From: Opitutia bacterium
GTDB lineage: Bacteria > Verrucomicrobiota > Verrucomicrobiia > Opitutales > Seribacteraceae
Direction: 5' to 3'
DNA: 64,000 nucleotides
Assembly: GCA_002730975.1 (NCBI GenBank)
Contig: PCBO01000152.1
Location: 1-64,000, forward strand
A program made the position numbers and the translations under genes. Positions 1 to 64,000 of this stretch are shown here, piece by piece (within the stretch, counting starts at the first letter, position 1; every line of letters begins with the position of its first letter). The notes beneath the pieces were generated by a model, which saw nothing but the letters and a program-made list of their open reading frames with translations, had not been told where the DNA came from and searched no databases.

Positions 1-1
1 C

Positions 2-169
2 CAGACACCCGAGGCTGCCGAGTTTTACGCCTTTCTCCAAACCTTGGAAACCTACAAGTTGATAATCGATAGCCAGTCTTCTTTGATACTTACGACTAAT
101 AGCCCCTTGTTCAAGCTCTTCAAGAGCCTGAATTCTGAAGTTAAGGAAGTTGTTGAGCCGGCCCCCTGA
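2..169 (+). CDS. hflC: HflC-like protease modulator, C-terminal fragment
   Basis: The open frame enters from the left edge of the window and stops at TGA 167-169, so only the last 55 residues are visible. They contain EFYAFLQTLETYK followed by LILTTNSPLFKLFKSL. This matches the usual end of HflC (FYxFxRSLxAY, then a hydrophobic strand and PDSxFFRY). HflC is an SPFH-family inner-membrane protein that forms the HflKC cage around the FtsH protease. The start, the membrane anchor and the SPFH domain lie outside the window. Another SPFH-family member is possible, because only the tail was read. Confidence 0.65.
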   Translation, partial: QTPEAAEFYAFLQTLETYKLIIDSQSSLILTTNSPLFKLFKSLNSEVKEVVEPAP

Positions 170-193
170 TAGGGGTTTCCGTTTGGTTTGCAA

Positions 194-1312
194 CTAATCC
201 GTTGGCGGGTTTTGAGCTTCTCCGGGCTTGACCGATTGCCCGGTCTCGGCGCTTTGAAGGGCAGCAAAGCAAAGCTCCAGCGACTGGAGGTTGTTTCGGG
301 CGCTGTTGGAGGGTTCTCGGTTCTCTTCTATGGCGCATAGTAGTTCGCCCATGGTTCCTTGAAAGCCCGATTCAAACCAACTGCCGGTTAGCGGAACTTT
401 GACCGAGCCTTCCTCGAGGCAAACCTCGACCTCGGGTTGCTCGTTGAGCCCGGGACCGCGTGACCGAAGGGTACCTTTTGTTCCGATGACGGTTGTGACG
501 TCTTCTTCGCCTAGCTTGGTGTGGGCGTTGAACGCCATGCGGACTTGGGCTTCGGGATACTCCACGATCACTGCGCCGAGGGCGGGCGGGCGATACTCCT
601 GCTCGGAATAACCAATGGCGGATGCGAATACCTTCGTTGGTTTTTGTCCAGTCATAAGGCAGTCTGTTATGTCGAACCAGTGGACGGCGAAGTCAAAAAG
701 CACCATGTGCCTGATGTTTTCGAATCCGGGAATACCCTTAATCCAAGTCTGATCCCATTGGAGTGAAAAATCCACAGAGGTCACACGCCCGATCAAACCC
801 GATGCGATTGCGTTGCGGAGGTAACTGAAATGGGGAGCCCATCGACCGTTCTGGTTGACGGCGATCTTCAGGTTTTTCTCCTTGGCCAAGTCCACTAGTC
901 GTTCGCCTTCGGAAAGGTCGTGTACGAAAGGTTTTTGACTAAGGACGTGCTTACCCGCATTTAGCGACTCTCTAAGAATTGGCAAACGGTCGGCGGGGTG
1001 GGGGGTTACGTCGACGACTTCGATATCCTCGACCGCCAGCAATTCTCGATAATCCTCGAATACGAGGGCTTCGGGGTAAAACTGATCCCGTTTTTCCTCT
1101 CCCTTTGATCGCGTGCGGTTGGCTATGGCCGCGACTTCGAAACCGCATGCCTTGTAGTTCTTAAGATGGAATTCGCTGATCCCTCCGGCTCCGATCAAGC
1201 CGATTTTCGGGTTGTAGCTTTTCGGTTTCTTGGGAAGGTAGTCGACTGGTGGAGGATCGATCGTCTTTTCGACCTTTTCGGAGCTCAACCCATAGTCGTC
1301 GTCCTCGGACAC
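194..1312 (-). CDS. Gfo/Idh/MocA-family oxidoreductase
   Basis: A 372-residue NAD(P)-dependent dehydrogenase. The Rossmann motif GLIGAGGISEFH follows a ~35-residue N-terminal leader. The usual EKP motif reads QKPF here, and the C-terminal alpha/beta domain carries HWFDITD. I place the start at GTG 1312, not at the ATG at 1387: an AGGA lies six bases upstream of the GTG, and the ATG would run 64 bases into the preceding gene. It is the last gene of a minus-strand set with a TIM-barrel isomerase and a PhyH dioxygenase, 11 bases after the isomerase stop. Such sets usually oxidise and rearrange sugars, inositols or related polyols. The substrate cannot be read from the sequence. Confidence 0.85.
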   Translation of the reverse strand: MSEDDDYGLSSEKVEKTIDPPPVDYLPKKPKSYNPKIGLIGAGGISEFHLKNYKACGFEVAAIANRTRSKGEEKRDQFYPEALVFEDYRELLAVEDIEVVDVTPHPADRLPILRESLNAGKHVLSQKPFVHDLSEGERLVDLAKEKNLKIAVNQNGRWAPHFSYLRNAIASGLIGRVTSVDFSLQWDQTWIKGIPGFENIRHMVLFDFAVHWFDITDCLMTGQKPTKVFASAIGYSEQEYRPPALGAVIVEYPEAQVRMAFNAHTKLGEEDVTTVIGTKGTLRSRGPGLNEQPEVEVCLEEGSVKVPLTGSWFESGFQGTMGELLCAIEENREPSNSARNNLQSLELCFAALQSAETGQSVKPGEAQNPPTD

Positions 1313-1323
1313 GTCGTGTCCTA

Positions 1324-2145
1324 TTAGTTGCGAAGACCGACTTGTTCCATCATTTCGGCCGTTGAGCGGTAGGCTTCCTCTACCCATTCGACGATCTTCG
1401 ATGGATCAGGTGAGTACTCCAGTTCGAGTGATACGGAACCATCGAAATCGAGGTCTTTAATGGCTTGCAGATAGGGGGAGAACTTCACCACTCCTCGGCC
1501 GGGAGGAAGGTCTCCGTGTACCTTTCCGTCGCAATCGCTTATGTGTACATGTGTTGCCTTTCCCTTTAGGGTCGCCAGTTCAGACGGCGAGACGTCGGCG
1601 AGCACGAGGTGACTGACGTCGATATTGGCCTTCACTCCGGGGTGGTCGCAGTCGTCGATGAACCTGACCATCTCTTTTACGTTGTTTAGCAAGCTCAGCC
1701 TGAACGGCTCCAGTTCTAGTGCAATTTCGATTCCGTGCTCGGCTGCGTAGTCGGCTATCTTGCATGTGTTCTCCACGGCCCATTGCCATTGCGCCTCAGG
1801 AGGGATCACCTCGCGTTGCCAAATGTATTCGCCAAGAACGAGAAGGAGGTTGTTCGACTTAAAACGAGCGGCGAGATCTATGAATTTCTTTGCCCTTTCT
1901 ACATGGAAGTCGCGGACGGGGTCGTTGAAGTCGATCAAGCCTGCTGCGACCACCACGACGGACACTATGGGTAGGTTGTTCTCGCCGCAGGTCGATTCGA
2001 TAAGCTGAATCTCTTCTTCCTGTATGGTCATGGCCTCAGTGAATACGTCCACCGTGTCGAAGCCGATTCTAGCTATGTGTTCCAAACCGGTTTTGGTGTC
2101 TACGCCGGCTTGGTCGAAAGCGCTATTGATGATTCCAAGTTTCAT
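1324..2145 (-). CDS. Sugar phosphate isomerase/epimerase (AP endonuclease 2-type TIM barrel)
   Basis: A 273-residue xylose-isomerase-like TIM barrel. Candidate metal ligands are visible in order along the chain: Glu in ALELEPF, Asp/His in NIDVSH, His in HVHISD and Glu in SLELEY. The family isomerises or epimerises sugars and keto-inositols using a divalent metal. The start is placed at the ATG at 2145 (MKLGIINSAF), where the barrel begins; an earlier in-frame ATG at 2190 would overlap the upstream PhyH gene by 32 bases. The gap to PhyH is 13 bases and to the downstream Gfo/Idh gene 11 bases, which suggests one transcript. The pairing with a Gfo/Idh dehydrogenase is the classic arrangement for polyol catabolism. 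The substrate is unknown. Confidence 0.85.
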   Translation of the reverse strand: MKLGIINSAFDQAGVDTKTGLEHIARIGFDTVDVFTEAMTIQEEEIQLIESTCGENNLPIVSVVVVAAGLIDFNDPVRDFHVERAKKFIDLAARFKSNNLLLVLGEYIWQREVIPPEAQWQWAVENTCKIADYAAEHGIEIALELEPFRLSLLNNVKEMVRFIDDCDHPGVKANIDVSHLVLADVSPSELATLKGKATHVHISDCDGKVHGDLPPGRGVVKFSPYLQAIKDLDFDGSVSLELEYSPDPSKIVEWVEEAYRSTAEMMEQVGLRN

Positions 2146-2158
2146 AAGATTGTGAGGA

Positions 2159-2998
2159 TTAAACGTTCGATTCTTCGAGGCTTTGGGCACTCTCGTCTTC
2201 CGCCTCCAGATCTGCGAAGGAGACTCCCGAGTTTGTGGTGTTTGCGCAACCGACTTCCAGTACCTTTTCGTCCTCCACCTTGTTAAGTTTGGTATAACGG
2301 GGATGATGCGAGTCCTTATAGGGGTCGTTCGCTGCGGCGTTGTAACAGCAGATCATGGCCCAGCGAGAATTTTCCGAATTATTGGCTGCCGAGCAGTGCA
2401 GCAAGTTAGGATGAAAGAACAAAGTGTCGCCGGGATCCAGCACGACATGTACAAGATCTAGGCGTTTTTTCGCTTCCTCAACTCGTTCCAGATCGGCACC
2501 CGCTTGATCCCCTGACAACACATGATTCACCCTGCCCATCTTGTGCGAATTCTTGAGAACCTGCAGACAACCGTTTTCCTCTGTGGCCGCATCCACGGCG
2601 ATCATGACGCTGCACAAGTCGGGGAAGAGAACTCCGTTTTGGTACCAATAACCGTAGTCCTGATGCCAAGCCCAGGCACCTCCGACCTTTGCGTCCTTCA
2701 AAATCATTTTGGAATGGTAGTGGTATGCCTCGTCATTAAGCAGTTGCTCGACGGATTCGACCACCCGTTTACAGCGGGCAAACATGCCGTATATTCCATC
2801 GCCGGGATGGTTCCATAAGGCGAGCCGCACTTCATTGCCTTTGCCGTCGTCCATGGAGGAGGAAGCTTTGTCCATGGCGTTGTCGTGATCAGCCGTTGAG
2901 CGTAACAATTGCGTCTCTTCTGTTGAAAAAAGTCCTCGGACGATTACGTAACCGTCTTCTTCGTAAGATGAAATTTGGTCTGTTGAGAGTAGTGACAT
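2159..2998 (-). CDS. Phytanoyl-CoA dioxygenase (PhyH) family protein
   Basis: A 279-residue Fe(II)/2-oxoglutarate-dependent oxygenase. The iron-binding triad is visible as H112-x-D114 in WHQDYGYW and H201 in NLLHCSAANN, with R212 placed to bind 2-oxoglutarate. Bacterial PhyH proteins hydroxylate many small molecules, so the phytanoyl-CoA name is only a family label. It is the first gene of the set running left and probably shares a promoter in the 166-base gap with the divergent cyclophilin gene. Next to a TIM-barrel isomerase and a Gfo/Idh dehydrogenase, it plausibly opens a catabolic route for a modified sugar or osmolyte; that is inference. Confidence 0.88.
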   Translation of the reverse strand: MSLLSTDQISSYEEDGYVIVRGLFSTEETQLLRSTADHDNAMDKASSSMDDGKGNEVRLALWNHPGDGIYGMFARCKRVVESVEQLLNDEAYHYHSKMILKDAKVGGAWAWHQDYGYWYQNGVLFPDLCSVMIAVDAATEENGCLQVLKNSHKMGRVNHVLSGDQAGADLERVEEAKKRLDLVHVVLDPGDTLFFHPNLLHCSAANNSENSRWAMICCYNAAANDPYKDSHHPRYTKLNKVEDEKVLEVGCANTTNSGVSFADLEAEDESAQSLEESNV

Positions 2999-3164
2999 GA
3001 TATAGGGAGTGTTAAGGTTTATTGTTTGATCTATGCATGCGTCAAAGCCGAATTTTTGGATTGTAAGATAAATTTTCTCATCACCAAGCTAGGTTCGTGA
3101 TCGGAGGCTACAAATGGATTTTGTTCGTTGCTCCTCTGCCCTTAACCTTTAGAAGAGTTGATCC

Positions 3165-4232
3165 ATGAGGTTTAGTAACCCTAAGATAATAGTCATTATA
3201 ATTTCCTTTGCCTTTTGTTTTGTAGGAGACGCGAGGACAAGAGCCGATCTTGTGCCCGAAGACACTTTGTTGATCGATCTTGTTACTGGCAGAGTAGTGA
3301 TCGAAATGTATCCCACCATCGCTCCAAGGCACGTCGCCCGCATTCGAGAACTTGCTCGGGCAGGTCTTTACGATGGGGTTGCTTTTCATCGTGTGATCGA
3401 TGGTTTTATGGCGCAGACGGGAGATGTGAAACACGGAAACATAAAAAGTAACTACAACCGATCCCTCGTCGGCACGGGAAACTCCGACCTGCCTAATCTT
3501 TCCGCCGAGTTCAATGTGCTCAAGCATTTGCGAGGCACTGCGTCGATGGCGAGAGCCCAAGATCCGAACAGCGCTAACAGTCAGTTCTTTATTTGCTTTG
3601 CCGATGCAGCTTTTCTGGATGGTCAGTATTCAGTTTGGGGACAGGTGGTGGAGGGCATCGAGCATGTGGATAAAATTCAACGAGGAGTAGCCGGCAGCGG
3701 GGCCGTAGCGAATCCCGATTCGATGGTCAAGGTGATGGTCGCGTCGGACTCAGTCCTGCGAGTCGACGACAATGCCTCCGCGGGTGGAGATGGAACTTCT
3801 TGGGCCAAGGCGTTTACGGAATTGTCGAAAGCTGTCGAGCAGGCTGATTCAGGATTCGAGTTATGGGTCGCGGAGGGAGAGTACCGTTTGACCGGATCTC
3901 TGGAGTCTCGCTTGAAGAACGAAGTAAAGTTTTTCGGTGGTTTCAAGGGTAGTGAACTAATTCGAACTCCTCTAGGCGAAGCCAATGCCACCCGGTTGGT
4001 GGATGCACTCCCCAGTCAGGCATTGGACACCAACGCCACACCTCATACTTACGGATGGTACTTTCAGCCTGACTGGGGTTGGATCTGGACAGCTGAAAAA
4101 ACCTTCCCCTACGTTTACATGGCTGGAAGCAGTGGCAAGACCGCCGGCTGGTTGATGTTCCGCGAAGGTTCGGCGGCCCCCGTTTACTTTTACAGCTTTG
4201 CCCAGAAAAAATGGGTGACTCTCGGTGAGTAA
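3165..4232 (+). CDS. Secreted cyclophilin-type peptidyl-prolyl isomerase with beta-helix stub and W-rich tail
   Basis: A 355-residue mosaic. Residues 1-28 form a signal peptide or anchor. Residues ~33-193 are a cyclophilin domain that catalyses cis-trans isomerisation at proline: catalytic R76 in AFHRVIDGF, Q84 in FMAQTGD, ANSQFFI, and W158 in QYSVWGQ. Residues ~200-265 (VDDNASAGGDG, SWAKAFTEL, LWVAEGEY) match the opening of secreted right-handed beta-helix proteins, but no helix repeats follow. Residues ~294-355 are a tryptophan-rich domain (YGWYFQPDWGWIWTAE, then FPYVYM) resembling the tail of the giant protein ending at 36567. TAGAAGAG lies just before the ATG. The tail suggests a shared surface or sorting role. 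Confidence 0.85.
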   Translation: MRFSNPKIIVIIISFAFCFVGDARTRADLVPEDTLLIDLVTGRVVIEMYPTIAPRHVARIRELARAGLYDGVAFHRVIDGFMAQTGDVKHGNIKSNYNRSLVGTGNSDLPNLSAEFNVLKHLRGTASMARAQDPNSANSQFFICFADAAFLDGQYSVWGQVVEGIEHVDKIQRGVAGSGAVANPDSMVKVMVASDSVLRVDDNASAGGDGTSWAKAFTELSKAVEQADSGFELWVAEGEYRLTGSLESRLKNEVKFFGGFKGSELIRTPLGEANATRLVDALPSQALDTNATPHTYGWYFQPDWGWIWTAEKTFPYVYMAGSSGKTAGWLMFREGSAAPVYFYSFAQKKWVTLGE

Positions 4233-4426
4233 ATATCCGAGCTTAAACGAGCGAATTGCAAGTGCCACGGCTTTTGGGTATTGAACGAGAATTATAGATG
4301 CTCAAACTTCAAATCCTTGAGATTACAAAGGTATGCAGGTTGACATTCAGGATTTGCGTACCCATCTGTTGAAGTAATTGGCAGTATTAGTTTCGCCACC
4401 ATTCTCAACTTCCAAAGATACGAATT

Positions 4427-5263
4427 ATGACTTCAAACCCATTCAAGCCCTTTATGGGGTTTCTCATTTTCGCCTTGTTTGTCACTTCTCTAGCGGGAGC
4501 GACTAAGGTGTTGTATTTCACTCATGAGCCAGGCAGGTGGCACAAGTACACTGCTCAAAAGAAAATCTTTAGCCAAATCGCCGAAAAGGCCGGTTGGGAA
4601 CTGTCCATCCTGACTGGCGAGCACGAACCGCAGATCGCCAAACTGCGCACCCCCGACTTCGGCAAGGGATACGACGTCATCGTCTACAACTTCTGCTTTG
4701 CCAAGAGCAGAGATACAGAGGCTCAGGCCAATTTGGTTGCCCAGACAAGAGAAAACGGTGTGCCCGCCATGCTCATTCATTGTGCCATGCATAGTTGGTG
4801 GCCCACTTTCAGGGACGGGAAGACGGGAGCAATCGGCCCTGATTACAAGGGTGACGCTAAGGCCGACCCGGTTCTCGTTGCCGAATGGAAAAAAAAGCAC
4901 GGCGAGAAACCTTTTCCCGCATGGGGTGACTTCACTGGGGTGGCTAGCGGTCGCCATGGTCCCAAGCAACCCATCAAGATGATTAAGGTCGGCAACCATG
5001 CTGCGACGAAGAGCTTTCCCAAGGAGTTCACTACAGGCAACACCGAGCTCTACAACAATATTTACAAATTGGATTCGGTTATTCCTCTTATCGAAGGCGT
5101 TCAAGGAAAAGCCAAGGCTACCGTAATGTGGCTCTGCCCCCAAGGGAAGTCTCAAGTGATGGGACTGACCGTAGGACACGATATGGGCGATTGGGCCACC
5201 GACGAGTATCGCGGTCTGATTACCGATGGTGTAAACTATCTCGCCAAGCATCCAAAGCCATAG
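4427..5263 (+). CDS. Secreted ThuA-domain protein
   Basis: A 278-residue protein with a hydrophobic signal peptide (residues ~8-25) and a ThuA-like class I glutamine-amidotransferase fold. Visible landmarks are KVLYFTHEPGRWHKY, YDVIVYNFCFAKS, PAMLIHCAMHSW and the closing VMGLTVGHDMGDW. ThuA was named for trehalose utilisation in rhizobia, and related domains are common in exported sugar-handling proteins of Planctomycetota and Verrucomicrobiota; the biochemical reaction is not settled. It lies 76 bases before a Tat-exported Gfo/Idh dehydrogenase on the same strand, a pairing that fits periplasmic oxidation of a sugar. Substrate unknown. Confidence 0.82.
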   Translation: MTSNPFKPFMGFLIFALFVTSLAGATKVLYFTHEPGRWHKYTAQKKIFSQIAEKAGWELSILTGEHEPQIAKLRTPDFGKGYDVIVYNFCFAKSRDTEAQANLVAQTRENGVPAMLIHCAMHSWWPTFRDGKTGAIGPDYKGDAKADPVLVAEWKKKHGEKPFPAWGDFTGVASGRHGPKQPIKMIKVGNHAATKSFPKEFTTGNTELYNNIYKLDSVIPLIEGVQGKAKATVMWLCPQGKSQVMGLTVGHDMGDWATDEYRGLITDGVNYLAKHPKP

Positions 5264-5339
5264 TCGTGTGCATTCGGGCAAACGCTCGGTTGTCGTCAGT
5301 GTCTATTTTAGCTTATTCCAAACTTCTGCATTAATTCCT

Positions 5340-6656
5340 ATGAAAGATATCGAAATCCAAAAAACAAATCGCCGCTCTTTCATGAAGGCTTCCGGTAAGG
5401 CTGTGGCCGCCGGTGGACTTGCCTTTCCAAGTGTGACTTTCGGCAAACCGGATAGTCGGAAACTCAAGATCGGTTTCATTGGATGCGGCGGTCGTGGAAC
5501 GGGAGCCGCCACGCAGGCGCTGACTGCTGATAGTAATGTCGAGCTTTGGGCGATGGGCGATGTTTCACGGGATCGATTGGATCGCAGCTTGAAATCCGTC
5601 AAGGGTAGTCATGGGAACAAAGTGAACGTAGAGGAAAAACGTCAATTCGTGGGGTTGGATTCCTACAGTAAGGTGCTCGATAGCGGAATAGATTTGGCGA
5701 TCCTGACCACGCCTCCCGGTTTTCGCCCACAGCATTTCAAGGCGGCGGTCGATGCGGGAATGCATGTGTTTCTGGAAAAGCCCATGGCGACCGATGCCCC
5801 CGGTTTGCGTTCGGTCATGGAATCCGCCGAGCTCGCCAAGAAAAAAGGTCTTTCGGTGGTGGCCGGCTTTTGCTGGCGTTACCATGAAGCTCGACGTGAG
5901 TTCTACAAACGCATTCATGAAGGAGAGATCGGCGACTTGCTGTCCGTTTATGCCACTTACTACACTGGTCCTGTTAAGCCGATGCCTGCCGACTCTTCTC
6001 GCAAGGAAGAGTGGAGTGATATCGAATGGCAGGTACGCAATTGGTATAATTTTGCTTGGTGTGGTGGTGATGGATTGATCGAGCAGGCTGTGCACAGCGT
6101 GGACAAGGTTGGTTGGGCGATGAAGGATAAACCACCTCTCAGCTGCGTAGCTGTGGGCGGTAGGCAGATACCTAACAATTCAGGAAATATCTTCGATCAC
6201 TTCGAGATCAATTACCTCTATGAAGAAGGCGTTCGAGGTTATCTTGGCTGTCGACAGCAAAGAGGTTGTCACAATGAGAATAACGACTACCTAATCGGTT
6301 CCGAGGGCAGAGCGGAAATCGCAGGCGGTCGTTGCGTAATTCATAACAAGAAGGGTCGCTGGGACTATCGTGGACCTCAGCCGAACATGTATCAAGTCGA
6401 GCACGACGAGATGTATCTGGCGATTCGAAGAGGTGAGCCGATCAACGATGGCAAGCGTATGTGCACCAGCACGATGATGGCCCTGATGGGACGCATGGCG
6501 GCCTATACAGGGCGTCAAGTTTCGTGGGATATGGCAATGAACTCGAAGGAGGATCGATTCCCAAAGGATTTGAATTGGAATACTGGCAAGCACGAGGTTC
6601 CGCCTTTGGCTACTCCTGGAATCAGTCAAACTATCGCTCCCCATAAGTGGGGCTGA
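5340..6656 (+). CDS. Tat-exported Gfo/Idh/MocA oxidoreductase
   Basis: A 438-residue dehydrogenase. It begins with a twin-arginine signal (NRRSFMKASGKAVAAGG) followed by the NAD(P)-binding motif GFIGCGGRGTGAATQAL. FLEKPMATD and the substrate-domain motif GGDGLIEQAVHSVDK are present. The start is taken at ATG 5340, which puts the Tat motif at residues ~10-16; an in-frame ATG at 5268 would add 24 residues before the signal. Tat export implies folding with cofactor in the cytoplasm and action outside it. Exported members of this family are abundant in Planctomycetota and Verrucomicrobiota, and some related ones act as NAD-dependent glycoside hydrolases. It follows the ThuA gene and probably shares its substrate. 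Confidence 0.88.
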   Translation: MKDIEIQKTNRRSFMKASGKAVAAGGLAFPSVTFGKPDSRKLKIGFIGCGGRGTGAATQALTADSNVELWAMGDVSRDRLDRSLKSVKGSHGNKVNVEEKRQFVGLDSYSKVLDSGIDLAILTTPPGFRPQHFKAAVDAGMHVFLEKPMATDAPGLRSVMESAELAKKKGLSVVAGFCWRYHEARREFYKRIHEGEIGDLLSVYATYYTGPVKPMPADSSRKEEWSDIEWQVRNWYNFAWCGGDGLIEQAVHSVDKVGWAMKDKPPLSCVAVGGRQIPNNSGNIFDHFEINYLYEEGVRGYLGCRQQRGCHNENNDYLIGSEGRAEIAGGRCVIHNKKGRWDYRGPQPNMYQVEHDEMYLAIRRGEPINDGKRMCTSTMMALMGRMAAYTGRQVSWDMAMNSKEDRFPKDLNWNTGKHEVPPLATPGISQTIAPHKWG

Positions 6657-6801
6657 GCCAATATATTTTGGAGCTTCTGAGCTGTTTTTCAGGATGCGAA
6701 ATGGGTTGCCATTTAGTGACCTGAATTAGATTGAATTGAAATTTTGGCTGAGGCCTATCGCCTCTTTACCCGCTTGCCAATCATGGATTTGAAAGTTATA
6801 T

Positions 6802-8652
6802 ATGGACGGCATGTCAGACAGCCCCATCACCTCAGAGCGAATCCGAAATATTGCCATCATCGCACATGTCGATCATGGCAAGACCACTCTCGTCGACCAA
6901 ATGCTGAAGCATTCCGGAGCCTTCCGGGAAAATCAGGTATTGGAGGACCGAGCCATGGATTCCATGGATCAGGAGCGTGAGCGCGGTATCACCATTAAGG
7001 CGAAGAACACGTCGGTTAGATGGCAAGACAACCTCATCAATATTGTAGATACTCCCGGTCACGCCGATTTCGGTGGAGAGGTGGAGCGTGTCATGAAGAT
7101 GGTCGATGGCGTCATGCTCGTGGTGGATGCGTATGAAGGTCCGCAGGCCCAAACTCGCTTTGTATTGAAGAAAGCCTTGGCTGCCGGCCTTACCCCGATC
7201 GTCTTCGTGAACAAGATCGATCGACCGAACGCCCAACCGATTGAGGTACAGGATCAAGTTCTCGAGCTCTTTCTCGATCTTGATGCGAACGAGGAGCAAT
7301 TTAACGCTCCTTTTCTCTACGGTAGTGCCAAGGACGGTTTTACAGTCAAGCACCCGAATGATGATCCCGAAGGCATGACGCTTCTTTTCGAGACCATCCT
7401 TTCCACTATTCCGGCTCCCGAAATCGAAGAGGGTGGGGAATTCAAAATGCTTGTGTCGAATATCGATTGGTCCGACTACGTTGGTCGAATCGCAATTGGT
7501 AAGATCCTCTCCGGATCAGCTGTTATTGGTGATGCCGTTTGGCGTTTGCGCGCGAACAAAGCTCCTCAGCGAGGCAAAATTTCAAAAGTATTCGAATATA
7601 CCGCACTTGCCACTCAGGAAACATCCGAAGGCGTTGCGGGGAATATCGTGGGGATTTCCGGTTTCGAAGACGTTGATATTGGTGAAACGATTGCTGGAAA
7701 CGAGGAGGTCGAACCTATACCTTTTGTTGAGATCGATCCTCCCACGGTGATGATGTCTTTTTCCGTGAATGACGGTCCCTTCGCAGGATTGGAAGGCGAT
7801 CGCGTTACTTCGCGTGAAATTCGTGAGCGTCTTGTGCGTGAAGCCCGTACAAACATTTCAATTAAGTTGGAAGACACAGATAATGCCGTAGAATTCAAGG
7901 TCAGTGCTCGTGGAGCCATGCAGGTCGCTGTGGTGGTTGAAGAGATGCGAAGGGAAGGTTACGAACTACTGGTCTCCCGGCCAACCGTAATTAAGAAGCA
8001 AATTGAAGGCAAGTGGCACGAACCTTTTGAAACAGTCTACCTAGAAGTTCCCGACGACGCCGTCGGTGGATGCATGCAGTCACTGGCCAACAGAAAGGGA
8101 TTGGTTGAGAACATGTCCTCCAAGAATGACCGCACATCTCTCGAAGCTACGATTCCTACCCGTGGCTTGATTGGTTTCGAGTTCGAGCTGCTCAATCTTA
8201 CGAGCGGAGAGGGTATCATGTCTCACTTGTTCAAGGAGTATCGTCCCGACAGCGGTGACATCCGTACTCGTCGTACAGGCACTTTGGTTTCCTTGGAGAA
8301 AGGAGAGTGCATGACATACTCTTTGAACAACATGGAAACTCGCGGAAAACTTTTCATAGGTCCCGGTGATCAAGTTTACCCCGGTATGGTAGTTGGGGAA
8401 AATCCTCGCACCGAAGACCTTCCCGTCAACCCTACTAAAGCCAAGCACGTCACCAATCATCGGGCCGCCGGCAGCGACAACACCGTCACCCTTACGCCTC
8501 CCATTCGGTTTTCCTTGGAACGTGCCATAGAGTACATTGCCCCCGACGAACTTGTGGAAGTCACTCCCAAAAGTATTCGTCTTCGTAAACACCTTCTCGA
8601 CTTCAATGAACGCAAAAGAGCTACCAAGCGGGCAGCTCTTGCAACTGTTTGA
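6802..8652 (+). CDS. typA: Translational GTPase TypA/BipA
   Basis: A 616-residue ribosome-associated GTPase of the EF-G class. The G1 motif [15 protein letters not shown] is near residue 20, the switch region [12 protein letters not shown] and the G3 motif [12 protein letters not shown] follow, and G4 is VNKIDRP. Domain 2, the EF-G-like domains and the TypA-specific C-terminus ([26 protein letters not shown]) are all present, at the usual family length. TypA helps ribosome assembly and stress adaptation, including growth at low temperature. GAAAG lies before ATG 6802; a second in-frame ATG nine bases later is an alternative start. It appears to be transcribed alone. Confidence 0.96.
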
Positions 8653-8811
8653 CCTAACTCTTAAGTCGCGACCATAAGGGCTGCAATCACACCAGTCCGC
8701 AGTTCAAATCTCTTCATGCTACGACACATCTCCTTTATCGGATTCGTACCCGTTCGAATTTCCTATTTGTATTTTCCGTCTTTCGATATTGGTTTGAATG
8801 AATGTGGTCCG

Positions 8812-8825
8812 CGAATGTTCATTCG
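8812..8825. promoter_or_regulatory. Short inverted repeat upstream of the DUF3147-like gene
   Basis: CGAATG and CATTCG form a perfect 6-bp inverted repeat around two T residues, 54 bases before the next start codon. The spacing resembles a Gram-positive-type LexA operator (CGAAC, four bases, GTTCG), but the fit is imperfect. Function is unproven. Confidence 0.2.
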
Positions 8826-8866
8826 TGAGCGGGTACTGTTTTTAATTAGGAGTAGTAATTCAAAAT

Positions 8867-8872
8867 AGGAGG
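8867..8872 (+). promoter_or_regulatory. Strong Shine-Dalgarno site
   Basis: AGGAGG is placed seven bases before the ATG at 8880. It is one of the few canonical ribosome-binding sites in the window and fixes the start of the small membrane protein. Confidence 0.7.
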
Positions 8873-8879
8873 ATCGTAA

Positions 8880-9230
8880 ATGGCTTGGTATGCTCTGAAG
8901 ACATTTTTGACGGCCGGAATCATCGTACTGGTTTCGGAAGTGGCCAAACAAAAGGCAATCTTGGGTAGCTTGATTGCATCGTTACCCTTGGTTTCCGTTC
9001 TAGGGATGCTTTGGCTTTATGGTGAAACACAGGATGCGGAAAGGTTGATCAAGCATTCGGAGGGGACTTTCTGGTATGTTATTCCATCCTTGCCCATGTT
9101 TCTACTCCTTCCGTGGCTAATGCGAAAGGGCATAGGGTTTTACGGAGCTCTCGGGGCTGGCTTGGCGCTGACGGTAGCCCTTTATCTTTTGACAACCAAG
9201 TTCATGTCCCGCTTCGGGATGAATCTCTAA
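8880..9230 (+). CDS. DUF3147-like small membrane protein
   Basis: A 116-residue protein with about four hydrophobic helices: residues ~8-22, 28-47, 65-82 and 88-107. The pattern WYALKTFLTAGIIVLVSEVAK, then GSLIASLPLVSVLGMLWLY and YVIPSLPMFLLLPWLMRKG, matches the DUF3147 family of inner-membrane proteins, whose function is unknown. It has a consensus AGGAGG ribosome-binding site and stands alone between typA and a cupin gene read from the other strand. The two stop codons are adjacent, since the cupin ends at 9231. Confidence 0.75.
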   Translation: MAWYALKTFLTAGIIVLVSEVAKQKAILGSLIASLPLVSVLGMLWLYGETQDAERLIKHSEGTFWYVIPSLPMFLLLPWLMRKGIGFYGALGAGLALTVALYLLTTKFMSRFGMNL

Positions 9231-9584
9231 TCAATCATCGAACCATTCGTCTTCTTCGTCGAAGCTAGGTACGGGGACGTTTATGATCTTGAGTGTTCCT
9301 ACTGCTCGATGGCGGCATCCGGGCTTAATGAGTACCGCAGATCCGGAGCTGACGGGAACGGATTCACCGTCTAGCTCGAAGTATCCTTCACCTTCGAGTA
9401 CATAGTATATTTCAGTCATTTTCTTATGGTAGTGGACACGACTCGTCTCCGAAATCTCCACGACGTGCATAGAGGCTACGGAATTGTCGGGTGCGACGAA
9501 TGCTCGCTTGGCAGTGCCGCAAGGGCAGGGCGTGCCGGCGATTTCGTTGAAGTCGGCAAGCCGGTAATTCTTTGCTTTGGTCAT
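9231..9584 (-). CDS. Cupin-domain protein
   Basis: A 117-residue single-domain cupin. Motif 1 is HYHKKMTEIYYVLEGEGYF (two His and a Glu for metal), and motif 2 is SAVLIKPGCRHRAVG. Near the N-terminus is a CPCG motif. The C-terminus is very acidic (DEEDEWFDD). The start is taken at ATG 9584, where the domain begins; an upstream in-frame ATG at 9683 would overlap the divergent DUF423 gene. Small cupins of this type bind metals and act as isomerases, dioxygenases or sensors; the substrate here is not readable. Confidence 0.82.
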   Translation of the reverse strand: MTKAKNYRLADFNEIAGTPCPCGTAKRAFVAPDNSVASMHVVEISETSRVHYHKKMTEIYYVLEGEGYFELDGESVPVSSGSAVLIKPGCRHRAVGTLKIINVPVPSFDEEDEWFDD

Positions 9585-9674
9585 GAATGCTATTTCTTCT
9601 CTTAGGTCTTTCTCTGCGAGACTTTTCTTGCTTTTAGCTTCAGGTCTTCGCTTGAAGAGGCTAGTCTCGCCTTT

Positions 9675-10076
9675 ATGAAACACTTGTTGGTTGCGGCTGG
9701 ATTATTGGGAGCTTTGGGTGTGCTTTTGGGAGCACTTGCTGCTCATGGGTTGCGTGAGGTGTTTGAGACCGACCCTAGAAAGGGAGAAGCTTTCGGCACT
9801 GCCGTGGATTATCACTTGCTGCATGCGGTGGGGCTTTTGGCTATTGCGATTGCCGTCGGAAGCAAGAACGAAGTTTTTGCTAAACGGTGTAAAAGGGCGG
9901 GGTGGATCATGGTGATCGGAATCTGCCTTTTTTGCGGTACAATGTACACATGGGCATTAGGCGGACCGAAGTGGCTGGTGCATGTTACGCCTTTGGGTGG
10001 GGTAACCTTGGTGGTGTCATGGATAATGGTGGCGTGGTCGGGACTCGCATTGACTAGGCGTGGGAACTCTGTTTAG
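9675..10076 (+). CDS. DUF423 family membrane protein (YgdD-like)
   Basis: A 133-residue inner-membrane protein with four hydrophobic helices. Diagnostic DUF423 signatures are LLGALAAHGL near residue 20, VDYHLLHAVGLL near 45, GICLFCGTMYTWAL near 85, and HVTPLGGVTLVVSW near 105. Family members, including YgdD of E. coli, are widespread but have no established function. It is divergent from the cupin gene and lies eight bases before the DP-repeat protein, so the two may be co-transcribed. Confidence 0.9.
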   Translation: MKHLLVAAGLLGALGVLLGALAAHGLREVFETDPRKGEAFGTAVDYHLLHAVGLLAIAIAVGSKNEVFAKRCKRAGWIMVIGICLFCGTMYTWALGGPKWLVHVTPLGGVTLVVSWIMVAWSGLALTRRGNSV

Positions 10077-10084
10077 CTCATCTT

Positions 10085-11410
10085 ATGACTAACAAAATTT
10101 TGATTGCCTCGATATGGGTAGCCAGCGTGGCTCTTGCCTATTGGTTAGGGCTTGAAGGGAGCAGCGAGTTCACTGTCTCTGATGGGAAGCTTAAGGGTGG
10201 GGGCAATCTTGGCAGTGAACCTCTTGCAAGTGTCAAAAGTAAGGAAGAATCGCTTGTGCCAACCGGGTTGGACGCTAGTAAAATTAGTACTCTGGAAGAA
10301 GAGGTGTCCAGCACACAGCAACCAAGTTATTTGACCTTTGAAGAGCGACCTGAGGTCGATATGCAGGCGGAGCAAAAATCTATTTCACAGCGTCTTCGAT
10401 CCGGCAACCCCGTGGAGCGTTTAGCTGCATTTACCGAGGTTCTCAATGACCCGACTTCGTCTAATTTGTCGTCTGCGATAGATGCCTATAAGGCTTTGCC
10501 TGAAGGTCCCACTCGTTTTAGTGAACTCCGTTTGCTCACTTACGCTTGGTCTCAGGTGGACCCTGCGGGAGCTTTGGAGTGGGTGGGGGAGTTGTCGCGT
10601 TTTGAAAAGCATATCGGTTCCGGTGCTGTTCTTGATGCTTGGTCCAGAAACGATCCCAATGCAGCGATCGAATGGGCGAAGAACAATTACGAAGGAGACG
10701 ATAACCCCTACTTTGCCGGTATCATCAGTGGAATGGCTGAAAAGGATTTTGACGGAGCAACTCAATTGATGGAGTCGATGCCCTATGGTCGCAATCGTGG
10801 AAGAGCTGCATCCATGATGTTGGAAAAAGCCTGGAATAAGGGAGAAAATACCGCCGTCAACTGGGCGAACGAACTGGAATCAGATAGCTTGAAGGAGTTT
10901 GCCGTCGGACGTTTGGCCGAAAAGATTGCTCGCGAGGATTTGGATCGCGCCGCGGGTTGGGCAGGCCAGATGGAGGAGGGAGAGATCAAGCGCCGAGCTG
11001 TGGAGTCCGTCGCCGATCATTGGGCGGAAAAAGATCCTGTGGCTGCTGCTGAATGGGTTGATGGGTTGCCCGAGGGAGCCAGTCGATCGGAAGGGATGCA
11101 GGAAGTTGTTCGCGAGTGGGCTCGCAAAGATCCTACCGCCACAGCAGAGTGGTTGAACAAGTATCCTGCCAGCGCGGGGATGGATAAGCCGGTAGAGGCC
11201 TTTGTGCGAACTGTGGCTCAGAAAGATCCTCAAAATGCCCTCACTTGGGCGGAGTCCATTTCGGATGAAAAAAGGCGCGAAGAAGTGGTGAAGGATTTGA
11301 ATCGCGTGATTGAACGTCAGCAAGCTGCAGCAGCTGCAGGTGAAGAACCCCGGCCCGATTCTCGTGGTCGTGGCGGGCGTGGTGGTCCCCCCTTCGGTTC
11401 TCCTCGCTGA
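10085..11410 (+). CDS. Membrane-anchored DP/W repeat protein
   Basis: A 441-residue protein with an N-terminal signal anchor (residues ~4-22). A low-complexity linker follows, then from residue ~159 to ~415 about eight helical repeats of 30-33 residues. Each repeat starts near DPxxAxEW and ends near W(A/S)xxDP: DPAGALEW, DPNAAIEW, DLDRAAGW, DPVAAAEW, DPTATAEW, DPQNALTW. Two inner copies have lost the DP pair. The tail is Gly/Arg/Pro-rich (SRGRGGRGGPPFGSP). The spacing suggests a TPR/Sel1-like alpha-solenoid for protein binding, facing the periplasm. Similar repeat proteins occur in Verrucomicrobiota, but I know of no assigned function. It starts eight bases after the DUF423 gene. Confidence 0.75.
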   Translation: MTNKILIASIWVASVALAYWLGLEGSSEFTVSDGKLKGGGNLGSEPLASVKSKEESLVPTGLDASKISTLEEEVSSTQQPSYLTFEERPEVDMQAEQKSISQRLRSGNPVERLAAFTEVLNDPTSSNLSSAIDAYKALPEGPTRFSELRLLTYAWSQVDPAGALEWVGELSRFEKHIGSGAVLDAWSRNDPNAAIEWAKNNYEGDDNPYFAGIISGMAEKDFDGATQLMESMPYGRNRGRAASMMLEKAWNKGENTAVNWANELESDSLKEFAVGRLAEKIAREDLDRAAGWAGQMEEGEIKRRAVESVADHWAEKDPVAAAEWVDGLPEGASRSEGMQEVVREWARKDPTATAEWLNKYPASAGMDKPVEAFVRTVAQKDPQNALTWAESISDEKRREEVVKDLNRVIERQQAAAAAGEEPRPDSRGRGGRGGPPFGSPR

Positions 11411-11525
11411 TTCATCTCAGCGGTCAAATCTCGTTCGGCTTTCGGCGTTTAACATTCGCCTTGGATTCACATTTTCTGTCTTTCCTGACCCTAGATTGAA
11501 ACCTCTTTATTTAATGGTCGCATAA

Positions 11526-11999
11526 ATGAAGTTCGAATTTACGCAGAAAGAGTACCGCGCTTTGGTGGATGTTCTTACTTTGTCGGGGATGATTTTAGAT
11601 GCTTATGGCCGGGGCGAAGACAGCTCTAGAAAAGGTTGCTTCGAGCTGGAGCAAAAGATTTACTCATATTTCGAGGACATGGGATCTCGGGATTTGATTA
11701 TGCGTGACTCGTCGACCGGTCAGTATGTTCGGAAATGGTCTAGTGATCGAAGTGAAACGATCGTAAAGATCCTCGACGAATACGTGGACGCTTCCTTTTG
11801 GGAAGAACTTATTGTTCGTATGGCTGAAAGAGATATGTTGGCCGACCTCGAACTTCAGGGCAAAGATCAATCCAAATTGACACTTGAAGAGCGAGAAGCT
11901 TTGCTCAGGAAATATGGGGACCGTTACGATGGGGAGTTTCGTTCGAATGGGCTGAAAAGCATGATTTCTCGAATTGATTCCCCGGAAAGCACCAATTAA
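11526..11999 (+). CDS. Conserved-looking hypothetical protein
   Basis: A 157-residue soluble, charged protein with no signal peptide. It opens MKFEFTQKEYRALVDVLTLSG, contains several predicted amphipathic helices, and has an acidic middle (ILDEYVDASFWEELIVRMAE). The C-terminal half (LTLEEREALLRKYGDRYDGEF) resembles short helix-turn segments but no family I can name. It lies 14 bases before an ABC ATPase gene, so the two are probably co-transcribed. It is kept as a real gene because of its length, codon pattern and tight spacing. Function unknown. Confidence 0.65.
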   Translation: MKFEFTQKEYRALVDVLTLSGMILDAYGRGEDSSRKGCFELEQKIYSYFEDMGSRDLIMRDSSTGQYVRKWSSDRSETIVKILDEYVDASFWEELIVRMAERDMLADLELQGKDQSKLTLEEREALLRKYGDRYDGEFRSNGLKSMISRIDSPESTN

Positions 12000-12013
12000 T
12001 CAACCCTTCTCTA

Positions 12014-12805
12014 ATGAATGCCTTGAACAAGGTTTTGCTTAGTGCTAGCGGTCTTTCGGTCGCTCGAGACAGTTTGATCCTCCGAGATGTCGACTGGACG
12101 GTTCGGAAAGGAGAACACTGGGTTATTCTTGGTGCGAATGGATCCGGAAAGAGCACTCTACTGAATGTCTTCAATGCTTTCATGGCACCAACAACGGGCC
12201 GGCTTTTCGCCTTTGGTCGCGAATACGGTGAGGACGATTGGAACGAGGTCAAGTCGGGCATTGGATACGTCGGAAGCGAGGTCAATCGGATGATCGAGCA
12301 CGGGGAGTCAGCTCTCGACGTCATTGTTAGCGGAGCTCGAGCAATGATCAATTTCTGGGGGGACGTCGATCCGAAGGAGCAAAGATCAGCTTCTCGCATT
12401 CTTCGTCAAATCGATTGCAGTCATCTTCGGGAAAAGTACTGGCGACAGTTTTCTCAAGGCGAACGTCAGAAACTTCTTTTCGGTCGCGCTCTAATGGCTA
12501 AATCCAAGGCACTTTTTCTGGACGAGCCTTGTGCCGGGCTCGATCCTGTGGCCCGGGCAAACTATCTTGCTTTCATGGAAACTCACGCGACAAAGTCTAA
12601 AGGTCCTGCTCTTATTCTAGTGACTCATCACATCGAGGAGATCACCCCGGGCTTCACTCACGCCTTGCTCCTTCGCGAAGGTTCAGTCGTGGCTTCCGGT
12701 CCGAAAAAAGAAATCCTTAATTCCGCCAACCTTTCAGCAACCTTTAATTCCCCTGTGCGCTTGCGCCTCAAGAACGATTGGTATTCGATGAGTCTAGCAA
12801 AATAG
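12014..12805 (+). CDS. ABC transporter ATP-binding protein (YlmA/ModF-like)
   Basis: A 263-residue single ATPase domain. Walker A is GANGSGKST at residues 40-48, the signature is QFSQGERQKL, Walker B is ALFLDEPCAGLDP, and the switch His is in VTHHIEE. The wording around HWVILGANGSGKSTLLN and the closing VTHHIEEITPGFTHALLL resembles the YlmA/ModF-type subgroup. No permease is encoded next to it, so it may serve a distant transporter or act in the cytoplasm. It follows the 157-residue hypothetical gene by 14 bases. Confidence 0.85.
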   Translation: MNALNKVLLSASGLSVARDSLILRDVDWTVRKGEHWVILGANGSGKSTLLNVFNAFMAPTTGRLFAFGREYGEDDWNEVKSGIGYVGSEVNRMIEHGESALDVIVSGARAMINFWGDVDPKEQRSASRILRQIDCSHLREKYWRQFSQGERQKLLFGRALMAKSKALFLDEPCAGLDPVARANYLAFMETHATKSKGPALILVTHHIEEITPGFTHALLLREGSVVASGPKKEILNSANLSATFNSPVRLRLKNDWYSMSLAK

Positions 12806-12956
12806 GATTGTGCAAAAAAAATTGTCTTTCTTTGCGATTGAGAGGGTGTGAAATCGTTTCAAAAATTGAAAAGTCCTCTAAGCTAATTCATTGAGTTGGT
12901 TCATAAATATTTTTAAATCTTTGGATTTCTTCCTTTGTGTGTAAGTTAGTTCGATC

Positions 12957-15900
12957 GTGTTCTCTCTAAGTTTTAAAAGTTTCTTTTTAACTTTCGGCCT
13001 TATTTCCAATGTTTATGGCGTGGATTTTAATCGTGAGATTCGCCCCATCCTTTCCGAACATTGTTTTCAATGCCACGGATTGGACCAACAGGAGAGCAAG
13101 CTGCGGCTTGACTTCGAGGAGTTCGCCCACAAAGGCGGAAAATCCGGTTTGGCGGCGGTGAATCCAGGCAAACCCGCTCAAAGTGAAATTATCAACCGCG
13201 TGACCGATCGAGGCGAGGATCGTATGCCGCCGAAAGGTAAGGGGCTTTCCCAAGAGCAAGTGGCTAACTTGCGTCGCTGGATAGGGGAGGGTGGGAATTA
13301 TGACAAGCACTGGGCATATGTGCCCCCAAAGAGGCCCGACTTGCCAGTGGTGAAGGCTACCAAGCAAATCGTCAACCCAATCGATCGTTTCACTTTAAGC
13401 CGCCTCGAGGAGCGTGGTTTAACCTTTTCCGTGCCCGCCGACAAAGCCCGTTGGTTGCGTCGCGTGAGTCTGGGGCTGCTCGGCTTGCCTCCCTCGGTAG
13501 AGCAGTTGGACGCTTTCTTGGCCGACGATTCGGAAAACGCTCGCGAAAAGGTGGTGGACGCCTTGCAAAAGTCGCCTCGTTACGGCGAGCATTGGGCCCG
13601 CCAGTGGCTCGACCTTGCACGCTATGCCGACTCCAACGGTTTCCAGGCCGACCAATTGCGCGACAGTTGGGCCTACCGTGACTGGGTGATTGACGCTATG
13701 AACGCCGACATGCCGTTCAACCAGTTCACCATCGAACAAATTGCGGGTGATATGTTGCCCGAGGCGACTTTCTCCCAAAAGGTGGCTACCGGGTTTCACC
13801 GTACGTCCACCTGCAACGTGGAGGCGGGAGTACATCCTGAGGAAAACCGGGTCAACCAAGTGGTCGACCGGGTTAATGCAACCGGCACCACTTGGCTGGG
13901 AACCACCATGGAGTGCGCCCAGTGCCACAGTCACAAGTACGACCCCGTTTCTCAAGAAGAGTACTACCAGCTCTTTGCCTTCTTCAATAATACTCCTCTG
14001 GAAGTGAAAGGAAAGGGGGGCGTTTCTTTCGATTTCTGGGGGCCAACTATGGAGCTACCCTCGAATAAGGGCAAAAAACCTCAAAAACAGGCTGCTGAGG
14101 CCGCCCTCAAGGCAAAGGAAAAGGAACTGGCAGTGGCTAAAAAGGTTTCCGAGGCGAAATTCGAGGACTGGCTCGCCGTCGAACGCATGAAACTAGGCAA
14201 AAAGAATCCCGCTTTCCTTTGGACCGTGCTCAAGCCGACCCAGTGGAAGTCGAGTGGCAAGGAACCTTTCACTCTCTTGGACGACAATAGTTTGCTGGCG
14301 GGTGGAAAATCAGGAGAAAAGTCGATTTACGAGATAGAGACGGAGGCCCCGCAAGGCAAATTAGCCTCAGTTCGTCTCGAAACCTTGCTCCATGACAGTT
14401 TGCCCCAAAAGGGTCCCGGTCGCAACCGGACGAACGGGAACCCCAACTTCGTGCTAACCGAGGTGACGGTTTCCCTAGTGGATGCGAGCAAAAAGCCCGT
14501 CCCGCTTAAGCTGACTCGGGCTAAGGTCGACTATTCGCAGGGCAATTTTTCAGCCAAGGGCCTGATTGACGGTAAACGCGACCTTCGGAGCGCCTGGGCC
14601 ATCGGGTCCGAGTTCAGTAAGCCCCATTGGGCCACAATGGATTTGGAAAAGCCCGTTGAGCCGGCTCCCGGCTCAAAGCTACTCTTCAAATTGGAACATC
14701 TTTACGGTGGCGGCCGCAATGTGGGCAGGCCCCGCTTCTCCGCTTCCGCCGTACCTGCCCGGCAACCCTCCTTGCCAAATGAGATAGCGGACCTGCTGCG
14801 AAAGCCCAAGCCGACTGCAAGAGAAACCAACAAATTGCTGGCCCACTATCTCCAGATCGACGACCAAGTAAACGAATTGGAGAAGGCGGTGGTCGAGGCC
14901 AAGAAGAAGGTTGATGCGATCAAGCCCTCTACCACCCTGATCATGGTGGAAATGGACAAGACGCGGGAGACTCGAGTCATGTCGCGAGGGAACTACTTGG
15001 ATCTCAAGCAAAAAGTGGCTCCTGGCACTCCTGCCGCCCTACATCCCTGGAAGAAGGCATGGCCCGCCAATCGTCTCGGCTTCGCCCAGTGGCTGGTCGA
15101 CCCCGCCAACCCGCTGGTGAGCCGTGTGACGGTCAACCGCTGGTGGGGGCAATTCTTCGGAAGCGGCATCGTGTCGACGGAGGAGGATTTCGGTTCCCAG
15201 TGCGAACCGCCGACTCATCCCGAATTGCTGGACTGGTTGGCGGTGGAGTTCATGGAAAAGGGCTGGTCGATGAAGAAGCTGCACAAGGCAATCGTTCTAA
15301 GCGCCACCTACGGCCAAAGCTCGCGGATCACTCCCGAGCTCCTCGAAAAGGATCCGAAGAATTTGTGGTTCGCTCGCGGACCGCGCTTTCGTCTCACCGC
15401 CGAAATGATCCGCGATAACGCCCTCCGCATATCAGGTCTCTTGAGCGAGAAAATGGGCGGCTCCCCGATTTATCCCCCCCAACCCGCCGGGCTCTGGCGG
15501 CAAACCGGACGCAACGAGCCGAAATACGTCGCCGCCACCAATCAGGACCGTTTCCGCCGCGGTATCTATGTTGTTTGGAGACGAGCCGCCCCTTATCCGA
15601 GTTTCGTTAATTTCGACGGCCCGGATCGTTCCACCTGTCATCCCAAGCGCAGTCGTACCAACACTCCTTTGCAGGCTCTCACTTTGCTTAACGACGAGGC
15701 TTATGTCGAAATGGCCCTTGGTTTAGCCATACGCGTATTAGAATACAATCCAAAGTCAAGCCTCGACGAGCGCCTACTTTACGCTTTTCGTCGCACTCTC
15801 GCTCGAGCACCTGATGCCGGCGAATTGACCGTACTGCGCGAACTGTACCTAGGCGAATTGACTCGCTTGACCGCGGACAATCAAACAGCCCAGTCGTTGC

Positions 15901-16016
15901 TAAACGGAATCAAGGCGGTGAAATTCTCCGCTAAGCTTGACCCGAACCAGTTGGCAGCTTGGTTTTTCGTGGCCAACGCCTTGTTGAACCTCGACGAAAC
16001 CGTGACCAAGGGATAA
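12957..16016 (+). CDS. PSCyt1 / DUF1549 / DUF1553 cytochrome c protein
   Basis: A 1019-residue exported protein from a GTG start. A signal peptide (residues 1-21) is followed by a planctomycete-type cytochrome c domain with one haem site (C36, C39 and H40 in HCFQCHG) and a possible Met ligand in RMPPKG. DUF1549 follows (residues ~140-350, with [20 protein letters not shown] and [10 protein letters not shown]), then a variable coiled stretch, then DUF1553 (~690-960, with [13 protein letters not shown] and [17 protein letters not shown]). These proteins are a hallmark of Planctomycetota and Verrucomicrobiota and nearly always sit beside a DUF1501 gene, as here (10 bases downstream). The reaction is not established; links to polysaccharide or sulfated-sugar use are often proposed. 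Confidence 0.93.
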
Positions 16017-16026
16017 AGAAATTTTT

Positions 16027-17445
16027 ATGCATCCAATTGATATTTGGCAGCGTAATTTGACGCGCAGGCAATTGTTCCTGCAAGTCGGGATGGGCGTGGG
16101 CGGATTTGCCTTGGCCGACCTTTTGGCCAACGACCTCGGAGCCTCTCACTCGGCCAATCAGTTTCGGCACTTTTCCCCGAAAGCGAAAAGCGTGATCTAT
16201 TTCCACTTGGTGGGAGCTCCCTCGCACCTCGATCTCTTTGACTACAAACCGGAACTCCAGAAGCGTACGGGCGAGCTCTGTCCAGCCGAAATGTTTGAGG
16301 GCAAAAAGCTGGCTTTCATTCGCAAGCGTCCGAGCCTGCTTGGTACCAGCAAAGACTCCAAGTTCAAGTTTCGCCATTGCGGATCATCGGGCATCTTGAT
16401 GTCGAACCTGCTGCCTCACTTGCAAACCTGTGCCGACGAAATGTGCTTCGTTCGCTCCCTTCGCACAGATCATTTCAACCATGCTCCCGCCCAAATGTTC
16501 ATGCAGACGGGTTTTGAGCGCTTTGGTCGTCCCAGTCTCGGAGCGTGGGCCAATTACGGGTTGGGTACCTCCAATTCCGACTTGCCCGGTTTCGTGGTGA
16601 TGGTAACCGGTCAGTATCCCGGAGCAGGCAACAGTGCCTTTGGCAGCGGGTTTCTTCCCTCCGTCTACCAAGGGGTCGAGTTTCGGGCTTCGGGTGATCC
16701 CGTTCTCTTCCTCTCCAATCCTCAGGGCGTCGGTCCGAAGGAACGCCGCAGGGTCGTCGATGCGATTAACAAATTGAACCAGCGCCAACTTGACGACGTC
16801 GGCGATCCCGAAATCTCCACTCGTATCAGCCAGTACGAGATGGCCTACCGGATGCAGACCAGCGTGCCTGAGCTGAAAGATCTTTCACGAGAGCCTAAGC
16901 ATGTTCTCGATGCCTATGGAGCAAAGAGGGGTGGGTCCGGCTTCGCCAACAATTGCTTGCTCGCCCGCCGCATGGTGGAACGAGGCGTGCGCTTCGTCCA
17001 GCTCTTCGACCAAGGTTGGGACCACCATGGCGGAGTTTTTAATAGTCTACCAGGCAAGGCCAAGCAAGTCGACCAGCCTATCGCCGCTCTAATCAAGGAC
17101 TTGAAGGCACGAGGATTGCTGGATGAGACCCTAGTTGTTTGGAGTGCCGAGTTTGGTCGTACACCTATGGCCCAGGGCGACCGAAAAAATGTCGGGCGAG
17201 ACCACCACAAGGAAGGGTTTACCGTCTGGATGGCCGGCGGCGGAGTGAAGGGCGGGCACGTCTTCGGTTCGACCGACGAGCTAGGCTATTCAGCTGCTGA
17301 GAATCCTGTTCATGTCCATGACTTCAATGCTACCATCCTGCACCTCCTCGGCATCGACCACGAGCAACTGACTTACCGTTTCCAAGGGCGCAAGTTCCGC
17401 CTTACCGATGTCCACGGTCACGTCATTCGCGACCTGTTGACTTGA
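16027..17445 (+). CDS. DUF1501 domain protein
   Basis: A 472-residue protein of the alkaline-phosphatase-like/sulfatase-like fold group annotated as DUF1501. It starts with a Tat-like signal ([20 protein letters not shown]) and contains [39 protein letters not shown], and the metal-site-like segments [12 protein letters not shown] and [12 protein letters not shown], followed by [21 protein letters not shown]. The preceding PSCyt1 protein ends 10 bases upstream, so the two form an operon and likely work together in the periplasm. The gene converges with the TolC-like gene; only 21 bases separate the two ends. Confidence 0.92.
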
Positions 17446-17466
17446 TCGTTAAGCTTGAATCTAATC

Positions 17467-18735
17467 TTATTTAAGATTTTTTTTTCGGAGGGGTTGGCCA
17501 ATTGCGTGTTCCAGAGCGAGGTGAGCGAATTGGAATTGGTATCTGGCCTGAAGGAGTTTGCGACGGACTTCGAAGAGTCCGATGCGAAGCAGGTTTCGTG
17601 AGACAGGATCAATGTCTTGCCCATTGGGGCTCTCTTCTAGGGCAGGAGCAAGCTCGCTTTCGAGTTTTGCTGAGGCAGTTTCGTGCTGGCTGAGTTGCCG
17701 CGAGGTGGCTCGGTAATCACGCAGAGAGCTAGCGAGTGTGAGTCGGAGGTCACGGCGAGCAAGACGTTGGATGGCGAGATTTTCGTGTAATTCGGCGGTG
17801 GCTGCTTGAATGTCAGCCCGATGTCCCCACATTGGAATCTCTATGCCGATGAGAACGCCCCACTGGTCGGAGTCGGATGAAATGCGCCGATCATGTTCGA
17901 TATTACCCTGAAGGAAGGAGAACCAAGGGATACGGCGAGCCTCGGCTTGATGGATACGGGCCCGGGCGGCTTCACCTTCATGTTCGAGTGATATTAGCTC
18001 GGGGCGTCCCAGAGTGGCAGTGTAAAATAGGTTGTTGAGGGTAAGGTTAGAGGTGTTTTTATCTGGTTTGGAGAAAGCGGTTACTAGATTTACGGGTGTG
18101 CCTTCGGGTTGGTCGAGGAGTGCGAGTAAGGTGGAAGAAACACTTTCGTAGGTTCGTTCGGCTTTGGATGCTTCGGCGAGAGTTTCGTAGGTCTCGAGTC
18201 GACTTTCAAGAGCTTTTGGAAGGGTGAGTTGGCCTGCTTTGACAAGTATGTCGTTGGCTGTACGGATGGCCGCTTGTGTTTCGGCGATTTCGTGGGCAAG
18301 AAGAGCATCTTTTTTCCGATAAAGAGTTTCAAAATAAAGCCGCTTGACCTGGTTTGAAAGGATGTTCTCACTCAGCTTGAGACGTATGCGTGCGACTTCG
18401 GTTCTGGCTTCGCCTTCTTCCACCAGAGCTTTTGTTTCCCATGGGTTGTTAAGTCGAAAGCGTAGGGCATATTCTTGACTGGATTCACCTGCGAGACGAC
18501 CTTCGTCTTGGCGAAGGCGAAGCTCAGGTGAAGGCATGGCGCCTATGGTGCGAAGGCGGGCGCGGACGGATGTAATGTGATTGCGTGGAGCATCAAGGTT
18601 TTCGGTGTTGTTCCTCGCCAGTTCGAGAGCTTGTTCAAGTGAAAGATTCCGAGTGGCGTTGGTGTCTTGGGCTTGTATGACTGATGCGAAAAAAATGAAG
18701 AATACGAAGATTGCTGCATATACGAGCCCTTTCAT
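17467..18735 (-). CDS. TolC-like outer-membrane efflux protein
   Basis: A protein of about 422 residues with a signal peptide (MKGLVYAAIFVFFIFFASVIQAQ) and two long helical hairpin halves typical of TolC/OEP proteins: ALELARNN near the N-terminus, a central GRPELISLEHEGEAARA, and ARYQFQFAHLALEHAIGQPL near the end. The start is set at ATG 18735, eight bases after the HlyD gene; an earlier ATG at 18801 lies inside HlyD. Last of a four-gene operon: VTC polyphosphate polymerase, DUF4956, HlyD, TolC. It should form the outer-membrane exit channel. No ABC transporter or RND pump is encoded beside it, which is unusual. Confidence 0.85.
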   Translation of the reverse strand: MKGLVYAAIFVFFIFFASVIQAQDTNATRNLSLEQALELARNNTENLDAPRNHITSVRARLRTIGAMPSPELRLRQDEGRLAGESSQEYALRFRLNNPWETKALVEEGEARTEVARIRLKLSENILSNQVKRLYFETLYRKKDALLAHEIAETQAAIRTANDILVKAGQLTLPKALESRLETYETLAEASKAERTYESVSSTLLALLDQPEGTPVNLVTAFSKPDKNTSNLTLNNLFYTATLGRPELISLEHEGEAARARIHQAEARRIPWFSFLQGNIEHDRRISSDSDQWGVLIGIEIPMWGHRADIQAATAELHENLAIQRLARRDLRLTLASSLRDYRATSRQLSQHETASAKLESELAPALEESPNGQDIDPVSRNLLRIGLFEVRRKLLQARYQFQFAHLALEHAIGQPLRKKNLK

Positions 18736-18743
18736 CAAAAGAT

Positions 18744-19862
18744 TCAGGAACCGCGTAGGAATCCAAAAAAACCTATCGAGGTGGTTTCGATTACTACCCA
18801 CTCGCCGGGGACGAGTGCATCGTGATCTTGGCCCGTGATCGATCGGAGTTGGATGTTGCGTCCACGAGCCATGCGATTCGGGGCGTTGCGGACGCGCCCG
18901 GGGAAGTTGAGTATGTGAGGGGTAACGGAAACGACCTCCATTCGGATTTCGGCAGAGGGGTTGGTTTCAGAGTATACGACTAGTTCGTCGCCAACGGTGG
19001 GTTGAAGGTGGGCGAAACGTTCGGGCTGGAAGCCCATTACTCGCTTTACTTCCTTACCATTTGAAGGGTCGTACTCCTTAATGATAAGACGGGCGATTGG
19101 CTCACCTGCGGGGACGTTTTCTCCTCTTTGGAAGGAGATTTCCGCTACCACCCCGTCATTGGCGGCTTTAAGAAAGCAGTGTTCACGACGTTGCTCTAGA
19201 AGAGCGAGGCGGTTATTGCCGGGGCGTTCGATTGTGTGTAGCTCTGCGAGGCGTGCGATTGAATCTTCCAGATCTGCCTCCACTTTAGAGATAAGCGAGG
19301 GGTGCATATCCCCTCGCTTTGCTAAGACTGCGATCTTGGACTCGAGTTCACTCACGATTTCTCGGTCCACCAATCCTTGCTCAAGCAATCCTTGAAGCCG
19401 TTCGAGTTGGCGCGATAATATGGCTATTTCAGCGGAATCGGAGGCTTGGTCCATGAGTAGCTCGCTAACATCTACGCGAATGCGTTGGACGGATGAGGTG
19501 AAGCGGCGATCGCGATCGAGACGGTCGAGTTCTAATTCTTCCCTGATTGAGGCGATTTGTTTATCGATAAGGCTTGTGTCGAGGACGATGAGGAGATCTC
19601 CGCGAGATATCTTTTGGCCGATTGCGACCTTTATGTCCTCGATGCGTCCAACTTCACGACTAGAAATGGATTCGAAGTCAAATTCTACGGTTCCGTTCAG
19701 TTCATAATATCCGCCCCCATATTCGTATAGGGCGAAGAGTGCGGGAATGAAGAGAAGCCAAACGAAAAGAGGCCACTTCCTACAGATGCGTCCGAGGCTG
19801 CTGCCGCTGTGACGTTTAGGGGCAGGTCTTTGAGGCGCTGAAGTTGTTCCTTCGTTAGACAT
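18744..19862 (-). CDS. HlyD-family periplasmic adaptor
   Basis: A 372-residue membrane-fusion protein. A short cytoplasmic tail (residues 1-30) is followed by one transmembrane helix (WPLFVWLLFIPALFALYEYG, ~30-50). A biotinyl-lipoyl-like half comes next (GRIEDIKVAIGQKISRGDLL), then a long alpha-hairpin of coiled coil rich in Arg/Glu/Leu (~100-215), then the second lipoyl half and a beta-barrel (DGVVAEISFQRGENVPAGEP). It lies three bases after DUF4956 and eight before the TolC-like gene. HlyD proteins join an inner-membrane pump to TolC. Since no ABC ATPase/permease is present, DUF4956 or a distant pump would have to be the partner; that is inference. Confidence 0.88.
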   Translation of the reverse strand: MSNEGTTSAPQRPAPKRHSGSSLGRICRKWPLFVWLLFIPALFALYEYGGGYYELNGTVEFDFESISSREVGRIEDIKVAIGQKISRGDLLIVLDTSLIDKQIASIREELELDRLDRDRRFTSSVQRIRVDVSELLMDQASDSAEIAILSRQLERLQGLLEQGLVDREIVSELESKIAVLAKRGDMHPSLISKVEADLEDSIARLAELHTIERPGNNRLALLEQRREHCFLKAANDGVVAEISFQRGENVPAGEPIARLIIKEYDPSNGKEVKRVMGFQPERFAHLQPTVGDELVVYSETNPSAEIRMEVVSVTPHILNFPGRVRNAPNRMARGRNIQLRSITGQDHDALVPGEWVVIETTSIGFFGFLRGS

Positions 19863-19865
19863 GGC

Positions 19866-20549
19866 TCAAATTTCCACGGTTGAGCGCTGCATGACCATGC
19901 TCACATCCTCGATGGCTTCGATAGCTTCGAGATCGACGATCAGGTCGGATTTTCCGGACGGATCCAGCAGGCGAACCTGGTAGGAGTGCTCAACAGCCTC
20001 TCCCTGAATGGCTTCACGCATGGCGACCATGTTGACTGAAGAAGTGTGGCGTTCAAAGACCTCACGGGTTAATGCTTCTCCAGATTCTCCTTTGGGTAAA
20101 ATAAAGCGAACCAGTCCCTCGAATGAACGGCGAGAGGCAAAGGGCGAGTAGTGCAGAAAAAGTACGGCGAAACAGAAAAACACCGGTCCTATTATGGCGA
20201 CGTCAACAACTTGAGCTCCAGCGGCGATGCCTGAGGCGAGACTGGCGAATAAAAAAATAATGTCGCGGGGATCACGGATGGGCGTGCGGAAGCGAATGAG
20301 GGCGAGGGCTCCGAGAATGCCGAGACCCCGGGCTAGATTGTTGCCTATTGCTATGATCATTATGCAGGCCACGATAGAGGCGAGCGCAATGGTTTGCACA
20401 AAAGTGCGAGAGTAAGAGTAACCTGTGTGCGTTCGTTGATAGACGGCGGCTAACAACAGCGACATGACAAAGCTGAGCAGGAGGGAGAAGAGAATCTGCA
20501 AAGGACTAAACGCCCGAGCGGGTCCCAATGCGTTAAAAATCGCTTCCAT
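19866..20549 (-). CDS. DUF4956 membrane protein
   Basis: A 227-residue protein with four to five transmembrane helices in the first ~140 residues and a cytoplasmic C-terminal domain. The DUF4956 signature GNNLARGLGILGALALIRFRTPIRDPRDI is plain (cited in pieces: GNNLARGLGI, ALIRFRTPIRDPRDI). The start is taken at ATG 20549, overlapping the end of the VTC gene by 17 bases, which indicates translational coupling. To my recollection, DUF4956 genes often sit beside VTC polyphosphate polymerases and CotH-kinase proteins in bacteria, and all three are present here. Function is unknown; a role as membrane partner of the polymerase or as part of an export path is plausible. Confidence 0.85.
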   Translation of the reverse strand: MEAIFNALGPARAFSPLQILFSLLLSFVMSLLLAAVYQRTHTGYSYSRTFVQTIALASIVACIMIIAIGNNLARGLGILGALALIRFRTPIRDPRDIIFLFASLASGIAAGAQVVDVAIIGPVFFCFAVLFLHYSPFASRRSFEGLVRFILPKGESGEALTREVFERHTSSVNMVAMREAIQGEAVEHSYQVRLLDPSGKSDLIVDLEAIEAIEDVSMVMQRSTVEI

Positions 20550-21300
20550 CTTCGTAGGAACAGTTCTCAGAGACATCAGAATAGGCACTGCCTCGAAATA
20601 GGGACTCTAATCTCATAGCAGTTGAATACTTACAAAACCCAGTGTTCACGAGATCAAAACGTTCAACCATTTCCGCCATCCACTCGGGGAATTCGGTTTC
20701 GGACTTCAGTTCTAGAATCTGTCCAGGGTATTCGCGGGACAAGGATGTTTGGGTGTCCATCGTGTACCAACGAGCGGATAAGGGTGGGAATGTCCAAGAA
20801 CCTCGAGCGGGTCGATAGCGAAGGCGTCGATCGATGGTTACGCGGGCATAGCGTTCGCTAATACCTTTATAGGACTCTCGGACATAGTTGACGTAGACAA
20901 ACGGTCTTGCGCCTATCTCCCGCACGAGCCGAACGAACTCAAGATAATTCATATTCTCTGCTTCGTTTGCAAAAGGGATAATCCTTGTGGGATGTAAAAT
21001 GTTTTCCTTTGAAAAGTCTTTTGGCTGCAAGACTGCGCGACTCTTCAGAATCATAATGTTAATTTTTCGTTTGATTTCCAAAAAATATGGGCATTCGTTG
21101 CCTGATCCATATGTGCGTATTCGTAATTTAAAACGAGTTCTAGCCTTCCGTTCTTTAGCGTAATGAAGGGTTGCGTTTGCCGCATCTAGTTGAAGAGTGG
21201 TAACTAGGTACTCGGGAATGTTCCCGTTGGAATGCTCATCCTCGTAAACGAATGGGCGAATAAACCGTCGAATCTCTGGAACTTGCTCCGGGGTGACCAC
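20533..21300 (-). CDS. VTC-domain polyphosphate polymerase
   Basis: At least 255 residues of the VTC (triphosphate-tunnel) fold, which makes polyphosphate from nucleotide triphosphate. Tunnel motifs are visible in order: RTRFKLRIRTYG, YFLEIKRKIN, VNYVRESYKG, VTIDRRLRYRP, ILELKSETEFPEWM and GFCKYSTAMRLE. The first usual start codon is GTG 21300, but the frame stays open for another 32 codons upstream and encodes DRYECKYVV, the conserved N-terminal strand of the fold. The true protein therefore probably starts further upstream at an ATA, ATT or ATC codon (21324, 21375 or 21366). First gene of the operon with DUF4956, HlyD and TolC, divergent from the giant CotH protein. Confidence 0.85.
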   Translation of the reverse strand: MVTPEQVPEIRRFIRPFVYEDEHSNGNIPEYLVTTLQLDAANATLHYAKERKARTRFKLRIRTYGSGNECPYFLEIKRKINIMILKSRAVLQPKDFSKENILHPTRIIPFANEAENMNYLEFVRLVREIGARPFVYVNYVRESYKGISERYARVTIDRRLRYRPARGSWTFPPLSARWYTMDTQTSLSREYPGQILELKSETEFPEWMAEMVERFDLVNTGFCKYSTAMRLESLFRGSAYSDVSENCSYEDGSDF

Positions 21301-21318
21301 ATATTTGCACTCGTAGCG

Positions 21319-21552
21319 ATCTATTTGTCGGTCACTTGTTGGGATAGATGCTTGTGGACTAGTGATAGTAAGAATTTTGTGTTGAAGTTTATAATCTCAA
21401 ACGAGTAACGAGGGATTGCAAAATTTTAATCAAGCTCACAAACTGATTAAGAAAATGTTATTATGGGAAAAACACGATACTTCTCAAGCAAATCGTTTGA
21501 TGGGAGCAAAGGTCTCTTTTCTCAGAGACTCTGCCTGTAACTTCATACTGTT
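21319..21552. promoter_or_regulatory. Divergent intergenic region between the VTC operon and the giant gene
   Basis: An AT-rich stretch that must carry the promoters for both the minus-strand VTC operon and the plus-strand giant gene. The right half of the minus-strand N-terminal extension (up to the in-frame TGA at 21397-21399) lies within it. I could not pick convincing -35/-10 boxes or an operator. Confidence 0.4.
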
Positions 21553-24500
21553 TTGCCCAATGACGAACCATCTTATCGTCTATCCCTCTTGAAAAAAACT
21601 GCAAATAGTTGGATTAGATGGCGAACACTCGTTCTTGCATTCTCGGTGGCTCTTAGTCCCAGCTCGTCTTTCGGCGAAGCCATGTTGCAATACTTCAACA
21701 CTAGCTGGGCCGAGATCACTAACAGGATGCCCGAATTAGCGGAAGCGGGCTACTCTTCGCTTTGGCTACCCCCGCCGACGAAGGGAAGCGGTGCACTCTC
21801 GGTCGGTTACGACCTGTGGGACCCGTTTGATCTTGGTGGACGAGAGCAACGAGGTACTTTCCAAACGCGATATGGTACTGAGTCGGAACTGCATCGATTA
21901 ATAGAAATGGCTCATAGGTTTGGCATTCGAGTGTATTTCGACAATATCATGAATCACCGTGCTTTTGACGTTCCCGGTTACAACGAGCACGCTCCCGAAG
22001 ACTTGTATCCGGGAATGCGTCCCGAGGATTTTCACATTAGACGAACCTCTGACGGACTTTATCGAAAATGGGATAATGTTCGCGAATGGTGGAGCGAGTG
22101 GCAGGTACAAAACCTCGGACTTGCAGATCTAATCGATATTGCGGCGGAACCTGGAATAACCAATCGGAACTTCGGCGAGTGGGAAGGCGCTACGGCGGAG
22201 AAGATCAAGTTTCTTCGACATCCCGATAATCCGGAATTCTATTGTTACGATGCAAACGGCAGCTACGTCGGTTTTGGAAAGGACAACGGGCTCACGGTTG
22301 AATACCTCGCTCAACATGAGGCCTTTTACTCGGAATACGTTGAGCTTTATCTAAACCGAGCTGCTCGTTGGCTTCTAGACCGTACAAAGGCCGATGGTTT
22401 ACGATTGGATGCCGTTAAGCATATACCGGCCGATTTTTTTGGCGCCACTTTTGGAGCAGATAGAGATCGTAGCAACTACGGTTACCTTGGGCAGGCTCAG
22501 GAGCAATTCAACCTTACTCGAGGTTTTTCGGATTGGGATAACCATCGAGATACCGTCTTCGATACCGAGCGTCCGAGGGATGACGCCATGATGTTCGGTG
22601 AACACCTTGGATCTCCCCCAGCGGTCGAAGATTACATCAATGCAGGTATGCGTCTTCTTGATAATGACCTTCGCCATCATCTAAATAGCCAGCTTGGAAA
22701 TCCATGGGGCACCTTGGCTGGAATGGATGAATCCGGAAGCCATGGTTTTGCGACGGGTTCTTCAGTTATGCACGCCCAAAGCCACGATAGCGATTTTGCC
22801 GCGCGTCGTGAGTTGCAACACGCTTTTTACCTTACTCGTGGAGGAATCGGAATAATTTACTCGGACGGCAACCATAAGGCAGGTCTTCTCAAAGGAAGCG
22901 GAGGAGCTTTTCCACGCCATGCAAACACCAATTTCCTGGGTCAATTTGGAGACAACCGGATTCCTAATCTCCTATATTTTCACGAACACTTTGTCAGGGG
23001 GTATCAAGTGGGGCGCTGGAGCGATGGCGACGTAGTGGTTTACGAACGAGTAGACAAGCGAGATAATCCCGGCATGTCCGATTCCGCAGGTACGGTCGGA
23101 CTTATTATGATTAACGATAATTACTCAAGTGGTCAGGCGCGGGTTTTTAACACAGGCTTTTTCGCTGACGCCGGAACTGACAATGACGCTTACCTCTATA
23201 ATTATTCATCCTATGGTGGAGGCTTTTACCAGTATGCCAGTAATTTAAGCCAGGTGGTGATTCCTGCAGGGGGCTATTTCCTGTTTTCCTGGAGGAGCCC
23301 GGAACCCTCGGACCTGTGGGAATCAGTGGGAGGGCACCCCTTGAGCATTTTACAAGATGGCTTAGAAGTGGAAACCATTTCGGTTAGAAGAACTGACGGG
23401 GCTGATGGTGATCCCGCTTTCAATCCTTATGGCGTATCCGATGCCAACCAAACTGACTTTTCTTATTTATGGAAAGTGCCAAGGGTAACTAATGGCAAGA
23501 ACTTGAAGTTCGTAGTTCGGGCCGATGGTTCGGCTGAGAATATTTTACTGAATATCGATGGAGGACTTGACGTTAATGGTAACGGCCGACGGGACAATCC
23601 GCCTGCACTTGCCTCTGATGTTTACCTTGGATTCGAGCAAATGGATTTCGTCGGAAGACAAGGGCCGGAAAAATTTGCCGCCGGCGACATAAGTCGCAAC
23701 ATGATAGGATCCGTAGGGGCAGAAACCTATTGGTGGTCTGCCGATAACGGTTCTTTCTTCACCGTGAAGGGTGGTTCCGGGTCAGATTCATATGAAAATT
23801 ATACCGCCCATTGGGCGTATCACGCCCCAGAGCAAAACAATGACCAAGGGGAAAAGCAGTTTAAGGTTACGGGAAATTCGGCTACTGTTTGGGTGAAAGT
23901 AGGCTACAGCCTTGAGGTTAACCAAGCTCGCCTTTACCATGTTTCTGACGGCAGTAACCCTGAGGGAGCCGGGGGCAGCGGTATCGGTGCGACGCAAGTT
24001 ACCTCTTTTGCCTTCTCTCACTCCGACGTACAAGAACCTACCGTCGATTGGTGGAAAGCCTCCGTTCCTTTGCCCGACTCAGGAATCTTCAAATACAAGA
24101 TAGGTGTATATCGTAACGAGTTGAACGGTGCTTCGTTGGCCAGCGTTTTTCCGAAAAACGAGTCCTCCGTGGTTCTCAAAAAGAAGATGCTAACGACCTT
24201 CGAGGTAGACGGTTTTGATGCCGAAGCAATTGAGTATTATCCGCACCGCGACTATGGTGAAAAGGTGACTGGTCTGAAGGAGGGTTTTCATTTTGTGAAG
24301 GGACGGGCTTTCCTTAGTCGACTGGGGGAAGCCTCCATTTATAACACTTTTTCGCGTACCATTTACTACGATAGCAAGCGTCCCGAGGGTTCGGTCACAT
24401 TTCCCGGTGTAGACGGTGAGGAATTATTCGGTTCCGAATACGGGTTCGTTGTTCGCAGTGATTCGAGCGTTACCGAAGTGCTTTTCCATATTGATGATAA

Positions 24501-27500
24501 TGATCCGACTAACGATGATGGTCAGACTGGTGCTTTCAACGGCAACGGGGAAACCGGTGATGGAAATTCAAGTGCTTGGGCTCACGCTGAAGAAATGACT
24601 TCTCGACAAGATCTCGATGCCAGTCATCCTAAAGAATGGCGTTTCAGTTATCGCAATGTGCCATCAGGAGGAGAGGACGCCACGGTGCGGATAGCCCTCA
24701 GGGAGGCCTCCTCCTCAACCGATTTGACGCTTGGCGAAGAAGATGGTCACTTCCGCATACTAGAGCGAAAAGTGAAGACTAGCGGTCCCAGTCATCGACT
24801 CTTCCTGACTTGGCCTCAGCGAGACGGTGACAAGGTTGGGAAGGACTATATTATTAAGACTTACCTAAGTTCCGAACTCGTCAATGGTCGAAGTGATGCC
24901 GATATTATCGCCAACTTAACCGTCAGCATTGACGCATCTATGATCCAAGAGGCTCCTCATGCCTCCGCCGCAGTCCAAGACATCTCCAGTGCATGGGTGG
25001 AAAGAAACGTGGTCCCGGGGTTGGCTGCGCTCGCCTACAAGCTTCCCATCCTAAGGAACCCGGTGGGGGCTCCGGACGATTTTCGTCAGACCATCATTGT
25101 GGACTACAAGGATGCCGAGGCGGGCGTCGACTTGCGCACTATACGTACTGTCGTCACAGACTTCGTAAGTCACGGTGCTGTCAAGCCTATCCTTACTGTC
25201 AACGGGGTTTCTGCCGACTACACGACCACCAATCTGTTTTTGGACGAGGTTAAGGGAGAAAAGGAAACTTTGGAAGTCATTCTCGAGGTGCCTCACGTGA
25301 AGGTAGCGGAAGTCTACACCAACCTAAACAACCGCGATCTTGCTACTGTGGACTCGAACAAAGACGGTATCGAAGACGGGATTCAGCCACCGGGCCGTGA
25401 TTCAGTTTCGTTGGTTAACAACAACGGTTACTATCAAGTGCATACAATGACTTTCGACTCCAATCGCGGCGATGCGGGAGCATGGGTCTGCCAGCTTAAT
25501 GCTCGCAAGACAGGGGCCTATCGCTTGTCCGCACGCTTCAAGTTGGAGAACGATGCCGATGTCTGGCACTGGTACACGAGCGATGGGCGTCGCGATCACG
25601 CGGTAGTTGTTACTCCGAAGAAGGTTCGTGGGGCCGTCATGTACGAACTGAACCCGCTCACTGTTGATGCCACTGGAGACACTTTCGAGAGTAGAAGTAC
25701 CTTCGATGACTTGCACGACGAGAACCGCTGGAATCTTCAATACCTTAAGGGAATTGGCGCAAATTGGCTCTGGTTTCAACCCATCCATCCCCGTGGAGTC
25801 GACGGCCGCGAAAATATCAATGGTCAACCCTATGACCCAGGTAGTCCCTACGCGGTAAAGAACTTCTTCGAGGTGATGCCGCAACTGAGTCGTGCCAACA
25901 ACCGGCCCGCCGCCATGCAGGCTTTTAAGGATTTCGTAACAGCGGCTGATGCAGAGGGAATAAGTGTCATGGTGGATGCTCCCTTCAATCATGTTGCGTG
26001 GGATGCTGAACTGGACGAGGAAGGGGTGGCAATCTTCGATACGGGCCTCCCCGAAGATGAAATTCGAAAGATACTCCCTGGTTTCTTTTCTCGTAAAGAT
26101 GATTATGGCTTTCCCGCCCGTGACGAAAACGAAATTGCTACGGCTCCCGACCGCGACGACTTCGGTAAGTGGGAGGACGTCAAGGATGTCTACTTCGGCA
26201 ACTACTCGGCTCTCGTTCAGGGTAACGATCCAGCCGAACGAAACTCTCATCAGAATGAGGAGGATGCCTTCGACTACGCCGGCGAAGGTTGGAATGATCT
26301 TACCCGAAGGACTTGGAGGTACTTCGCCTCCTATGTTCCCTATTGGTTGGAGAAGACCGGCCTGCCTCCAGGACAGCCACTCAGCGTTCAAGCCCAAACG
26401 GGTATCGATGGCCTTCGGGCTGACTTTGGTCAAGGTTTGCCACCCCAGCTCTGGGAGTACGTTATCAATGTGGCTCGCTCCCGCAAATGGAGTTTCGTAT
26501 TCATGTCGGAGGCTCTGGACGGTGGGGCGGTCACCTATCGTTCGAGTCGACACTTCGACGTCCTGAATGAAAACATCGCCTTCGCTCTAAAGTCCTCCTC
26601 CAAACCTAGTGACTATCATGCGGCCTTCGAAAACCGCCGTACGGTCTACGGAGACAGTCTCGTACTTCTGAACAACGTCTCCCATGATGAGGAGAACCTT
26701 CACGACCCCTGGCAAGCATTCATTCGTTATGCTGTCTCAAGTACCAATGATGGCGTCCCTATGCTCTTCATGGGGCAGGAACTGGGTATCTCCCGCACCT
26801 ATGGATTCAGTCACTATGAGACCAATTTCGGCAAGCAGGTGCCCCACTTCAAACGATACAATTCGATGCAACCAATTTGGGATAATGCGGACTTCGGTTT
26901 GGATCAGCTTTACAATGCCTATGCGAGTATAGGACGAGCACGATCTAGTAGTCCCGCCTTAAGTTCCCCTAATCGCTATTTTCTCAACGACCTATCCACC
27001 AACGCGCCGCACGGAAAAATCCATGCAACAGCCAAATGGGAGAAATCTGTGTCCTCGCCCAGTACCTCAGATCTCCTCCTCACCTTCGTTAATCTGGAGC
27101 GCGATAATCAGCAGGCGGGTACCTTCGACTTAAGTCCGGGTGGAGACGACACGCTCTTCGGACTCGAGAAGGACCACCTTTACAATGTCTCCAACTTGGC
27201 CGCCTTTCAGGTTGAGTCGAAGGACTCGTTTCTCTGGACGCAGGCTCGATCCGGGCATGACTTGCTTGAGAACGGCATCTTCGTTCTCTTAAATCCGGTG
27301 CCCTCCGATCCAGAGGGTTGGGCGAATACTCCATACGAGGCCCAATTTTTAAAGGTACACGACCTTTCCGTTTCTCTGCTTGAAATGAACGCTACAACTG
27401 GAGGGAGCATGAAAGGTGCTGGAAGTTACTCATACGGCAGTCATGCAAACATTGAGGCGACTGCGGAACCTGGATACGCCTTCGATGGGTGGCTTGGTGC

Positions 27501-30500
27501 CGGGGTTGTTACCCCGTCCGCTACCCACACGACCATATCCATGACCGAACCTCGTTCAGTAACCGCCACTTTTCGTTTTACCGGTGACCCGGGGAACATG
27601 CCGACCATTTCGGAATTTATGGCATCGAACGACAAGACCCTATTTTCCGCTTCGGGAGATTCGGATGACTGGATTGAGATTCACAATCCAAGTACAAATT
27701 CTATAGATTTGAGCGATTGGTACCTGACCAACGACCCCGCTAACCCAGCTATGTGGCGCTTCCCTGTTGGAACCATTCTCGAGGGGAATGATCGCCTCGT
27801 TGTCTTCGCCTCTGGTTTAGGTCCGGCAGCAAACGCAAGTGCGGTTTCAACTCGTGCTTCCGACCTTCTTGCTCATTGGACTTTCGACGAGGGGAGCGGT
27901 ACGCGTACCGCAGATCAGAGCGGCAACAACCACGACATCTCAAGTATCGGTGGTGCGACTTGGACCGACGGAAAGTTCGGTAAGGCGTTTTTCTACGAGG
28001 GAGGTTCGACTGCTCTGCCCTTGGCTGCCCATCCTCCAGCATCGGGCACCGAATTCTCCATATCTTTCTGGAGTTATGGTGACCCTGTTGAATTACCTGG
28101 CAAGAATACCAGCATCATCGAGTCTGGCGGGCTGAGTGGTCGTATTTTGAATATTCATTTCCCTTGGAGCAACGGTAATGTCTACTGGGACGTCGGGGAT
28201 GGTGGTTCCGACCGGATTAACACAGCTATTGACGATAGTTACCTGTTGGGAAAGTGGTCGCATTGGGTATTTGTGCACAACCGGACTACGGGAAATCAGA
28301 AATTTTACCTAAACGGTTCGGAAGAAATTTCAGCTTCGGGTAGAACTCGACAACTTGGAACAGTAAATCGATGGTATCTTGGATCCAACCTTAATGGTAA
28401 CAGTTCCTATTGGTACGGCAAAGTGGATGACCTTCGGGTGTACGGGGTGGAACTTTCCAGTTCCGACGTCAAGTCAATCTATCGTGAGAACCCTTGGCGT
28501 ACGCACACGACCTTTAAGCTCGATGCTTCAGGAGGTTACCTCGCACTCATGAAAAGCGACGCTACAGTTGGCAAAATTGTCAACTATTCAAAACAGGTAG
28601 AGGACTACTCCTACGGCATACCTTCCAATAAGGTTCTTCCCTCTGATTCCTATCTCAAGTCGGCAACGCCAGGTAAGGAGAACGAAGAGGGGTTCCTGGG
28701 TTTCGTTGCAGATACTAAGTTCAATGTAGATCGTGGGTTTTTCGTAAGTCCTTTTACTCTCTCAATAACCACAGCCACTTCTGGAGCTACTATTCGATAC
28801 ACTACCGATGGTTCAACTCCGTCTGCTTCTAACGGGAATGTATATACGACTCCCTTCCCTATAACCACCACCACCATCGTACGGGCCATTGCCACAAAGC
28901 CGGACTATGTTGCGACCGACGTAGACACCCAGAGTTATTTCTTTCCCGAAGATGTTATTCGCCAGTCAGCCGACGGCTTTACTCCGATCGGGTGGCCCGC
29001 CACCGGTGCAGTAAACAGCCAGAAGATGGTCTACGGGATGGACCCCGACATTGTGGATGGTTTTAATACTCCTGAGGAAGTGAAAGAAGCTCTGTTTGCT
29101 CTTCCCACGCTATCTATTGCAACCGAGTTGGATAACTTATTCGGACAATCGAACGGAATCTACGTTAACGCAAGGAACGATGGTCGATCTTGGGAAAGGC
29201 CAATGTCTCTTGAACTTATTCATCCGAAAGGAAGTAAAGGATTCCAAATCAATGCAGGGATGCGAATCAGAGGAGGATACAGTCGGAGCGCAAATAATCC
29301 GAAGCATTCATTCCGTATCTTCTTTCGGAGCGAATATGGACAAGGCAATTTGCATTACCCCATGTTCGAGGACGAGGGTGTGGAGGAGTTCGACAAGTTC
29401 GACCTCCGTACTTCGCAGAATTACTCGTGGGCCTTCGGGGGGCCTGCTCACAATACCATGGTTCGTGAGGTCTGGAGCCGCGATACCCAGTCCGCCATGG
29501 GGCAGCCCTACACACGAAGTCGCTACTATCACCTTTACCTTAATGGAGTTTATTGGGGAATCTACATGACTCAAGAGCGTGTCAGCGGTACCCTCTGCGA
29601 ATCCTACCTTGGAGGCGAAAAGAGCGACTATGATACAGTCCACCAAGACAGTTCCAGGCAAATTAACGCCACAGGCGGGAATTTGGAAGCTTACGACCGC
29701 CTTTGGCAGCGAACCATTGACGGATGGACGGACAACGACGATTATTTCCAAGCCCAAGGCCTTGGTGTGGATGGCAAGGCTCGAAACCCTGACTTTGAGA
29801 ATCTTCTGAATGTCGACAACCTCATCGACTACATGCTTATTGTCTACTACAACGGCGATCGAGATGGTCCAGCCTCCCGCTACACCACTCCTCGGGTGAA
29901 CAACTACTACGCCTTTTACAATAGGGCCAACCCCGATGGCTGGAAGTTTCCGGCTCACGACATGGAGCACTCTCTAGGGCGAGGCGAGAACAACATGGTA
30001 ACTCCACTGGCCAGCGACCATCAAGACCGAGATGAAAAAAAGTACTTTACCGCTCACTTTCTTCACGAACAACTTACCTCCAATCAGGAATACGTTATTC
30101 GTTTTGCAGATCGCTTTTATCTGAGACATTTTAACGATGGGGTCCTGTCGGAAGAAAATTCAAAAGCCCGAATTGCGTTTCGTTCGTCCCAGATTGACAA
30201 GGCTATCATCGCAGAATCCGCACGCTGGGGAGACACTAAGTCCGGTATCCCAAAGAATCGCAATGACTGGGTGAACAATGTGAAAATGGTCACCGACTGG
30301 ATGGTGGGGCGCAATGCCGTCGTCTTGAATCAACTGCGTACTACGCGGATCAATGCGAATTCCTCCTTTTGGTACCCGAGTATCGATCCACCGGGTTTCA
30401 GTCAACACGGCGGACAAGTGAGCTCCTCCTTCCGCCTTAGTATGTCTGATTCCAATTTGGCTCCAGTCACCATCCATTATACTCTTGACGAATCCGATCC

Positions 30501-33500
30501 TCGACTCGTTGGGGGAACCATTTCGCCTGTGGCTCAAGTGGCCCAAGCCAGTGGAATGCAAAACACTCTACTGCTTGATGCCGGTGCCCCCTCCAAGGCC
30601 TTCGTACCGATGAATAATTCATTTGGTTCCGCTTGGACTCAGCCTGGTTTCAACGATTCCTCATGGCATTCGGGAACGTCTGGCGTGGGTTACGATACCG
30701 CGACCACTTACCGTTCTCTCTTCGGCATTGATGTTTTGTCTGCTATGAGGAACAAAAATACGAGCGTTTATTTTCGAGTACCCTTCACCGCTACCAATTC
30801 TACGGCATTCACAAATCTCACTCTCAAGATTAAGTATGACGACGGGTTCATCGCCTATCTCAACGGCGCTAAGGTGGCTTCCGCCGGCGCGCCTTCAAAT
30901 CCTGCGTGGAATGGGAAGGCAACCTCCAGTCACAGTGATTCCGCTGCCCAGCAATATGTCTCTTTCGACCTTACGCCGCATCTTGGCCACTTGCGAGAAG
31001 GGGCTAATATACTGGCCTTTCATGGACTAAACATATCGATGGATAGTTCCGACATGCTTATCGTTCCTAGGCTTGAGGCAAGTAGAATCGTGGGCGGATC
31101 GGAAATTGCCCTTCCCGATTATCTCACGACCGTGAAGGCCCGTTCCCGTAGCACTTCGGGTGAATGGAGTGCTCTCCACGAAGCCTCATTTCAAGTGGAT
31201 GTCGTACCCGCCTCGGTCGACAATCTATTAATTTCAGAAATCATGTACAATCCCGCCGGAACAGGAGGCTCTGAGTATGTCGAGGTTCGTAATGTAGGAG
31301 CATTTCGCATCGACTTGACGGGAGTCACTTTAGGCGGAGCCTTTAATGATTTCACTTTTGGTTCTCTTAGCCTTGCTCCTGGCGAGAGCGCCGTTGTCGT
31401 CCAAGATATCGCTGGCTTCAACGCCCGGTACCTCGACCCCGTCTCCCCTTATTACTCTCCTAGTATCGTGGTGGCTGGCCAATGGCCGGAAGGCAAGCTG
31501 AATAATGCAGGCGAAACGATAACCCTGACTGATGGCAAGGGGGCAGGCATTCTAACCTTTAAGTACGACGACGGAGGCAATTGGCCGAGTCGCACCGACG
31601 GTCGAGGTAGTTCGCTCATCCTGCCCGATCCTAACGTCCTTGTCGGTATGACTCTCGACGAACGCAACGTTTATCTTGCCGATGGCGAGAATTGGAAGTC
31701 CTCCGAGGGCTTTCACGGTAATCCCGGAGCTGTCGAAGCAACTATAACTGGAGTCCCGATAGTCATAATCAGCGAGATTCTTGCTCATACGGATCCTCCT
31801 CTTCTTGATGCCATCGAACTACACAATCCAAGTTCTCAAGTCGTCGACTTGAGTGGCTGGCGCCTCACCGAATCCGCTTCAAGCCTACAGGGTTTTCGTA
31901 TCCCTGACGGCACTGTCATTCCGTCTGGAGGCTACCTTGTTTTTGACGAAACGGACTTTAATCCCAATGGCCTATGGAATCCTAACGCGGGAGCTCGTGG
32001 TTCCGATGAATTCGCTCTCAGCGGTGCCCGCGGCGGAGATGTCTGGTTACTTGAGGCTGATGGCGCTGGTAATTTACTTGCTTTCGTGGATCATGTCGAA
32101 TTCGGGGCATCGTCAAACGGAGTTTCCTTTGGGCGTTGGCCGAACGGTTCCGGGAGAAAACTCTATCCGATGAAGGAGCGTTCTCTCTTCGATGAAGCCT
32201 CTGCGACCTATCCACCTCAAAAACTTGGTGGTCCGAACCCAGGAGCGATGCGGGGTCAGATAATGATAAGCGAAATCATGTACAATCCACCTGGCGGGAA
32301 TGTGGATTTGGAGTTCGTTGAATTGTACAACTCCGGAGATTCTTCAGTATCCCTTTCGGGTTGGAATTTGGACAAGGGCGTAGATTTTACCTTTTCACCT
32401 GGAACTTTGCTTAAGCCCGGGAAATCCATAGTGGTGGTCGGCTTCGATCTCAATGCGACCGAAAAACTCACAGCTTTCAGGCTCGCCTATGGCATTGGTC
32501 CTGAAGTTCTTCTTGTCGGTGGTTGGAAGGGCAACCTTAACAACGGAGGCGAAACTATTTGCCTCCTCCGACCTGATGCACCGCCAGCGGACGATCCCAC
32601 TTTCACACCCATGCTTATTGAAGAAACTGTCACCTATTCAAACCTTTCTCCCTGGCCCAGCCAAGCTGATGGCAATGGAGCTTCTTTGGTTCGCAGCAAG
32701 CAGGACAGTTGGTCTGACGATATTCAAAGCTGGGGAATTTCTACAGGGACTCCTTCTCCGGGTCCATCGCCGAGTCTCAATAATCCACCCACCTTTACGA
32801 GCCCCCCCCCGATAGCGAAGATAGCTGTCGGGTCGATGTTCAGCCACCGATTCGTCGCAACAGACCCCGACGGAAATACCCTCTCCTTCTCCTCGCCTTC
32901 GACTCCCTTTTGGTTGAATTTTAGGGACGATGTTAACGGTTCGGCCGTCCTTTTCGGTAATCCGCCTCCTTATGTACTGGGTGCTCACACTGTTGTTATC
33001 AAGGTTTCCGATGGCATCGCGAACCCCATCGAGAAAATCTTCGTTTTGACGGTTGAGGATAATACCCCGCCAATTCTAACTTTGCGGGGTGCAGCTAATC
33101 TCTTTCACGAAGCGGGTACTCCTTATGTTGATTTGGGGGTAATCGCCGCGGATGCGGTTGACGGTGACTTGTCACCGAAGGTAATGGTGGTCAACCCCGT
33201 GAACATTAGTAATCCCGGAACCTATTTCGTTAGTTACTCGGTGAGTGACCAAGCTGGTAACGAAGCGTTGGGGCTTTCGAGAACTGTGGTCGTTGCCGAT
33301 ACGAAACCTCCAGTTTTTGACTTACTGGGAGGTGTCGTCCTATCGCACGAAGGGGCTACCCCTTTTACTGATCCCGGAGCTTATGCTTTTGATGTTCTTG
33401 ATGGAAATCTCACCGCTAATATTACCGTTAATGGCACAGTCGATGTAAATGTCACGGGGAATTACCAACTTACGTATGAAGTCATTGATAATGCTAATAA

Positions 33501-36500
33501 TTCCGCAACGTCTATCATCAGGACGGTTGTCGTGGTCGATAATACCCCCCCTGTTTTAACTCTCGTAGGTTCGCCCTCCGTCCAACTCTTGCTCGGTTCA
33601 ATTTTCATTGATCCGGGAACCGTCGCAATTGATGCTATGGATGGAAATCTTACGAACGACGTAGTTGTTTCAGGTGGGATAGACATAAACGTACCAGGAA
33701 CCTACTCGCTTCATTACAGCGTAAACGATGCCTCCGGGAACTCATCTCAGAGGGTTTCTCGAACCATTACAGTGGTTGGCATTCCGCCACCTGTGATAAC
33801 CTTACTGGGTGGAACTAGAGTTGTTCTTGATGAGGGCGAAGCATATGCGGAATTAGGTTTTTTTGCCGAAGATTCTCTGGACGGTAATCTGACTGCGGCC
33901 GTTGTGATTGGAGGGGACACGGTGGATGCAAATCGACCCGGTTCTTATTTCGTGACCTACGACGTTTTGAATTCCAAGGCAGTAGGTGCCACTCAAGCCA
34001 TTCGCAAGGTGATCGTGCATGACGTCACGGCACCGGTGCTAACTCTGTTAGGTTCGGAAACGATCTTTCACGAGGCAGTTACATCTTTCTCTGACCCCGG
34101 AGCTATCGCCAACGACGTAACTGATGGAAACCTGACCAACAGTATTACTGTTGGAGGGGATTTTGTGGATAGCGACCGTTTAGGCCTCTATGTCATCACT
34201 TACGATGTATCCGATAAGGCGGGCAACACTGCCGCCAGTCTAACTCGAACTGTAACGGTTAGGGATGATTCCGCTCCCGTAGTTAGCCTTCTCGGTGAAT
34301 CGAACGCCACACATGAAGCAGGGACACCCTACCACGACCTTGGAGCAACTGCCTTTGACGCGTTCAATGGAGATCTTTCTGGCGCCATAAAAGTTTCAGG
34401 AGATGTCAATGCAGACGAACCCGGACTGTATTTGCAAACCTACTCCGTTTCCGATATGGTAGGCAATGTCGGGCAAGTGGTTAGAGCGGTTAATGTTGTC
34501 GATACTATGCCACCCGTCCTCACTTTACTTGGTGAACTTAATGCGACTTTCGAGGCCGGACTTGGTCTCGGATTACTCTACTCCAGTGCTGTTGCTCAAG
34601 ATGTTTTGGATGGCAACCTAACAGATTTAATCATCGTTTCGGGTAATGTTAATGACCATGTCCAAGGAGATTATGTCATCGGCTACTCAGTTTCCGATAA
34701 GGCGGGCAATCCTTCACGGGTTCGGGAACGTATCGTTCGGATTAGGGATACACTACCACCTGTCCTTAGCCTCTTCGGGGGAAGGGAAATCACTATCGAA
34801 CCTGGCTCCCTATGGATCGAGCCGGGCGTGGGAGCCTTCGACCTCGCGGACGGCAACTTATCCGGCAAGGTTCTCGTTGTTGGCGAGGTGAACGTAAATA
34901 GCATCGGTGGCTATGAGTTAAACTATTCGGTTTCGGACAAAGCGGGGAACGCCGCGTCCACCCTCACTCGTATCGTCAATGTTCGCAGTTCGGCATCACC
35001 CGTCATTACGCTACTCGGGCCAGATACGGTGAGCCTAGATCAAGGGACTGCCTTTGTAGATCCCGGAGTCATCGCTCATGATTCTTTCGACGGCAACCTA
35101 ACTCATCTTATTCGAACCTACGACAATCTTGATGTGAACGTCCCCGGCATCCATCATATCGCTTATCTAGTTACTAACGCTTCTGGACTTTCCTCTAAGG
35201 AAGTTGTTCGTACGATCATCGTCAATGATCTCAATGACGCACCAACAACCAATGGCGTGGAAGCCTTCCTCTCCCCGATACGCGAAGATATTGGAAGTGG
35301 CGTTGGAAATCCAGGCGATACGGTATCCTCGCTTGTCGAAGGCATAACCGATCTGGACTCCAATGCCGTTCCTGGCTTCGCCCTTGTTGCAACCGATGAT
35401 TTCAATGGAACTTGGCAATATTCTTTGGACGGAGGCAAATCTTATTTCTCCGCAGGCAAAGTGACGCAAGCCAACGCCCTCCTTCTGCGTGCAGACGATC
35501 CAAAGACTCTTCTTCGGTTCGTGCCAAGGAGCGAATTTTTTGGTACAGCCTCACTCACCTTCCGAGCTTGGGACCAAACCGTAGGTGCCAATGGAGAACG
35601 TTTCACCATAGTTGAAACTGGTGGTCATTCCGCATTCAGTTCGGATGTTGCACTTGCCGTTATCAAGGTCGAGCCTTCGGAGGACTCACCTGTCTTCACA
35701 ACTGAACCAGTTCTACGCGGCAAGGCTCTTTCGAACTACTCCTACACCGTTACTGTTATCCATCCGGACGGAGAAGACTTCAGTCTTCATGCTGTCGCCT
35801 TGCCCCAATGGCTCTCCTTCGAGTTAAAAGCAGACGGTTCAGCTACTCTTGCAGGTATGCCCTCGGTAGGAAATGTCGGCGCTCATGCCGTTATTTTAAA
35901 GGCAACCGACGCTTCGGGCAAGTTTTCGGAGCAAAGCTTTGCCATCGCAGTTTCTTCAGGCAGGGTCTTCGATCTCGAATCTGGTTGGAATGGACTCGAC
36001 TGGTTCGGCCAATTCTACGTGTCTTCCAAAACTTGGATCTACCATCCTGAACACGGTTGGCTTTTCCCGGGAGAAAAAGCAGGAAGCAATGATTACGGTA
36101 TCTGGTTTTGGTCGGAGAGTCTTGGTTGGCACTGGACCCGCGAGGACGTTTACCCTCACCTCTATATTCGTCGTCGTCAACGTTCTGACCTAGACATCTT
36201 TCGTACAGACGAACTCTTTACCGCATTCGGTTGGTTCTTTTACCAACGGGAATCTCATCAACCCCGCTTATTTTTCGACTATAAGATAAACGATTGGATT
36301 GCCGATTCTCACTTTGCTCCAGTCCTTGTAAATGCGAATATTAACGACTCTCGAGGCGGTATTGTTTCAGGTGCGGGATCTCATGGACACGGAGACGAAG
36401 TCACTCTCGTGGCAGAACCCAATCCAGGCTATAAGTTCTTGAACTGGCGTGGTGCAATTCAAGGAGAATCACCCACCATCACTTTTATCATTACACGAAA

Positions 36501-36567
36501 TATTTCCCTGACTGCCAACTTCGAGAAACTTTCCGACGAGGAAATACTCAAAGGGGTCTTCGATTAA
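21553..36567 (+). CDS. Giant secreted multidomain protein: two GH13 domains, CotH kinase, lamin-tail, LamG, DUF5011 repeats
   Basis: About 5,000 residues; start TTG 21553 or TTG 21589, the latter giving a clean signal peptide. Domains by residue from 21553: GH13 amylase-type ~36-585 (D286, E350, H411-D412); beta-sandwich segments ~590-1350; second GH13 ~1357-1930 (D1624, E1653, H1711-D1712); InlB-like repeat ~1935-2012; lamin-tail domain (LTD) ~2015-2096 and 2313-2365 with LamG (2103-2312) nested inside; chitobiase-C-like ~2384-2465; CotH kinase ~2517-2935 (HDMEHSLGRG at 2802); chitobiase-C-like and jelly roll ~2937-3180; three more LTDs ~3223-3730; Ig/cadherin-like ~3743-3835; nine DUF5011 repeats 3839-4556; a further ~140-residue and an Ig-like domain; W-rich domain 4811-4922; InlB-like tail. 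Divergent from the VTC-DUF4956-HlyD-TolC operon. Likely an exported glucan-active surface protein. Confidence 0.9.
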   Translation: MPNDEPSYRLSLLKKTANSWIRWRTLVLAFSVALSPSSSFGEAMLQYFNTSWAEITNRMPELAEAGYSSLWLPPPTKGSGALSVGYDLWDPFDLGGREQRGTFQTRYGTESELHRLIEMAHRFGIRVYFDNIMNHRAFDVPGYNEHAPEDLYPGMRPEDFHIRRTSDGLYRKWDNVREWWSEWQVQNLGLADLIDIAAEPGITNRNFGEWEGATAEKIKFLRHPDNPEFYCYDANGSYVGFGKDNGLTVEYLAQHEAFYSEYVELYLNRAARWLLDRTKADGLRLDAVKHIPADFFGATFGADRDRSNYGYLGQAQEQFNLTRGFSDWDNHRDTVFDTERPRDDAMMFGEHLGSPPAVEDYINAGMRLLDNDLRHHLNSQLGNPWGTLAGMDESGSHGFATGSSVMHAQSHDSDFAARRELQHAFYLTRGGIGIIYSDGNHKAGLLKGSGGAFPRHANTNFLGQFGDNRIPNLLYFHEHFVRGYQVGRWSDGDVVVYERVDKRDNPGMSDSAGTVGLIMINDNYSSGQARVFNTGFFADAGTDNDAYLYNYSSYGGGFYQYASNLSQVVIPAGGYFLFSWRSPEPSDLWESVGGHPLSILQDGLEVETISVRRTDGADGDPAFNPYGVSDANQTDFSYLWKVPRVTNGKNLKFVVRADGSAENILLNIDGGLDVNGNGRRDNPPALASDVYLGFEQMDFVGRQGPEKFAAGDISRNMIGSVGAETYWWSADNGSFFTVKGGSGSDSYENYTAHWAYHAPEQNNDQGEKQFKVTGNSATVWVKVGYSLEVNQARLYHVSDGSNPEGAGGSGIGATQVTSFAFSHSDVQEPTVDWWKASVPLPDSGIFKYKIGVYRNELNGASLASVFPKNESSVVLKKKMLTTFEVDGFDAEAIEYYPHRDYGEKVTGLKEGFHFVKGRAFLSRLGEASIYNTFSRTIYYDSKRPEGSVTFPGVDGEELFGSEYGFVVRSDSSVTEVLFHIDDNDPTNDDGQTGAFNGNGETGDGNSSAWAHAEEMTSRQDLDASHPKEWRFSYRNVPSGGEDATVRIALREASSSTDLTLGEEDGHFRILERKVKTSGPSHRLFLTWPQRDGDKVGKDYIIKTYLSSELVNGRSDADIIANLTVSIDASMIQEAPHASAAVQDISSAWVERNVVPGLAALAYKLPILRNPVGAPDDFRQTIIVDYKDAEAGVDLRTIRTVVTDFVSHGAVKPILTVNGVSADYTTTNLFLDEVKGEKETLEVILEVPHVKVAEVYTNLNNRDLATVDSNKDGIEDGIQPPGRDSVSLVNNNGYYQVHTMTFDSNRGDAGAWVCQLNARKTGAYRLSARFKLENDADVWHWYTSDGRRDHAVVVTPKKVRGAVMYELNPLTVDATGDTFESRSTFDDLHDENRWNLQYLKGIGANWLWFQPIHPRGVDGRENINGQPYDPGSPYAVKNFFEVMPQLSRANNRPAAMQAFKDFVTAADAEGISVMVDAPFNHVAWDAELDEEGVAIFDTGLPEDEIRKILPGFFSRKDDYGFPARDENEIATAPDRDDFGKWEDVKDVYFGNYSALVQGNDPAERNSHQNEEDAFDYAGEGWNDLTRRTWRYFASYVPYWLEKTGLPPGQPLSVQAQTGIDGLRADFGQGLPPQLWEYVINVARSRKWSFVFMSEALDGGAVTYRSSRHFDVLNENIAFALKSSSKPSDYHAAFENRRTVYGDSLVLLNNVSHDEENLHDPWQAFIRYAVSSTNDGVPMLFMGQELGISRTYGFSHYETNFGKQVPHFKRYNSMQPIWDNADFGLDQLYNAYASIGRARSSSPALSSPNRYFLNDLSTNAPHGKIHATAKWEKSVSSPSTSDLLLTFVNLERDNQQAGTFDLSPGGDDTLFGLEKDHLYNVSNLAAFQVESKDSFLWTQARSGHDLLENGIFVLLNPVPSDPEGWANTPYEAQFLKVHDLSVSLLEMNATTGGSMKGAGSYSYGSHANIEATAEPGYAFDGWLGAGVVTPSATHTTISMTEPRSVTATFRFTGDPGNMPTISEFMASNDKTLFSASGDSDDWIEIHNPSTNSIDLSDWYLTNDPANPAMWRFPVGTILEGNDRLVVFASGLGPAANASAVSTRASDLLAHWTFDEGSGTRTADQSGNNHDISSIGGATWTDGKFGKAFFYEGGSTALPLAAHPPASGTEFSISFWSYGDPVELPGKNTSIIESGGLSGRILNIHFPWSNGNVYWDVGDGGSDRINTAIDDSYLLGKWSHWVFVHNRTTGNQKFYLNGSEEISASGRTRQLGTVNRWYLGSNLNGNSSYWYGKVDDLRVYGVELSSSDVKSIYRENPWRTHTTFKLDASGGYLALMKSDATVGKIVNYSKQVEDYSYGIPSNKVLPSDSYLKSATPGKENEEGFLGFVADTKFNVDRGFFVSPFTLSITTATSGATIRYTTDGSTPSASNGNVYTTPFPITTTTIVRAIATKPDYVATDVDTQSYFFPEDVIRQSADGFTPIGWPATGAVNSQKMVYGMDPDIVDGFNTPEEVKEALFALPTLSIATELDNLFGQSNGIYVNARNDGRSWERPMSLELIHPKGSKGFQINAGMRIRGGYSRSANNPKHSFRIFFRSEYGQGNLHYPMFEDEGVEEFDKFDLRTSQNYSWAFGGPAHNTMVREVWSRDTQSAMGQPYTRSRYYHLYLNGVYWGIYMTQERVSGTLCESYLGGEKSDYDTVHQDSSRQINATGGNLEAYDRLWQRTIDGWTDNDDYFQAQGLGVDGKARNPDFENLLNVDNLIDYMLIVYYNGDRDGPASRYTTPRVNNYYAFYNRANPDGWKFPAHDMEHSLGRGENNMVTPLASDHQDRDEKKYFTAHFLHEQLTSNQEYVIRFADRFYLRHFNDGVLSEENSKARIAFRSSQIDKAIIAESARWGDTKSGIPKNRNDWVNNVKMVTDWMVGRNAVVLNQLRTTRINANSSFWYPSIDPPGFSQHGGQVSSSFRLSMSDSNLAPVTIHYTLDESDPRLVGGTISPVAQVAQASGMQNTLLLDAGAPSKAFVPMNNSFGSAWTQPGFNDSSWHSGTSGVGYDTATTYRSLFGIDVLSAMRNKNTSVYFRVPFTATNSTAFTNLTLKIKYDDGFIAYLNGAKVASAGAPSNPAWNGKATSSHSDSAAQQYVSFDLTPHLGHLREGANILAFHGLNISMDSSDMLIVPRLEASRIVGGSEIALPDYLTTVKARSRSTSGEWSALHEASFQVDVVPASVDNLLISEIMYNPAGTGGSEYVEVRNVGAFRIDLTGVTLGGAFNDFTFGSLSLAPGESAVVVQDIAGFNARYLDPVSPYYSPSIVVAGQWPEGKLNNAGETITLTDGKGAGILTFKYDDGGNWPSRTDGRGSSLILPDPNVLVGMTLDERNVYLADGENWKSSEGFHGNPGAVEATITGVPIVIISEILAHTDPPLLDAIELHNPSSQVVDLSGWRLTESASSLQGFRIPDGTVIPSGGYLVFDETDFNPNGLWNPNAGARGSDEFALSGARGGDVWLLEADGAGNLLAFVDHVEFGASSNGVSFGRWPNGSGRKLYPMKERSLFDEASATYPPQKLGGPNPGAMRGQIMISEIMYNPPGGNVDLEFVELYNSGDSSVSLSGWNLDKGVDFTFSPGTLLKPGKSIVVVGFDLNATEKLTAFRLAYGIGPEVLLVGGWKGNLNNGGETICLLRPDAPPADDPTFTPMLIEETVTYSNLSPWPSQADGNGASLVRSKQDSWSDDIQSWGISTGTPSPGPSPSLNNPPTFTSPPPIAKIAVGSMFSHRFVATDPDGNTLSFSSPSTPFWLNFRDDVNGSAVLFGNPPPYVLGAHTVVIKVSDGIANPIEKIFVLTVEDNTPPILTLRGAANLFHEAGTPYVDLGVIAADAVDGDLSPKVMVVNPVNISNPGTYFVSYSVSDQAGNEALGLSRTVVVADTKPPVFDLLGGVVLSHEGATPFTDPGAYAFDVLDGNLTANITVNGTVDVNVTGNYQLTYEVIDNANNSATSIIRTVVVVDNTPPVLTLVGSPSVQLLLGSIFIDPGTVAIDAMDGNLTNDVVVSGGIDINVPGTYSLHYSVNDASGNSSQRVSRTITVVGIPPPVITLLGGTRVVLDEGEAYAELGFFAEDSLDGNLTAAVVIGGDTVDANRPGSYFVTYDVLNSKAVGATQAIRKVIVHDVTAPVLTLLGSETIFHEAVTSFSDPGAIANDVTDGNLTNSITVGGDFVDSDRLGLYVITYDVSDKAGNTAASLTRTVTVRDDSAPVVSLLGESNATHEAGTPYHDLGATAFDAFNGDLSGAIKVSGDVNADEPGLYLQTYSVSDMVGNVGQVVRAVNVVDTMPPVLTLLGELNATFEAGLGLGLLYSSAVAQDVLDGNLTDLIIVSGNVNDHVQGDYVIGYSVSDKAGNPSRVRERIVRIRDTLPPVLSLFGGREITIEPGSLWIEPGVGAFDLADGNLSGKVLVVGEVNVNSIGGYELNYSVSDKAGNAASTLTRIVNVRSSASPVITLLGPDTVSLDQGTAFVDPGVIAHDSFDGNLTHLIRTYDNLDVNVPGIHHIAYLVTNASGLSSKEVVRTIIVNDLNDAPTTNGVEAFLSPIREDIGSGVGNPGDTVSSLVEGITDLDSNAVPGFALVATDDFNGTWQYSLDGGKSYFSAGKVTQANALLLRADDPKTLLRFVPRSEFFGTASLTFRAWDQTVGANGERFTIVETGGHSAFSSDVALAVIKVEPSEDSPVFTTEPVLRGKALSNYSYTVTVIHPDGEDFSLHAVALPQWLSFELKADGSATLAGMPSVGNVGAHAVILKATDASGKFSEQSFAIAVSSGRVFDLESGWNGLDWFGQFYVSSKTWIYHPEHGWLFPGEKAGSNDYGIWFWSESLGWHWTREDVYPHLYIRRRQRSDLDIFRTDELFTAFGWFFYQRESHQPRLFFDYKINDWIADSHFAPVLVNANINDSRGGIVSGAGSHGHGDEVTLVAEPNPGYKFLNWRGAIQGESPTITFIITRNISLTANFEKLSDEEILKGVFD
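33067..35220 (+). repeat. Array of nine DUF5011 (Ig-like) repeats inside the giant gene
   Basis: Nine ~80-residue copies, each opening with a PPVLTLLG-like strand, then (F/Y)xDPGAxAxDxxDGNLT, and closing with a YSVSDxAGN motif. Copies differ by clear sequence drift, copy 7 is slightly longer, and no two are near identical, so this is an old array. The repeats probably form a rigid stalk. Confidence 0.88.
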
Positions 36568-36854
36568 AAGGGTTGAAATGTTTTTTCGTTTCAATGTACC
36601 CCTACTAGATTGCAATTGCTTTTATCACGGAAAAAACGGCTTTGCTAGTTAAGTCTACTGGTATTTTCTCTCTGTGTTAGGAAGACACTTTTATGCGTCT
36701 ATCCTACGAACTCGGGGGCAATAAAGGTTTTTTTAATACCTATCTTAGCACTTTCCATACAAGGAGCTTCTACGGAAAGTGAAAGAGGCGAGTCGATAGC
36801 CGAGGACGAGCCAGTATATTCCCTCAAAGCCCGAGCGTACAGCCTTGCGCCGGA
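36568..36854. other. Gap between the giant gene and the PHP gene
   Basis: No intact gene is seen. Just after the giant stop, TTGAAA and TTTCAA could form a weak hairpin around a T-rich loop, but it lacks a GC stem and is not a convincing terminator. From 36721 a start-less frame encoding a signal-peptide-like segment runs into the 3' end of the PHP gene on the other strand (see findings). Confidence 0.5.
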
Positions 36855-37904
36855 TTACTCTGTTTGCTTGGCTCGCTCATCGGTGAAGACGGGTTGGACC
36901 CAGGCGTAGTGCTCTAACAAGGAACCATCTTTCCCTTTAACGCGACGTGTTACCTTGCAGCGAAGGTAGGGCAGGGCGACTTCGCAGGAAGCCTTGGCTG
37001 TGTTGCTCGTCCTTATGACTTTTCCCTTCGGTCCTATGAACTCGACCGAATAACCGGGTTTGCCTTCTTTTACTTTCCGTCCGTAGAGAATGGGTGAGGT
37101 CAGTTCTTTGGAGGTGGCTTCCTCGTCCACTTCGATCTCGATGCGCTTCGAATCACGGACGACCTTCTTAAGCATGACGCCGGAGGATGCGTAAAAATCA
37201 CCGCGAGTCATGGCTTTGGTGATGGCGTCTGAAGTGAGTTCCTTGGTCCGTACCATGACCCAGCCTCGGCCAGGGTTGGATTTGCCGGGGTTCCATTGGC
37301 CGAAGTGGTGGGCGTCGTCGGAACCTACGCCATAGATAGTCATGCCTTGGGTGAGAAGATCGTCCCAAAGTTCTTCGGTGGAGGGATGCTTGTGATCGCC
37401 GAAATTCCGTACCGAGGGATGCCCGTTGTAGAGCTCGAAGAGATACAGCTTTTTGACTGGCAGCATGTCCTTGGCCTGAATCGCCCAGCCGAAGTTGGGA
37501 TGATTGAGTATTGTGGCACCGCCGGCCTTGATTGTTTCGTCGACGTGCTTTTGAATGATTTTGGAGCGGTGTCCGTGGTCAAAGTGCCAAGGCACGAGGC
37601 GGTTCACGTTCATAGCCGTGCTGTGTACCGTCTTGCGACCAGTCACCTCTTCGCCGGGGAGGAGCAGGAAGTCCTTGCGGATTTCACCCTTCAACTTGAC
37701 CGTCTTCGGATCGATGAATTTGTTGTGCTCGCTAAGGATTGCGAAGTGGTATCCGTGGTCGTGGTACCATTGGGCGACTACGGCGGGAGGTGAGTCGGCA
37801 TGGCCACATAAGGTGGTGTGAGCGTGGGTGTTGCCCTTGTACCAACGAGCGGTTTGCCCAAGGCAAGGAATTGCAAAGATAATGGCGAGCAAGATAATTT
37901 TCAT
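36855..37904 (-). CDS. Secreted PHP-domain phosphoesterase-like protein
   Basis: A 349-residue protein with a signal peptide (MKIILLAIIFAIPCLGQ) and a PHP (polymerase and histidinol phosphatase) metal-hydrolase fold of the CehA/McbA-like type. Metal ligands appear as H27-A-H29 in GNTHAHTT, H60 in ILSEHN, Glu in LLPGEEV, His in LNHPNFG and the closing GSDDAHHFGQW. A C-terminal beta domain follows. Exported members of this group hydrolyse phosphate or ester bonds, but their substrates are mostly unknown. It is transcribed alone, convergent with the giant gene. The upstream gap to 38128 contains no gene that I can support. Confidence 0.85.
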   Translation of the reverse strand: MKIILLAIIFAIPCLGQTARWYKGNTHAHTTLCGHADSPPAVVAQWYHDHGYHFAILSEHNKFIDPKTVKLKGEIRKDFLLLPGEEVTGRKTVHSTAMNVNRLVPWHFDHGHRSKIIQKHVDETIKAGGATILNHPNFGWAIQAKDMLPVKKLYLFELYNGHPSVRNFGDHKHPSTEELWDDLLTQGMTIYGVGSDDAHHFGQWNPGKSNPGRGWVMVRTKELTSDAITKAMTRGDFYASSGVMLKKVVRDSKRIEIEVDEEATSKELTSPILYGRKVKEGKPGYSVEFIGPKGKVIRTSNTAKASCEVALPYLRCKVTRRVKGKDGSLLEHYAWVQPVFTDERAKQTE

Positions 37905-38128
37905 GAGGCGTCTTCCGTGTGTTGCGCTATCTCTATTCTACGAGGAGTGTTTCCAAGCTTTTCGGCACAGTCAAGAGAGTACTCTTCATGTCGAGAATCA
38001 CTGTTCGTATTTAGGGAATCAATTTTTCTTATCTGTAAATTGATTTGCTTGAACGTTACTCCTCAGGTGCGGTCTTTAGGTCGTCGCTTGCAGAAGATTA
38101 CTCTGTTTTCTTGTATTCGATGAATTCC

Positions 38129-38579
38129 TATGAATCTGGATCACCGTAAAACTGCCAAAGAACTAGAGCTTTATACTCTTTGTCAAAATTCAGATAGCGA
38201 GTGTGCGTGCCATTTGCTATCGCCAGATCAATTTGAATCGTATTCTTCTTTTGATATCGGACCTACCTGTGGTGTCATGCTCCAGTTTCCACTTTCCTTT
38301 CACATCATGGTAATTCCCGCCCTGCACCTCATCGCCCACTGACCGAAATGTACAAGTACCGTTTTCGAGAAACTGGATATGATGCTGATGTGTCGGATTT
38401 GTTTTGAAAGCATCCCGTACTATCAAGGCAATGGATTCTGGTTGGAGATTCCATGTTCCAATGACATCCTGCTCCTATGCGTATTCCTTAAGATTCCGAT
38501 CAGTTAGTGATCCGGGGCAACCCAAACAGAGAATCGCGAGCACGACCAGAATTAGACTGAGTTGCTTCACTTCTTTCAT
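38129..38579 (-). pseudogene. Broken lipoprotein gene (in-frame stop plus frameshift)
   Basis: A gene remnant read from ATG 38579. It starts as a lipoprotein signal (MKEVKQLSLILVVLAILCLG followed by Cys), continues to LKEYA, and meets TAG at 38477-38475. The same frame resumes as EQDVIGTWNLQ, HHIQFLENGTCTFRS and VKGKWKLEHDTTG. After a frameshift near 38235-38260 the neighbouring frame gives IQIDLAIANGTHTRYLN and ALVLWQFYGDPDS before a TAG ending at 38129. Together this is a complete small lipocalin-like lipoprotein of ~150 residues (GTW..., FLENGT..., GKW..., GDPDS). Two separate lesions argue for decay rather than one sequencing error. Confidence 0.7.
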
Positions 38580-38664
38580 GGCAGAATGTCTAGGGTGAAT
38601 TGACCCCACGCTTCAATTCGTGTGGTTTTGCACTTCGTGTGTTTGTGCATGTAAGAGAGTGGCA

Positions 38665-39192
38665 TTACATTACGGAGAAATACCAACCGTAGAAGGCTAT
38701 CCAGATTCCCGACAAAATGAGTGTCCTGCTTCGAACTTGCAGTTTCGCCAGTAGCTTGCTTGCCACCCACCAAGTGATCCAAGTAAGTAGTATGAAACGC
38801 AGGAGACGAGCGGGGATGCTAACGAGAAGGAAGCTCGGGAAACTAATGCCTTTGGCACCTGCGTAAACCGAGTAGATCTTGTAGGGTCGACCGGTGATCG
38901 GTCCGTAGAAGGTTGCTTTCACTCCGTCATTTTCGATCTGTCCCTCGACCTTTTTAAGTAGTTGTTTATCTATTGCGGGGATTTCAGTCAGGAATCCTTC
39001 AGCGCCTTTTAGATTGTAGTTGCCCCAGCAAAACATTGCGGTTCCACCGACCAATGCACCGACCAATGCCCAAAGACAGGCTTTCGTCGCACGCCTTGGA
39101 TCCTTGAGGGCCAAGTAGGTCAAGAGGATGTCCGGAACGATGAAGAAGACGCTTGCCTCCATCAGTCCCCATGCGATTGCCAGAAGGTTCAC
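38665..39192 (-). CDS. VTT/SNARE-associated-like small membrane protein
   Basis: A 175-residue membrane protein. The GTG start at 39192 overlaps the PlsC stop as GTGA, a sign of translational coupling. Features resemble the VTT (DedA/YqaA-like) group: FFIVPDILLTYLALKDPRRA, a Gly-rich helix (LVGALVGGTAMFCWG), an amphipathic stretch, then FYGPITGRPYKIYSVYAG and IPARLLRFILLTWITWW. YqaA/VTT proteins are linked to membrane lipid scrambling or transport, which fits its place after PlsC, CdsA and a CDP-alcohol phosphatidyltransferase. Last gene of the phospholipid operon. The family call rests on motif pattern only. Confidence 0.6.
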   Translation of the reverse strand: MNLLAIAWGLMEASVFFIVPDILLTYLALKDPRRATKACLWALVGALVGGTAMFCWGNYNLKGAEGFLTEIPAIDKQLLKKVEGQIENDGVKATFYGPITGRPYKIYSVYAGAKGISFPSFLLVSIPARLLRFILLTWITWWVASKLLAKLQVRSRTLILSGIWIAFYGWYFSVM

Positions 39193-39830
39193 TCCCAAGG
39201 AGAGAAATTTCCTTCCTCGGCGAGGGCTGTCATTTGATTGGTCATGTGCTCCATGAATTCGGTTTTGTTGCCTTCCCAAGGGATGGGTTCACCAATGAAA
39301 ACATCAAGGAAAAAGGGTACCAATAGAGCTTCTCCTTTCGGCAGGACCTTGCCCAAGCCGTGCATGTAGATCGGGATCACGGGGGCTTTCGGGCTTTTCT
39401 TGGCGATATGGGCGATGCCTACCTTGAAGTCGCCCAACTGCTCGGGAGCGCCGCGTGAGCCCTCGGGAAACACGATCACGATTTCGCCCCGGTCAAGGGC
39501 TTCGTTGATTTCCGCCAGAGGGTGTTTTCGCTTTGATTTCACTTCCCGGTCCAAGGGGAGAATGCCCATGATGCGCAGGGCAAACCACTTGAGCCAGGGG
39601 TTACGGAAAAAATAGTCCTGAGCAGCTACCGGTCGTATTTTGGGAAGCATGCGGAGGGGGAAAAGGCTCATAAGGGTTACGGCGTCGAGATGGCTGTTGT
39701 GGTTGGCCACTAGCACGGCGGGACCTTTGGCGGGCAATCCTTCTCGGCGACGGACATTCAGTCCGAGGACGATCAGCATGATGGGTCGCACGAAGAGGGC
39801 GAAGAAAAGCAAGCGGCAGAGCTTGTTCAT
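39189..39830 (-). CDS. plsC: 1-acyl-sn-glycerol-3-phosphate acyltransferase (PlsC-like)
   Basis: A 213-residue acyltransferase. The catalytic HX4D motif is NHNSHLD, near residue 43, and the substrate motif FPEGSRG is near residue 120. A hydrophobic N-terminal segment anchors it to the inner membrane. It transfers an acyl chain to lysophosphatidic acid or a related lysolipid. CdsA ends at 39831, adjacent to this gene's start, and the VTT-like gene overlaps its stop. In this setting it probably supplies phosphatidic acid for CdsA; a lysophospholipid remodelling role is the alternative. Confidence 0.88.
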   Translation of the reverse strand: MNKLCRLLFFALFVRPIMLIVLGLNVRRREGLPAKGPAVLVANHNSHLDAVTLMSLFPLRMLPKIRPVAAQDYFFRNPWLKWFALRIMGILPLDREVKSKRKHPLAEINEALDRGEIVIVFPEGSRGAPEQLGDFKVGIAHIAKKSPKAPVIPIYMHGLGKVLPKGEALLVPFFLDVFIGEPIPWEGNKTEFMEHMTNQMTALAEEGNFSPWE

Positions 39831-40805
39831 TTATTGACCTATGCTGGTCCCGAAAGTTTGGAAATCATACAGCCAATAAACATAGTGAAAGAAGAGCGGA
39901 GCGGCATAGGTGAGGCTGTCCACTCGATCGAGTATGCCACCGTGACCCGGAAGAAGACTGCCGCTGTCCTTAACCTGTAGGTCGCGTTTCAATGCCGAGA
40001 GGTTGACGTCACCTACGAATCCTCCGATCCCTATTATCAACCCGGCAACAGAGGATTGCCATCCATTGAGCATGGTGAGGAATGGGCCTGCTTGCCACGC
40101 TATGACTGTCGTGGTGGACACTCCTCCCAGAAAGCCGGCCCAAGTTTTTCCGGGACTGACTTTAGGAAGTATTTTCCTTCGCCCTAGTGATTTACCCCAA
40201 ATGAACTGGCAGACGTCGTTTAGCTGGGTAAGCACGACCAGAAAGAGAACAAGACCAGGTCCTGGGAATGAATCAGGTGCCTTGGACTCTCGAAGAACTA
40301 GCATGAAGGCCGTGTGACTGAGGCAAAAAACCGTCAGCATGAGCCCCCAATGGATTGTACCTGCGGCACGGACATAGCCTTTTGTCTGGCCAATCGTGAC
40401 CATCCGGAGAGGCAACAACAGAAACATGTAAACGGGGATAAAAATGATGAACATCCCGTACCATTCCAAATATACGAGGTAGAATTGCAGTGGAATCGCC
40501 AAGTAAGCCCAAAACAAAACCCGTCGATCCGCCCTTCTTGTCGGAATAAGGGATAGAAATTCCTTAAGGGCCAAGAAGCTCATGAATCCGAAAAAGACGA
40601 TCGATACGTTTCGGCTAAGGGTCATGGCCAGCGAAAATACCGTGACCATCACCCACCAAGAGTTCACCCGTTGCCGGAGGTTGGAAAAATCTCCGGAAGG
40701 CTTCAGCCGAATAAGCGTTTGAACAATTATCGTTGAGAGGATAAGGGCTCCGAATATTGCCGCGAGGCTCCATCGAACGGATGAATCTAGCGTCATGAAA
40801 TTCAT
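39831..40805 (-). CDS. cdsA: Phosphatidate cytidylyltransferase (CdsA family)
   Basis: A 324-residue protein with about eight transmembrane helices. The CdsA signature near the C-terminus reads SALKRDLQVKDSGSLLPGHG followed by GILDRVDSL, with catalytic acidic residues. It makes CDP-diacylglycerol from phosphatidate and CTP. It overlaps the upstream CDP-alcohol phosphatidyltransferase by four bases (ATGA). A CdsA next to a CDP-alcohol transferase recalls the YnbA-YnbB pair of E. coli, so this may be a secondary rather than the main cell enzyme; that is inference. Confidence 0.88.
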   Translation of the reverse strand: MNFMTLDSSVRWSLAAIFGALILSTIIVQTLIRLKPSGDFSNLRQRVNSWWVMVTVFSLAMTLSRNVSIVFFGFMSFLALKEFLSLIPTRRADRRVLFWAYLAIPLQFYLVYLEWYGMFIIFIPVYMFLLLPLRMVTIGQTKGYVRAAGTIHWGLMLTVFCLSHTAFMLVLRESKAPDSFPGPGLVLFLVVLTQLNDVCQFIWGKSLGRRKILPKVSPGKTWAGFLGGVSTTTVIAWQAGPFLTMLNGWQSSVAGLIIGIGGFVGDVNLSALKRDLQVKDSGSLLPGHGGILDRVDSLTYAAPLFFHYVYWLYDFQTFGTSIGQ

Positions 40806-41419
40806 ACTTTCACCTCCTGCAAGGCATGTTTGGCTCTGTTGACGATCGTTAACAATAGCAGAATTAGAATTACGCCAAATGCAGCATCAAGCCAAGGTTC
40901 TACTTTTACGCCACAGCCAATTAAAAGGCAGATCAATCCGAAGGAGAAGGCACGATCGCTTTTTCCCATGGGGCCTTCGTAGCGACGACTCGCTCCGATT
41001 TGGACGGCCACGACTCCGGTCATTTCACTAATTACGGAAAGTAGCACGATGGCGACAATCAGTTCGAGGCGAAAGCCGGGCAGCAGGGCAAGTGGCAAAT
41101 AAAGTGCGGTGTCCGATACCACGTCTCCGATTTCATTGAGCACTGCGCCCAGATCGGATTTCATGTCATGTTCGCGAGCCAGCATGCCGTCGATCGCGTT
41201 CAATGCCATACGAACGAACAACATGCCCGGGATAATGAGCAGGGGCCACTTCTCACCTGGCCAAATAGCAAGGCAAGCTCCCGCCCCGATGGATAAGACT
41301 GCAGCCAAAACAGTCACCTGATTTGCGGTGACGCCAAGGTTTACCAAACTTTTCGTGATCGGTCGCAACAGACCTTGAAACTTTGGCTTTAGGTCGTAAA
41401 TACTCGGCATATTTGCCAT
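40802..41419 (-). CDS. CDP-alcohol phosphatidyltransferase
   Basis: A 205-residue membrane enzyme with the family motif DGxxARxxxxxxxxGxxxDxxxD, seen here as DGMLAREHDMKSDLGAVLNE followed by IGDVVSD. About five to six hydrophobic helices follow. The family swaps CMP on a CDP-lipid for a polar alcohol (glycerol phosphate, inositol phosphate, serine and others); the alcohol cannot be told from the motif. First gene of a four-gene minus-strand operon with CdsA, PlsC and a VTT-like protein. Confidence 0.88.
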   Translation of the reverse strand: MANMPSIYDLKPKFQGLLRPITKSLVNLGVTANQVTVLAAVLSIGAGACLAIWPGEKWPLLIIPGMLFVRMALNAIDGMLAREHDMKSDLGAVLNEIGDVVSDTALYLPLALLPGFRLELIVAIVLLSVISEMTGVVAVQIGASRRYEGPMGKSDRAFSFGLICLLIGCGVKVEPWLDAAFGVILILLLLTIVNRAKHALQEVKV

Positions 41420-41488
41420 GCTTTAGTACATTCGCATACATGGCAAGCGATATAATTGATTCCTTTATTTCTCGGATAAGCGACTCTT

Positions 41489-42130
41489 TTACTTCTTTTG
41501 CTTATCGCTGATTGAGGTACCGAATAATTGTTTTCTTAAAGCTTGGAGGCAGGAGCGAAAAAAGAGCATTAGGTGAAGGCAGGTGGGCAGAGTGGCCGAT
41601 ACGCCCATAATGATTCCAAAGTATATGTTCTTCGCGTTTTCTCGTCCCGTGGGATCCTGCAGGGCCTGAACGGCTCGAGTGGTGTATTTCTCGCTTCGAA
41701 GTGTCAGTTCTTCCGGTGCGGACTCAAACAGGCTTATGAACCATCCACCTGTAGTGAAGACGAAGAGCACCCAAAAAGTTGCGATCACTGCAATTACTAA
41801 GTCGAGCGAGAGGTGCATTACGTATTCGGTAGTGCTTTTTGCGGTGAGGGCTCGGCGAATGATCCAGATTGTGACGAAGAAGGATAGGCTATCAAAAAGG
41901 GCTCCGAGGATTCCCACTGGGAACTGCAGTTTTAGGTAGTGGTTTGCCTCTTGGGTAAGCATGTATTGCGGGAAGGCGGTGAATATTCCCCACCAGTAGC
42001 AACCTACGTTAAGGAAAACGAAGAACAGGAACAGGATCGGGAAGAATATTTTTAGTGGACCGCGACGTCGCTCGTAGACGTCGAGGATCGTGTGAAGTGA
42101 ATCTCGCCAAATCGCTACGATGCGGACCAT
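41489..42130 (-). CDS. Multi-pass membrane protein of unknown function
   Basis: A 213-residue protein with four long hydrophobic segments, near residues 28-50, 68-92, 105-135 and 170-192. The last is followed by a basic tail (ALRKQLFGTSISDKQKK). No enzyme motif was found and I do not recognise the family. The hydrophilic loop between helices 3 and 4 is acidic then mixed (SAPEELTLRSEKYTTRAVQ). It lies 69 bases upstream of the phospholipid operon on the same strand and 13 bases after a Gfo/Idh gene, so it may be co-transcribed with either. Confidence 0.65.
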   Translation of the reverse strand: MVRIVAIWRDSLHTILDVYERRRGPLKIFFPILFLFFVFLNVGCYWWGIFTAFPQYMLTQEANHYLKLQFPVGILGALFDSLSFFVTIWIIRRALTAKSTTEYVMHLSLDLVIAVIATFWVLFVFTTGGWFISLFESAPEELTLRSEKYTTRAVQALQDPTGRENAKNIYFGIIMGVSATLPTCLHLMLFFRSCLQALRKQLFGTSISDKQKK

Positions 42131-42143
42131 GATCGATTCGGAA

Positions 42144-43103
42144 TTATTCGATACCGACGTGGCGTTCTTCCTCGACGGAGGTTTCGCAAGCTTCTATTAT
42201 CTTCATACAGGTCACGGCATCTTCCAAAGTGGAAAGGGGCTCTTCACCAAGTCCGACTACTCTTTCTAAGAAATGCTTGCCTGTTGCCCGGATGGTATAC
42301 GGATAAGCGGAATAGGTTTGAGAATGGACTACGGCGGGAGTGTTTTCCACCCAATCTCTGTAGCTGTAGCGAGTGGCGCCCTTTGTGCCGATCACCTTGA
42401 TCATGAAGGTCCAGGGGTCACCCGCATGGTCGTCGGCGGCGAAACTGGCGCAAAGATGGGAGAGAGCTCCGTTCTTCATTTTCAAAGTGGCCATGGCAAT
42501 GTTTTCTTGAGGTACCGAACCGTCGTTGACAGTGGCTTTCATGCAGGAAACCTTTTCCGGTTCTCCCACTGCATAGAGAGTACAGTAGGCATGGTGAGTG
42601 AGGATTTGTCGAATGACGCCCGGATATCGCGCAGCCACCTCTTCGGGATGGTGAATGTTGTAGAGAACGTAAACGGCGACCAAGTCGCCAAGCTTGCCAC
42701 TTTGAATGAGATCCTTGGCCCGCATCACACTTGGCTCGTATATGTAATTGTGTACGGGAGCGACCTTTACTCCCTTGGCGGCGGCGGCTTCCTTCATCTC
42801 GAGGATTTCGTTAATGGTAATGGCAGTCGGCTTTTCAACGAGTACATGGCAACCACGTTCGATAGCCATGAGGGTATACTCGTAATGAGTCTCCATGTTC
42901 GTGAGAACATATACGACGTCCACGGCTTCCATAAGCGCTTCGGGAGAGTCAAATACTTGGCAGCCGAACAAGGCGGCCTTCTCTTCGGCCCGCGAACGAG
43001 TACGGTTCCAGATGCCGAGTAGCTCGGCTTCGCGCGTTTCCTTGAGGCCCTCGGCGTGTAACAGCGAGATATCTCCCGCTCCAATGAATCCTACCTTTGT
43101 CAT
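42144..43103 (-). CDS. Gfo/Idh/MocA-family oxidoreductase
   Basis: A 319-residue cytoplasmic dehydrogenase without signal peptide. The Rossmann motif is GFIGAGDISLLHAEGL, the family lysine sits in HVLVEKPTAIT, and the catalytic His region reads LTHHAYCTLYAVGEP. It is distinct in sequence from the other three family members in the window. It is divergent from ydbH, with a ~110-base shared promoter region, and lies 13 bases upstream of the unknown membrane protein. Substrate unknown; the family oxidises sugars, inositols and their phosphates or nucleotides with NAD(P). Confidence 0.86.
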   Translation of the reverse strand: MTKVGFIGAGDISLLHAEGLKETREAELLGIWNRTRSRAEEKAALFGCQVFDSPEALMEAVDVVYVLTNMETHYEYTLMAIERGCHVLVEKPTAITINEILEMKEAAAAKGVKVAPVHNYIYEPSVMRAKDLIQSGKLGDLVAVYVLYNIHHPEEVAARYPGVIRQILTHHAYCTLYAVGEPEKVSCMKATVNDGSVPQENIAMATLKMKNGALSHLCASFAADDHAGDPWTFMIKVIGTKGATRYSYRDWVENTPAVVHSQTYSAYPYTIRATGKHFLERVVGLGEEPLSTLEDAVTCMKIIEACETSVEEERHVGIE

Positions 43104-43212
43104 AATTGGAAATTTAATTTTGTAAAATGTTAGCCATAACGGCTTTTCTAGTCAAAGGAAGTAAACTCTTTTGTCTTTCCTCTCTCCTTTCATCGCGCAT
43201 CGTGCAAATGAC

Positions 43213-45777
43213 ATGAGCAAAAAGGAACTCAAAACTTTGCGGGTCAGGCGATTTTGCCTGCGGCTTTTTATCGGTATCATCGTATTGCTCGTATGCGGCT
43301 TGTCCATCCTTTGGTGGCGTTTACCGAGATTGCTAGAGTCTTTTGCAGTGAAAGAGGCTGCAGAAGTAGGTTTTCATGAGCCGACAGCTGTTATCGAGCA
43401 AGTCGAACTGTCCTCCAAGGGTTCCTCCATAACGGGGCTTCGCTTGTCGGACGATAAAACGGACCTGACTTTGGCCAGACTTGCTGTTACCTATGATTTG
43501 GATGAAGCTCTCGATGGAATGGTCGAAAAGCTGGAATTGTTCGGCCTTCGCCTTGTATTGGATATGCAAGCTTGGGTCGACGAGTTGACCGAGCCTTCTT
43601 CCTTAACCGACGAAACCATCGAGGAACAAATTCGTTTGTTTTTGGAACAACCCGTTTTCCGGCACATTCAACTTCATGACGCGAATCTCACCATGAATTA
43701 CGGCGATTCTCAAGGTCGTGCTCTTGTCGATGCACGCTTGTCGGCAGGACCGAGTGGGATCAGGCTAGACCTCAATGCTTCTGTAGGAGAGGCACCCGTT
43801 TCCGTTCTGACCAGCTTTGCGGCAGATGAGAATGCAACTTTGTTGACTTCTTATTTCGGTTTTCCCGATCTAGTCGCCTTGAAAAAGGCAATAGGGGGCT
43901 GGCCATTGCAATTTGGGCTTGATGAATTTTTACTTTTAAGCGGTTTCGCCGAGATTGAAGGCAAGGCAGGCGTAAGCGGGGATTCTCTCGTTTCTCCGAC
44001 CTTCGACCTAAGTGCCGGTGATCTTTCTCTCGCTGTTCTGGGGCAAACTATGGGAATCCCCCATGTTTTCATGTCTGCTTTGGAAACTGGTGATGGGTCT
44101 TGGAAAATAGACGCAAAAGGGACAACCGAGTTAAACGCCACGGGCATAGCCGACAACTGGGCTCTCGAGGCTTTCGTCGATTCCAATGCCTGTGAAGCTA
44201 CTCTCACTGTGGATCAATTGCGTATCTTTGCCCCCTTGCCGATAATGACCTTGAGCCAATTGCGTCTGCCCACCTGGCGAATTCCATATGCCGACCCTGG
44301 CCGACTTCCTCTGGGCGAAAGTAAAACCATTCTGTTTGACGATTTCTCCCTCACCGACGGGAGCTTTATCTTCAATCTCTACGAGGGGGAGCTTACCGTT
44401 GCTTTTCCCGAGAAAGGGGAAGCCTTTGGCGTGCAACTCGCTCCTACCGATGCAGTACTTCCTGAGCAAGGCGTCGTGTTTCGTAACTTTTCCTACACTG
44501 GAGTGGTCGAACCTCTCCGTGAACCCTACATCTCCTTTCCGCAAAGCCTTTCTGGAGAAAGCATCATTCTTGGAGAGGAATCACTCGTCTCCAACGTCGC
44601 GTGTTCGTTCCACCTGCTTAACCTGAGCAAGGGAGTCGTTGACTCTTTGGCTTTCACTTTCGACGGTTCCGCCTATGAGGTGAATCCCGCCAAGATTACG
44701 ATTGAGCAATTCGAGAATGGAAGTGTGTCCATCGACCTGAATGCCTCCACCTTCAATATGCCTGATTTTCCCGTAAAAGTAGAAGGTCTTAGTGGCCAAA
44801 TTTCCCTCTTGGCAATTGACCCTCTTTCGACTTCAGGTTTTCAAGAATTGCGTTTCGACACTATTCATTACGGGGGTATGGATGGAGTTCTAGTCTCAGA
44901 TGTTGAATTGTCGTTTCACCTGCTTAACCTGAGTAAGGGATTCGTTGACTCGTTGGCTTTCACTTTCGACGGTTCCGCCTACGAGGTGAATCCCGCCAAG
45001 ATTACGATTGAGCAATTCGAGAATGGAAGTATGTCCATCGACCTTAACGCTTCCACCTTCAGCATTCCTGATCTCCCTCTAAGCATTGAAGGCATTAGGA
45101 GCGTAATGACAATGTCTTCCCTTGATCCTCTTGTTTCTGCGGGTTCTCAAGAATTGCGTTTAGACGCTATTCGCTATGGGGAGCTTGCCCTTCTCGACGT
45201 TCGCCTCTTGTTTTCTCTTGAAGCCAATGGAACTTTCGCACTCCATGAAGGGAATGCCAGCTTGCTTGGCGGTGAAGTCGTTTTCGAACCGACCCGCTTT
45301 AAGTTGGAGGACAAAGAAAAGAAATTGGCCATTCGCCTGCGTGACGTCGGAGGTAGTCGTGTTGTCGCTCTCCTCAACGAGTTCGACGGTGAAGTCGAAG
45401 GAAAGTTTTCGGGGCTTATCCCTCTGAGTAATCAAGGCGGAGCATGGGATTACGTCGGAGGCTATCTCGAACTTAACCCCGGGACTCCTGGGCGTATTCG
45501 CTACCGTTCGGATGGAATTCTTACTTCCGACGTGCCGCCGGGTTCAGCGGAATTCAAACGATTGCGGCAAGTGGAGTTGGCGCTAAAGGACTTGGATGTA
45601 AAACGTCTCCGGCTCGATTTTTTGCTGGAAGATGGCCAGAGGCGCATCATGGGCGACGTTCAAGGAAAATCACAGATAGATAAAAAAACATCCATAAGCC
45701 TCGATTACCGTCCCAAAATCCTTGCCGGATTCGATGAACTTCTCCAATTGAATTCCAATGCTCTCGGGCTGGATTGA
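43213..45777 (+). CDS. ydbH: YdbH-like AsmA-type intermembrane bridge protein
   Basis: An 854-residue protein with one N-terminal transmembrane helix (LFIGIIVLLVCGLSILWW) and a long periplasmic region rich in short beta-strands. The C-terminal third (GGEVVFEPTRF, LLNEFDGEVEGKFSGLIPLS, NPGTPGRIRYRSDG) matches the YdbH signature region. In E. coli, YdbH works with YnbE and YdbL as an AsmA-like bridge carrying phospholipids to the outer membrane. Homologues of both partners follow immediately here. The start is taken at ATG 43213 (MSKKELKTLRVRRF); a TTG at 43171 is possible. An internal near-identical duplication of ~50 residues is present (see repeat entry). Confidence 0.82.
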   Translation: MSKKELKTLRVRRFCLRLFIGIIVLLVCGLSILWWRLPRLLESFAVKEAAEVGFHEPTAVIEQVELSSKGSSITGLRLSDDKTDLTLARLAVTYDLDEALDGMVEKLELFGLRLVLDMQAWVDELTEPSSLTDETIEEQIRLFLEQPVFRHIQLHDANLTMNYGDSQGRALVDARLSAGPSGIRLDLNASVGEAPVSVLTSFAADENATLLTSYFGFPDLVALKKAIGGWPLQFGLDEFLLLSGFAEIEGKAGVSGDSLVSPTFDLSAGDLSLAVLGQTMGIPHVFMSALETGDGSWKIDAKGTTELNATGIADNWALEAFVDSNACEATLTVDQLRIFAPLPIMTLSQLRLPTWRIPYADPGRLPLGESKTILFDDFSLTDGSFIFNLYEGELTVAFPEKGEAFGVQLAPTDAVLPEQGVVFRNFSYTGVVEPLREPYISFPQSLSGESIILGEESLVSNVACSFHLLNLSKGVVDSLAFTFDGSAYEVNPAKITIEQFENGSVSIDLNASTFNMPDFPVKVEGLSGQISLLAIDPLSTSGFQELRFDTIHYGGMDGVLVSDVELSFHLLNLSKGFVDSLAFTFDGSAYEVNPAKITIEQFENGSMSIDLNASTFSIPDLPLSIEGIRSVMTMSSLDPLVSAGSQELRLDAIRYGELALLDVRLLFSLEANGTFALHEGNASLLGGEVVFEPTRFKLEDKEKKLAIRLRDVGGSRVVALLNEFDGEVEGKFSGLIPLSNQGGAWDYVGGYLELNPGTPGRIRYRSDGILTSDVPPGSAEFKRLRQVELALKDLDVKRLRLDFLLEDGQRRIMGDVQGKSQIDKKTSISLDYRPKILAGFDELLQLNSNALGLD
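44605..45063 (+). repeat. Internal tandem duplication in ydbH
   Basis: Bases 44605-44757 and 44911-45063 are nearly identical, offset by exactly 306 bases (102 codons). Both encode SLAFTFDGSAYEVNPAKITI and then EQFENGSxSIDLNAS. The spacer between the copies is diverged. The high identity points to a recent in-frame duplication or gene conversion within the beta-strand scaffold. Confidence 0.9.
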
Positions 45778-45843
45778 ACAACTTTCTATTTTTTTCCAAA
45801 ATCCAGTTGCGCGGAAGCCTCTTACAAGAGTAAGTTTTATCCC

Positions 45844-46047
45844 ATGCTTTCAATTACACGATTGTCTTTTATCTCTGCGGTCCTCGCTTTCGTGGGTTGC
45901 ACGACCATTAAGACCGAACACCACATCACCCTAGATCACAACATCACGATCAAGATAGAAAAGGAAGTGAACAGCTTCCTGGATGATCTTTATGGGGATT
46001 TGGATACTGAGGAAAACAATGCCGAAAACGGCAAAAAACCGGAGTGA
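45844..46047 (+). CDS. ynbE: YnbE-like outer-membrane lipoprotein
   Basis: A 67-residue lipoprotein. The signal ends at C19 (SAVLAFVGC), followed by KTEHHITLDHNITIKIEKEV and an acidic tail. The order lipid anchor, then alternating beta-strand ITLDHNITIKIEKEV, then DxLxxDL matches YnbE, a small outer-membrane partner that caps the YdbH bridge in E. coli. It sits between ydbH (66 bases upstream) and ydbL (4 bases downstream), the same gene order as in enterobacteria. At this size the call depends strongly on context. Confidence 0.8.
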   Translation: MLSITRLSFISAVLAFVGCTTIKTEHHITLDHNITIKIEKEVNSFLDDLYGDLDTEENNAENGKKPE

Positions 46048-46051
46048 GACA

Positions 46052-46423
46052 ATGAGACAAGTTTTAGGATTATTTTATTTTGCAGCATGCCTGTTCATGT
46101 TTGCCGGAAATAGTTTCGGCAAATCCGATCTCAAGGATCGAATGAAGGAACGGTTACCGGAAGTCATCGCGGCAAAAAAAGCTGGTACGGTAGGAGAGGG
46201 GAGTGACGGTTTACTCTACGTCCGTCCATCCGCAGGTGACGATGAGGTCAAATTAGCCAAAGCGGAGAATGCCGATCGCGCAACTTTCTTTATTCAAACC
46301 GCTAAGGCGCTAGATAATGTTTCCCCTTCGGACATAGCCAAGCAATGGGCTAAGGGAATGTGGGCCAAAGGCAGCGAAGGTCATTGGTATCGCAGTTCGA
46401 AAGGCATTTGGTCACAGAAGTGA
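46052..46423 (+). CDS. ydbL: YdbL-like periplasmic protein (DUF1318)
   Basis: A 123-residue exported protein with a signal peptide (VLGLFYFAACLFMFAGNSFG). A mature domain with LKDRMKERLPEVIAAKKAGT, VGEGSDGLLYVR and a C-terminal GHWYRSSKGIWSQK follows, the DUF1318 pattern in which the family ends NGKWxRK. The start at ATG 46052 has GGAG eight bases upstream; an in-frame ATG at 45983 lies inside ynbE. YdbL is a periplasmic chaperone-like factor for the YdbH-YnbE bridge. The next gene's GTG start overlaps its stop. Confidence 0.82.
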   Translation: MRQVLGLFYFAACLFMFAGNSFGKSDLKDRMKERLPEVIAAKKAGTVGEGSDGLLYVRPSAGDDEVKLAKAENADRATFFIQTAKALDNVSPSDIAKQWAKGMWAKGSEGHWYRSSKGIWSQK

Positions 46424-46959
46424 CAAAGAGAGCGGCAAAGCGAAAAGCTGCAGTTACGACGGCTTTTTTGCTTCTTTTCGGCTTCGGTTGCCGCAACTCT
46501 CCTCATGAGCATTTTGCCTTTGGCGAGCCCGTCGTATTGAGGGATGACGCAGTTTTGGTTCGTGAAAACCTAACTGATACTCAATCCATTCATCACGATT
46601 CTCGCCGCGAGGTGGATATTGCCCGTTTGCGGGTGGAATGGCTTGCCGCGGAAAAAAGCTTGGCCGATGCCCAACTGGTCGCAGCCGAGACTCGAGAGCG
46701 CCAAGACGGTTTAGCCGTTAAATATTCTCGATTCTTGGAATTGGATGCCCGTGTTCCTGGCGACAAAGGGCCCGTAGCTCCCGAAGTCATGTCAGTATGG
46801 GAGAATAATCTTCGACAATATGGGGCCCAAACGGCTCGTAGTAAAGCAAAGGTGCGTTTGTCCTTGCGTCGAGTCAAACCCCTGCGTCAAAAAGCTCTTG
46901 TTTTAGGTCTTCTTGCCGATAGACCGCAAACCGTTTCGCAAGAAGAAAACGAACCTTAG
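46420..46959 (+). CDS. Putative lipoprotein with coiled coil
   Basis: A 179-residue protein. The GTG start at 46420 overlaps the ydbL stop as GTGA. The N-terminus is Lys/Arg-rich with a hydrophobic core (TTAFLLLFGFGC), consistent with a lipoprotein signal. The mature part is charged and largely helical (RREVDIARLRVEWLAAEKSL, TRERQDGLAVKYSRFLELD), probably a coiled coil. I do not recognise the family. Its coupling to ydbL suggests a role in the same envelope pathway. It is followed 33 bases later by a small membrane protein. Confidence 0.7.
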   Translation: MTKRAAKRKAAVTTAFLLLFGFGCRNSPHEHFAFGEPVVLRDDAVLVRENLTDTQSIHHDSRREVDIARLRVEWLAAEKSLADAQLVAAETRERQDGLAVKYSRFLELDARVPGDKGPVAPEVMSVWENNLRQYGAQTARSKAKVRLSLRRVKPLRQKALVLGLLADRPQTVSQEENEP

Positions 46960-46992
46960 GGTTCATATGGGAGTTTAGGCGGGAGTTGTACG

Positions 46993-47280
46993 ATGGACGA
47001 GGTGTGGGATATTATTAATCACATAGGGCAGGAGCCTCTCCTGCTCTGGACTGCCGCTGTGTTGTCTGTCTTTCTTCTCGTGGGTATTTTGAAGCGAGTG
47101 CTTTCCATTGTTGTTTCTTGTGCGATTTTGATCATTCTGTATTTGGTGTACCTTACTTATTTCGAGGAAGACTTCCCACTGCCGGAGGCAGATGTTGGCG
47201 AATGGATAAAGATCGGCGAGAATTGGTTCGACTCCAAACCCGATTCGATTCTCGATGGCAACCAGACTGCATCCGAGTAA
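46993..47280 (+). CDS. Small membrane protein
   Basis: A 95-residue protein with two adjacent hydrophobic helices (residues ~16-32 and ~36-54, with LLVGILKRVLSIVVSCAILI between them) and an acidic tail (EEDFPLPEADVGEWIKIGE). No family is recognised. It lies between the lipoprotein and the LolE-like gene (37 bases downstream), so it is likely part of the same outer-membrane operon. Confidence 0.62.
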   Translation: MDEVWDIINHIGQEPLLLWTAAVLSVFLLVGILKRVLSIVVSCAILIILYLVYLTYFEEDFPLPEADVGEWIKIGENWFDSKPDSILDGNQTASE

Positions 47281-47317
47281 GCAACTGCCGGATCAATAGC
47301 TTATCTTTACAGGCCAA

Positions 47318-48934
47318 ATGAAGTTACCTTGGGCTTTTTACCTTTCTTGGAAGCAGCTTTTTCCTACAGGACGAGGAGTTTCCTTCTTTTCGATTCTTTC
47401 CGTTTTCGGAGTTGCCCTGGGTGTAAACGTAATGATCGTCGTGGTCGCCTTCATGAACGGGTTTCAGGATAAGTTCCGAACCGACATAATTGATTCCCAA
47501 GGACATGCACGGGCGGAAATGGCTTATGGTTCCTCCGGCGACTGGAAAGACGACATGAAGAAACTGGAGTCTCAACCCAAGGTGCAAGCCGTGGCCCCTT
47601 ACCTAAATGGACACTTGCTCTTGGAGCATTTTGGCAATCGCTCTATTCCCTTTGCCATGGGTGTTGATCCGGTCCGTGGAGATACGGTGATACCCGTTTC
47701 TGAATTTCTAGCAGAGGGTTCCCCAAAAATTCTGGCTGTTGAAGCTTCCCGAATCACTCCTCTTCCCGTTGTCGACGACCTCCAAGACGATGTAGTATTT
47801 CTAAGCAGACAAGCTGCGGATAAATTGGGAGCCCATCCCGCAGCCGCCCTTTTGACTACTGATCACAATTCCAGTTCGAACAGGGTCGGTAATGGTATAA
47901 TGGTTCTTCGGAAGCTAGACCCTTTTGTTGAATCAGGAACTTGGAAAGTTCGTTTTGAGGACGATGGCAGTTATCGCGTAACTGATCCGTATGATGAGGA
48001 ATGGGAAGATCTTTTTTTTGTATCAGAGAAAATCGAGAACCTCGGAGAAGGCATTCCTCTATTCGAGATCACACCTGGTTCGACTCCGTTTGCCAAGGGC
48101 GACCTTTTCACCATTGAGATCTTCGGGGCATCCGTGATCGACGTATACTCGCCCTCAATGTTGGAGAAAGCCAAGGACGATGAATTGTTGCCGCCGCGTC
48201 AAGTGAGAGTCGGCGGCATCTTCGAGGTCCCGTGGCAAGGCTTTCACTTGGATGCCCTGTTCGGTACGCTTCGGTTCATGCAGGAAATGAACGGACAATC
48301 GGGCGTTGTTCACGGGTTTAATCTCAAGTTTGTTCCCGAGGTTGCATCCGATACGCAAGCGTTGGCCGATGCCTGCATGAACACCCGCTCCTCCTTGGGA
48401 GAGAATTGGAGTGTCGTACCATGGTTCGTAGAGAATGCTTGGTTTTTCGATCTTCTGAAATTCGAGGAGTACCTCATGGTTCTGATCATGGTTCCGATTG
48501 GCTTGGTTGCTGCATTCGCCATTGCGATAGCGTTGATGACTTCCGTCCTTCGCAAGACCCGTGAAATTGGTTTGCTTGTGGCCATGGGGGGCTCTCGTTT
48601 GTCGATAGGAACGGTCTTCACCATGCAGGGATTCGTCATCGGACTTTTGGGAGCTGTTTTAGGCTGGGGGATGGCCCTGCTCTTCATTTGTTACAGGGAC
48701 TCTCTTATGAGCTTCATCGTACGCAACATTGCCGGTGAGGAAGGCGGCGCAGGTGTGGCTCAGTTCTATGACTTCTATAGTTTGAGAGTTCCCTACCCTT
48801 GGGATTCCGCTGATAGTTTGCAGAACTTCCTTACATTCGGAGCCTTTGCGGTGGGTGTCTCCACCTTGGCTGGGTTTTTACCTGCATGGAAAGCGGCTCG
48901 TCTCAATCCCTCGGAGGCTTTGCGAAGTGAGTGA
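47318..48934 (+). CDS. lolE: LolC/LolE-type ABC transporter permease
   Basis: A 538-residue permease of the LolCE/MacB-FtsX type: a transmembrane helix near residues 20-45, a large periplasmic domain (~50-380), then three helices (MVLIMVPIGLVAAFAIAIAL, GFVIGLLGAVLGWGMALLF, and a last one near 500-520). The cytoplasmic coupling segment TREIGLLVAMGGSR is typical. Lol transporters extract lipoproteins from the inner membrane and hand them to LolA. Only one permease gene is present, so it should act as a homodimer like LolF of some bacteria. The LolD-like gene overlaps its end by eight bases. Confidence 0.88.
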   Translation: MKLPWAFYLSWKQLFPTGRGVSFFSILSVFGVALGVNVMIVVVAFMNGFQDKFRTDIIDSQGHARAEMAYGSSGDWKDDMKKLESQPKVQAVAPYLNGHLLLEHFGNRSIPFAMGVDPVRGDTVIPVSEFLAEGSPKILAVEASRITPLPVVDDLQDDVVFLSRQAADKLGAHPAAALLTTDHNSSSNRVGNGIMVLRKLDPFVESGTWKVRFEDDGSYRVTDPYDEEWEDLFFVSEKIENLGEGIPLFEITPGSTPFAKGDLFTIEIFGASVIDVYSPSMLEKAKDDELLPPRQVRVGGIFEVPWQGFHLDALFGTLRFMQEMNGQSGVVHGFNLKFVPEVASDTQALADACMNTRSSLGENWSVVPWFVENAWFFDLLKFEEYLMVLIMVPIGLVAAFAIAIALMTSVLRKTREIGLLVAMGGSRLSIGTVFTMQGFVIGLLGAVLGWGMALLFICYRDSLMSFIVRNIAGEEGGAGVAQFYDFYSLRVPYPWDSADSLQNFLTFGAFAVGVSTLAGFLPAWKAARLNPSEALRSE

Positions 48935-49625
48935 CGATAACAAACGATTCGCTTTGGAAGCTAAAGGTTTAGCCAAGACCTTCCCTTATGGCGAAGAGCG
49001 TTTAAAGGTTTTGGTCGATGCCGACATGAGGGTTGTTGCCGGTCGTTCCATCAGCATTCGAGGTGAGTCGGGTTGCGGAAAAACTACTCTTCTCAACCTG
49101 TTGGCGAGATTAGACTTTGCCGATACGGGGGAACTCTACTGGAATGGCGAATCCTATGACCCGAAGTTACCTCCTGGACCACGAGATGCCGCCCGACGAG
49201 CCTGTCTTATCGGTGTCGTGTACCAAGCGTATTACCTCATTCCCGAGATGAACGTTTTGGAAAATGTATTGTTGGCCGCCCGATTAGCGGGATCAATGGG
49301 CAAGGATGCGAAGCAACGAGCTCGCGAACTTTTGAATCGCGTTGGGGTAACCAACCGTGAACGACAACTCCCTCAGAAGCTCTCTGGTGGCGAACGTCAG
49401 CGCGTAGCCATAGCCCGAGCCTTGCTTAATCGCCCCAAGGTGATTCTAGCCGACGAACCCACGGGCAACCTGGACGAGCGTTCCGCCGGCGACGTCATGG
49501 AACTTCTCTTGGAAGCGTGTCGTGAAGAGGACGCCGGCCTAGTTCTCGTCACCCATAACCCGTCCTTCGCTAAGGCAACCGACGAGGCTCTTAACCTAGT
49601 CAAGGGCGAGCTGAGCCCCGCATGA
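48927..49625 (+). CDS. lolD: LolD-type ABC transporter ATPase
   Basis: A 232-residue ATPase. Walker A is GESGCGKTTLL, the signature LSGGERQRVAIARAL, Walker B VILADEPTGNLD, and the switch region LVLVTHNPSFA. The start is GTG 48927, with GGAGG ten bases upstream. An upstream ATG at 48846 in the same frame lies wholly inside the permease gene. It overlaps the LolE-like permease by eight bases, so the two are coupled and form the lipoprotein-releasing transporter. Confidence 0.9.
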   Translation: MSDDNKRFALEAKGLAKTFPYGEERLKVLVDADMRVVAGRSISIRGESGCGKTTLLNLLARLDFADTGELYWNGESYDPKLPPGPRDAARRACLIGVVYQAYYLIPEMNVLENVLLAARLAGSMGKDAKQRARELLNRVGVTNRERQLPQKLSGGERQRVAIARALLNRPKVILADEPTGNLDERSAGDVMELLLEACREEDAGLVLVTHNPSFAKATDEALNLVKGELSPA

Positions 49626-49632
49626 AAATTCA

Positions 49633-50580
49633 ATGACTGATCACGAAAACATTTCCAATCCCCTGCGTTGCGGTGTCGTCGGCGTGGGGTACCTCGGTAG
49701 GCATCACGCTCGCATCTATAACGATCTCGAAAGTTGCGAACTTGTTGGCATTCTCGACGTTAACGACGAGTCCGCAGCCGAAGCTTGCGAGAAGCACGGT
49801 TGCAAGCGATTCGAGAGTCTGGAAGAGATGGGCGCTGCTTGCGAAGCCGTCAGCGTAGTGGCTCCGACGGATCTCCATGCCGAGGTCGCTCTTCCCTTGC
49901 TTGAGGCGGGTTGCCATCTTTTGGTGGAAAAACCTCTTTGCGCTTCTACCGAGGAAGCCGAAGCGATCGTGAACAAGGCGAAGGAACATGACCGCATCGT
50001 ACAAGTCGGGCACATCGAGCACTACAACCCCGTCATGACTTTTCTCGAGGATGCTGTTTGTGCCCCCCGGTATTTGACGGTCGAGCGTCTGGCTCCTTTT
50101 CAGCCTCGCGGAACCGAGGTCGGCGTGGTCCTTGATCTCATGATTCACGACGTGGGGATCGCAATGGCTCTAGTCGACTCACCCATCGATCGCGTCGACG
50201 CCATCGGCGTCAAGGTGCTTTCTCCGACAGAGGATATTGCGAATGCTCGTATCACTTTTGTCAATGGATGCGTGGCCAACCTGAATGCCAGTCGTGTAAG
50301 TGAAAAGAAGGCTCGCGAGATTCGCGTCTTTCAGGAAAGCGGATATCTCTCGCTCGATTTCATGAACCAGAAGGGGCATCTGATCGAAAAGACCGTTACT
50401 GGCCTTGAAAAAAAAGACGTTCCTGTGGAACAGGGAGAACCGCTCGAAATAGAACTCGCTGAATTCGTTCGCTGCGTTTACCTTGCCGATAAGCCTAAAA
50501 CCGATGTTCACTTCGGTAAATCGGCCCTCGCGGTCGCTCTGAAAATCACGAAGCTGATCCGTGATGGTTGGGAAAAGTGA
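49633..50580 (+). CDS. Gfo/Idh/MocA oxidoreductase, possibly UDP-GlcNAc 3-dehydrogenase-like
   Basis: A 315-residue NAD(P) dehydrogenase. The motifs are GVGYLGRHHARIYND, LLVEKPLCAST, QVGHIEHYNP and the lengthy VVLDLMIHDVGIAMAL, then ANARITFVNGCVANLNASR. This pattern is what I associate with the dehydrogenase commonly found beside lpxB, and it resembles GnnA, which oxidises UDP-GlcNAc to make an amino-linked lipid A backbone. The neighbouring GnnB aminotransferase is absent from the window, so the assignment stays open. It follows lolD by seven bases and precedes lpxB by ten, which ties it to lipid A synthesis. Confidence 0.8.
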   Translation: MTDHENISNPLRCGVVGVGYLGRHHARIYNDLESCELVGILDVNDESAAEACEKHGCKRFESLEEMGAACEAVSVVAPTDLHAEVALPLLEAGCHLLVEKPLCASTEEAEAIVNKAKEHDRIVQVGHIEHYNPVMTFLEDAVCAPRYLTVERLAPFQPRGTEVGVVLDLMIHDVGIAMALVDSPIDRVDAIGVKVLSPTEDIANARITFVNGCVANLNASRVSEKKAREIRVFQESGYLSLDFMNQKGHLIEKTVTGLEKKDVPVEQGEPLEIELAEFVRCVYLADKPKTDVHFGKSALAVALKITKLIRDGWEK

Positions 50581-50590
50581 GGAGTGAGCC

Positions 50591-51760
50591 ATGCTGTCGG
50601 TTCCGCCAGATGCTTCCTGCGACCTGTTGATTATTGCAGGTGAAGCTTCAGGCGACGAGCATGCCGCTCGGCTTCTGGAGGACCTTCGCAATAGTCGACC
50701 GGATCTAAAGGTCGCCGCCATCGGTGGCCCGAAACTTCGAGATGTTGGGGCAGACCTTCTTTTTGATCTTACGCGCCATGCGGTCGTCGGCATATTCGAA
50801 GTTCTCAAGAACTACGGGTTCTTTAAGAGACTAATGTCCGACACCTTGGACTGGATCGGGAAAGTGAAGCCCCAAGCCGTTCTTTTCGTTGATTACCCTG
50901 GCTTCAACTTACGTCTTGCCTCTTCCCTGCTTGACCAAGGGATTTCTAAAAAGGGTGGTGGAGAAGTAAAGCTCTTGCAGTACGTGAGCCCTCAACTCTG
51001 GGCATGGAAGCCGAAACGCAGATTCAAGATGGCTCGTACCTTGGATGCTCTCGGCGTCATCTTCCCCTTTGAGGTCGAAACCTATGCCGACGTCGATCTC
51101 CCCGTCCGTTTCGTTGGCCATCCCTTTGCTCGGGAAGATTATGTGCCCACCTTAAGTTACGATGCGGAGGCACCTGTTCTTCTCTTACCGGGTAGCCGTC
51201 GCCAACCTGTGGCCAGAATCCTGCCAACCTTGTTGGACGCCTTTGCTTCGGTTTCCCGCAAGCGACCCGATTTGTGTGCCCGGATCGTGAGCCCTGCCGG
51301 AGAGGTCGGTGAGCTGGCCTGGGGAATTCTGAAACGTTTTCCCGAGTTTAAGGGAAAAGTGGAAATCTTTTCGAACGAGAAGGTCGCGACAGGTTGCGCC
51401 GTCCTTACCAGTTCGGGAACCATGTCCCTCGCCTGTGCTCTGGCGGGTATTCCCGGAGCCATCGTATACCGTGCCCATCCCATGACCTATTTGCTGGCAC
51501 GGTTTCTCGTAAAGGTTCCCTATCTCGGAATGGCCAACATTCTTTTACCCAAGTCTCCTCCCTATCCCGAGTTCATTCAGAGAGCGGCTCGGCCGGACGC
51601 TCTGTCAAAACGCCTGGAGTCCTGTCTTGACGGCAATGAAGAAGCGAAAAAGTGCATGGAAGCATCCACTTCCCTAGTAAAGGTACTCTCACAGCCTGCC
51701 GACGTCTCGGCGGCGGACTGGCTTATTCAGGCCGGCGGTTTCGAGGGAAAAAGTAGTTGA
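50591..51760 (+). CDS. lpxB: Lipid-A-disaccharide synthase
   Basis: A 389-residue GT-B glycosyltransferase of the LpxB family. It joins UDP-2,3-diacylglucosamine to lipid X to make the lipid A disaccharide. Landmarks: LIIAGEASGDEHAARLL at the N-terminus, VLFVDYPGFNLRLA, YVSPQLWAWKPKR and GVIFPFEVETY, and the nucleotide-binding end LTSSGTMSLACALAGIPG. Length is normal for the family. AGGAG lies just upstream of the ATG. It proves an LPS-type outer membrane. Its last 34 bases overlap the end of hemA on the other strand. Confidence 0.95.
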   Translation: MLSVPPDASCDLLIIAGEASGDEHAARLLEDLRNSRPDLKVAAIGGPKLRDVGADLLFDLTRHAVVGIFEVLKNYGFFKRLMSDTLDWIGKVKPQAVLFVDYPGFNLRLASSLLDQGISKKGGGEVKLLQYVSPQLWAWKPKRRFKMARTLDALGVIFPFEVETYADVDLPVRFVGHPFAREDYVPTLSYDAEAPVLLLPGSRRQPVARILPTLLDAFASVSRKRPDLCARIVSPAGEVGELAWGILKRFPEFKGKVEIFSNEKVATGCAVLTSSGTMSLACALAGIPGAIVYRAHPMTYLLARFLVKVPYLGMANILLPKSPPYPEFIQRAARPDALSKRLESCLDGNEEAKKCMEASTSLVKVLSQPADVSAADWLIQAGGFEGKSS

Positions 51761-52794
51761 TTCCAAATCTGCCCCGCTTTTTGCTCCAAGGCTTCTCGGC
51801 ATTTAGCCACCTCGGCCTGTCGACTTTTTAAGTTTTCATTAGCGATGGAGGAGACGTCGTCTAAATTGTAGAGGTACACGCTTTCGAGATTGCTCACGCT
51901 TTGGTCTACGTCTCTAGGCATGGAGACATCGATCAGGAAGAGAGGACGAGCGGGGCGCTTGGCGATCGCTTTTCGAACGGTTTCGTAGGGCAGGATGGGG
52001 TCTGTTCCCGCAGTTGAGCATAATACCACGTCAAAAAGGTGCAGGGATTCTTTGAAACTATCGAAACCCAAAGTAAACCCTCCTACTTTTTCAGCAAGTT
52101 CACTTGGCTTGTTTCGGCTTAATGGGCACCAGTCGAAAGTGCGACCTGTAATGGTAATGGCTTGAGAACCTCTGGAGCTAAAGGCTTCTACTGTCATTTC
52201 GGCTACCTCACCTGAACCTACTGCAAGAAATCGGCAATCCTTCATCTCTCCGTATATGCGGCGAGCCAGTTCGCATATGACGTTACCGAGATTCACTTGG
52301 CCTCGGGAGATCCCCGTATGAGTGCGAGCCCACTTGGCGGCCTGAAAACTTTTTTGAAAGACACGGTTCAGAACCTTTCCTGTACTTTCCCGGTTTAGCG
52401 CGTCGTCATAGGCATCCTTTACCTGTCCGAGAATCTCTGTTTCGCCAACCATTTGCGAATCGATACCCGAGGTCACTTCGAGCGCATGCTTGACCACAGC
52501 CTCGCCCTGTCGCCGGTAGGTGTGCTTTTCCAGGAATGCATTGTCCAGTCCTCGAAAGTTCATTAGGTATTCCCTCACCGGATCAAGTGGTGGAGAACCG
52601 TTTCCGGACACGTATATTTCCGTACGGTTACAGGTGTTCAGCACCAAGCTTTCCTTTAAGCCGGGCAGTTCCTGCAGTCCTTTGTAGAAGTCGTCGATGG
52701 AGTCGGCGGGCAGGCTGATTTTTTCCCGCTCCTCGAGCGAGGCAACGCGATGGGAGCTTCCGAGCAGAAATAGGTTTGGCTCTTCAGCTGGCAT
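51727..52794 (-). CDS. hemA: Glutamyl-tRNA reductase
   Basis: A 355-residue enzyme that reduces Glu-tRNA to glutamate-1-semialdehyde, the first committed step of tetrapyrrole synthesis. The N-terminal SSHRVASLEERE, the catalytic Cys in LVLNTCNRTEIY, and the nucleotide-binding segment FLAVGSGEVAEMTVEAFSS are present. ATG 52794 is chosen because the domain starts there; an earlier ATG at 52899 is inside the upstream gene. The protein stops after ~30 residues of the C-terminal dimerisation helices (QAEVAKCREALEQKAGQIW), so it is shorter than the ~410-430 residues usual in many bacteria. The 3' end overlaps lpxB by 34 bases, which may limit its length. Confidence 0.9.
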   Translation of the reverse strand: MPAEEPNLFLLGSSHRVASLEEREKISLPADSIDDFYKGLQELPGLKESLVLNTCNRTEIYVSGNGSPPLDPVREYLMNFRGLDNAFLEKHTYRRQGEAVVKHALEVTSGIDSQMVGETEILGQVKDAYDDALNRESTGKVLNRVFQKSFQAAKWARTHTGISRGQVNLGNVICELARRIYGEMKDCRFLAVGSGEVAEMTVEAFSSRGSQAITITGRTFDWCPLSRNKPSELAEKVGGFTLGFDSFKESLHLFDVVLCSTAGTDPILPYETVRKAIAKRPARPLFLIDVSMPRDVDQSVSNLESVYLYNLDDVSSIANENLKSRQAEVAKCREALEQKAGQIWNQLLFPSKPPA

Positions 52795-53647
52795 CTTCGA
52801 CGGATGGTTGAGGTGCAGTCTCTTGTCGTTCTGGAGCCGAGCGCACGAAGCCGAGGGAAAGTATGGCCAACACGAACAGAGCGACACAAGCCTTGGCAAA
52901 TTTCTTACCGTATAATCTTTGACGAAAGTGAAGGTACCAGAGTCCGCAGTAGGCGATCCACAAACCGATCGTCACCCAGAGCTTGACGGAACTCACGGAA
53001 TCGGGGGATCGAGTCCAGTGCATCGAACCGACGACGATGGAAGCCGTAAGAAAAATAACCCCTACGAGCAACAGGCGTTGGCTGGCCGTCTCCAGTTGAT
53101 TAATGGAGGGCAGGTGGGCTCCGAGAGCTCCCGTCCGTTTGATTTGCAAGGACTTTTGTTGAACCATGTACATAACACTCACGACTGCCAGTAAGGCGAA
53201 CAGTCCGTAGCTGAATATCGCCACCGAGGCGTGCAGTTCAATCCATGGTCCCGAAAAGAGTCGTCGGTAGCCGGGTTCAAGCCAGTAGCCGGAGTCCAGA
53301 CCCGGGCTCAAAAGGGAAAGAGCACCGCCTACGCCGGCTAGTCCCGCGGCAAAAGACCCAAGCAAATTCAGTCGAAACAGGATTCGCATGATCAAGTATC
53401 CCGTGACTACGGACCAGAGGATGAACTGGATGCGCTCCATTCCGTTGCCTAGGGGGCATCCATGAACTTCCAATCCTCTAAGATAAAGACCTCGAGTGTG
53501 ACTCGAATAAGCAAATAGAATGAGGCAAAACGAGACCAACGCTGGCAACTTTCTCTCCTTGGACGCCAGCGCCAGCCCGGCGAGCAAGGCTCCTCCGTAT
53601 AGTGTGGAGGCAATCCATAGTAGGGTTCTGGCGTCGTTGAAATCCAT
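52784..53647 (-). CDS. CcsA/HemX-like cytochrome c assembly membrane protein
   Basis: A 287-residue protein with about eight transmembrane helices. It belongs to the cytochrome c assembly (CcsA/CcmC) superfamily: conserved ELHASVAIFSYGLFALLAV with the conserved His, and a late WTRSPDSVSSVKLWVTIGLW. It sits directly upstream of hemA, and the two genes overlap by 11 bases. In many bacteria the gene before hemA is such a HemX-type protein, which helps handle haem or affects HemA levels. A role in haem delivery to cytochrome c, such as the PSCyt1 protein, is also possible. Confidence 0.82.
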   Translation of the reverse strand: MDFNDARTLLWIASTLYGGALLAGLALASKERKLPALVSFCLILFAYSSHTRGLYLRGLEVHGCPLGNGMERIQFILWSVVTGYLIMRILFRLNLLGSFAAGLAGVGGALSLLSPGLDSGYWLEPGYRRLFSGPWIELHASVAIFSYGLFALLAVVSVMYMVQQKSLQIKRTGALGAHLPSINQLETASQRLLLVGVIFLTASIVVGSMHWTRSPDSVSSVKLWVTIGLWIAYCGLWYLHFRQRLYGKKFAKACVALFVLAILSLGFVRSAPERQETAPQPSVEDAS

Positions 53648-53797
53648 TTAGTTTAAAGAATAATCAATACCTCATCGAGAAATAAAGTCAAAGAGGGAAG
53701 GGAACCTAAACGAAAACCGTTTTGGTGATTCTGGCGAAAAGGCTTGCCCACTCTCGATTGGGCTACAACCTCGGCGAACTTTACTTATTTCCTTTTC

Positions 53798-54988
53798 ATG
53801 AACATACACGAATACCAATCGAAACAACTTTTTGACGCAGCAGGCGTAGCCGTTCCTGCCGGAGCAGTGGCCCAAAGTCCAGACGAGTTTGATGCCGCCA
53901 TCGCCTCTTTCCCCGAGGGTTCCGCCGTAGTGGTTAAAGCCCAGATACACGCGGGCGGTCGCGGTAAGGGCACCTTTAAGGACGGTTTCCAAGGCGGCGT
54001 TCACGTAGTGGACTCCAATGAACTCGCCAAGGAAAAGGCCGCCGCCATGCTCGGCAACAGCCTCGTCACCAAGCAGACGGGAGAAGCCGGGCGCGAGGTG
54101 CGCACCGTGTACTTTACCGAGGCGGTCGACATCGCCAAGGAGTTCTACCTTGCCATCCTCATGGATCGGGCCACTTCCAAGCCGGTCGTCATCGCCTCCT
54201 TGGAAGGCGGGGTCGATATCGAGGAAGTGGCCGAGAGCTCACCCGAAAAGATCATCAAAGTGACCATCGAGCCGACCCTCGGGCTTCGCCCTTATCAAGC
54301 TCGCCAAATCGCCTTTGGTCTGCAATTGAAGGGTGACTCGTTTAAGCAATGCGTGAAGCTGCTCAACAAGCTCTACGCCTTTTTCTGGACCAAGGACTGC
54401 TCTCAAGTGGAGGTCAATCCCCTCATCACGACAACGGACGGCGACGTCGTGGCCCTCGACGCCAAGGTGAACTTCGATTCCAACGCTCTCTTTCGCCATC
54501 CCGACATAGTCGAGCTTCGAGACGAATCGGAAGAAGACCCAAGAGAGGTGGAGGCTTCCAAGTTCGACCTCAACTACATTGCCCTCGACGGTAACGTCGC
54601 CTGCATGGTGAACGGGGCAGGCCTCGCCATGGCCACCATGGACATCATAAAGCATTACGGGGGATCGCCCGCCAACTTTCTCGACGTCGGCGGAGGAGCC
54701 ACCGAGGAACAGGTGGAGAACGCCTTCCGCATTCTCGTGTCGGATCCCGCGGTTAAGGCGATCCTCGTCAATATCTTCGGCGGCATCATGAAGTGCGATG
54801 TCATCGCCACGGGCATTGTGAATGCGGCCAAGAACCTCGAGCTATCTATTCCCCTCGTCGTGCGCCTCGAAGGCACCAACGTCGAGGCGGGCAAGCGTAT
54901 CCTGAGCGAAAGCGGCCTTACCTTGGAGCCGGCCGACTCCCTCGCGGATGCCGCAGAAAAAGTCGTGAAATTGGCCGCAGAGGCGTAA
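53798..54988 (+). CDS. sucC: Succinate-CoA ligase, beta subunit
   Basis: A 396-residue ATP-grasp subunit of succinyl-CoA synthetase, which couples succinyl-CoA cleavage to ATP or GTP synthesis in the TCA cycle. [17 protein letters not shown] is the standard N-terminus and sets ATG 53798; an earlier ATG at 53744 adds a non-conserved leader. The glycine-rich loop [11 protein letters not shown], the metal site EVNPLI, and [16 protein letters not shown] are present. Length is normal. The alpha subunit gene follows 23 bases downstream. Confidence 0.97.
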
Positions 54989-55011
54989 CCCCCAAGAAAG
55001 GAAATTTTCAG

Positions 55012-55887
55012 ATGAGCGTTTTAGTAAACAAGGATACGCGCCTCGTGGTTCAGGGAATTACCGGGAGCGCAGGCAGTTTTCATACCGGGCAGTGCATCGA
55101 GTACGGCACCAAAGTAGTGGCCGGCGTAACTCCCGGCAAGGGTGGGCAGAAGTTTCAGGATAGCGTCCCCGTGTACGATACGGTGAAGGAAGCCGTAGAC
55201 CAGCAGGGAGCGAACGTCGCCGCCATCTACGTCCCGCCTCCCTTCGCCGCCGATTCCATTCTGGAGGCGATCGATGCGGAGATTCCCCTCGTCATCGCCA
55301 TCACCGAGGGCATCCCCGTTCGCGACATGGCAGAGGTCAATGCGCGCCTAGCCACTTCCAACACACGCTTGATCGGTCCGAATTGTCCCGGCATCATCAC
55401 TCCCAACGAGTGCAAGATCGGCATAATGCCCGGCTACATCCATAAGCCCGGCAAGGTCGGCATCGTTTCCCGTTCGGGCACTCTCACCTACGAGGCCGTA
55501 TGGCAGATCACCTGCGCAGGGCACGGGCAGTCCACCTGCATCGGCATCGGTGGAGATCCCATAAACGGTACCAACCATCTAGACACCATCAAGCTCTTTA
55601 ACGAGGACCCCGACACCGAAGCCATCATCATGATCGGCGAGATCGGAGGTACCGCAGAGGAAGAGGCTGCCGCCTTCGTGAAGGAACACGTCGACAAGCC
55701 CGTGGCCGCCTTTATCGCCGGTATGACGGCTCCTCCGGGGCGCCGCATGGGCCACGCCGGAGCCATCGTATCTGGAGGCAAGGGAACAGCCGCCGCCAAG
55801 GTGGAAGCCATGCAGGATGCGGGAATCGCCGTTGCCGAGACGCCCTCGCATATCGCCGAAGCTCTCTTTCGAGTCTGGAAACCCTGA
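55012..55887 (+). CDS. sucD: Succinate-CoA ligase, alpha subunit
   Basis: A 291-residue partner of SucC. It has the CoA-binding motif [11 protein letters not shown] (residues ~15-25), the conserved [17 protein letters not shown] and, near the end, the phosphohistidine loop [16 protein letters not shown]. The start at ATG 55012 has AAAGGA upstream. Same operon as sucC. The 100 bases after it hold no gene or clear terminator before the converging rsmG. Confidence 0.97.
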
Positions 55888-55987
55888 TAAACGGTTGAAG
55901 CCCGCTTTAATCTGTCGTTTGTAGGTTCCGCTCAAGAAGTTTCCTGACCTTTAATTATCTCGGCGAGCTGAGGGTTTGTTTATTTGC

Positions 55988-56638
55988 CTAGATTTTGAAA
56001 TGAACTAGATACTTTTCCTCGAGGCCGGCTTCGGGTAGATGTTCGGCGAGATCCCATACCCGGGCGGGACGGAGTCTGGATGTTTCCAGTTCCTTGGAGT
56101 AATCCCCGCCTTTCCAGTAGAGGATGCCGTTGGCGGGAGCGTGATGGGAGCCTTTTCGGATTTTGTTGCGAACCCAACGGTAGAATACGGATAGGTCCGT
56201 GACAGCGCGTCCGAGGACGAAATCGAAGTTTCTTTTGGCGGGGAGTTCCTCCGCCCGGCCTCGAATCACGGTTACGTTCTTTAGACCGATTCGGGTGACC
56301 ATGTCGTCGACGGCGACGATTTTCTTTGCGATGGAGTCGATGAGGGTGAAGTTGGCAGCCGGGTAGCAGATTGCCAGAGGTATGCCGGGCATGCCCCCAC
56401 CGGTACCAACGTCAAGGAGGCTGGCTTTGGGCATGAGTCGGAGAAACTTGGTTGCGATTAGGCTGTGAGCCAAGTGCTTGGTCTCTATGCGGTCGGCGTC
56501 TTTTCGGGAAACGAGGTTTATCTTGCGGTTCCACTCGCGGAGGAGCTCAGTGTAGGCTGCCAAACCTTCCCATGCCTCTTCGGGGAGCTCGGGAAACCAC
56601 CTGCGTAGGGTGATCCATTGATCCTCTTCTTCGGGCAC
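55988..56638 (-). CDS. rsmG: 16S rRNA (guanine527-N7)-methyltransferase RsmG
   Basis: A 216-residue SAM-dependent methyltransferase. The SAM motif is LLDVGTGGGMPGIPLAI, with KINLVSRKDADRIE just upstream and the downstream VLGRAVTDLSVFYRWV. RsmG (GidB) methylates G527 of 16S rRNA in the decoding region. It lies ~37 bases after kdsA on the same strand, at the end of the minus-strand housekeeping run. Confidence 0.93.
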   Translation of the reverse strand: MPEEEDQWITLRRWFPELPEEAWEGLAAYTELLREWNRKINLVSRKDADRIETKHLAHSLIATKFLRLMPKASLLDVGTGGGMPGIPLAICYPAANFTLIDSIAKKIVAVDDMVTRIGLKNVTVIRGRAEELPAKRNFDFVLGRAVTDLSVFYRWVRNKIRKGSHHAPANGILYWKGGDYSKELETSRLRPARVWDLAEHLPEAGLEEKYLVHFKI

Positions 56639-56675
56639 GATTTCGAAATTCGAATTAGGGTTTAAACAATCCGAG

Positions 56676-57940
<1,265 letters not shown>

Positions 57941-58027
57941 TGGGAGACGGATTTTTCACGAGTATGGCAAAACGGCAACGTCGAAGATGTGTCACGTCAT
58001 TGTTGCCCAAGATCCTTTGATTCCCCG

Positions 58028-58690
58028 TTAGTTGAGGCTTTTGCCCAAAAGGTCGAGAAATTCAGTTCGCGGCACTTCGCGGGCTCCCAAGTTACGAAGG
58101 TGATCGGTGGGCACTTGGCAGTCGATGAACAGGAATCCCTGTTGCTTGGCGAATTCCACGAGGTGAGCCAACGCCACCTTGGAGGCTTCACTTTCGTGAT
58201 GAAACATGGATTCCCCGAAAAAGGCTTTGCCCAGAGATATTCCGTAGAGTCCTCCCACCAGTTTGTCGTGGCGCCAACTCTCGAACGAATGAGCAAAGCC
58301 TTCCTTGTGCAGAGTTGAATAAGCTTTAACCATGTCGGGAGCGATCCAAGTGCCGGGTTGATCTTTTCTTGGCACTCTGGAGCAGGATTGGATGACCTCA
58401 TCGAATGCGGTGTCGACTCTGATTTCGAAAGTTTCCTTCTTTAGGGCGAAACGCAAGCTACGGGATATTTTGAATTCTTCGGGAAAAAGCAGAAAACGAG
58501 GGTCCGGGGAAAACCAGTGCCATAGGGGCGGATTTCCCCAGGATTCCCACGGGAAGATGCCGTTGGAGTAGGCTAGTAGTAATCTTTCGGTTGTCAGGGA
58601 ACCACCCACGGCAAGGAGTCCGTCGGGAGGAGGGGTGTCGGGATGAGGGAACCAAGGTGGTTCCGAGTCGTCGAGGAGGACGACGGGCAT
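58028..58690 (-). CDS. aat: Leucyl/phenylalanyl-tRNA-protein transferase
   Basis: A 220-residue Aat protein of the N-degron pathway. It moves Leu or Phe from tRNA to proteins with N-terminal Lys or Arg, marking them for ClpAP. Diagnostic motifs: FPHPDTPPPDGLLAVGG, YSNGIFPWE, PPLWHWFSPDPRFLLFP and GGLYGISLGKAFFGESMFHH. It is four bases downstream of the metallophosphoesterase gene, and 87 bases separate it from queF. Confidence 0.95.
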   Translation of the reverse strand: MPVVLLDDSEPPWFPHPDTPPPDGLLAVGGSLTTERLLLAYSNGIFPWESWGNPPLWHWFSPDPRFLLFPEEFKISRSLRFALKKETFEIRVDTAFDEVIQSCSRVPRKDQPGTWIAPDMVKAYSTLHKEGFAHSFESWRHDKLVGGLYGISLGKAFFGESMFHHESEASKVALAHLVEFAKQQGFLFIDCQVPTDHLRNLGAREVPRTEFLDLLGKSLN

Positions 58691-58694
58691 CTTT

Positions 58695-59633
58695 CTAGGA
58701 TGCCTTTGCGTCTAGAACGTTGACTTGTGGACGACAATTGAAGCGAAGTCCGTGGAGATTCCCTACGCCACGGCTCACATGGATTAGTCGTCCTTGCCAA
58801 TTGTGCAAGCCGTCTACCATAGAGTGGTCCTTGACGGGAGCAAAAGGAGTGTAACCGACAAATGGAAATTTACACTCGCCTCCGTGGGTGTGACCGCAGA
58901 GCATAAGCTGCCAATCGTGATCGGCGAGGAAGGTTTTGGAGTCAGGGTTGTGGCTCAATACGATGACGGGAGGTTCTTGCGGGGAACGGGTCGTACTGAT
59001 TTTAGCGAGGCACTTGTCGGGGAAGCAGCGTTGGGCCCAGATGTCGCCTAGGCCAACTAAGGCCAGAGGTTGTCCCTTGACGTAGATGACTTGTCTGCGA
59101 TTTTGAAGGAGAGCTATTTTGGACTCTTTCAACATAGCCTCCACTTTTTCTGAAGTGGGGTAGCCGTAGTTGGAGCCCGCCCATTTTCCGCCATCGTGGT
59201 TACCAAGGCAGGCGAAGGAGGGAACGACCTCGGACAATTTGGACAATACTTCCCTGTAGCGATCAAACTCAAAGTCGGTGAGCTTGTTGGTAATAAAGTC
59301 GCCCGTGATGAAGCAAACGTCGGATCTCTCCTTTAGCCCGAGCTCAATTGCTTCCTCGACCAGAGAAAAGGGCACCTTGTCAGATACGTGAAAGTCAGAT
59401 AAGTGCAGGATACGAAAAGACCTTCGAACTGGGAATTGCGCAGAGGGCAAGGTTTCCCGATGGACCTCCAACCAGGCGGCTTCGAATTTCATGTAACCCC
59501 AACCCCCAAGCCCCACTCCTCCCAAGCCCAAGAACGACTTCAGGAATCTTCTGCGAGGACTGGGTGGTGTTATGCGCTGTCGATTTGCTTCTGCTAAGCT
59601 CTTTGCAAAGTCGGGAATGTTTTCGTCTGTCAT
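58695..59633 (-). CDS. Tat-type calcineurin-like metallophosphoesterase
   Basis: A 312-residue phosphoesterase with a possible Tat signal (PRRRFLKSFLGLGGVGLGG). The five metal motifs are in order: HLSDFHVSD, CFITGDFI, LGNHDGG, VLSHNPD and LCGHTHGGE. It resembles YkuE/YaeI-type UDP-2,3-diacylglucosamine or phosphodiester hydrolases, but the substrate is uncertain. Export is suggested by the signal. Lies four bases before aat, so the two share a transcript. Confidence 0.87.
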   Translation of the reverse strand: MTDENIPDFAKSLAEANRQRITPPSPRRRFLKSFLGLGGVGLGGWGYMKFEAAWLEVHRETLPSAQFPVRRSFRILHLSDFHVSDKVPFSLVEEAIELGLKERSDVCFITGDFITNKLTDFEFDRYREVLSKLSEVVPSFACLGNHDGGKWAGSNYGYPTSEKVEAMLKESKIALLQNRRQVIYVKGQPLALVGLGDIWAQRCFPDKCLAKISTTRSPQEPPVIVLSHNPDSKTFLADHDWQLMLCGHTHGGECKFPFVGYTPFAPVKDHSMVDGLHNWQGRLIHVSRGVGNLHGLRFNCRPQVNVLDAKAS

Positions 59634-59764
59634 CTAGTGCGCTTATCTTTAAATATCTATTTGTCGTGGCTTAAATCTACATATTCATGTATTTAAATCA
59701 CAAATATCCCAAATTTAAGCACGCCTCAATCCATACGATTTTTTATAATAATTACGAGTGATTT

Positions 59765-61090
59765 TCATCCGTTGGCTTCTATGCCACCTGATTCCTCTAG
59801 TGAACGCAAGTTGGGAAGTAGATCTGATGAACTAATAGATATTTCGCCGCCGCTGGAAAGATCTTTAATTTTCACTCTGCTTTCAAGTACCTCTTGTTCG
59901 CCGAAAACGATGGCGAATTTAGCTCCACTTCGGCCCGCTTCCTTGAATTGCTTTCCGAACGCTTGTTGCTTGAGGGGATAGGCAGTGGAGTAGCCCGCTT
60001 GACGAAGGAGTGCTACTACTCGAAGGGCTGTAGGTCTTTGGTTCTCACCTGCCACTATAAAAATTTCGGGGGCGTCGATGTAGTCGGGCAGGAGTTTCTT
60101 GCTGTTCAAGCAATCAGTGAGGGTGACGTCTCCTATGGCGAAGCCGGCTGCCGGCAAGTCCACGCTGCCGGAAAGCTTTTTGACGAGGTGGTCGTATCGT
60201 CCACCACCCGCCAGCGCTCTTGACTCACCGGACGTCTCGAAGGCTTCATAGACGAATCCCGTGTAATAGGCTAGTCCTCGAACAATTGATAGATCGATCC
60301 CCACGGAATCGGCCGCGTCATGGGATTCGATGAGTTGAAGAAGTTCAGCCCATTCGCCGGCGCGTTTTTTACCTTCTTCGCCAAAAGAAACGAGACGATC
60401 GTTCAAAGCATCAAAAGTTGAAATGGCCTTCATCTCCTCGATGCCCGAAAGAATTTCTTCGCTTCTGCCGGGCATCGCTCCCTCAATACTTGCGAGAGTT
60501 TGCTCTGGCTTGCGTCTTTCGCTTTTGTCGATGGCGTCGAGTAGAAGGGGGCGTTGTTCATTGTTTGCGCCGAGTGATGAAAGAAACAAAGCCCAAGTCA
60601 CTCGGTCGCTGAGGCGGACTCGAAAGTCGTTGGCCCCTAGTCCACAAGCCTTAAGCATGGCTACCAGCAGCGAGATGAGTTCGGCATCTGCCGCGACGTG
60701 TTCCTCGCCCATGATATCGGCGTTGAATTGATAGAAGGCGCGCAACCGTCCCTTTTGTGGTCGCTCATAGCGAAAGTGTTCGCCGACGTTGAACCACTTT
60801 ATCGGTCTCCTAAGCGAGTTTGCCCGGGCTGCAACCATACGCGCCAAGCTAGGAGTCAATTCCGGGCGCAAAGCGACTTGACGGTTACCCTTGTCCGTGA
60901 AGTGAAAAAGCTGACCGACTATTTCTTCGCCAGATTTCTCGACGTAAAGATCAAGGGGTTCAAGCACGGGAGCGTCGTATTCCCTAAAAGAGAAGGTACG
61001 GGCTACGTTTCGAAAGATTCGAAACAAGTGGTTACGGCGGGAGCAATCCTCAGGATAGAATTCCCGAAAGCCTGGTAGGCTTTCAAACAT
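59765..61090 (-). CDS. hisS: Histidyl-tRNA synthetase
   Basis: A 441-residue class II aminoacyl-tRNA synthetase. Motif 2 is HFRYERPQKGRLRAFYQF. The histidine-specific motif is RGLAYYTGFVYEAF, with RPELTPSLARM upstream and the anticodon-binding domain at the C-terminus (EIFIVAGENQRPTAL). Length is usual. The upstream gene is HU, 29 bases away, on the same strand. An AT-rich 131-base gap follows its stop. Confidence 0.96.
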   Translation of the reverse strand: MFESLPGFREFYPEDCSRRNHLFRIFRNVARTFSFREYDAPVLEPLDLYVEKSGEEIVGQLFHFTDKGNRQVALRPELTPSLARMVAARANSLRRPIKWFNVGEHFRYERPQKGRLRAFYQFNADIMGEEHVAADAELISLLVAMLKACGLGANDFRVRLSDRVTWALFLSSLGANNEQRPLLLDAIDKSERRKPEQTLASIEGAMPGRSEEILSGIEEMKAISTFDALNDRLVSFGEEGKKRAGEWAELLQLIESHDAADSVGIDLSIVRGLAYYTGFVYEAFETSGESRALAGGGRYDHLVKKLSGSVDLPAAGFAIGDVTLTDCLNSKKLLPDYIDAPEIFIVAGENQRPTALRVVALLRQAGYSTAYPLKQQAFGKQFKEAGRSGAKFAIVFGEQEVLESRVKIKDLSSGGEISISSSDLLPNLRSLEESGGIEANG

Positions 61091-61119
61091 TGTCGGCGCG
61101 GTGCGGTGAGCGAAACGAG

Positions 61120-61437
61120 TCAGGAAGGATCTATCGCTTCCAAATCCAAATTGACCAACCCTTCCTTCAATTCTTTGCCCGCCTTGAACTTGACTACTGC
61201 GCGACGTGGAATGACGACGTCCGTTTCCGGACGGTTTGGGTTGCGCCCTACGCGGGCTTTGCGCACTTGAATTTCAAATACGCCGAATTTTCGTAACTCG
61301 ATGTTGCGACCGGCAACGAGAGCATCACGAACAATATCCAAGGTCTGTTGGACGATCTGCCGAACGTCCTCCTGCTTGTAATTATTATTTTCGTAGATGC
61401 TTTGGACGATCTGCCGCTTGGTGAGGTTTTTGGACAT
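61120..61437 (-). CDS. HU/IHF-type DNA-binding protein
   Basis: A 105-residue histone-like protein. It has the usual helical dimerisation half (TKRQIVQSIYENNNY, DVRQIVQQTLDIVRDAL) and the beta-arm motif GRNPNRPETDVVIPRRAVVK followed by FKAGKEL. The last eight residues extend beyond most HU. HU proteins bend and compact DNA. Adjacent to hisS and divergent from the ClpX-like gene. IHF-type identity cannot be excluded. Confidence 0.92.
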   Translation of the reverse strand: MSKNLTKRQIVQSIYENNNYKQEDVRQIVQQTLDIVRDALVAGRNIELRKFGVFEIQVRKARVGRNPNRPETDVVIPRRAVVKFKAGKELKEGLVNLDLEAIDPS

Positions 61438-61543
61438 GTCGGTAAAACAGTTTGTAAATGGATGAAGAGGAGTTTAGGTATAAGGTAAATGCCATAGATT
61501 TTTCTAAATCAACGACCTGTCAAACCCAATCTGTTTTTTTTCC

Positions 61544-63184
61544 ATGTCTAAAAAAGATGACGAAAACCCTCTCGAAGACCTTCAGAAGCAACTTAAGGAC
61601 CTGCTCAAAAATAAAAACGTGCAGGTTGCCTTTGCTCCTTTCATGAATGCCGGAGCCTCAGCGGAAGATGCCGACCAAGGTGAAGGTGCCGGAAATTCGG
61701 GAGAAGTCGATGAGGTCGACGAGGGCAAGTCGCGAGATGAGCGGCTTGCTGGAATAAGGAACTTCGATCGCAAGCCGAAGGAGATTCGCGATTACCTTGA
61801 CCGCTTTGTCATCAAGCAGGAACAAGCGAAGCGCGTTCTCTCAGTTGCTGTTTGCGATCACTTTAATCACGTCCGTCGTTGCATTGAGGAACCAAACCTC
61901 GCGAATCGTGAGTACATGAAGCCGAATTTGCTACTCCTCGGACCAACTGGCGTCGGAAAAACATACCTTATGCGAAATGTCGCCAAGCTTATCGGTGTTC
62001 CCTTCGTTAAGGCCGACGCCACGAAGTTTTCCGAGACTGGTTATGTCGGCAACGATGTCGACGACCTCGTGAGGGATCTCGTCAAAGCTGCCGACGGGGA
62101 TGTCGAATTGGCCGAGTACGGCATTATTTACGTCGATGAAATCGACAAGATCGCCTCTGAGTCTTCGAAAGGTGGTCGAGATGTTTCAGGTCGCGGAGTG
62201 CAGATCAACCTCCTCAAGTTGATGGAGGAGACGGATGTCAATCTTCACTCTCCTCAGGACATGATGGGGCAGATGAAGGCGTTTATGGAAATGCAAAAGG
62301 GCGGGGGTAAGCCAGGCAAGAGTTCCATCAGTACTCGAAACATTCTCTTTATTGTGAGTGGAGCTTTCGACAAGCTGGCGGAAAACGTGAAACGACGCTT
62401 GTCCCTTTCCCGCATCGGTTTCGGTTCATCGGAAGAGCAATCGGCCGATGCTCGCCCTGTTTCCGAATTCCTCCATCAGTCCGAAACCAGAGATTTCATC
62501 GACTATGGTTTTGAACCTGAGTTTGTTGGTAGACTTCCGGTTCGGGTAGCTTGTGATGAACTTACCGGGGAAGATCTGGCAAGTATTCTTCTTAGTTCCG
62601 AGGGTAATGTATTGGAGCAGTACCGGAGCGATTTTGCAGGTTACGACGTAACCTTCGAAATATCGGAAGACGCAATTCGAAAGATTGCCGAAAAGGCCGC
62701 CCTTGAGCAAACCGGGGCACGTGGTTTGGTGACCGTTCTCGAACGTACATTTCGTGACTTTAAGTTCGAACTGCCTTCTTCGGCGATTAAAAGTTTCGAA
62801 GTCGGCACCGAGACCATCGAAGATCCCAAGGATGCCCTTAAAGAACTTCTTGTAAGCAACAAGGACTTGCTTGACGAAGCCCTCTTGGGCGATGTGGATC
62901 GTTTTGCCTCCGATTTTTTGTCCAAGCATGGCTACAACCTGAAATTCCGCAAACCAGCCAAGGTCGCCTTGGCCAAACTCGCCACGAAGGAAAATCGTTC
63001 GATCTTAGCTATTTGTGACCGCAAGTTTAACGATTTTGAGCACGGTTTGGGAATTATTTCCAAACGTACGGGCAAGTTTGAATTCGTGATCGACAAGAAA
63101 GTAGTCGACGACCCCGATAAGGAACTCTCCGAATGGGTCGTTAAAAGTTTCGGCTCCTCCGAGCCTCCAAGTGACGAATCCTGA
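61544..63184 (+). CDS. ClpX-like AAA+ unfoldase without zinc finger
   Basis: A 546-residue AAA+ protein of the ClpX type. Walker A is GPTGVGKTYL, Walker B IIYVDEIDKI, the pore loop GYVG (ETGYVGNDVDD), and the IGF loop (SRIGFGSS), needed for docking to ClpP, is kept. The usual N-terminal zinc-binding domain is missing; instead there is an acidic low-complexity leader (residues ~40-70) before the KPKEIRDYLDRFVIKQEQ segment. After the normal C-terminal small domain (QTGARGLVTVLERTF) the chain runs ~125 residues further than ClpX. It overlaps ubiE by 14 bases. It is probably a ClpP-partner paralogue with a different adaptor range. Confidence 0.85.
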   Translation: MSKKDDENPLEDLQKQLKDLLKNKNVQVAFAPFMNAGASAEDADQGEGAGNSGEVDEVDEGKSRDERLAGIRNFDRKPKEIRDYLDRFVIKQEQAKRVLSVAVCDHFNHVRRCIEEPNLANREYMKPNLLLLGPTGVGKTYLMRNVAKLIGVPFVKADATKFSETGYVGNDVDDLVRDLVKAADGDVELAEYGIIYVDEIDKIASESSKGGRDVSGRGVQINLLKLMEETDVNLHSPQDMMGQMKAFMEMQKGGGKPGKSSISTRNILFIVSGAFDKLAENVKRRLSLSRIGFGSSEEQSADARPVSEFLHQSETRDFIDYGFEPEFVGRLPVRVACDELTGEDLASILLSSEGNVLEQYRSDFAGYDVTFEISEDAIRKIAEKAALEQTGARGLVTVLERTFRDFKFELPSSAIKSFEVGTETIEDPKDALKELLVSNKDLLDEALLGDVDRFASDFLSKHGYNLKFRKPAKVALAKLATKENRSILAICDRKFNDFEHGLGIISKRTGKFEFVIDKKVVDDPDKELSEWVVKSFGSSEPPSDES

Positions 63185-63878
63185 TCCCGATGCCGTTAGG
63201 GCTACCTTTGAAGGCATCGCCCCACGTTACGATCTCGCCAACCATCTGCTGTCGGGTGGCTTGGACTTCCTTTGGCGACGACGTTTAATTCGGGAAGCTA
63301 AGGCAAGCCGACCCAGCGAAGTTCTCGACTTGGCGACGGGGAGTGGCGACGTTGCCCTTGCTCTCCGCGAGGCTTTGCCGGCTGAGGTCAAGGTGACGGG
63401 GCTTGATTTCTGCCCGCCTATGCTCGCTGAGGCCGAGCGTAAAAGAATATCGGTGGGTTGTTCTCGTGATAGCCTTAGGTTTGTTCATGGCGATTGCCTG
63501 TCGCTGGATTTTCCCGATAGCAGTTTCGACCTCGTCACGATTGCCTTCGGATTGCGCAACCTGTCTAACCGAGTGCTTGGTCTATCCGAGATGCATCGTT
63601 TGCTTCGTCCCGGTGGCAGGTTGTTGATTCTTGAATTCAGCCAGCCTTTCTTTATTCTTCGCCCCTTTTACTATCTCTACCTACGAGGTTTTCTTCCGCT
63701 TTTCGCTCGATTGGTGACTGGTGATCGCAAAGCATATGAGTACTTGGGTTCCTCTATCTCTGGTTTTCCGGATCGATTTGGCCTTGCCGAGGAGTTACGC
63801 CAAGCAAATTTCGGCAAGGTGAACTTTTTCTCGCTAACCGGAGCCGTCGTCGCCTTGCACTTGGGTGAGAAAAAGTAG
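63171..63878 (+). CDS. ubiE: Demethylmenaquinone methyltransferase (UbiE/MenG)
   Basis: A 235-residue SAM-dependent methyltransferase. The SAM motif is VLDLATGSGDVALAL, and the family signature AFGLRNLSNR is followed by LLRPGGRLLILEFSQP. It carries out the last methylation in menaquinone synthesis. The GTG start at 63171 overlaps the ClpX-like gene by 14 bases, pointing to coupling. The following partial gene converges from the other strand. Confidence 0.92.
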   Translation: MTNPDPDAVRATFEGIAPRYDLANHLLSGGLDFLWRRRLIREAKASRPSEVLDLATGSGDVALALREALPAEVKVTGLDFCPPMLAEAERKRISVGCSRDSLRFVHGDCLSLDFPDSSFDLVTIAFGLRNLSNRVLGLSEMHRLLRPGGRLLILEFSQPFFILRPFYYLYLRGFLPLFARLVTGDRKAYEYLGSSISGFPDRFGLAEELRQANFGKVNFFSLTGAVVALHLGEKK

Positions 63879-63879
63879 C

Positions 63880-63999
63880 CTACTTTTCCTTTCCCAGAGC
63901 TTTTGCCAAAGTCTTCTCAAGCTGCACCACTGTGGTGACTGGAAGTTCGCAAGCCTGGTTACGGCAAACGTAAACGGCGGACTTACCATTAACCATTCC
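63880..63999 (-). CDS. DUF255/YyaL-like thioredoxin-domain protein, C-terminal fragment
   Basis: The frame enters from the right edge and ends at TAG 63882-63880. The 40 visible residues contain AVYVCRNQACELPVTTVVQL, which matches the end of YyaL/SPATA20-type proteins (AYVCxxxxCxxPVTd). These carry an N-terminal thioredoxin-like domain and a glycosidase-like barrel, outside this window. It converges with ubiE. Confidence 0.65.
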   Translation of the reverse strand, partial: GMVNGKSAVYVCRNQACELPVTTVVQLEKTLAKALGKEK

Positions 64000-64000
64000 T

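Follow-up and report, generated by a model that had tools for sequence, protein, structure and literature searches.

The accessory genes of Gram-positive pel operons are the closest described counterpart of the locus analysed here. The report on these operons gives the accessory set as CotH, polyphosphate polymerase, DUF4956 and DUF4832, and proposes that Pel is regulated by phosphorylation (Whitfield et al. 2020, PMC7112168). VTC and CotH genes also lie together in one Clostridium locus. A precedent for the scheme outlined below is found in eukaryotes, where VTC is reported to couple polyphosphate synthesis to membrane translocation (PMC9911596). Substitution of Asp228 or Asp251 inactivates the CotH of Bacillus. 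This kinase acts with ATP, in a mother cell that contains ATP; HlyD adaptors, for their part, normally pair with an energised transporter. To our knowledge, it is not settled how bacteria place polyphosphate outside the cell, nor how a secreted kinase can act where ATP is absent; the operon described here suggests a concrete answer to each that can be tested.

The window, a stretch of 64,000 nucleotides from an Opitutia bacterium contig (PCBO01000152.1), holds genes for VTC, DUF4956, an HlyD-family adaptor, a TolC-family channel and a giant CotH-domain protein. A literature search agrees with the first-pass annotation of this DNA that no described system has all five parts, and the VTC-DUF4956-CotH core is already known (PMC7112168). 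HlyD-TolC was not found described with DUF4956 in the literature searched, which leaves most subscription papers outside and an unseen description possible; this extension of the core is apparently undescribed.

Gene organization and predicted components

The open reading frames lie where the first-pass annotation had placed them, and together with the Pfam matches they confirm four packed minus-strand genes divergent from a ~15-kb gene for a secreted CotH protein. The divergent region, put at ~230 bases in that annotation, agrees with the gap of about 200-250 bases between the VTC and giant genes (21355..21552, no strand assigned), but the VTC start that borders it is now placed upstream of the mechanical GTG.

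The gene for the VTC-domain polyphosphate polymerase (20533..21354, minus strand) matches Pfam VTC (PF09359) at 7e-28, with 98.2 bits against a cut-off of 23. The mechanical ORF covers 20533-21300, and the coding frame runs on 5' of its GTG start (21300) to about 21354, with the conserved sequence DRQIDRYECKYVV. Because this upstream stretch is conserved in relatives and contains the first catalytic lysine, the window VTC is longer than the mechanical ORF; Lys17 of the window enzyme falls upstream of the mechanical start. No ATG, GTG or TTG occurs in frame between 21300 and 21354 on the minus strand before the first stop, so that a rarer start codon, possibly ATT, is likely. A search with an alignment profile of VTC finds yeast VTC4 structures at 1e-18 to 1e-19. 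In 166 VTC copies, the glutamate that binds metal and the basic residues of the tunnel are invariant or nearly so. VTC probably makes polyphosphate. PPK1, the ordinary polyphosphate kinase, is also encoded in the source genome, and VTC is therefore not its sole polyphosphate enzyme. The VTC gene of a congener (locus L027) has the same upstream frame extension without an ATG, GTG or TTG start. Apparent overlaps of VTC with DUF4956 or CotH occur in L094, L100 and L115; a reading of these as fusions was rejected, since long open reading frames in a different phase seem to account for them.

The DUF4956 membrane protein (19866..20588, minus strand) matches PF16316 at 3e-12 (46.9 bits, cut-off 30.6). 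Its AlphaFold2 model (pLDDT 87) has five predicted membrane helices, followed at the C-terminus by a ferredoxin/ACT-like domain. Arg99 and Arg101 are the only invariant residues in an alignment of 129 DUF4956 sequences, and by the positive-inside rule they would face the cytoplasm. Structural matches are confined to the C-terminal domain (ribosomal S6, NikR, ACT and the MgtC C-terminal domain); the membrane part has no PDB match in a fold comparison that covers the C-terminal domain alone, and for the same reason the idea that its membrane fold is new was set aside. Because the membrane part has no PDB match, a channel role for DUF4956 rests on genomic context and the conserved arginines, and we lean towards its translocating polyphosphate. 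An alignment of diverse DUF4956 proteins gave no usable pattern, and one of closer proteins did; a scan of viral contigs with DUF4956 gave no matches. At L020:27-7055, a DUF4956-CotH gene pair is duplicated in tandem.

The HlyD-family periplasmic adaptor (18744..19862, minus strand) was assigned by a Pfam HlyD/biotinyl-lipoyl profile match and by an AlphaFold2 model (pLDDT 90.5) with a long alpha-hairpin and an EmrA/MacA-like fold, for which the top Foldseek matches are EmrA (4tko, 4e-17), MacA and EmrAB-TolC. The TolC-family outer-membrane channel (17467..18801, minus strand; Pfam OEP, 7e-17) probably starts at an internal ATG near 18735, directly past the HlyD stop, with a signal peptide. 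The operon thus holds a periplasmic adaptor and a channel of the tripartite-pump type, and Pfam detects no ABC, MFS or RND transporter within it.

On the plus strand, the giant gene (21553..36567) encodes 5004 amino acids, with a Sec-like signal seen by inspection at the N-terminus, followed by two GH13 regions, an LTD, LamG, CotH, further LTDs, nine bacterial Ig-like domains and a sorting-like C-terminal domain; Pfam recognizes alpha-amylase, LTD, LamG, CHB_HEX, CotH (1e-21) and the nine Ig-like domains. Its CotH kinase domain (29134..30345, plus strand) scores 77.9 bits against PF08757 (cut-off 23.8) and keeps both active-site aspartates, Asp2771 and Asp2803 being the equivalents of CotH Asp228 and Asp251. 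A phmmer search with the window CotH domain alone found no PDB match, and the CotH family profile does match PDB.

Conservation of the operon across genomes

The main survey sampled the phylum evenly, with 388 genomes. Its counts are not independent of phylogeny, but over thirty families are involved. DUF4956 and VTC are each present in 76/388 genomes, 74 of them in common (Fisher p 1e-74), and CotH is found in 73 of the 76 DUF4956 genomes but in 26 of the remaining 312 (odds ratio 268). The relation also holds for genera: of 52 with DUF4956, 50 have CotH. Near relatives have DUF4956 in 13/57 genomes. Among 14 control genomes, DUF4956 and VTC occur in the same three (Bacteroides ihuae, Corynebacterium glutamicum and Methanosarcina acetivorans); CotH occurs in two of these and in Bacillus subtilis, the latter giving no VTC or DUF4956 match. 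The proposed recurrence of VTC, DUF4956 and CotH together is thus upheld.

About 100 loci were annotated with profiles built from the loci themselves. HlyD adjoins 40 of the 90 DUF4956 genes in the phylum survey, and these loci have VTC in 40/40 and TolC in 26/40; among those with enough flank, nine of 26 have CotH within 6 kb. The other 50 DUF4956 genes, without adjacent HlyD, have VTC in 44/50 and TolC in 0/50, with CotH near 23/33. CotH density in the surveyed genomes is about one per Mb, which gives a chance expectation of about 0.02 per 20-kb window. Searching 84,980 named genomes for HlyD-type DUF4956 gave 109 loci; the best 80 of these are almost all from Verrucomicrobiota and close relatives (Kiritimatiellota, Lentisphaerota), and have VTC and HlyD wherever the contig allows, bar two loci in which HlyD does not adjoin. 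It is through this pattern scan of named genomes that the distribution of the HlyD type beyond Verrucomicrobiota and relatives is known. In cultured Pelagicoccus mobilis (L187), VTC, DUF4956, HlyD, TolC and CotH follow one another on one strand.

The order VTC-DUF4956-HlyD-TolC is conserved. VTC-DUF4956-HlyD is kept in 116 of 118 HlyD loci, some genomes being counted in both surveys, with median gaps of 18, 5 and -4 bases. In a tree of 117 DUF4956 proteins, those linked to HlyD group as a single clade. The labels change three times on the tree, and 38.8 times when shuffled; the tree was made by a quick method, with branch support of 91 for the whole HlyD clade and 100 for each of its two parts. 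HlyD-TolC is therefore a real part of the set, as had been proposed. The only clade members without adjacent HlyD, in genomes G398 and G199, have the same HlyD subfamily with TolC elsewhere in the genome. In G258, the break in HlyD linkage is most likely a contig end, the remaining HlyD, followed by TolC and CotH, lying at the end of another contig. Above about 150 bits, matches to the HlyD subfamily come from 43 genomes. Of these, 42 have DUF4956, and the remaining case is a contig-edge fragment. At L235 (G229:C37), a second copy of the subfamily lies away from VTC and DUF4956, in a genome that also has the operon. About a third of the HlyD loci, one whole subclade included, showed no TolC next to HlyD. 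One DUF4956-HlyD subclade, seen in L026, L030, L108, L140, L142, L146, L147, L148 and L150, carries an RFRN...RDTLD motif and has no adjoining TolC.

The set almost certainly forms one functional module.

A proposed polyphosphate route and its alternatives

In the reading that we favour, the four minus-strand genes would encode one envelope-spanning polyphosphate exporter. The cytoplasmic VTC would polymerise phosphate from ATP, and the chain would thread through DUF4956, in which the invariant Arg-Phe-Arg motif is predicted to lie at the mouth on the cytoplasmic side. Its passage across the periplasm and the outer membrane would then fall to HlyD and TolC. Outside the cell, where ATP is lacking, polyphosphate would serve CotH-domain surface proteins, most simply as the phosphate donor of the kinase, and the giant CotH protein would be one client of the exporter. 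In HlyD-less lineages, VTC-DUF4956 would deliver polyphosphate past the inner membrane only. CotH is nearly restricted to VTC-DUF4956 genomes, even where the genes lie apart. This suggests a dependence of extracytoplasmic CotH kinases on VTC-DUF4956, a donor outside the ATP pool being the obvious candidate. The Bacillus CotH, found without VTC or DUF4956, fits this dependence because ATP is present in the mother cell.

Against the exporter stand an HlyD adaptor without an energised transporter, the TolC missing beside about a third of HlyD loci, and the adjacency of CotH in only 9/26. We give about even chances that HlyD-TolC extends the polyphosphate path to the outside, and slightly lower ones that the four genes form a single exporter, the donor step left aside. 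That polyphosphate is the phosphate donor of CotH is a tentative suggestion. The full scheme, in which VTC and DUF4956 replace an ATP-driven transporter and polyphosphate leaves through HlyD-TolC to fuel extracellular CotH kinases, is more doubtful still; proof of export through HlyD-TolC would make the operon a tripartite machine of a new kind. The operon is conserved over many families and has its five genes side by side in a cultured species; Corynebacterium glutamicum and Methanosarcina acetivorans also possess the core families.

Alternatively, VTC and DUF4956 may act at the inner membrane only, as a maker or sensor of polyphosphate in an MgtC-like regulatory role for phosphate or the envelope, while HlyD-TolC exports some other small molecule together with an unlinked transporter. 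DUF4956 has weak Pfam similarity to MgtC and DUF1761 (17.8 bits against the MgtC profile, under the cut-off of 31.4), its architecture of five helices and a ferredoxin-like domain is compatible with this, as is the MgtC C-terminal domain among its structural matches, and genes for a MacB-like permease and an ABC ATPase lie elsewhere in the window. However, the HlyD subfamily is almost confined to VTC-DUF4956 genomes, the HlyD-linked DUF4956 proteins are a single clade, and no ABC, MFS or RND family was seen recurring beside the operon in the surveyed neighbourhoods. We regard this regulator as improbable.

A surface polysaccharide may be what is phosphorylated or decorated, with CotH as a glycan kinase (like some Fam20-type enzymes), VTC-DUF4956 giving activated phosphate and the GH13 and LamG domains binding the glycan. 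The CotH-VTC-DUF4956 set accompanies pel exopolysaccharide genes in Gram-positives (PMC7112168), and a GH13 protein is fused to CotH in the window and lies near the operon in several lineages. The giant, judging by its relatives, is a gene fusion: GH13 and CotH proteins are separate genes, one on each side of the operon, in one relative (L029/L153), and GH13 is fused to the LTD part in the congener L027, as in the window, which makes an assembly error peculiar to the window unlikely. Homologues of the second GH13-like region (25363..27432, plus strand) also flank the operon in G009, G128, G149, G277 and G390. However, the linkage is partial, most GH13 copies of the subfamily being unlinked, and among the annotated clusters that recur near the operon none was recognized as a polysaccharide gene family; no pel genes were found among the operon neighbours examined. 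A glycan target is also unlikely, at about the same level as the regulator. Giant GH13 proteins of the same subfamily are seen near VTC-DUF4956 in distant families at L088, L107, L113 and L128.

The first-pass annotation had instead taken HlyD-TolC as the dedicated exit of the giant surface protein that carries CotH; in this version VTC and DUF4956 give phosphate for the modification of that protein. In support of this, divergent adjacency is seen in the window, G009 and G048, and CotH directly follows TolC in P. mobilis and several others. However, no ABC transporter is present in the operon, nor an MFS or RND partner, and a minority of HlyD loci (9/26) have CotH nearby, while CotH proteins also adjoin VTC-DUF4956 in many loci that lack HlyD altogether. 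The large neighbours of the CotH-less HlyD loci that were checked are mostly unrelated (NRPS/PKS, a restriction enzyme, DUF1549), bar the GH13 giants of L113 and L128. In addition to its Sec-like signal, the giant ends in a Trp-rich domain (35830..36294, plus strand). The genome has 24 occurrences of this domain, close to the C-terminus in most of 20 places checked; it is common to about 20 other large secreted-looking proteins and is a candidate sorting domain. The signal and the shared domain point to a general export and sorting route for the giant rather than HlyD-TolC, and its dedicated exit by this pair is very improbable. The Trp-rich domain is unannotated and follows the pattern WFGxF..WxYH..GWxY..W.W..GWxWT.

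Finally, a chance arrangement of unrelated genes is refuted by the neighbourhood and genome-level statistics, since VTC, DUF4956 and CotH recur together, HlyD-TolC belongs to the set, and the survey found this linkage beyond the source genome.

Comparison with known systems

The Gram-positive pel accessory set clusters the same three core families (CotH, VTC and DUF4956), but is linked to pel, and HlyD and TolC are not described there; HlyD-TolC is a feature of the present operon. The Bacillus CotH spore-coat kinase shares the CotH domain and both active-site aspartates, whereas here the domain is embedded in a secreted protein of 5004 residues. Unlike type I secretion systems, the operon has no HlyB-type ABC gene, and the giant carries an N-terminal Sec-like signal. 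The eukaryotic VTC complex (yeast VTC4/VTC1) has a similar VTC catalytic domain with similar tunnel residues, and in both cases synthesis takes place next to a membrane component; however, the enzyme here has neither SPX nor a membrane domain of its own, and DUF4956 stands in place of the VTC transmembrane part. The EmrAB-TolC and MacAB-TolC pumps share the EmrA/MacA-like adaptor and the TolC-family channel, whereas the place taken in them by an MFS, ABC or RND transporter is occupied in the present operon by DUF4956.
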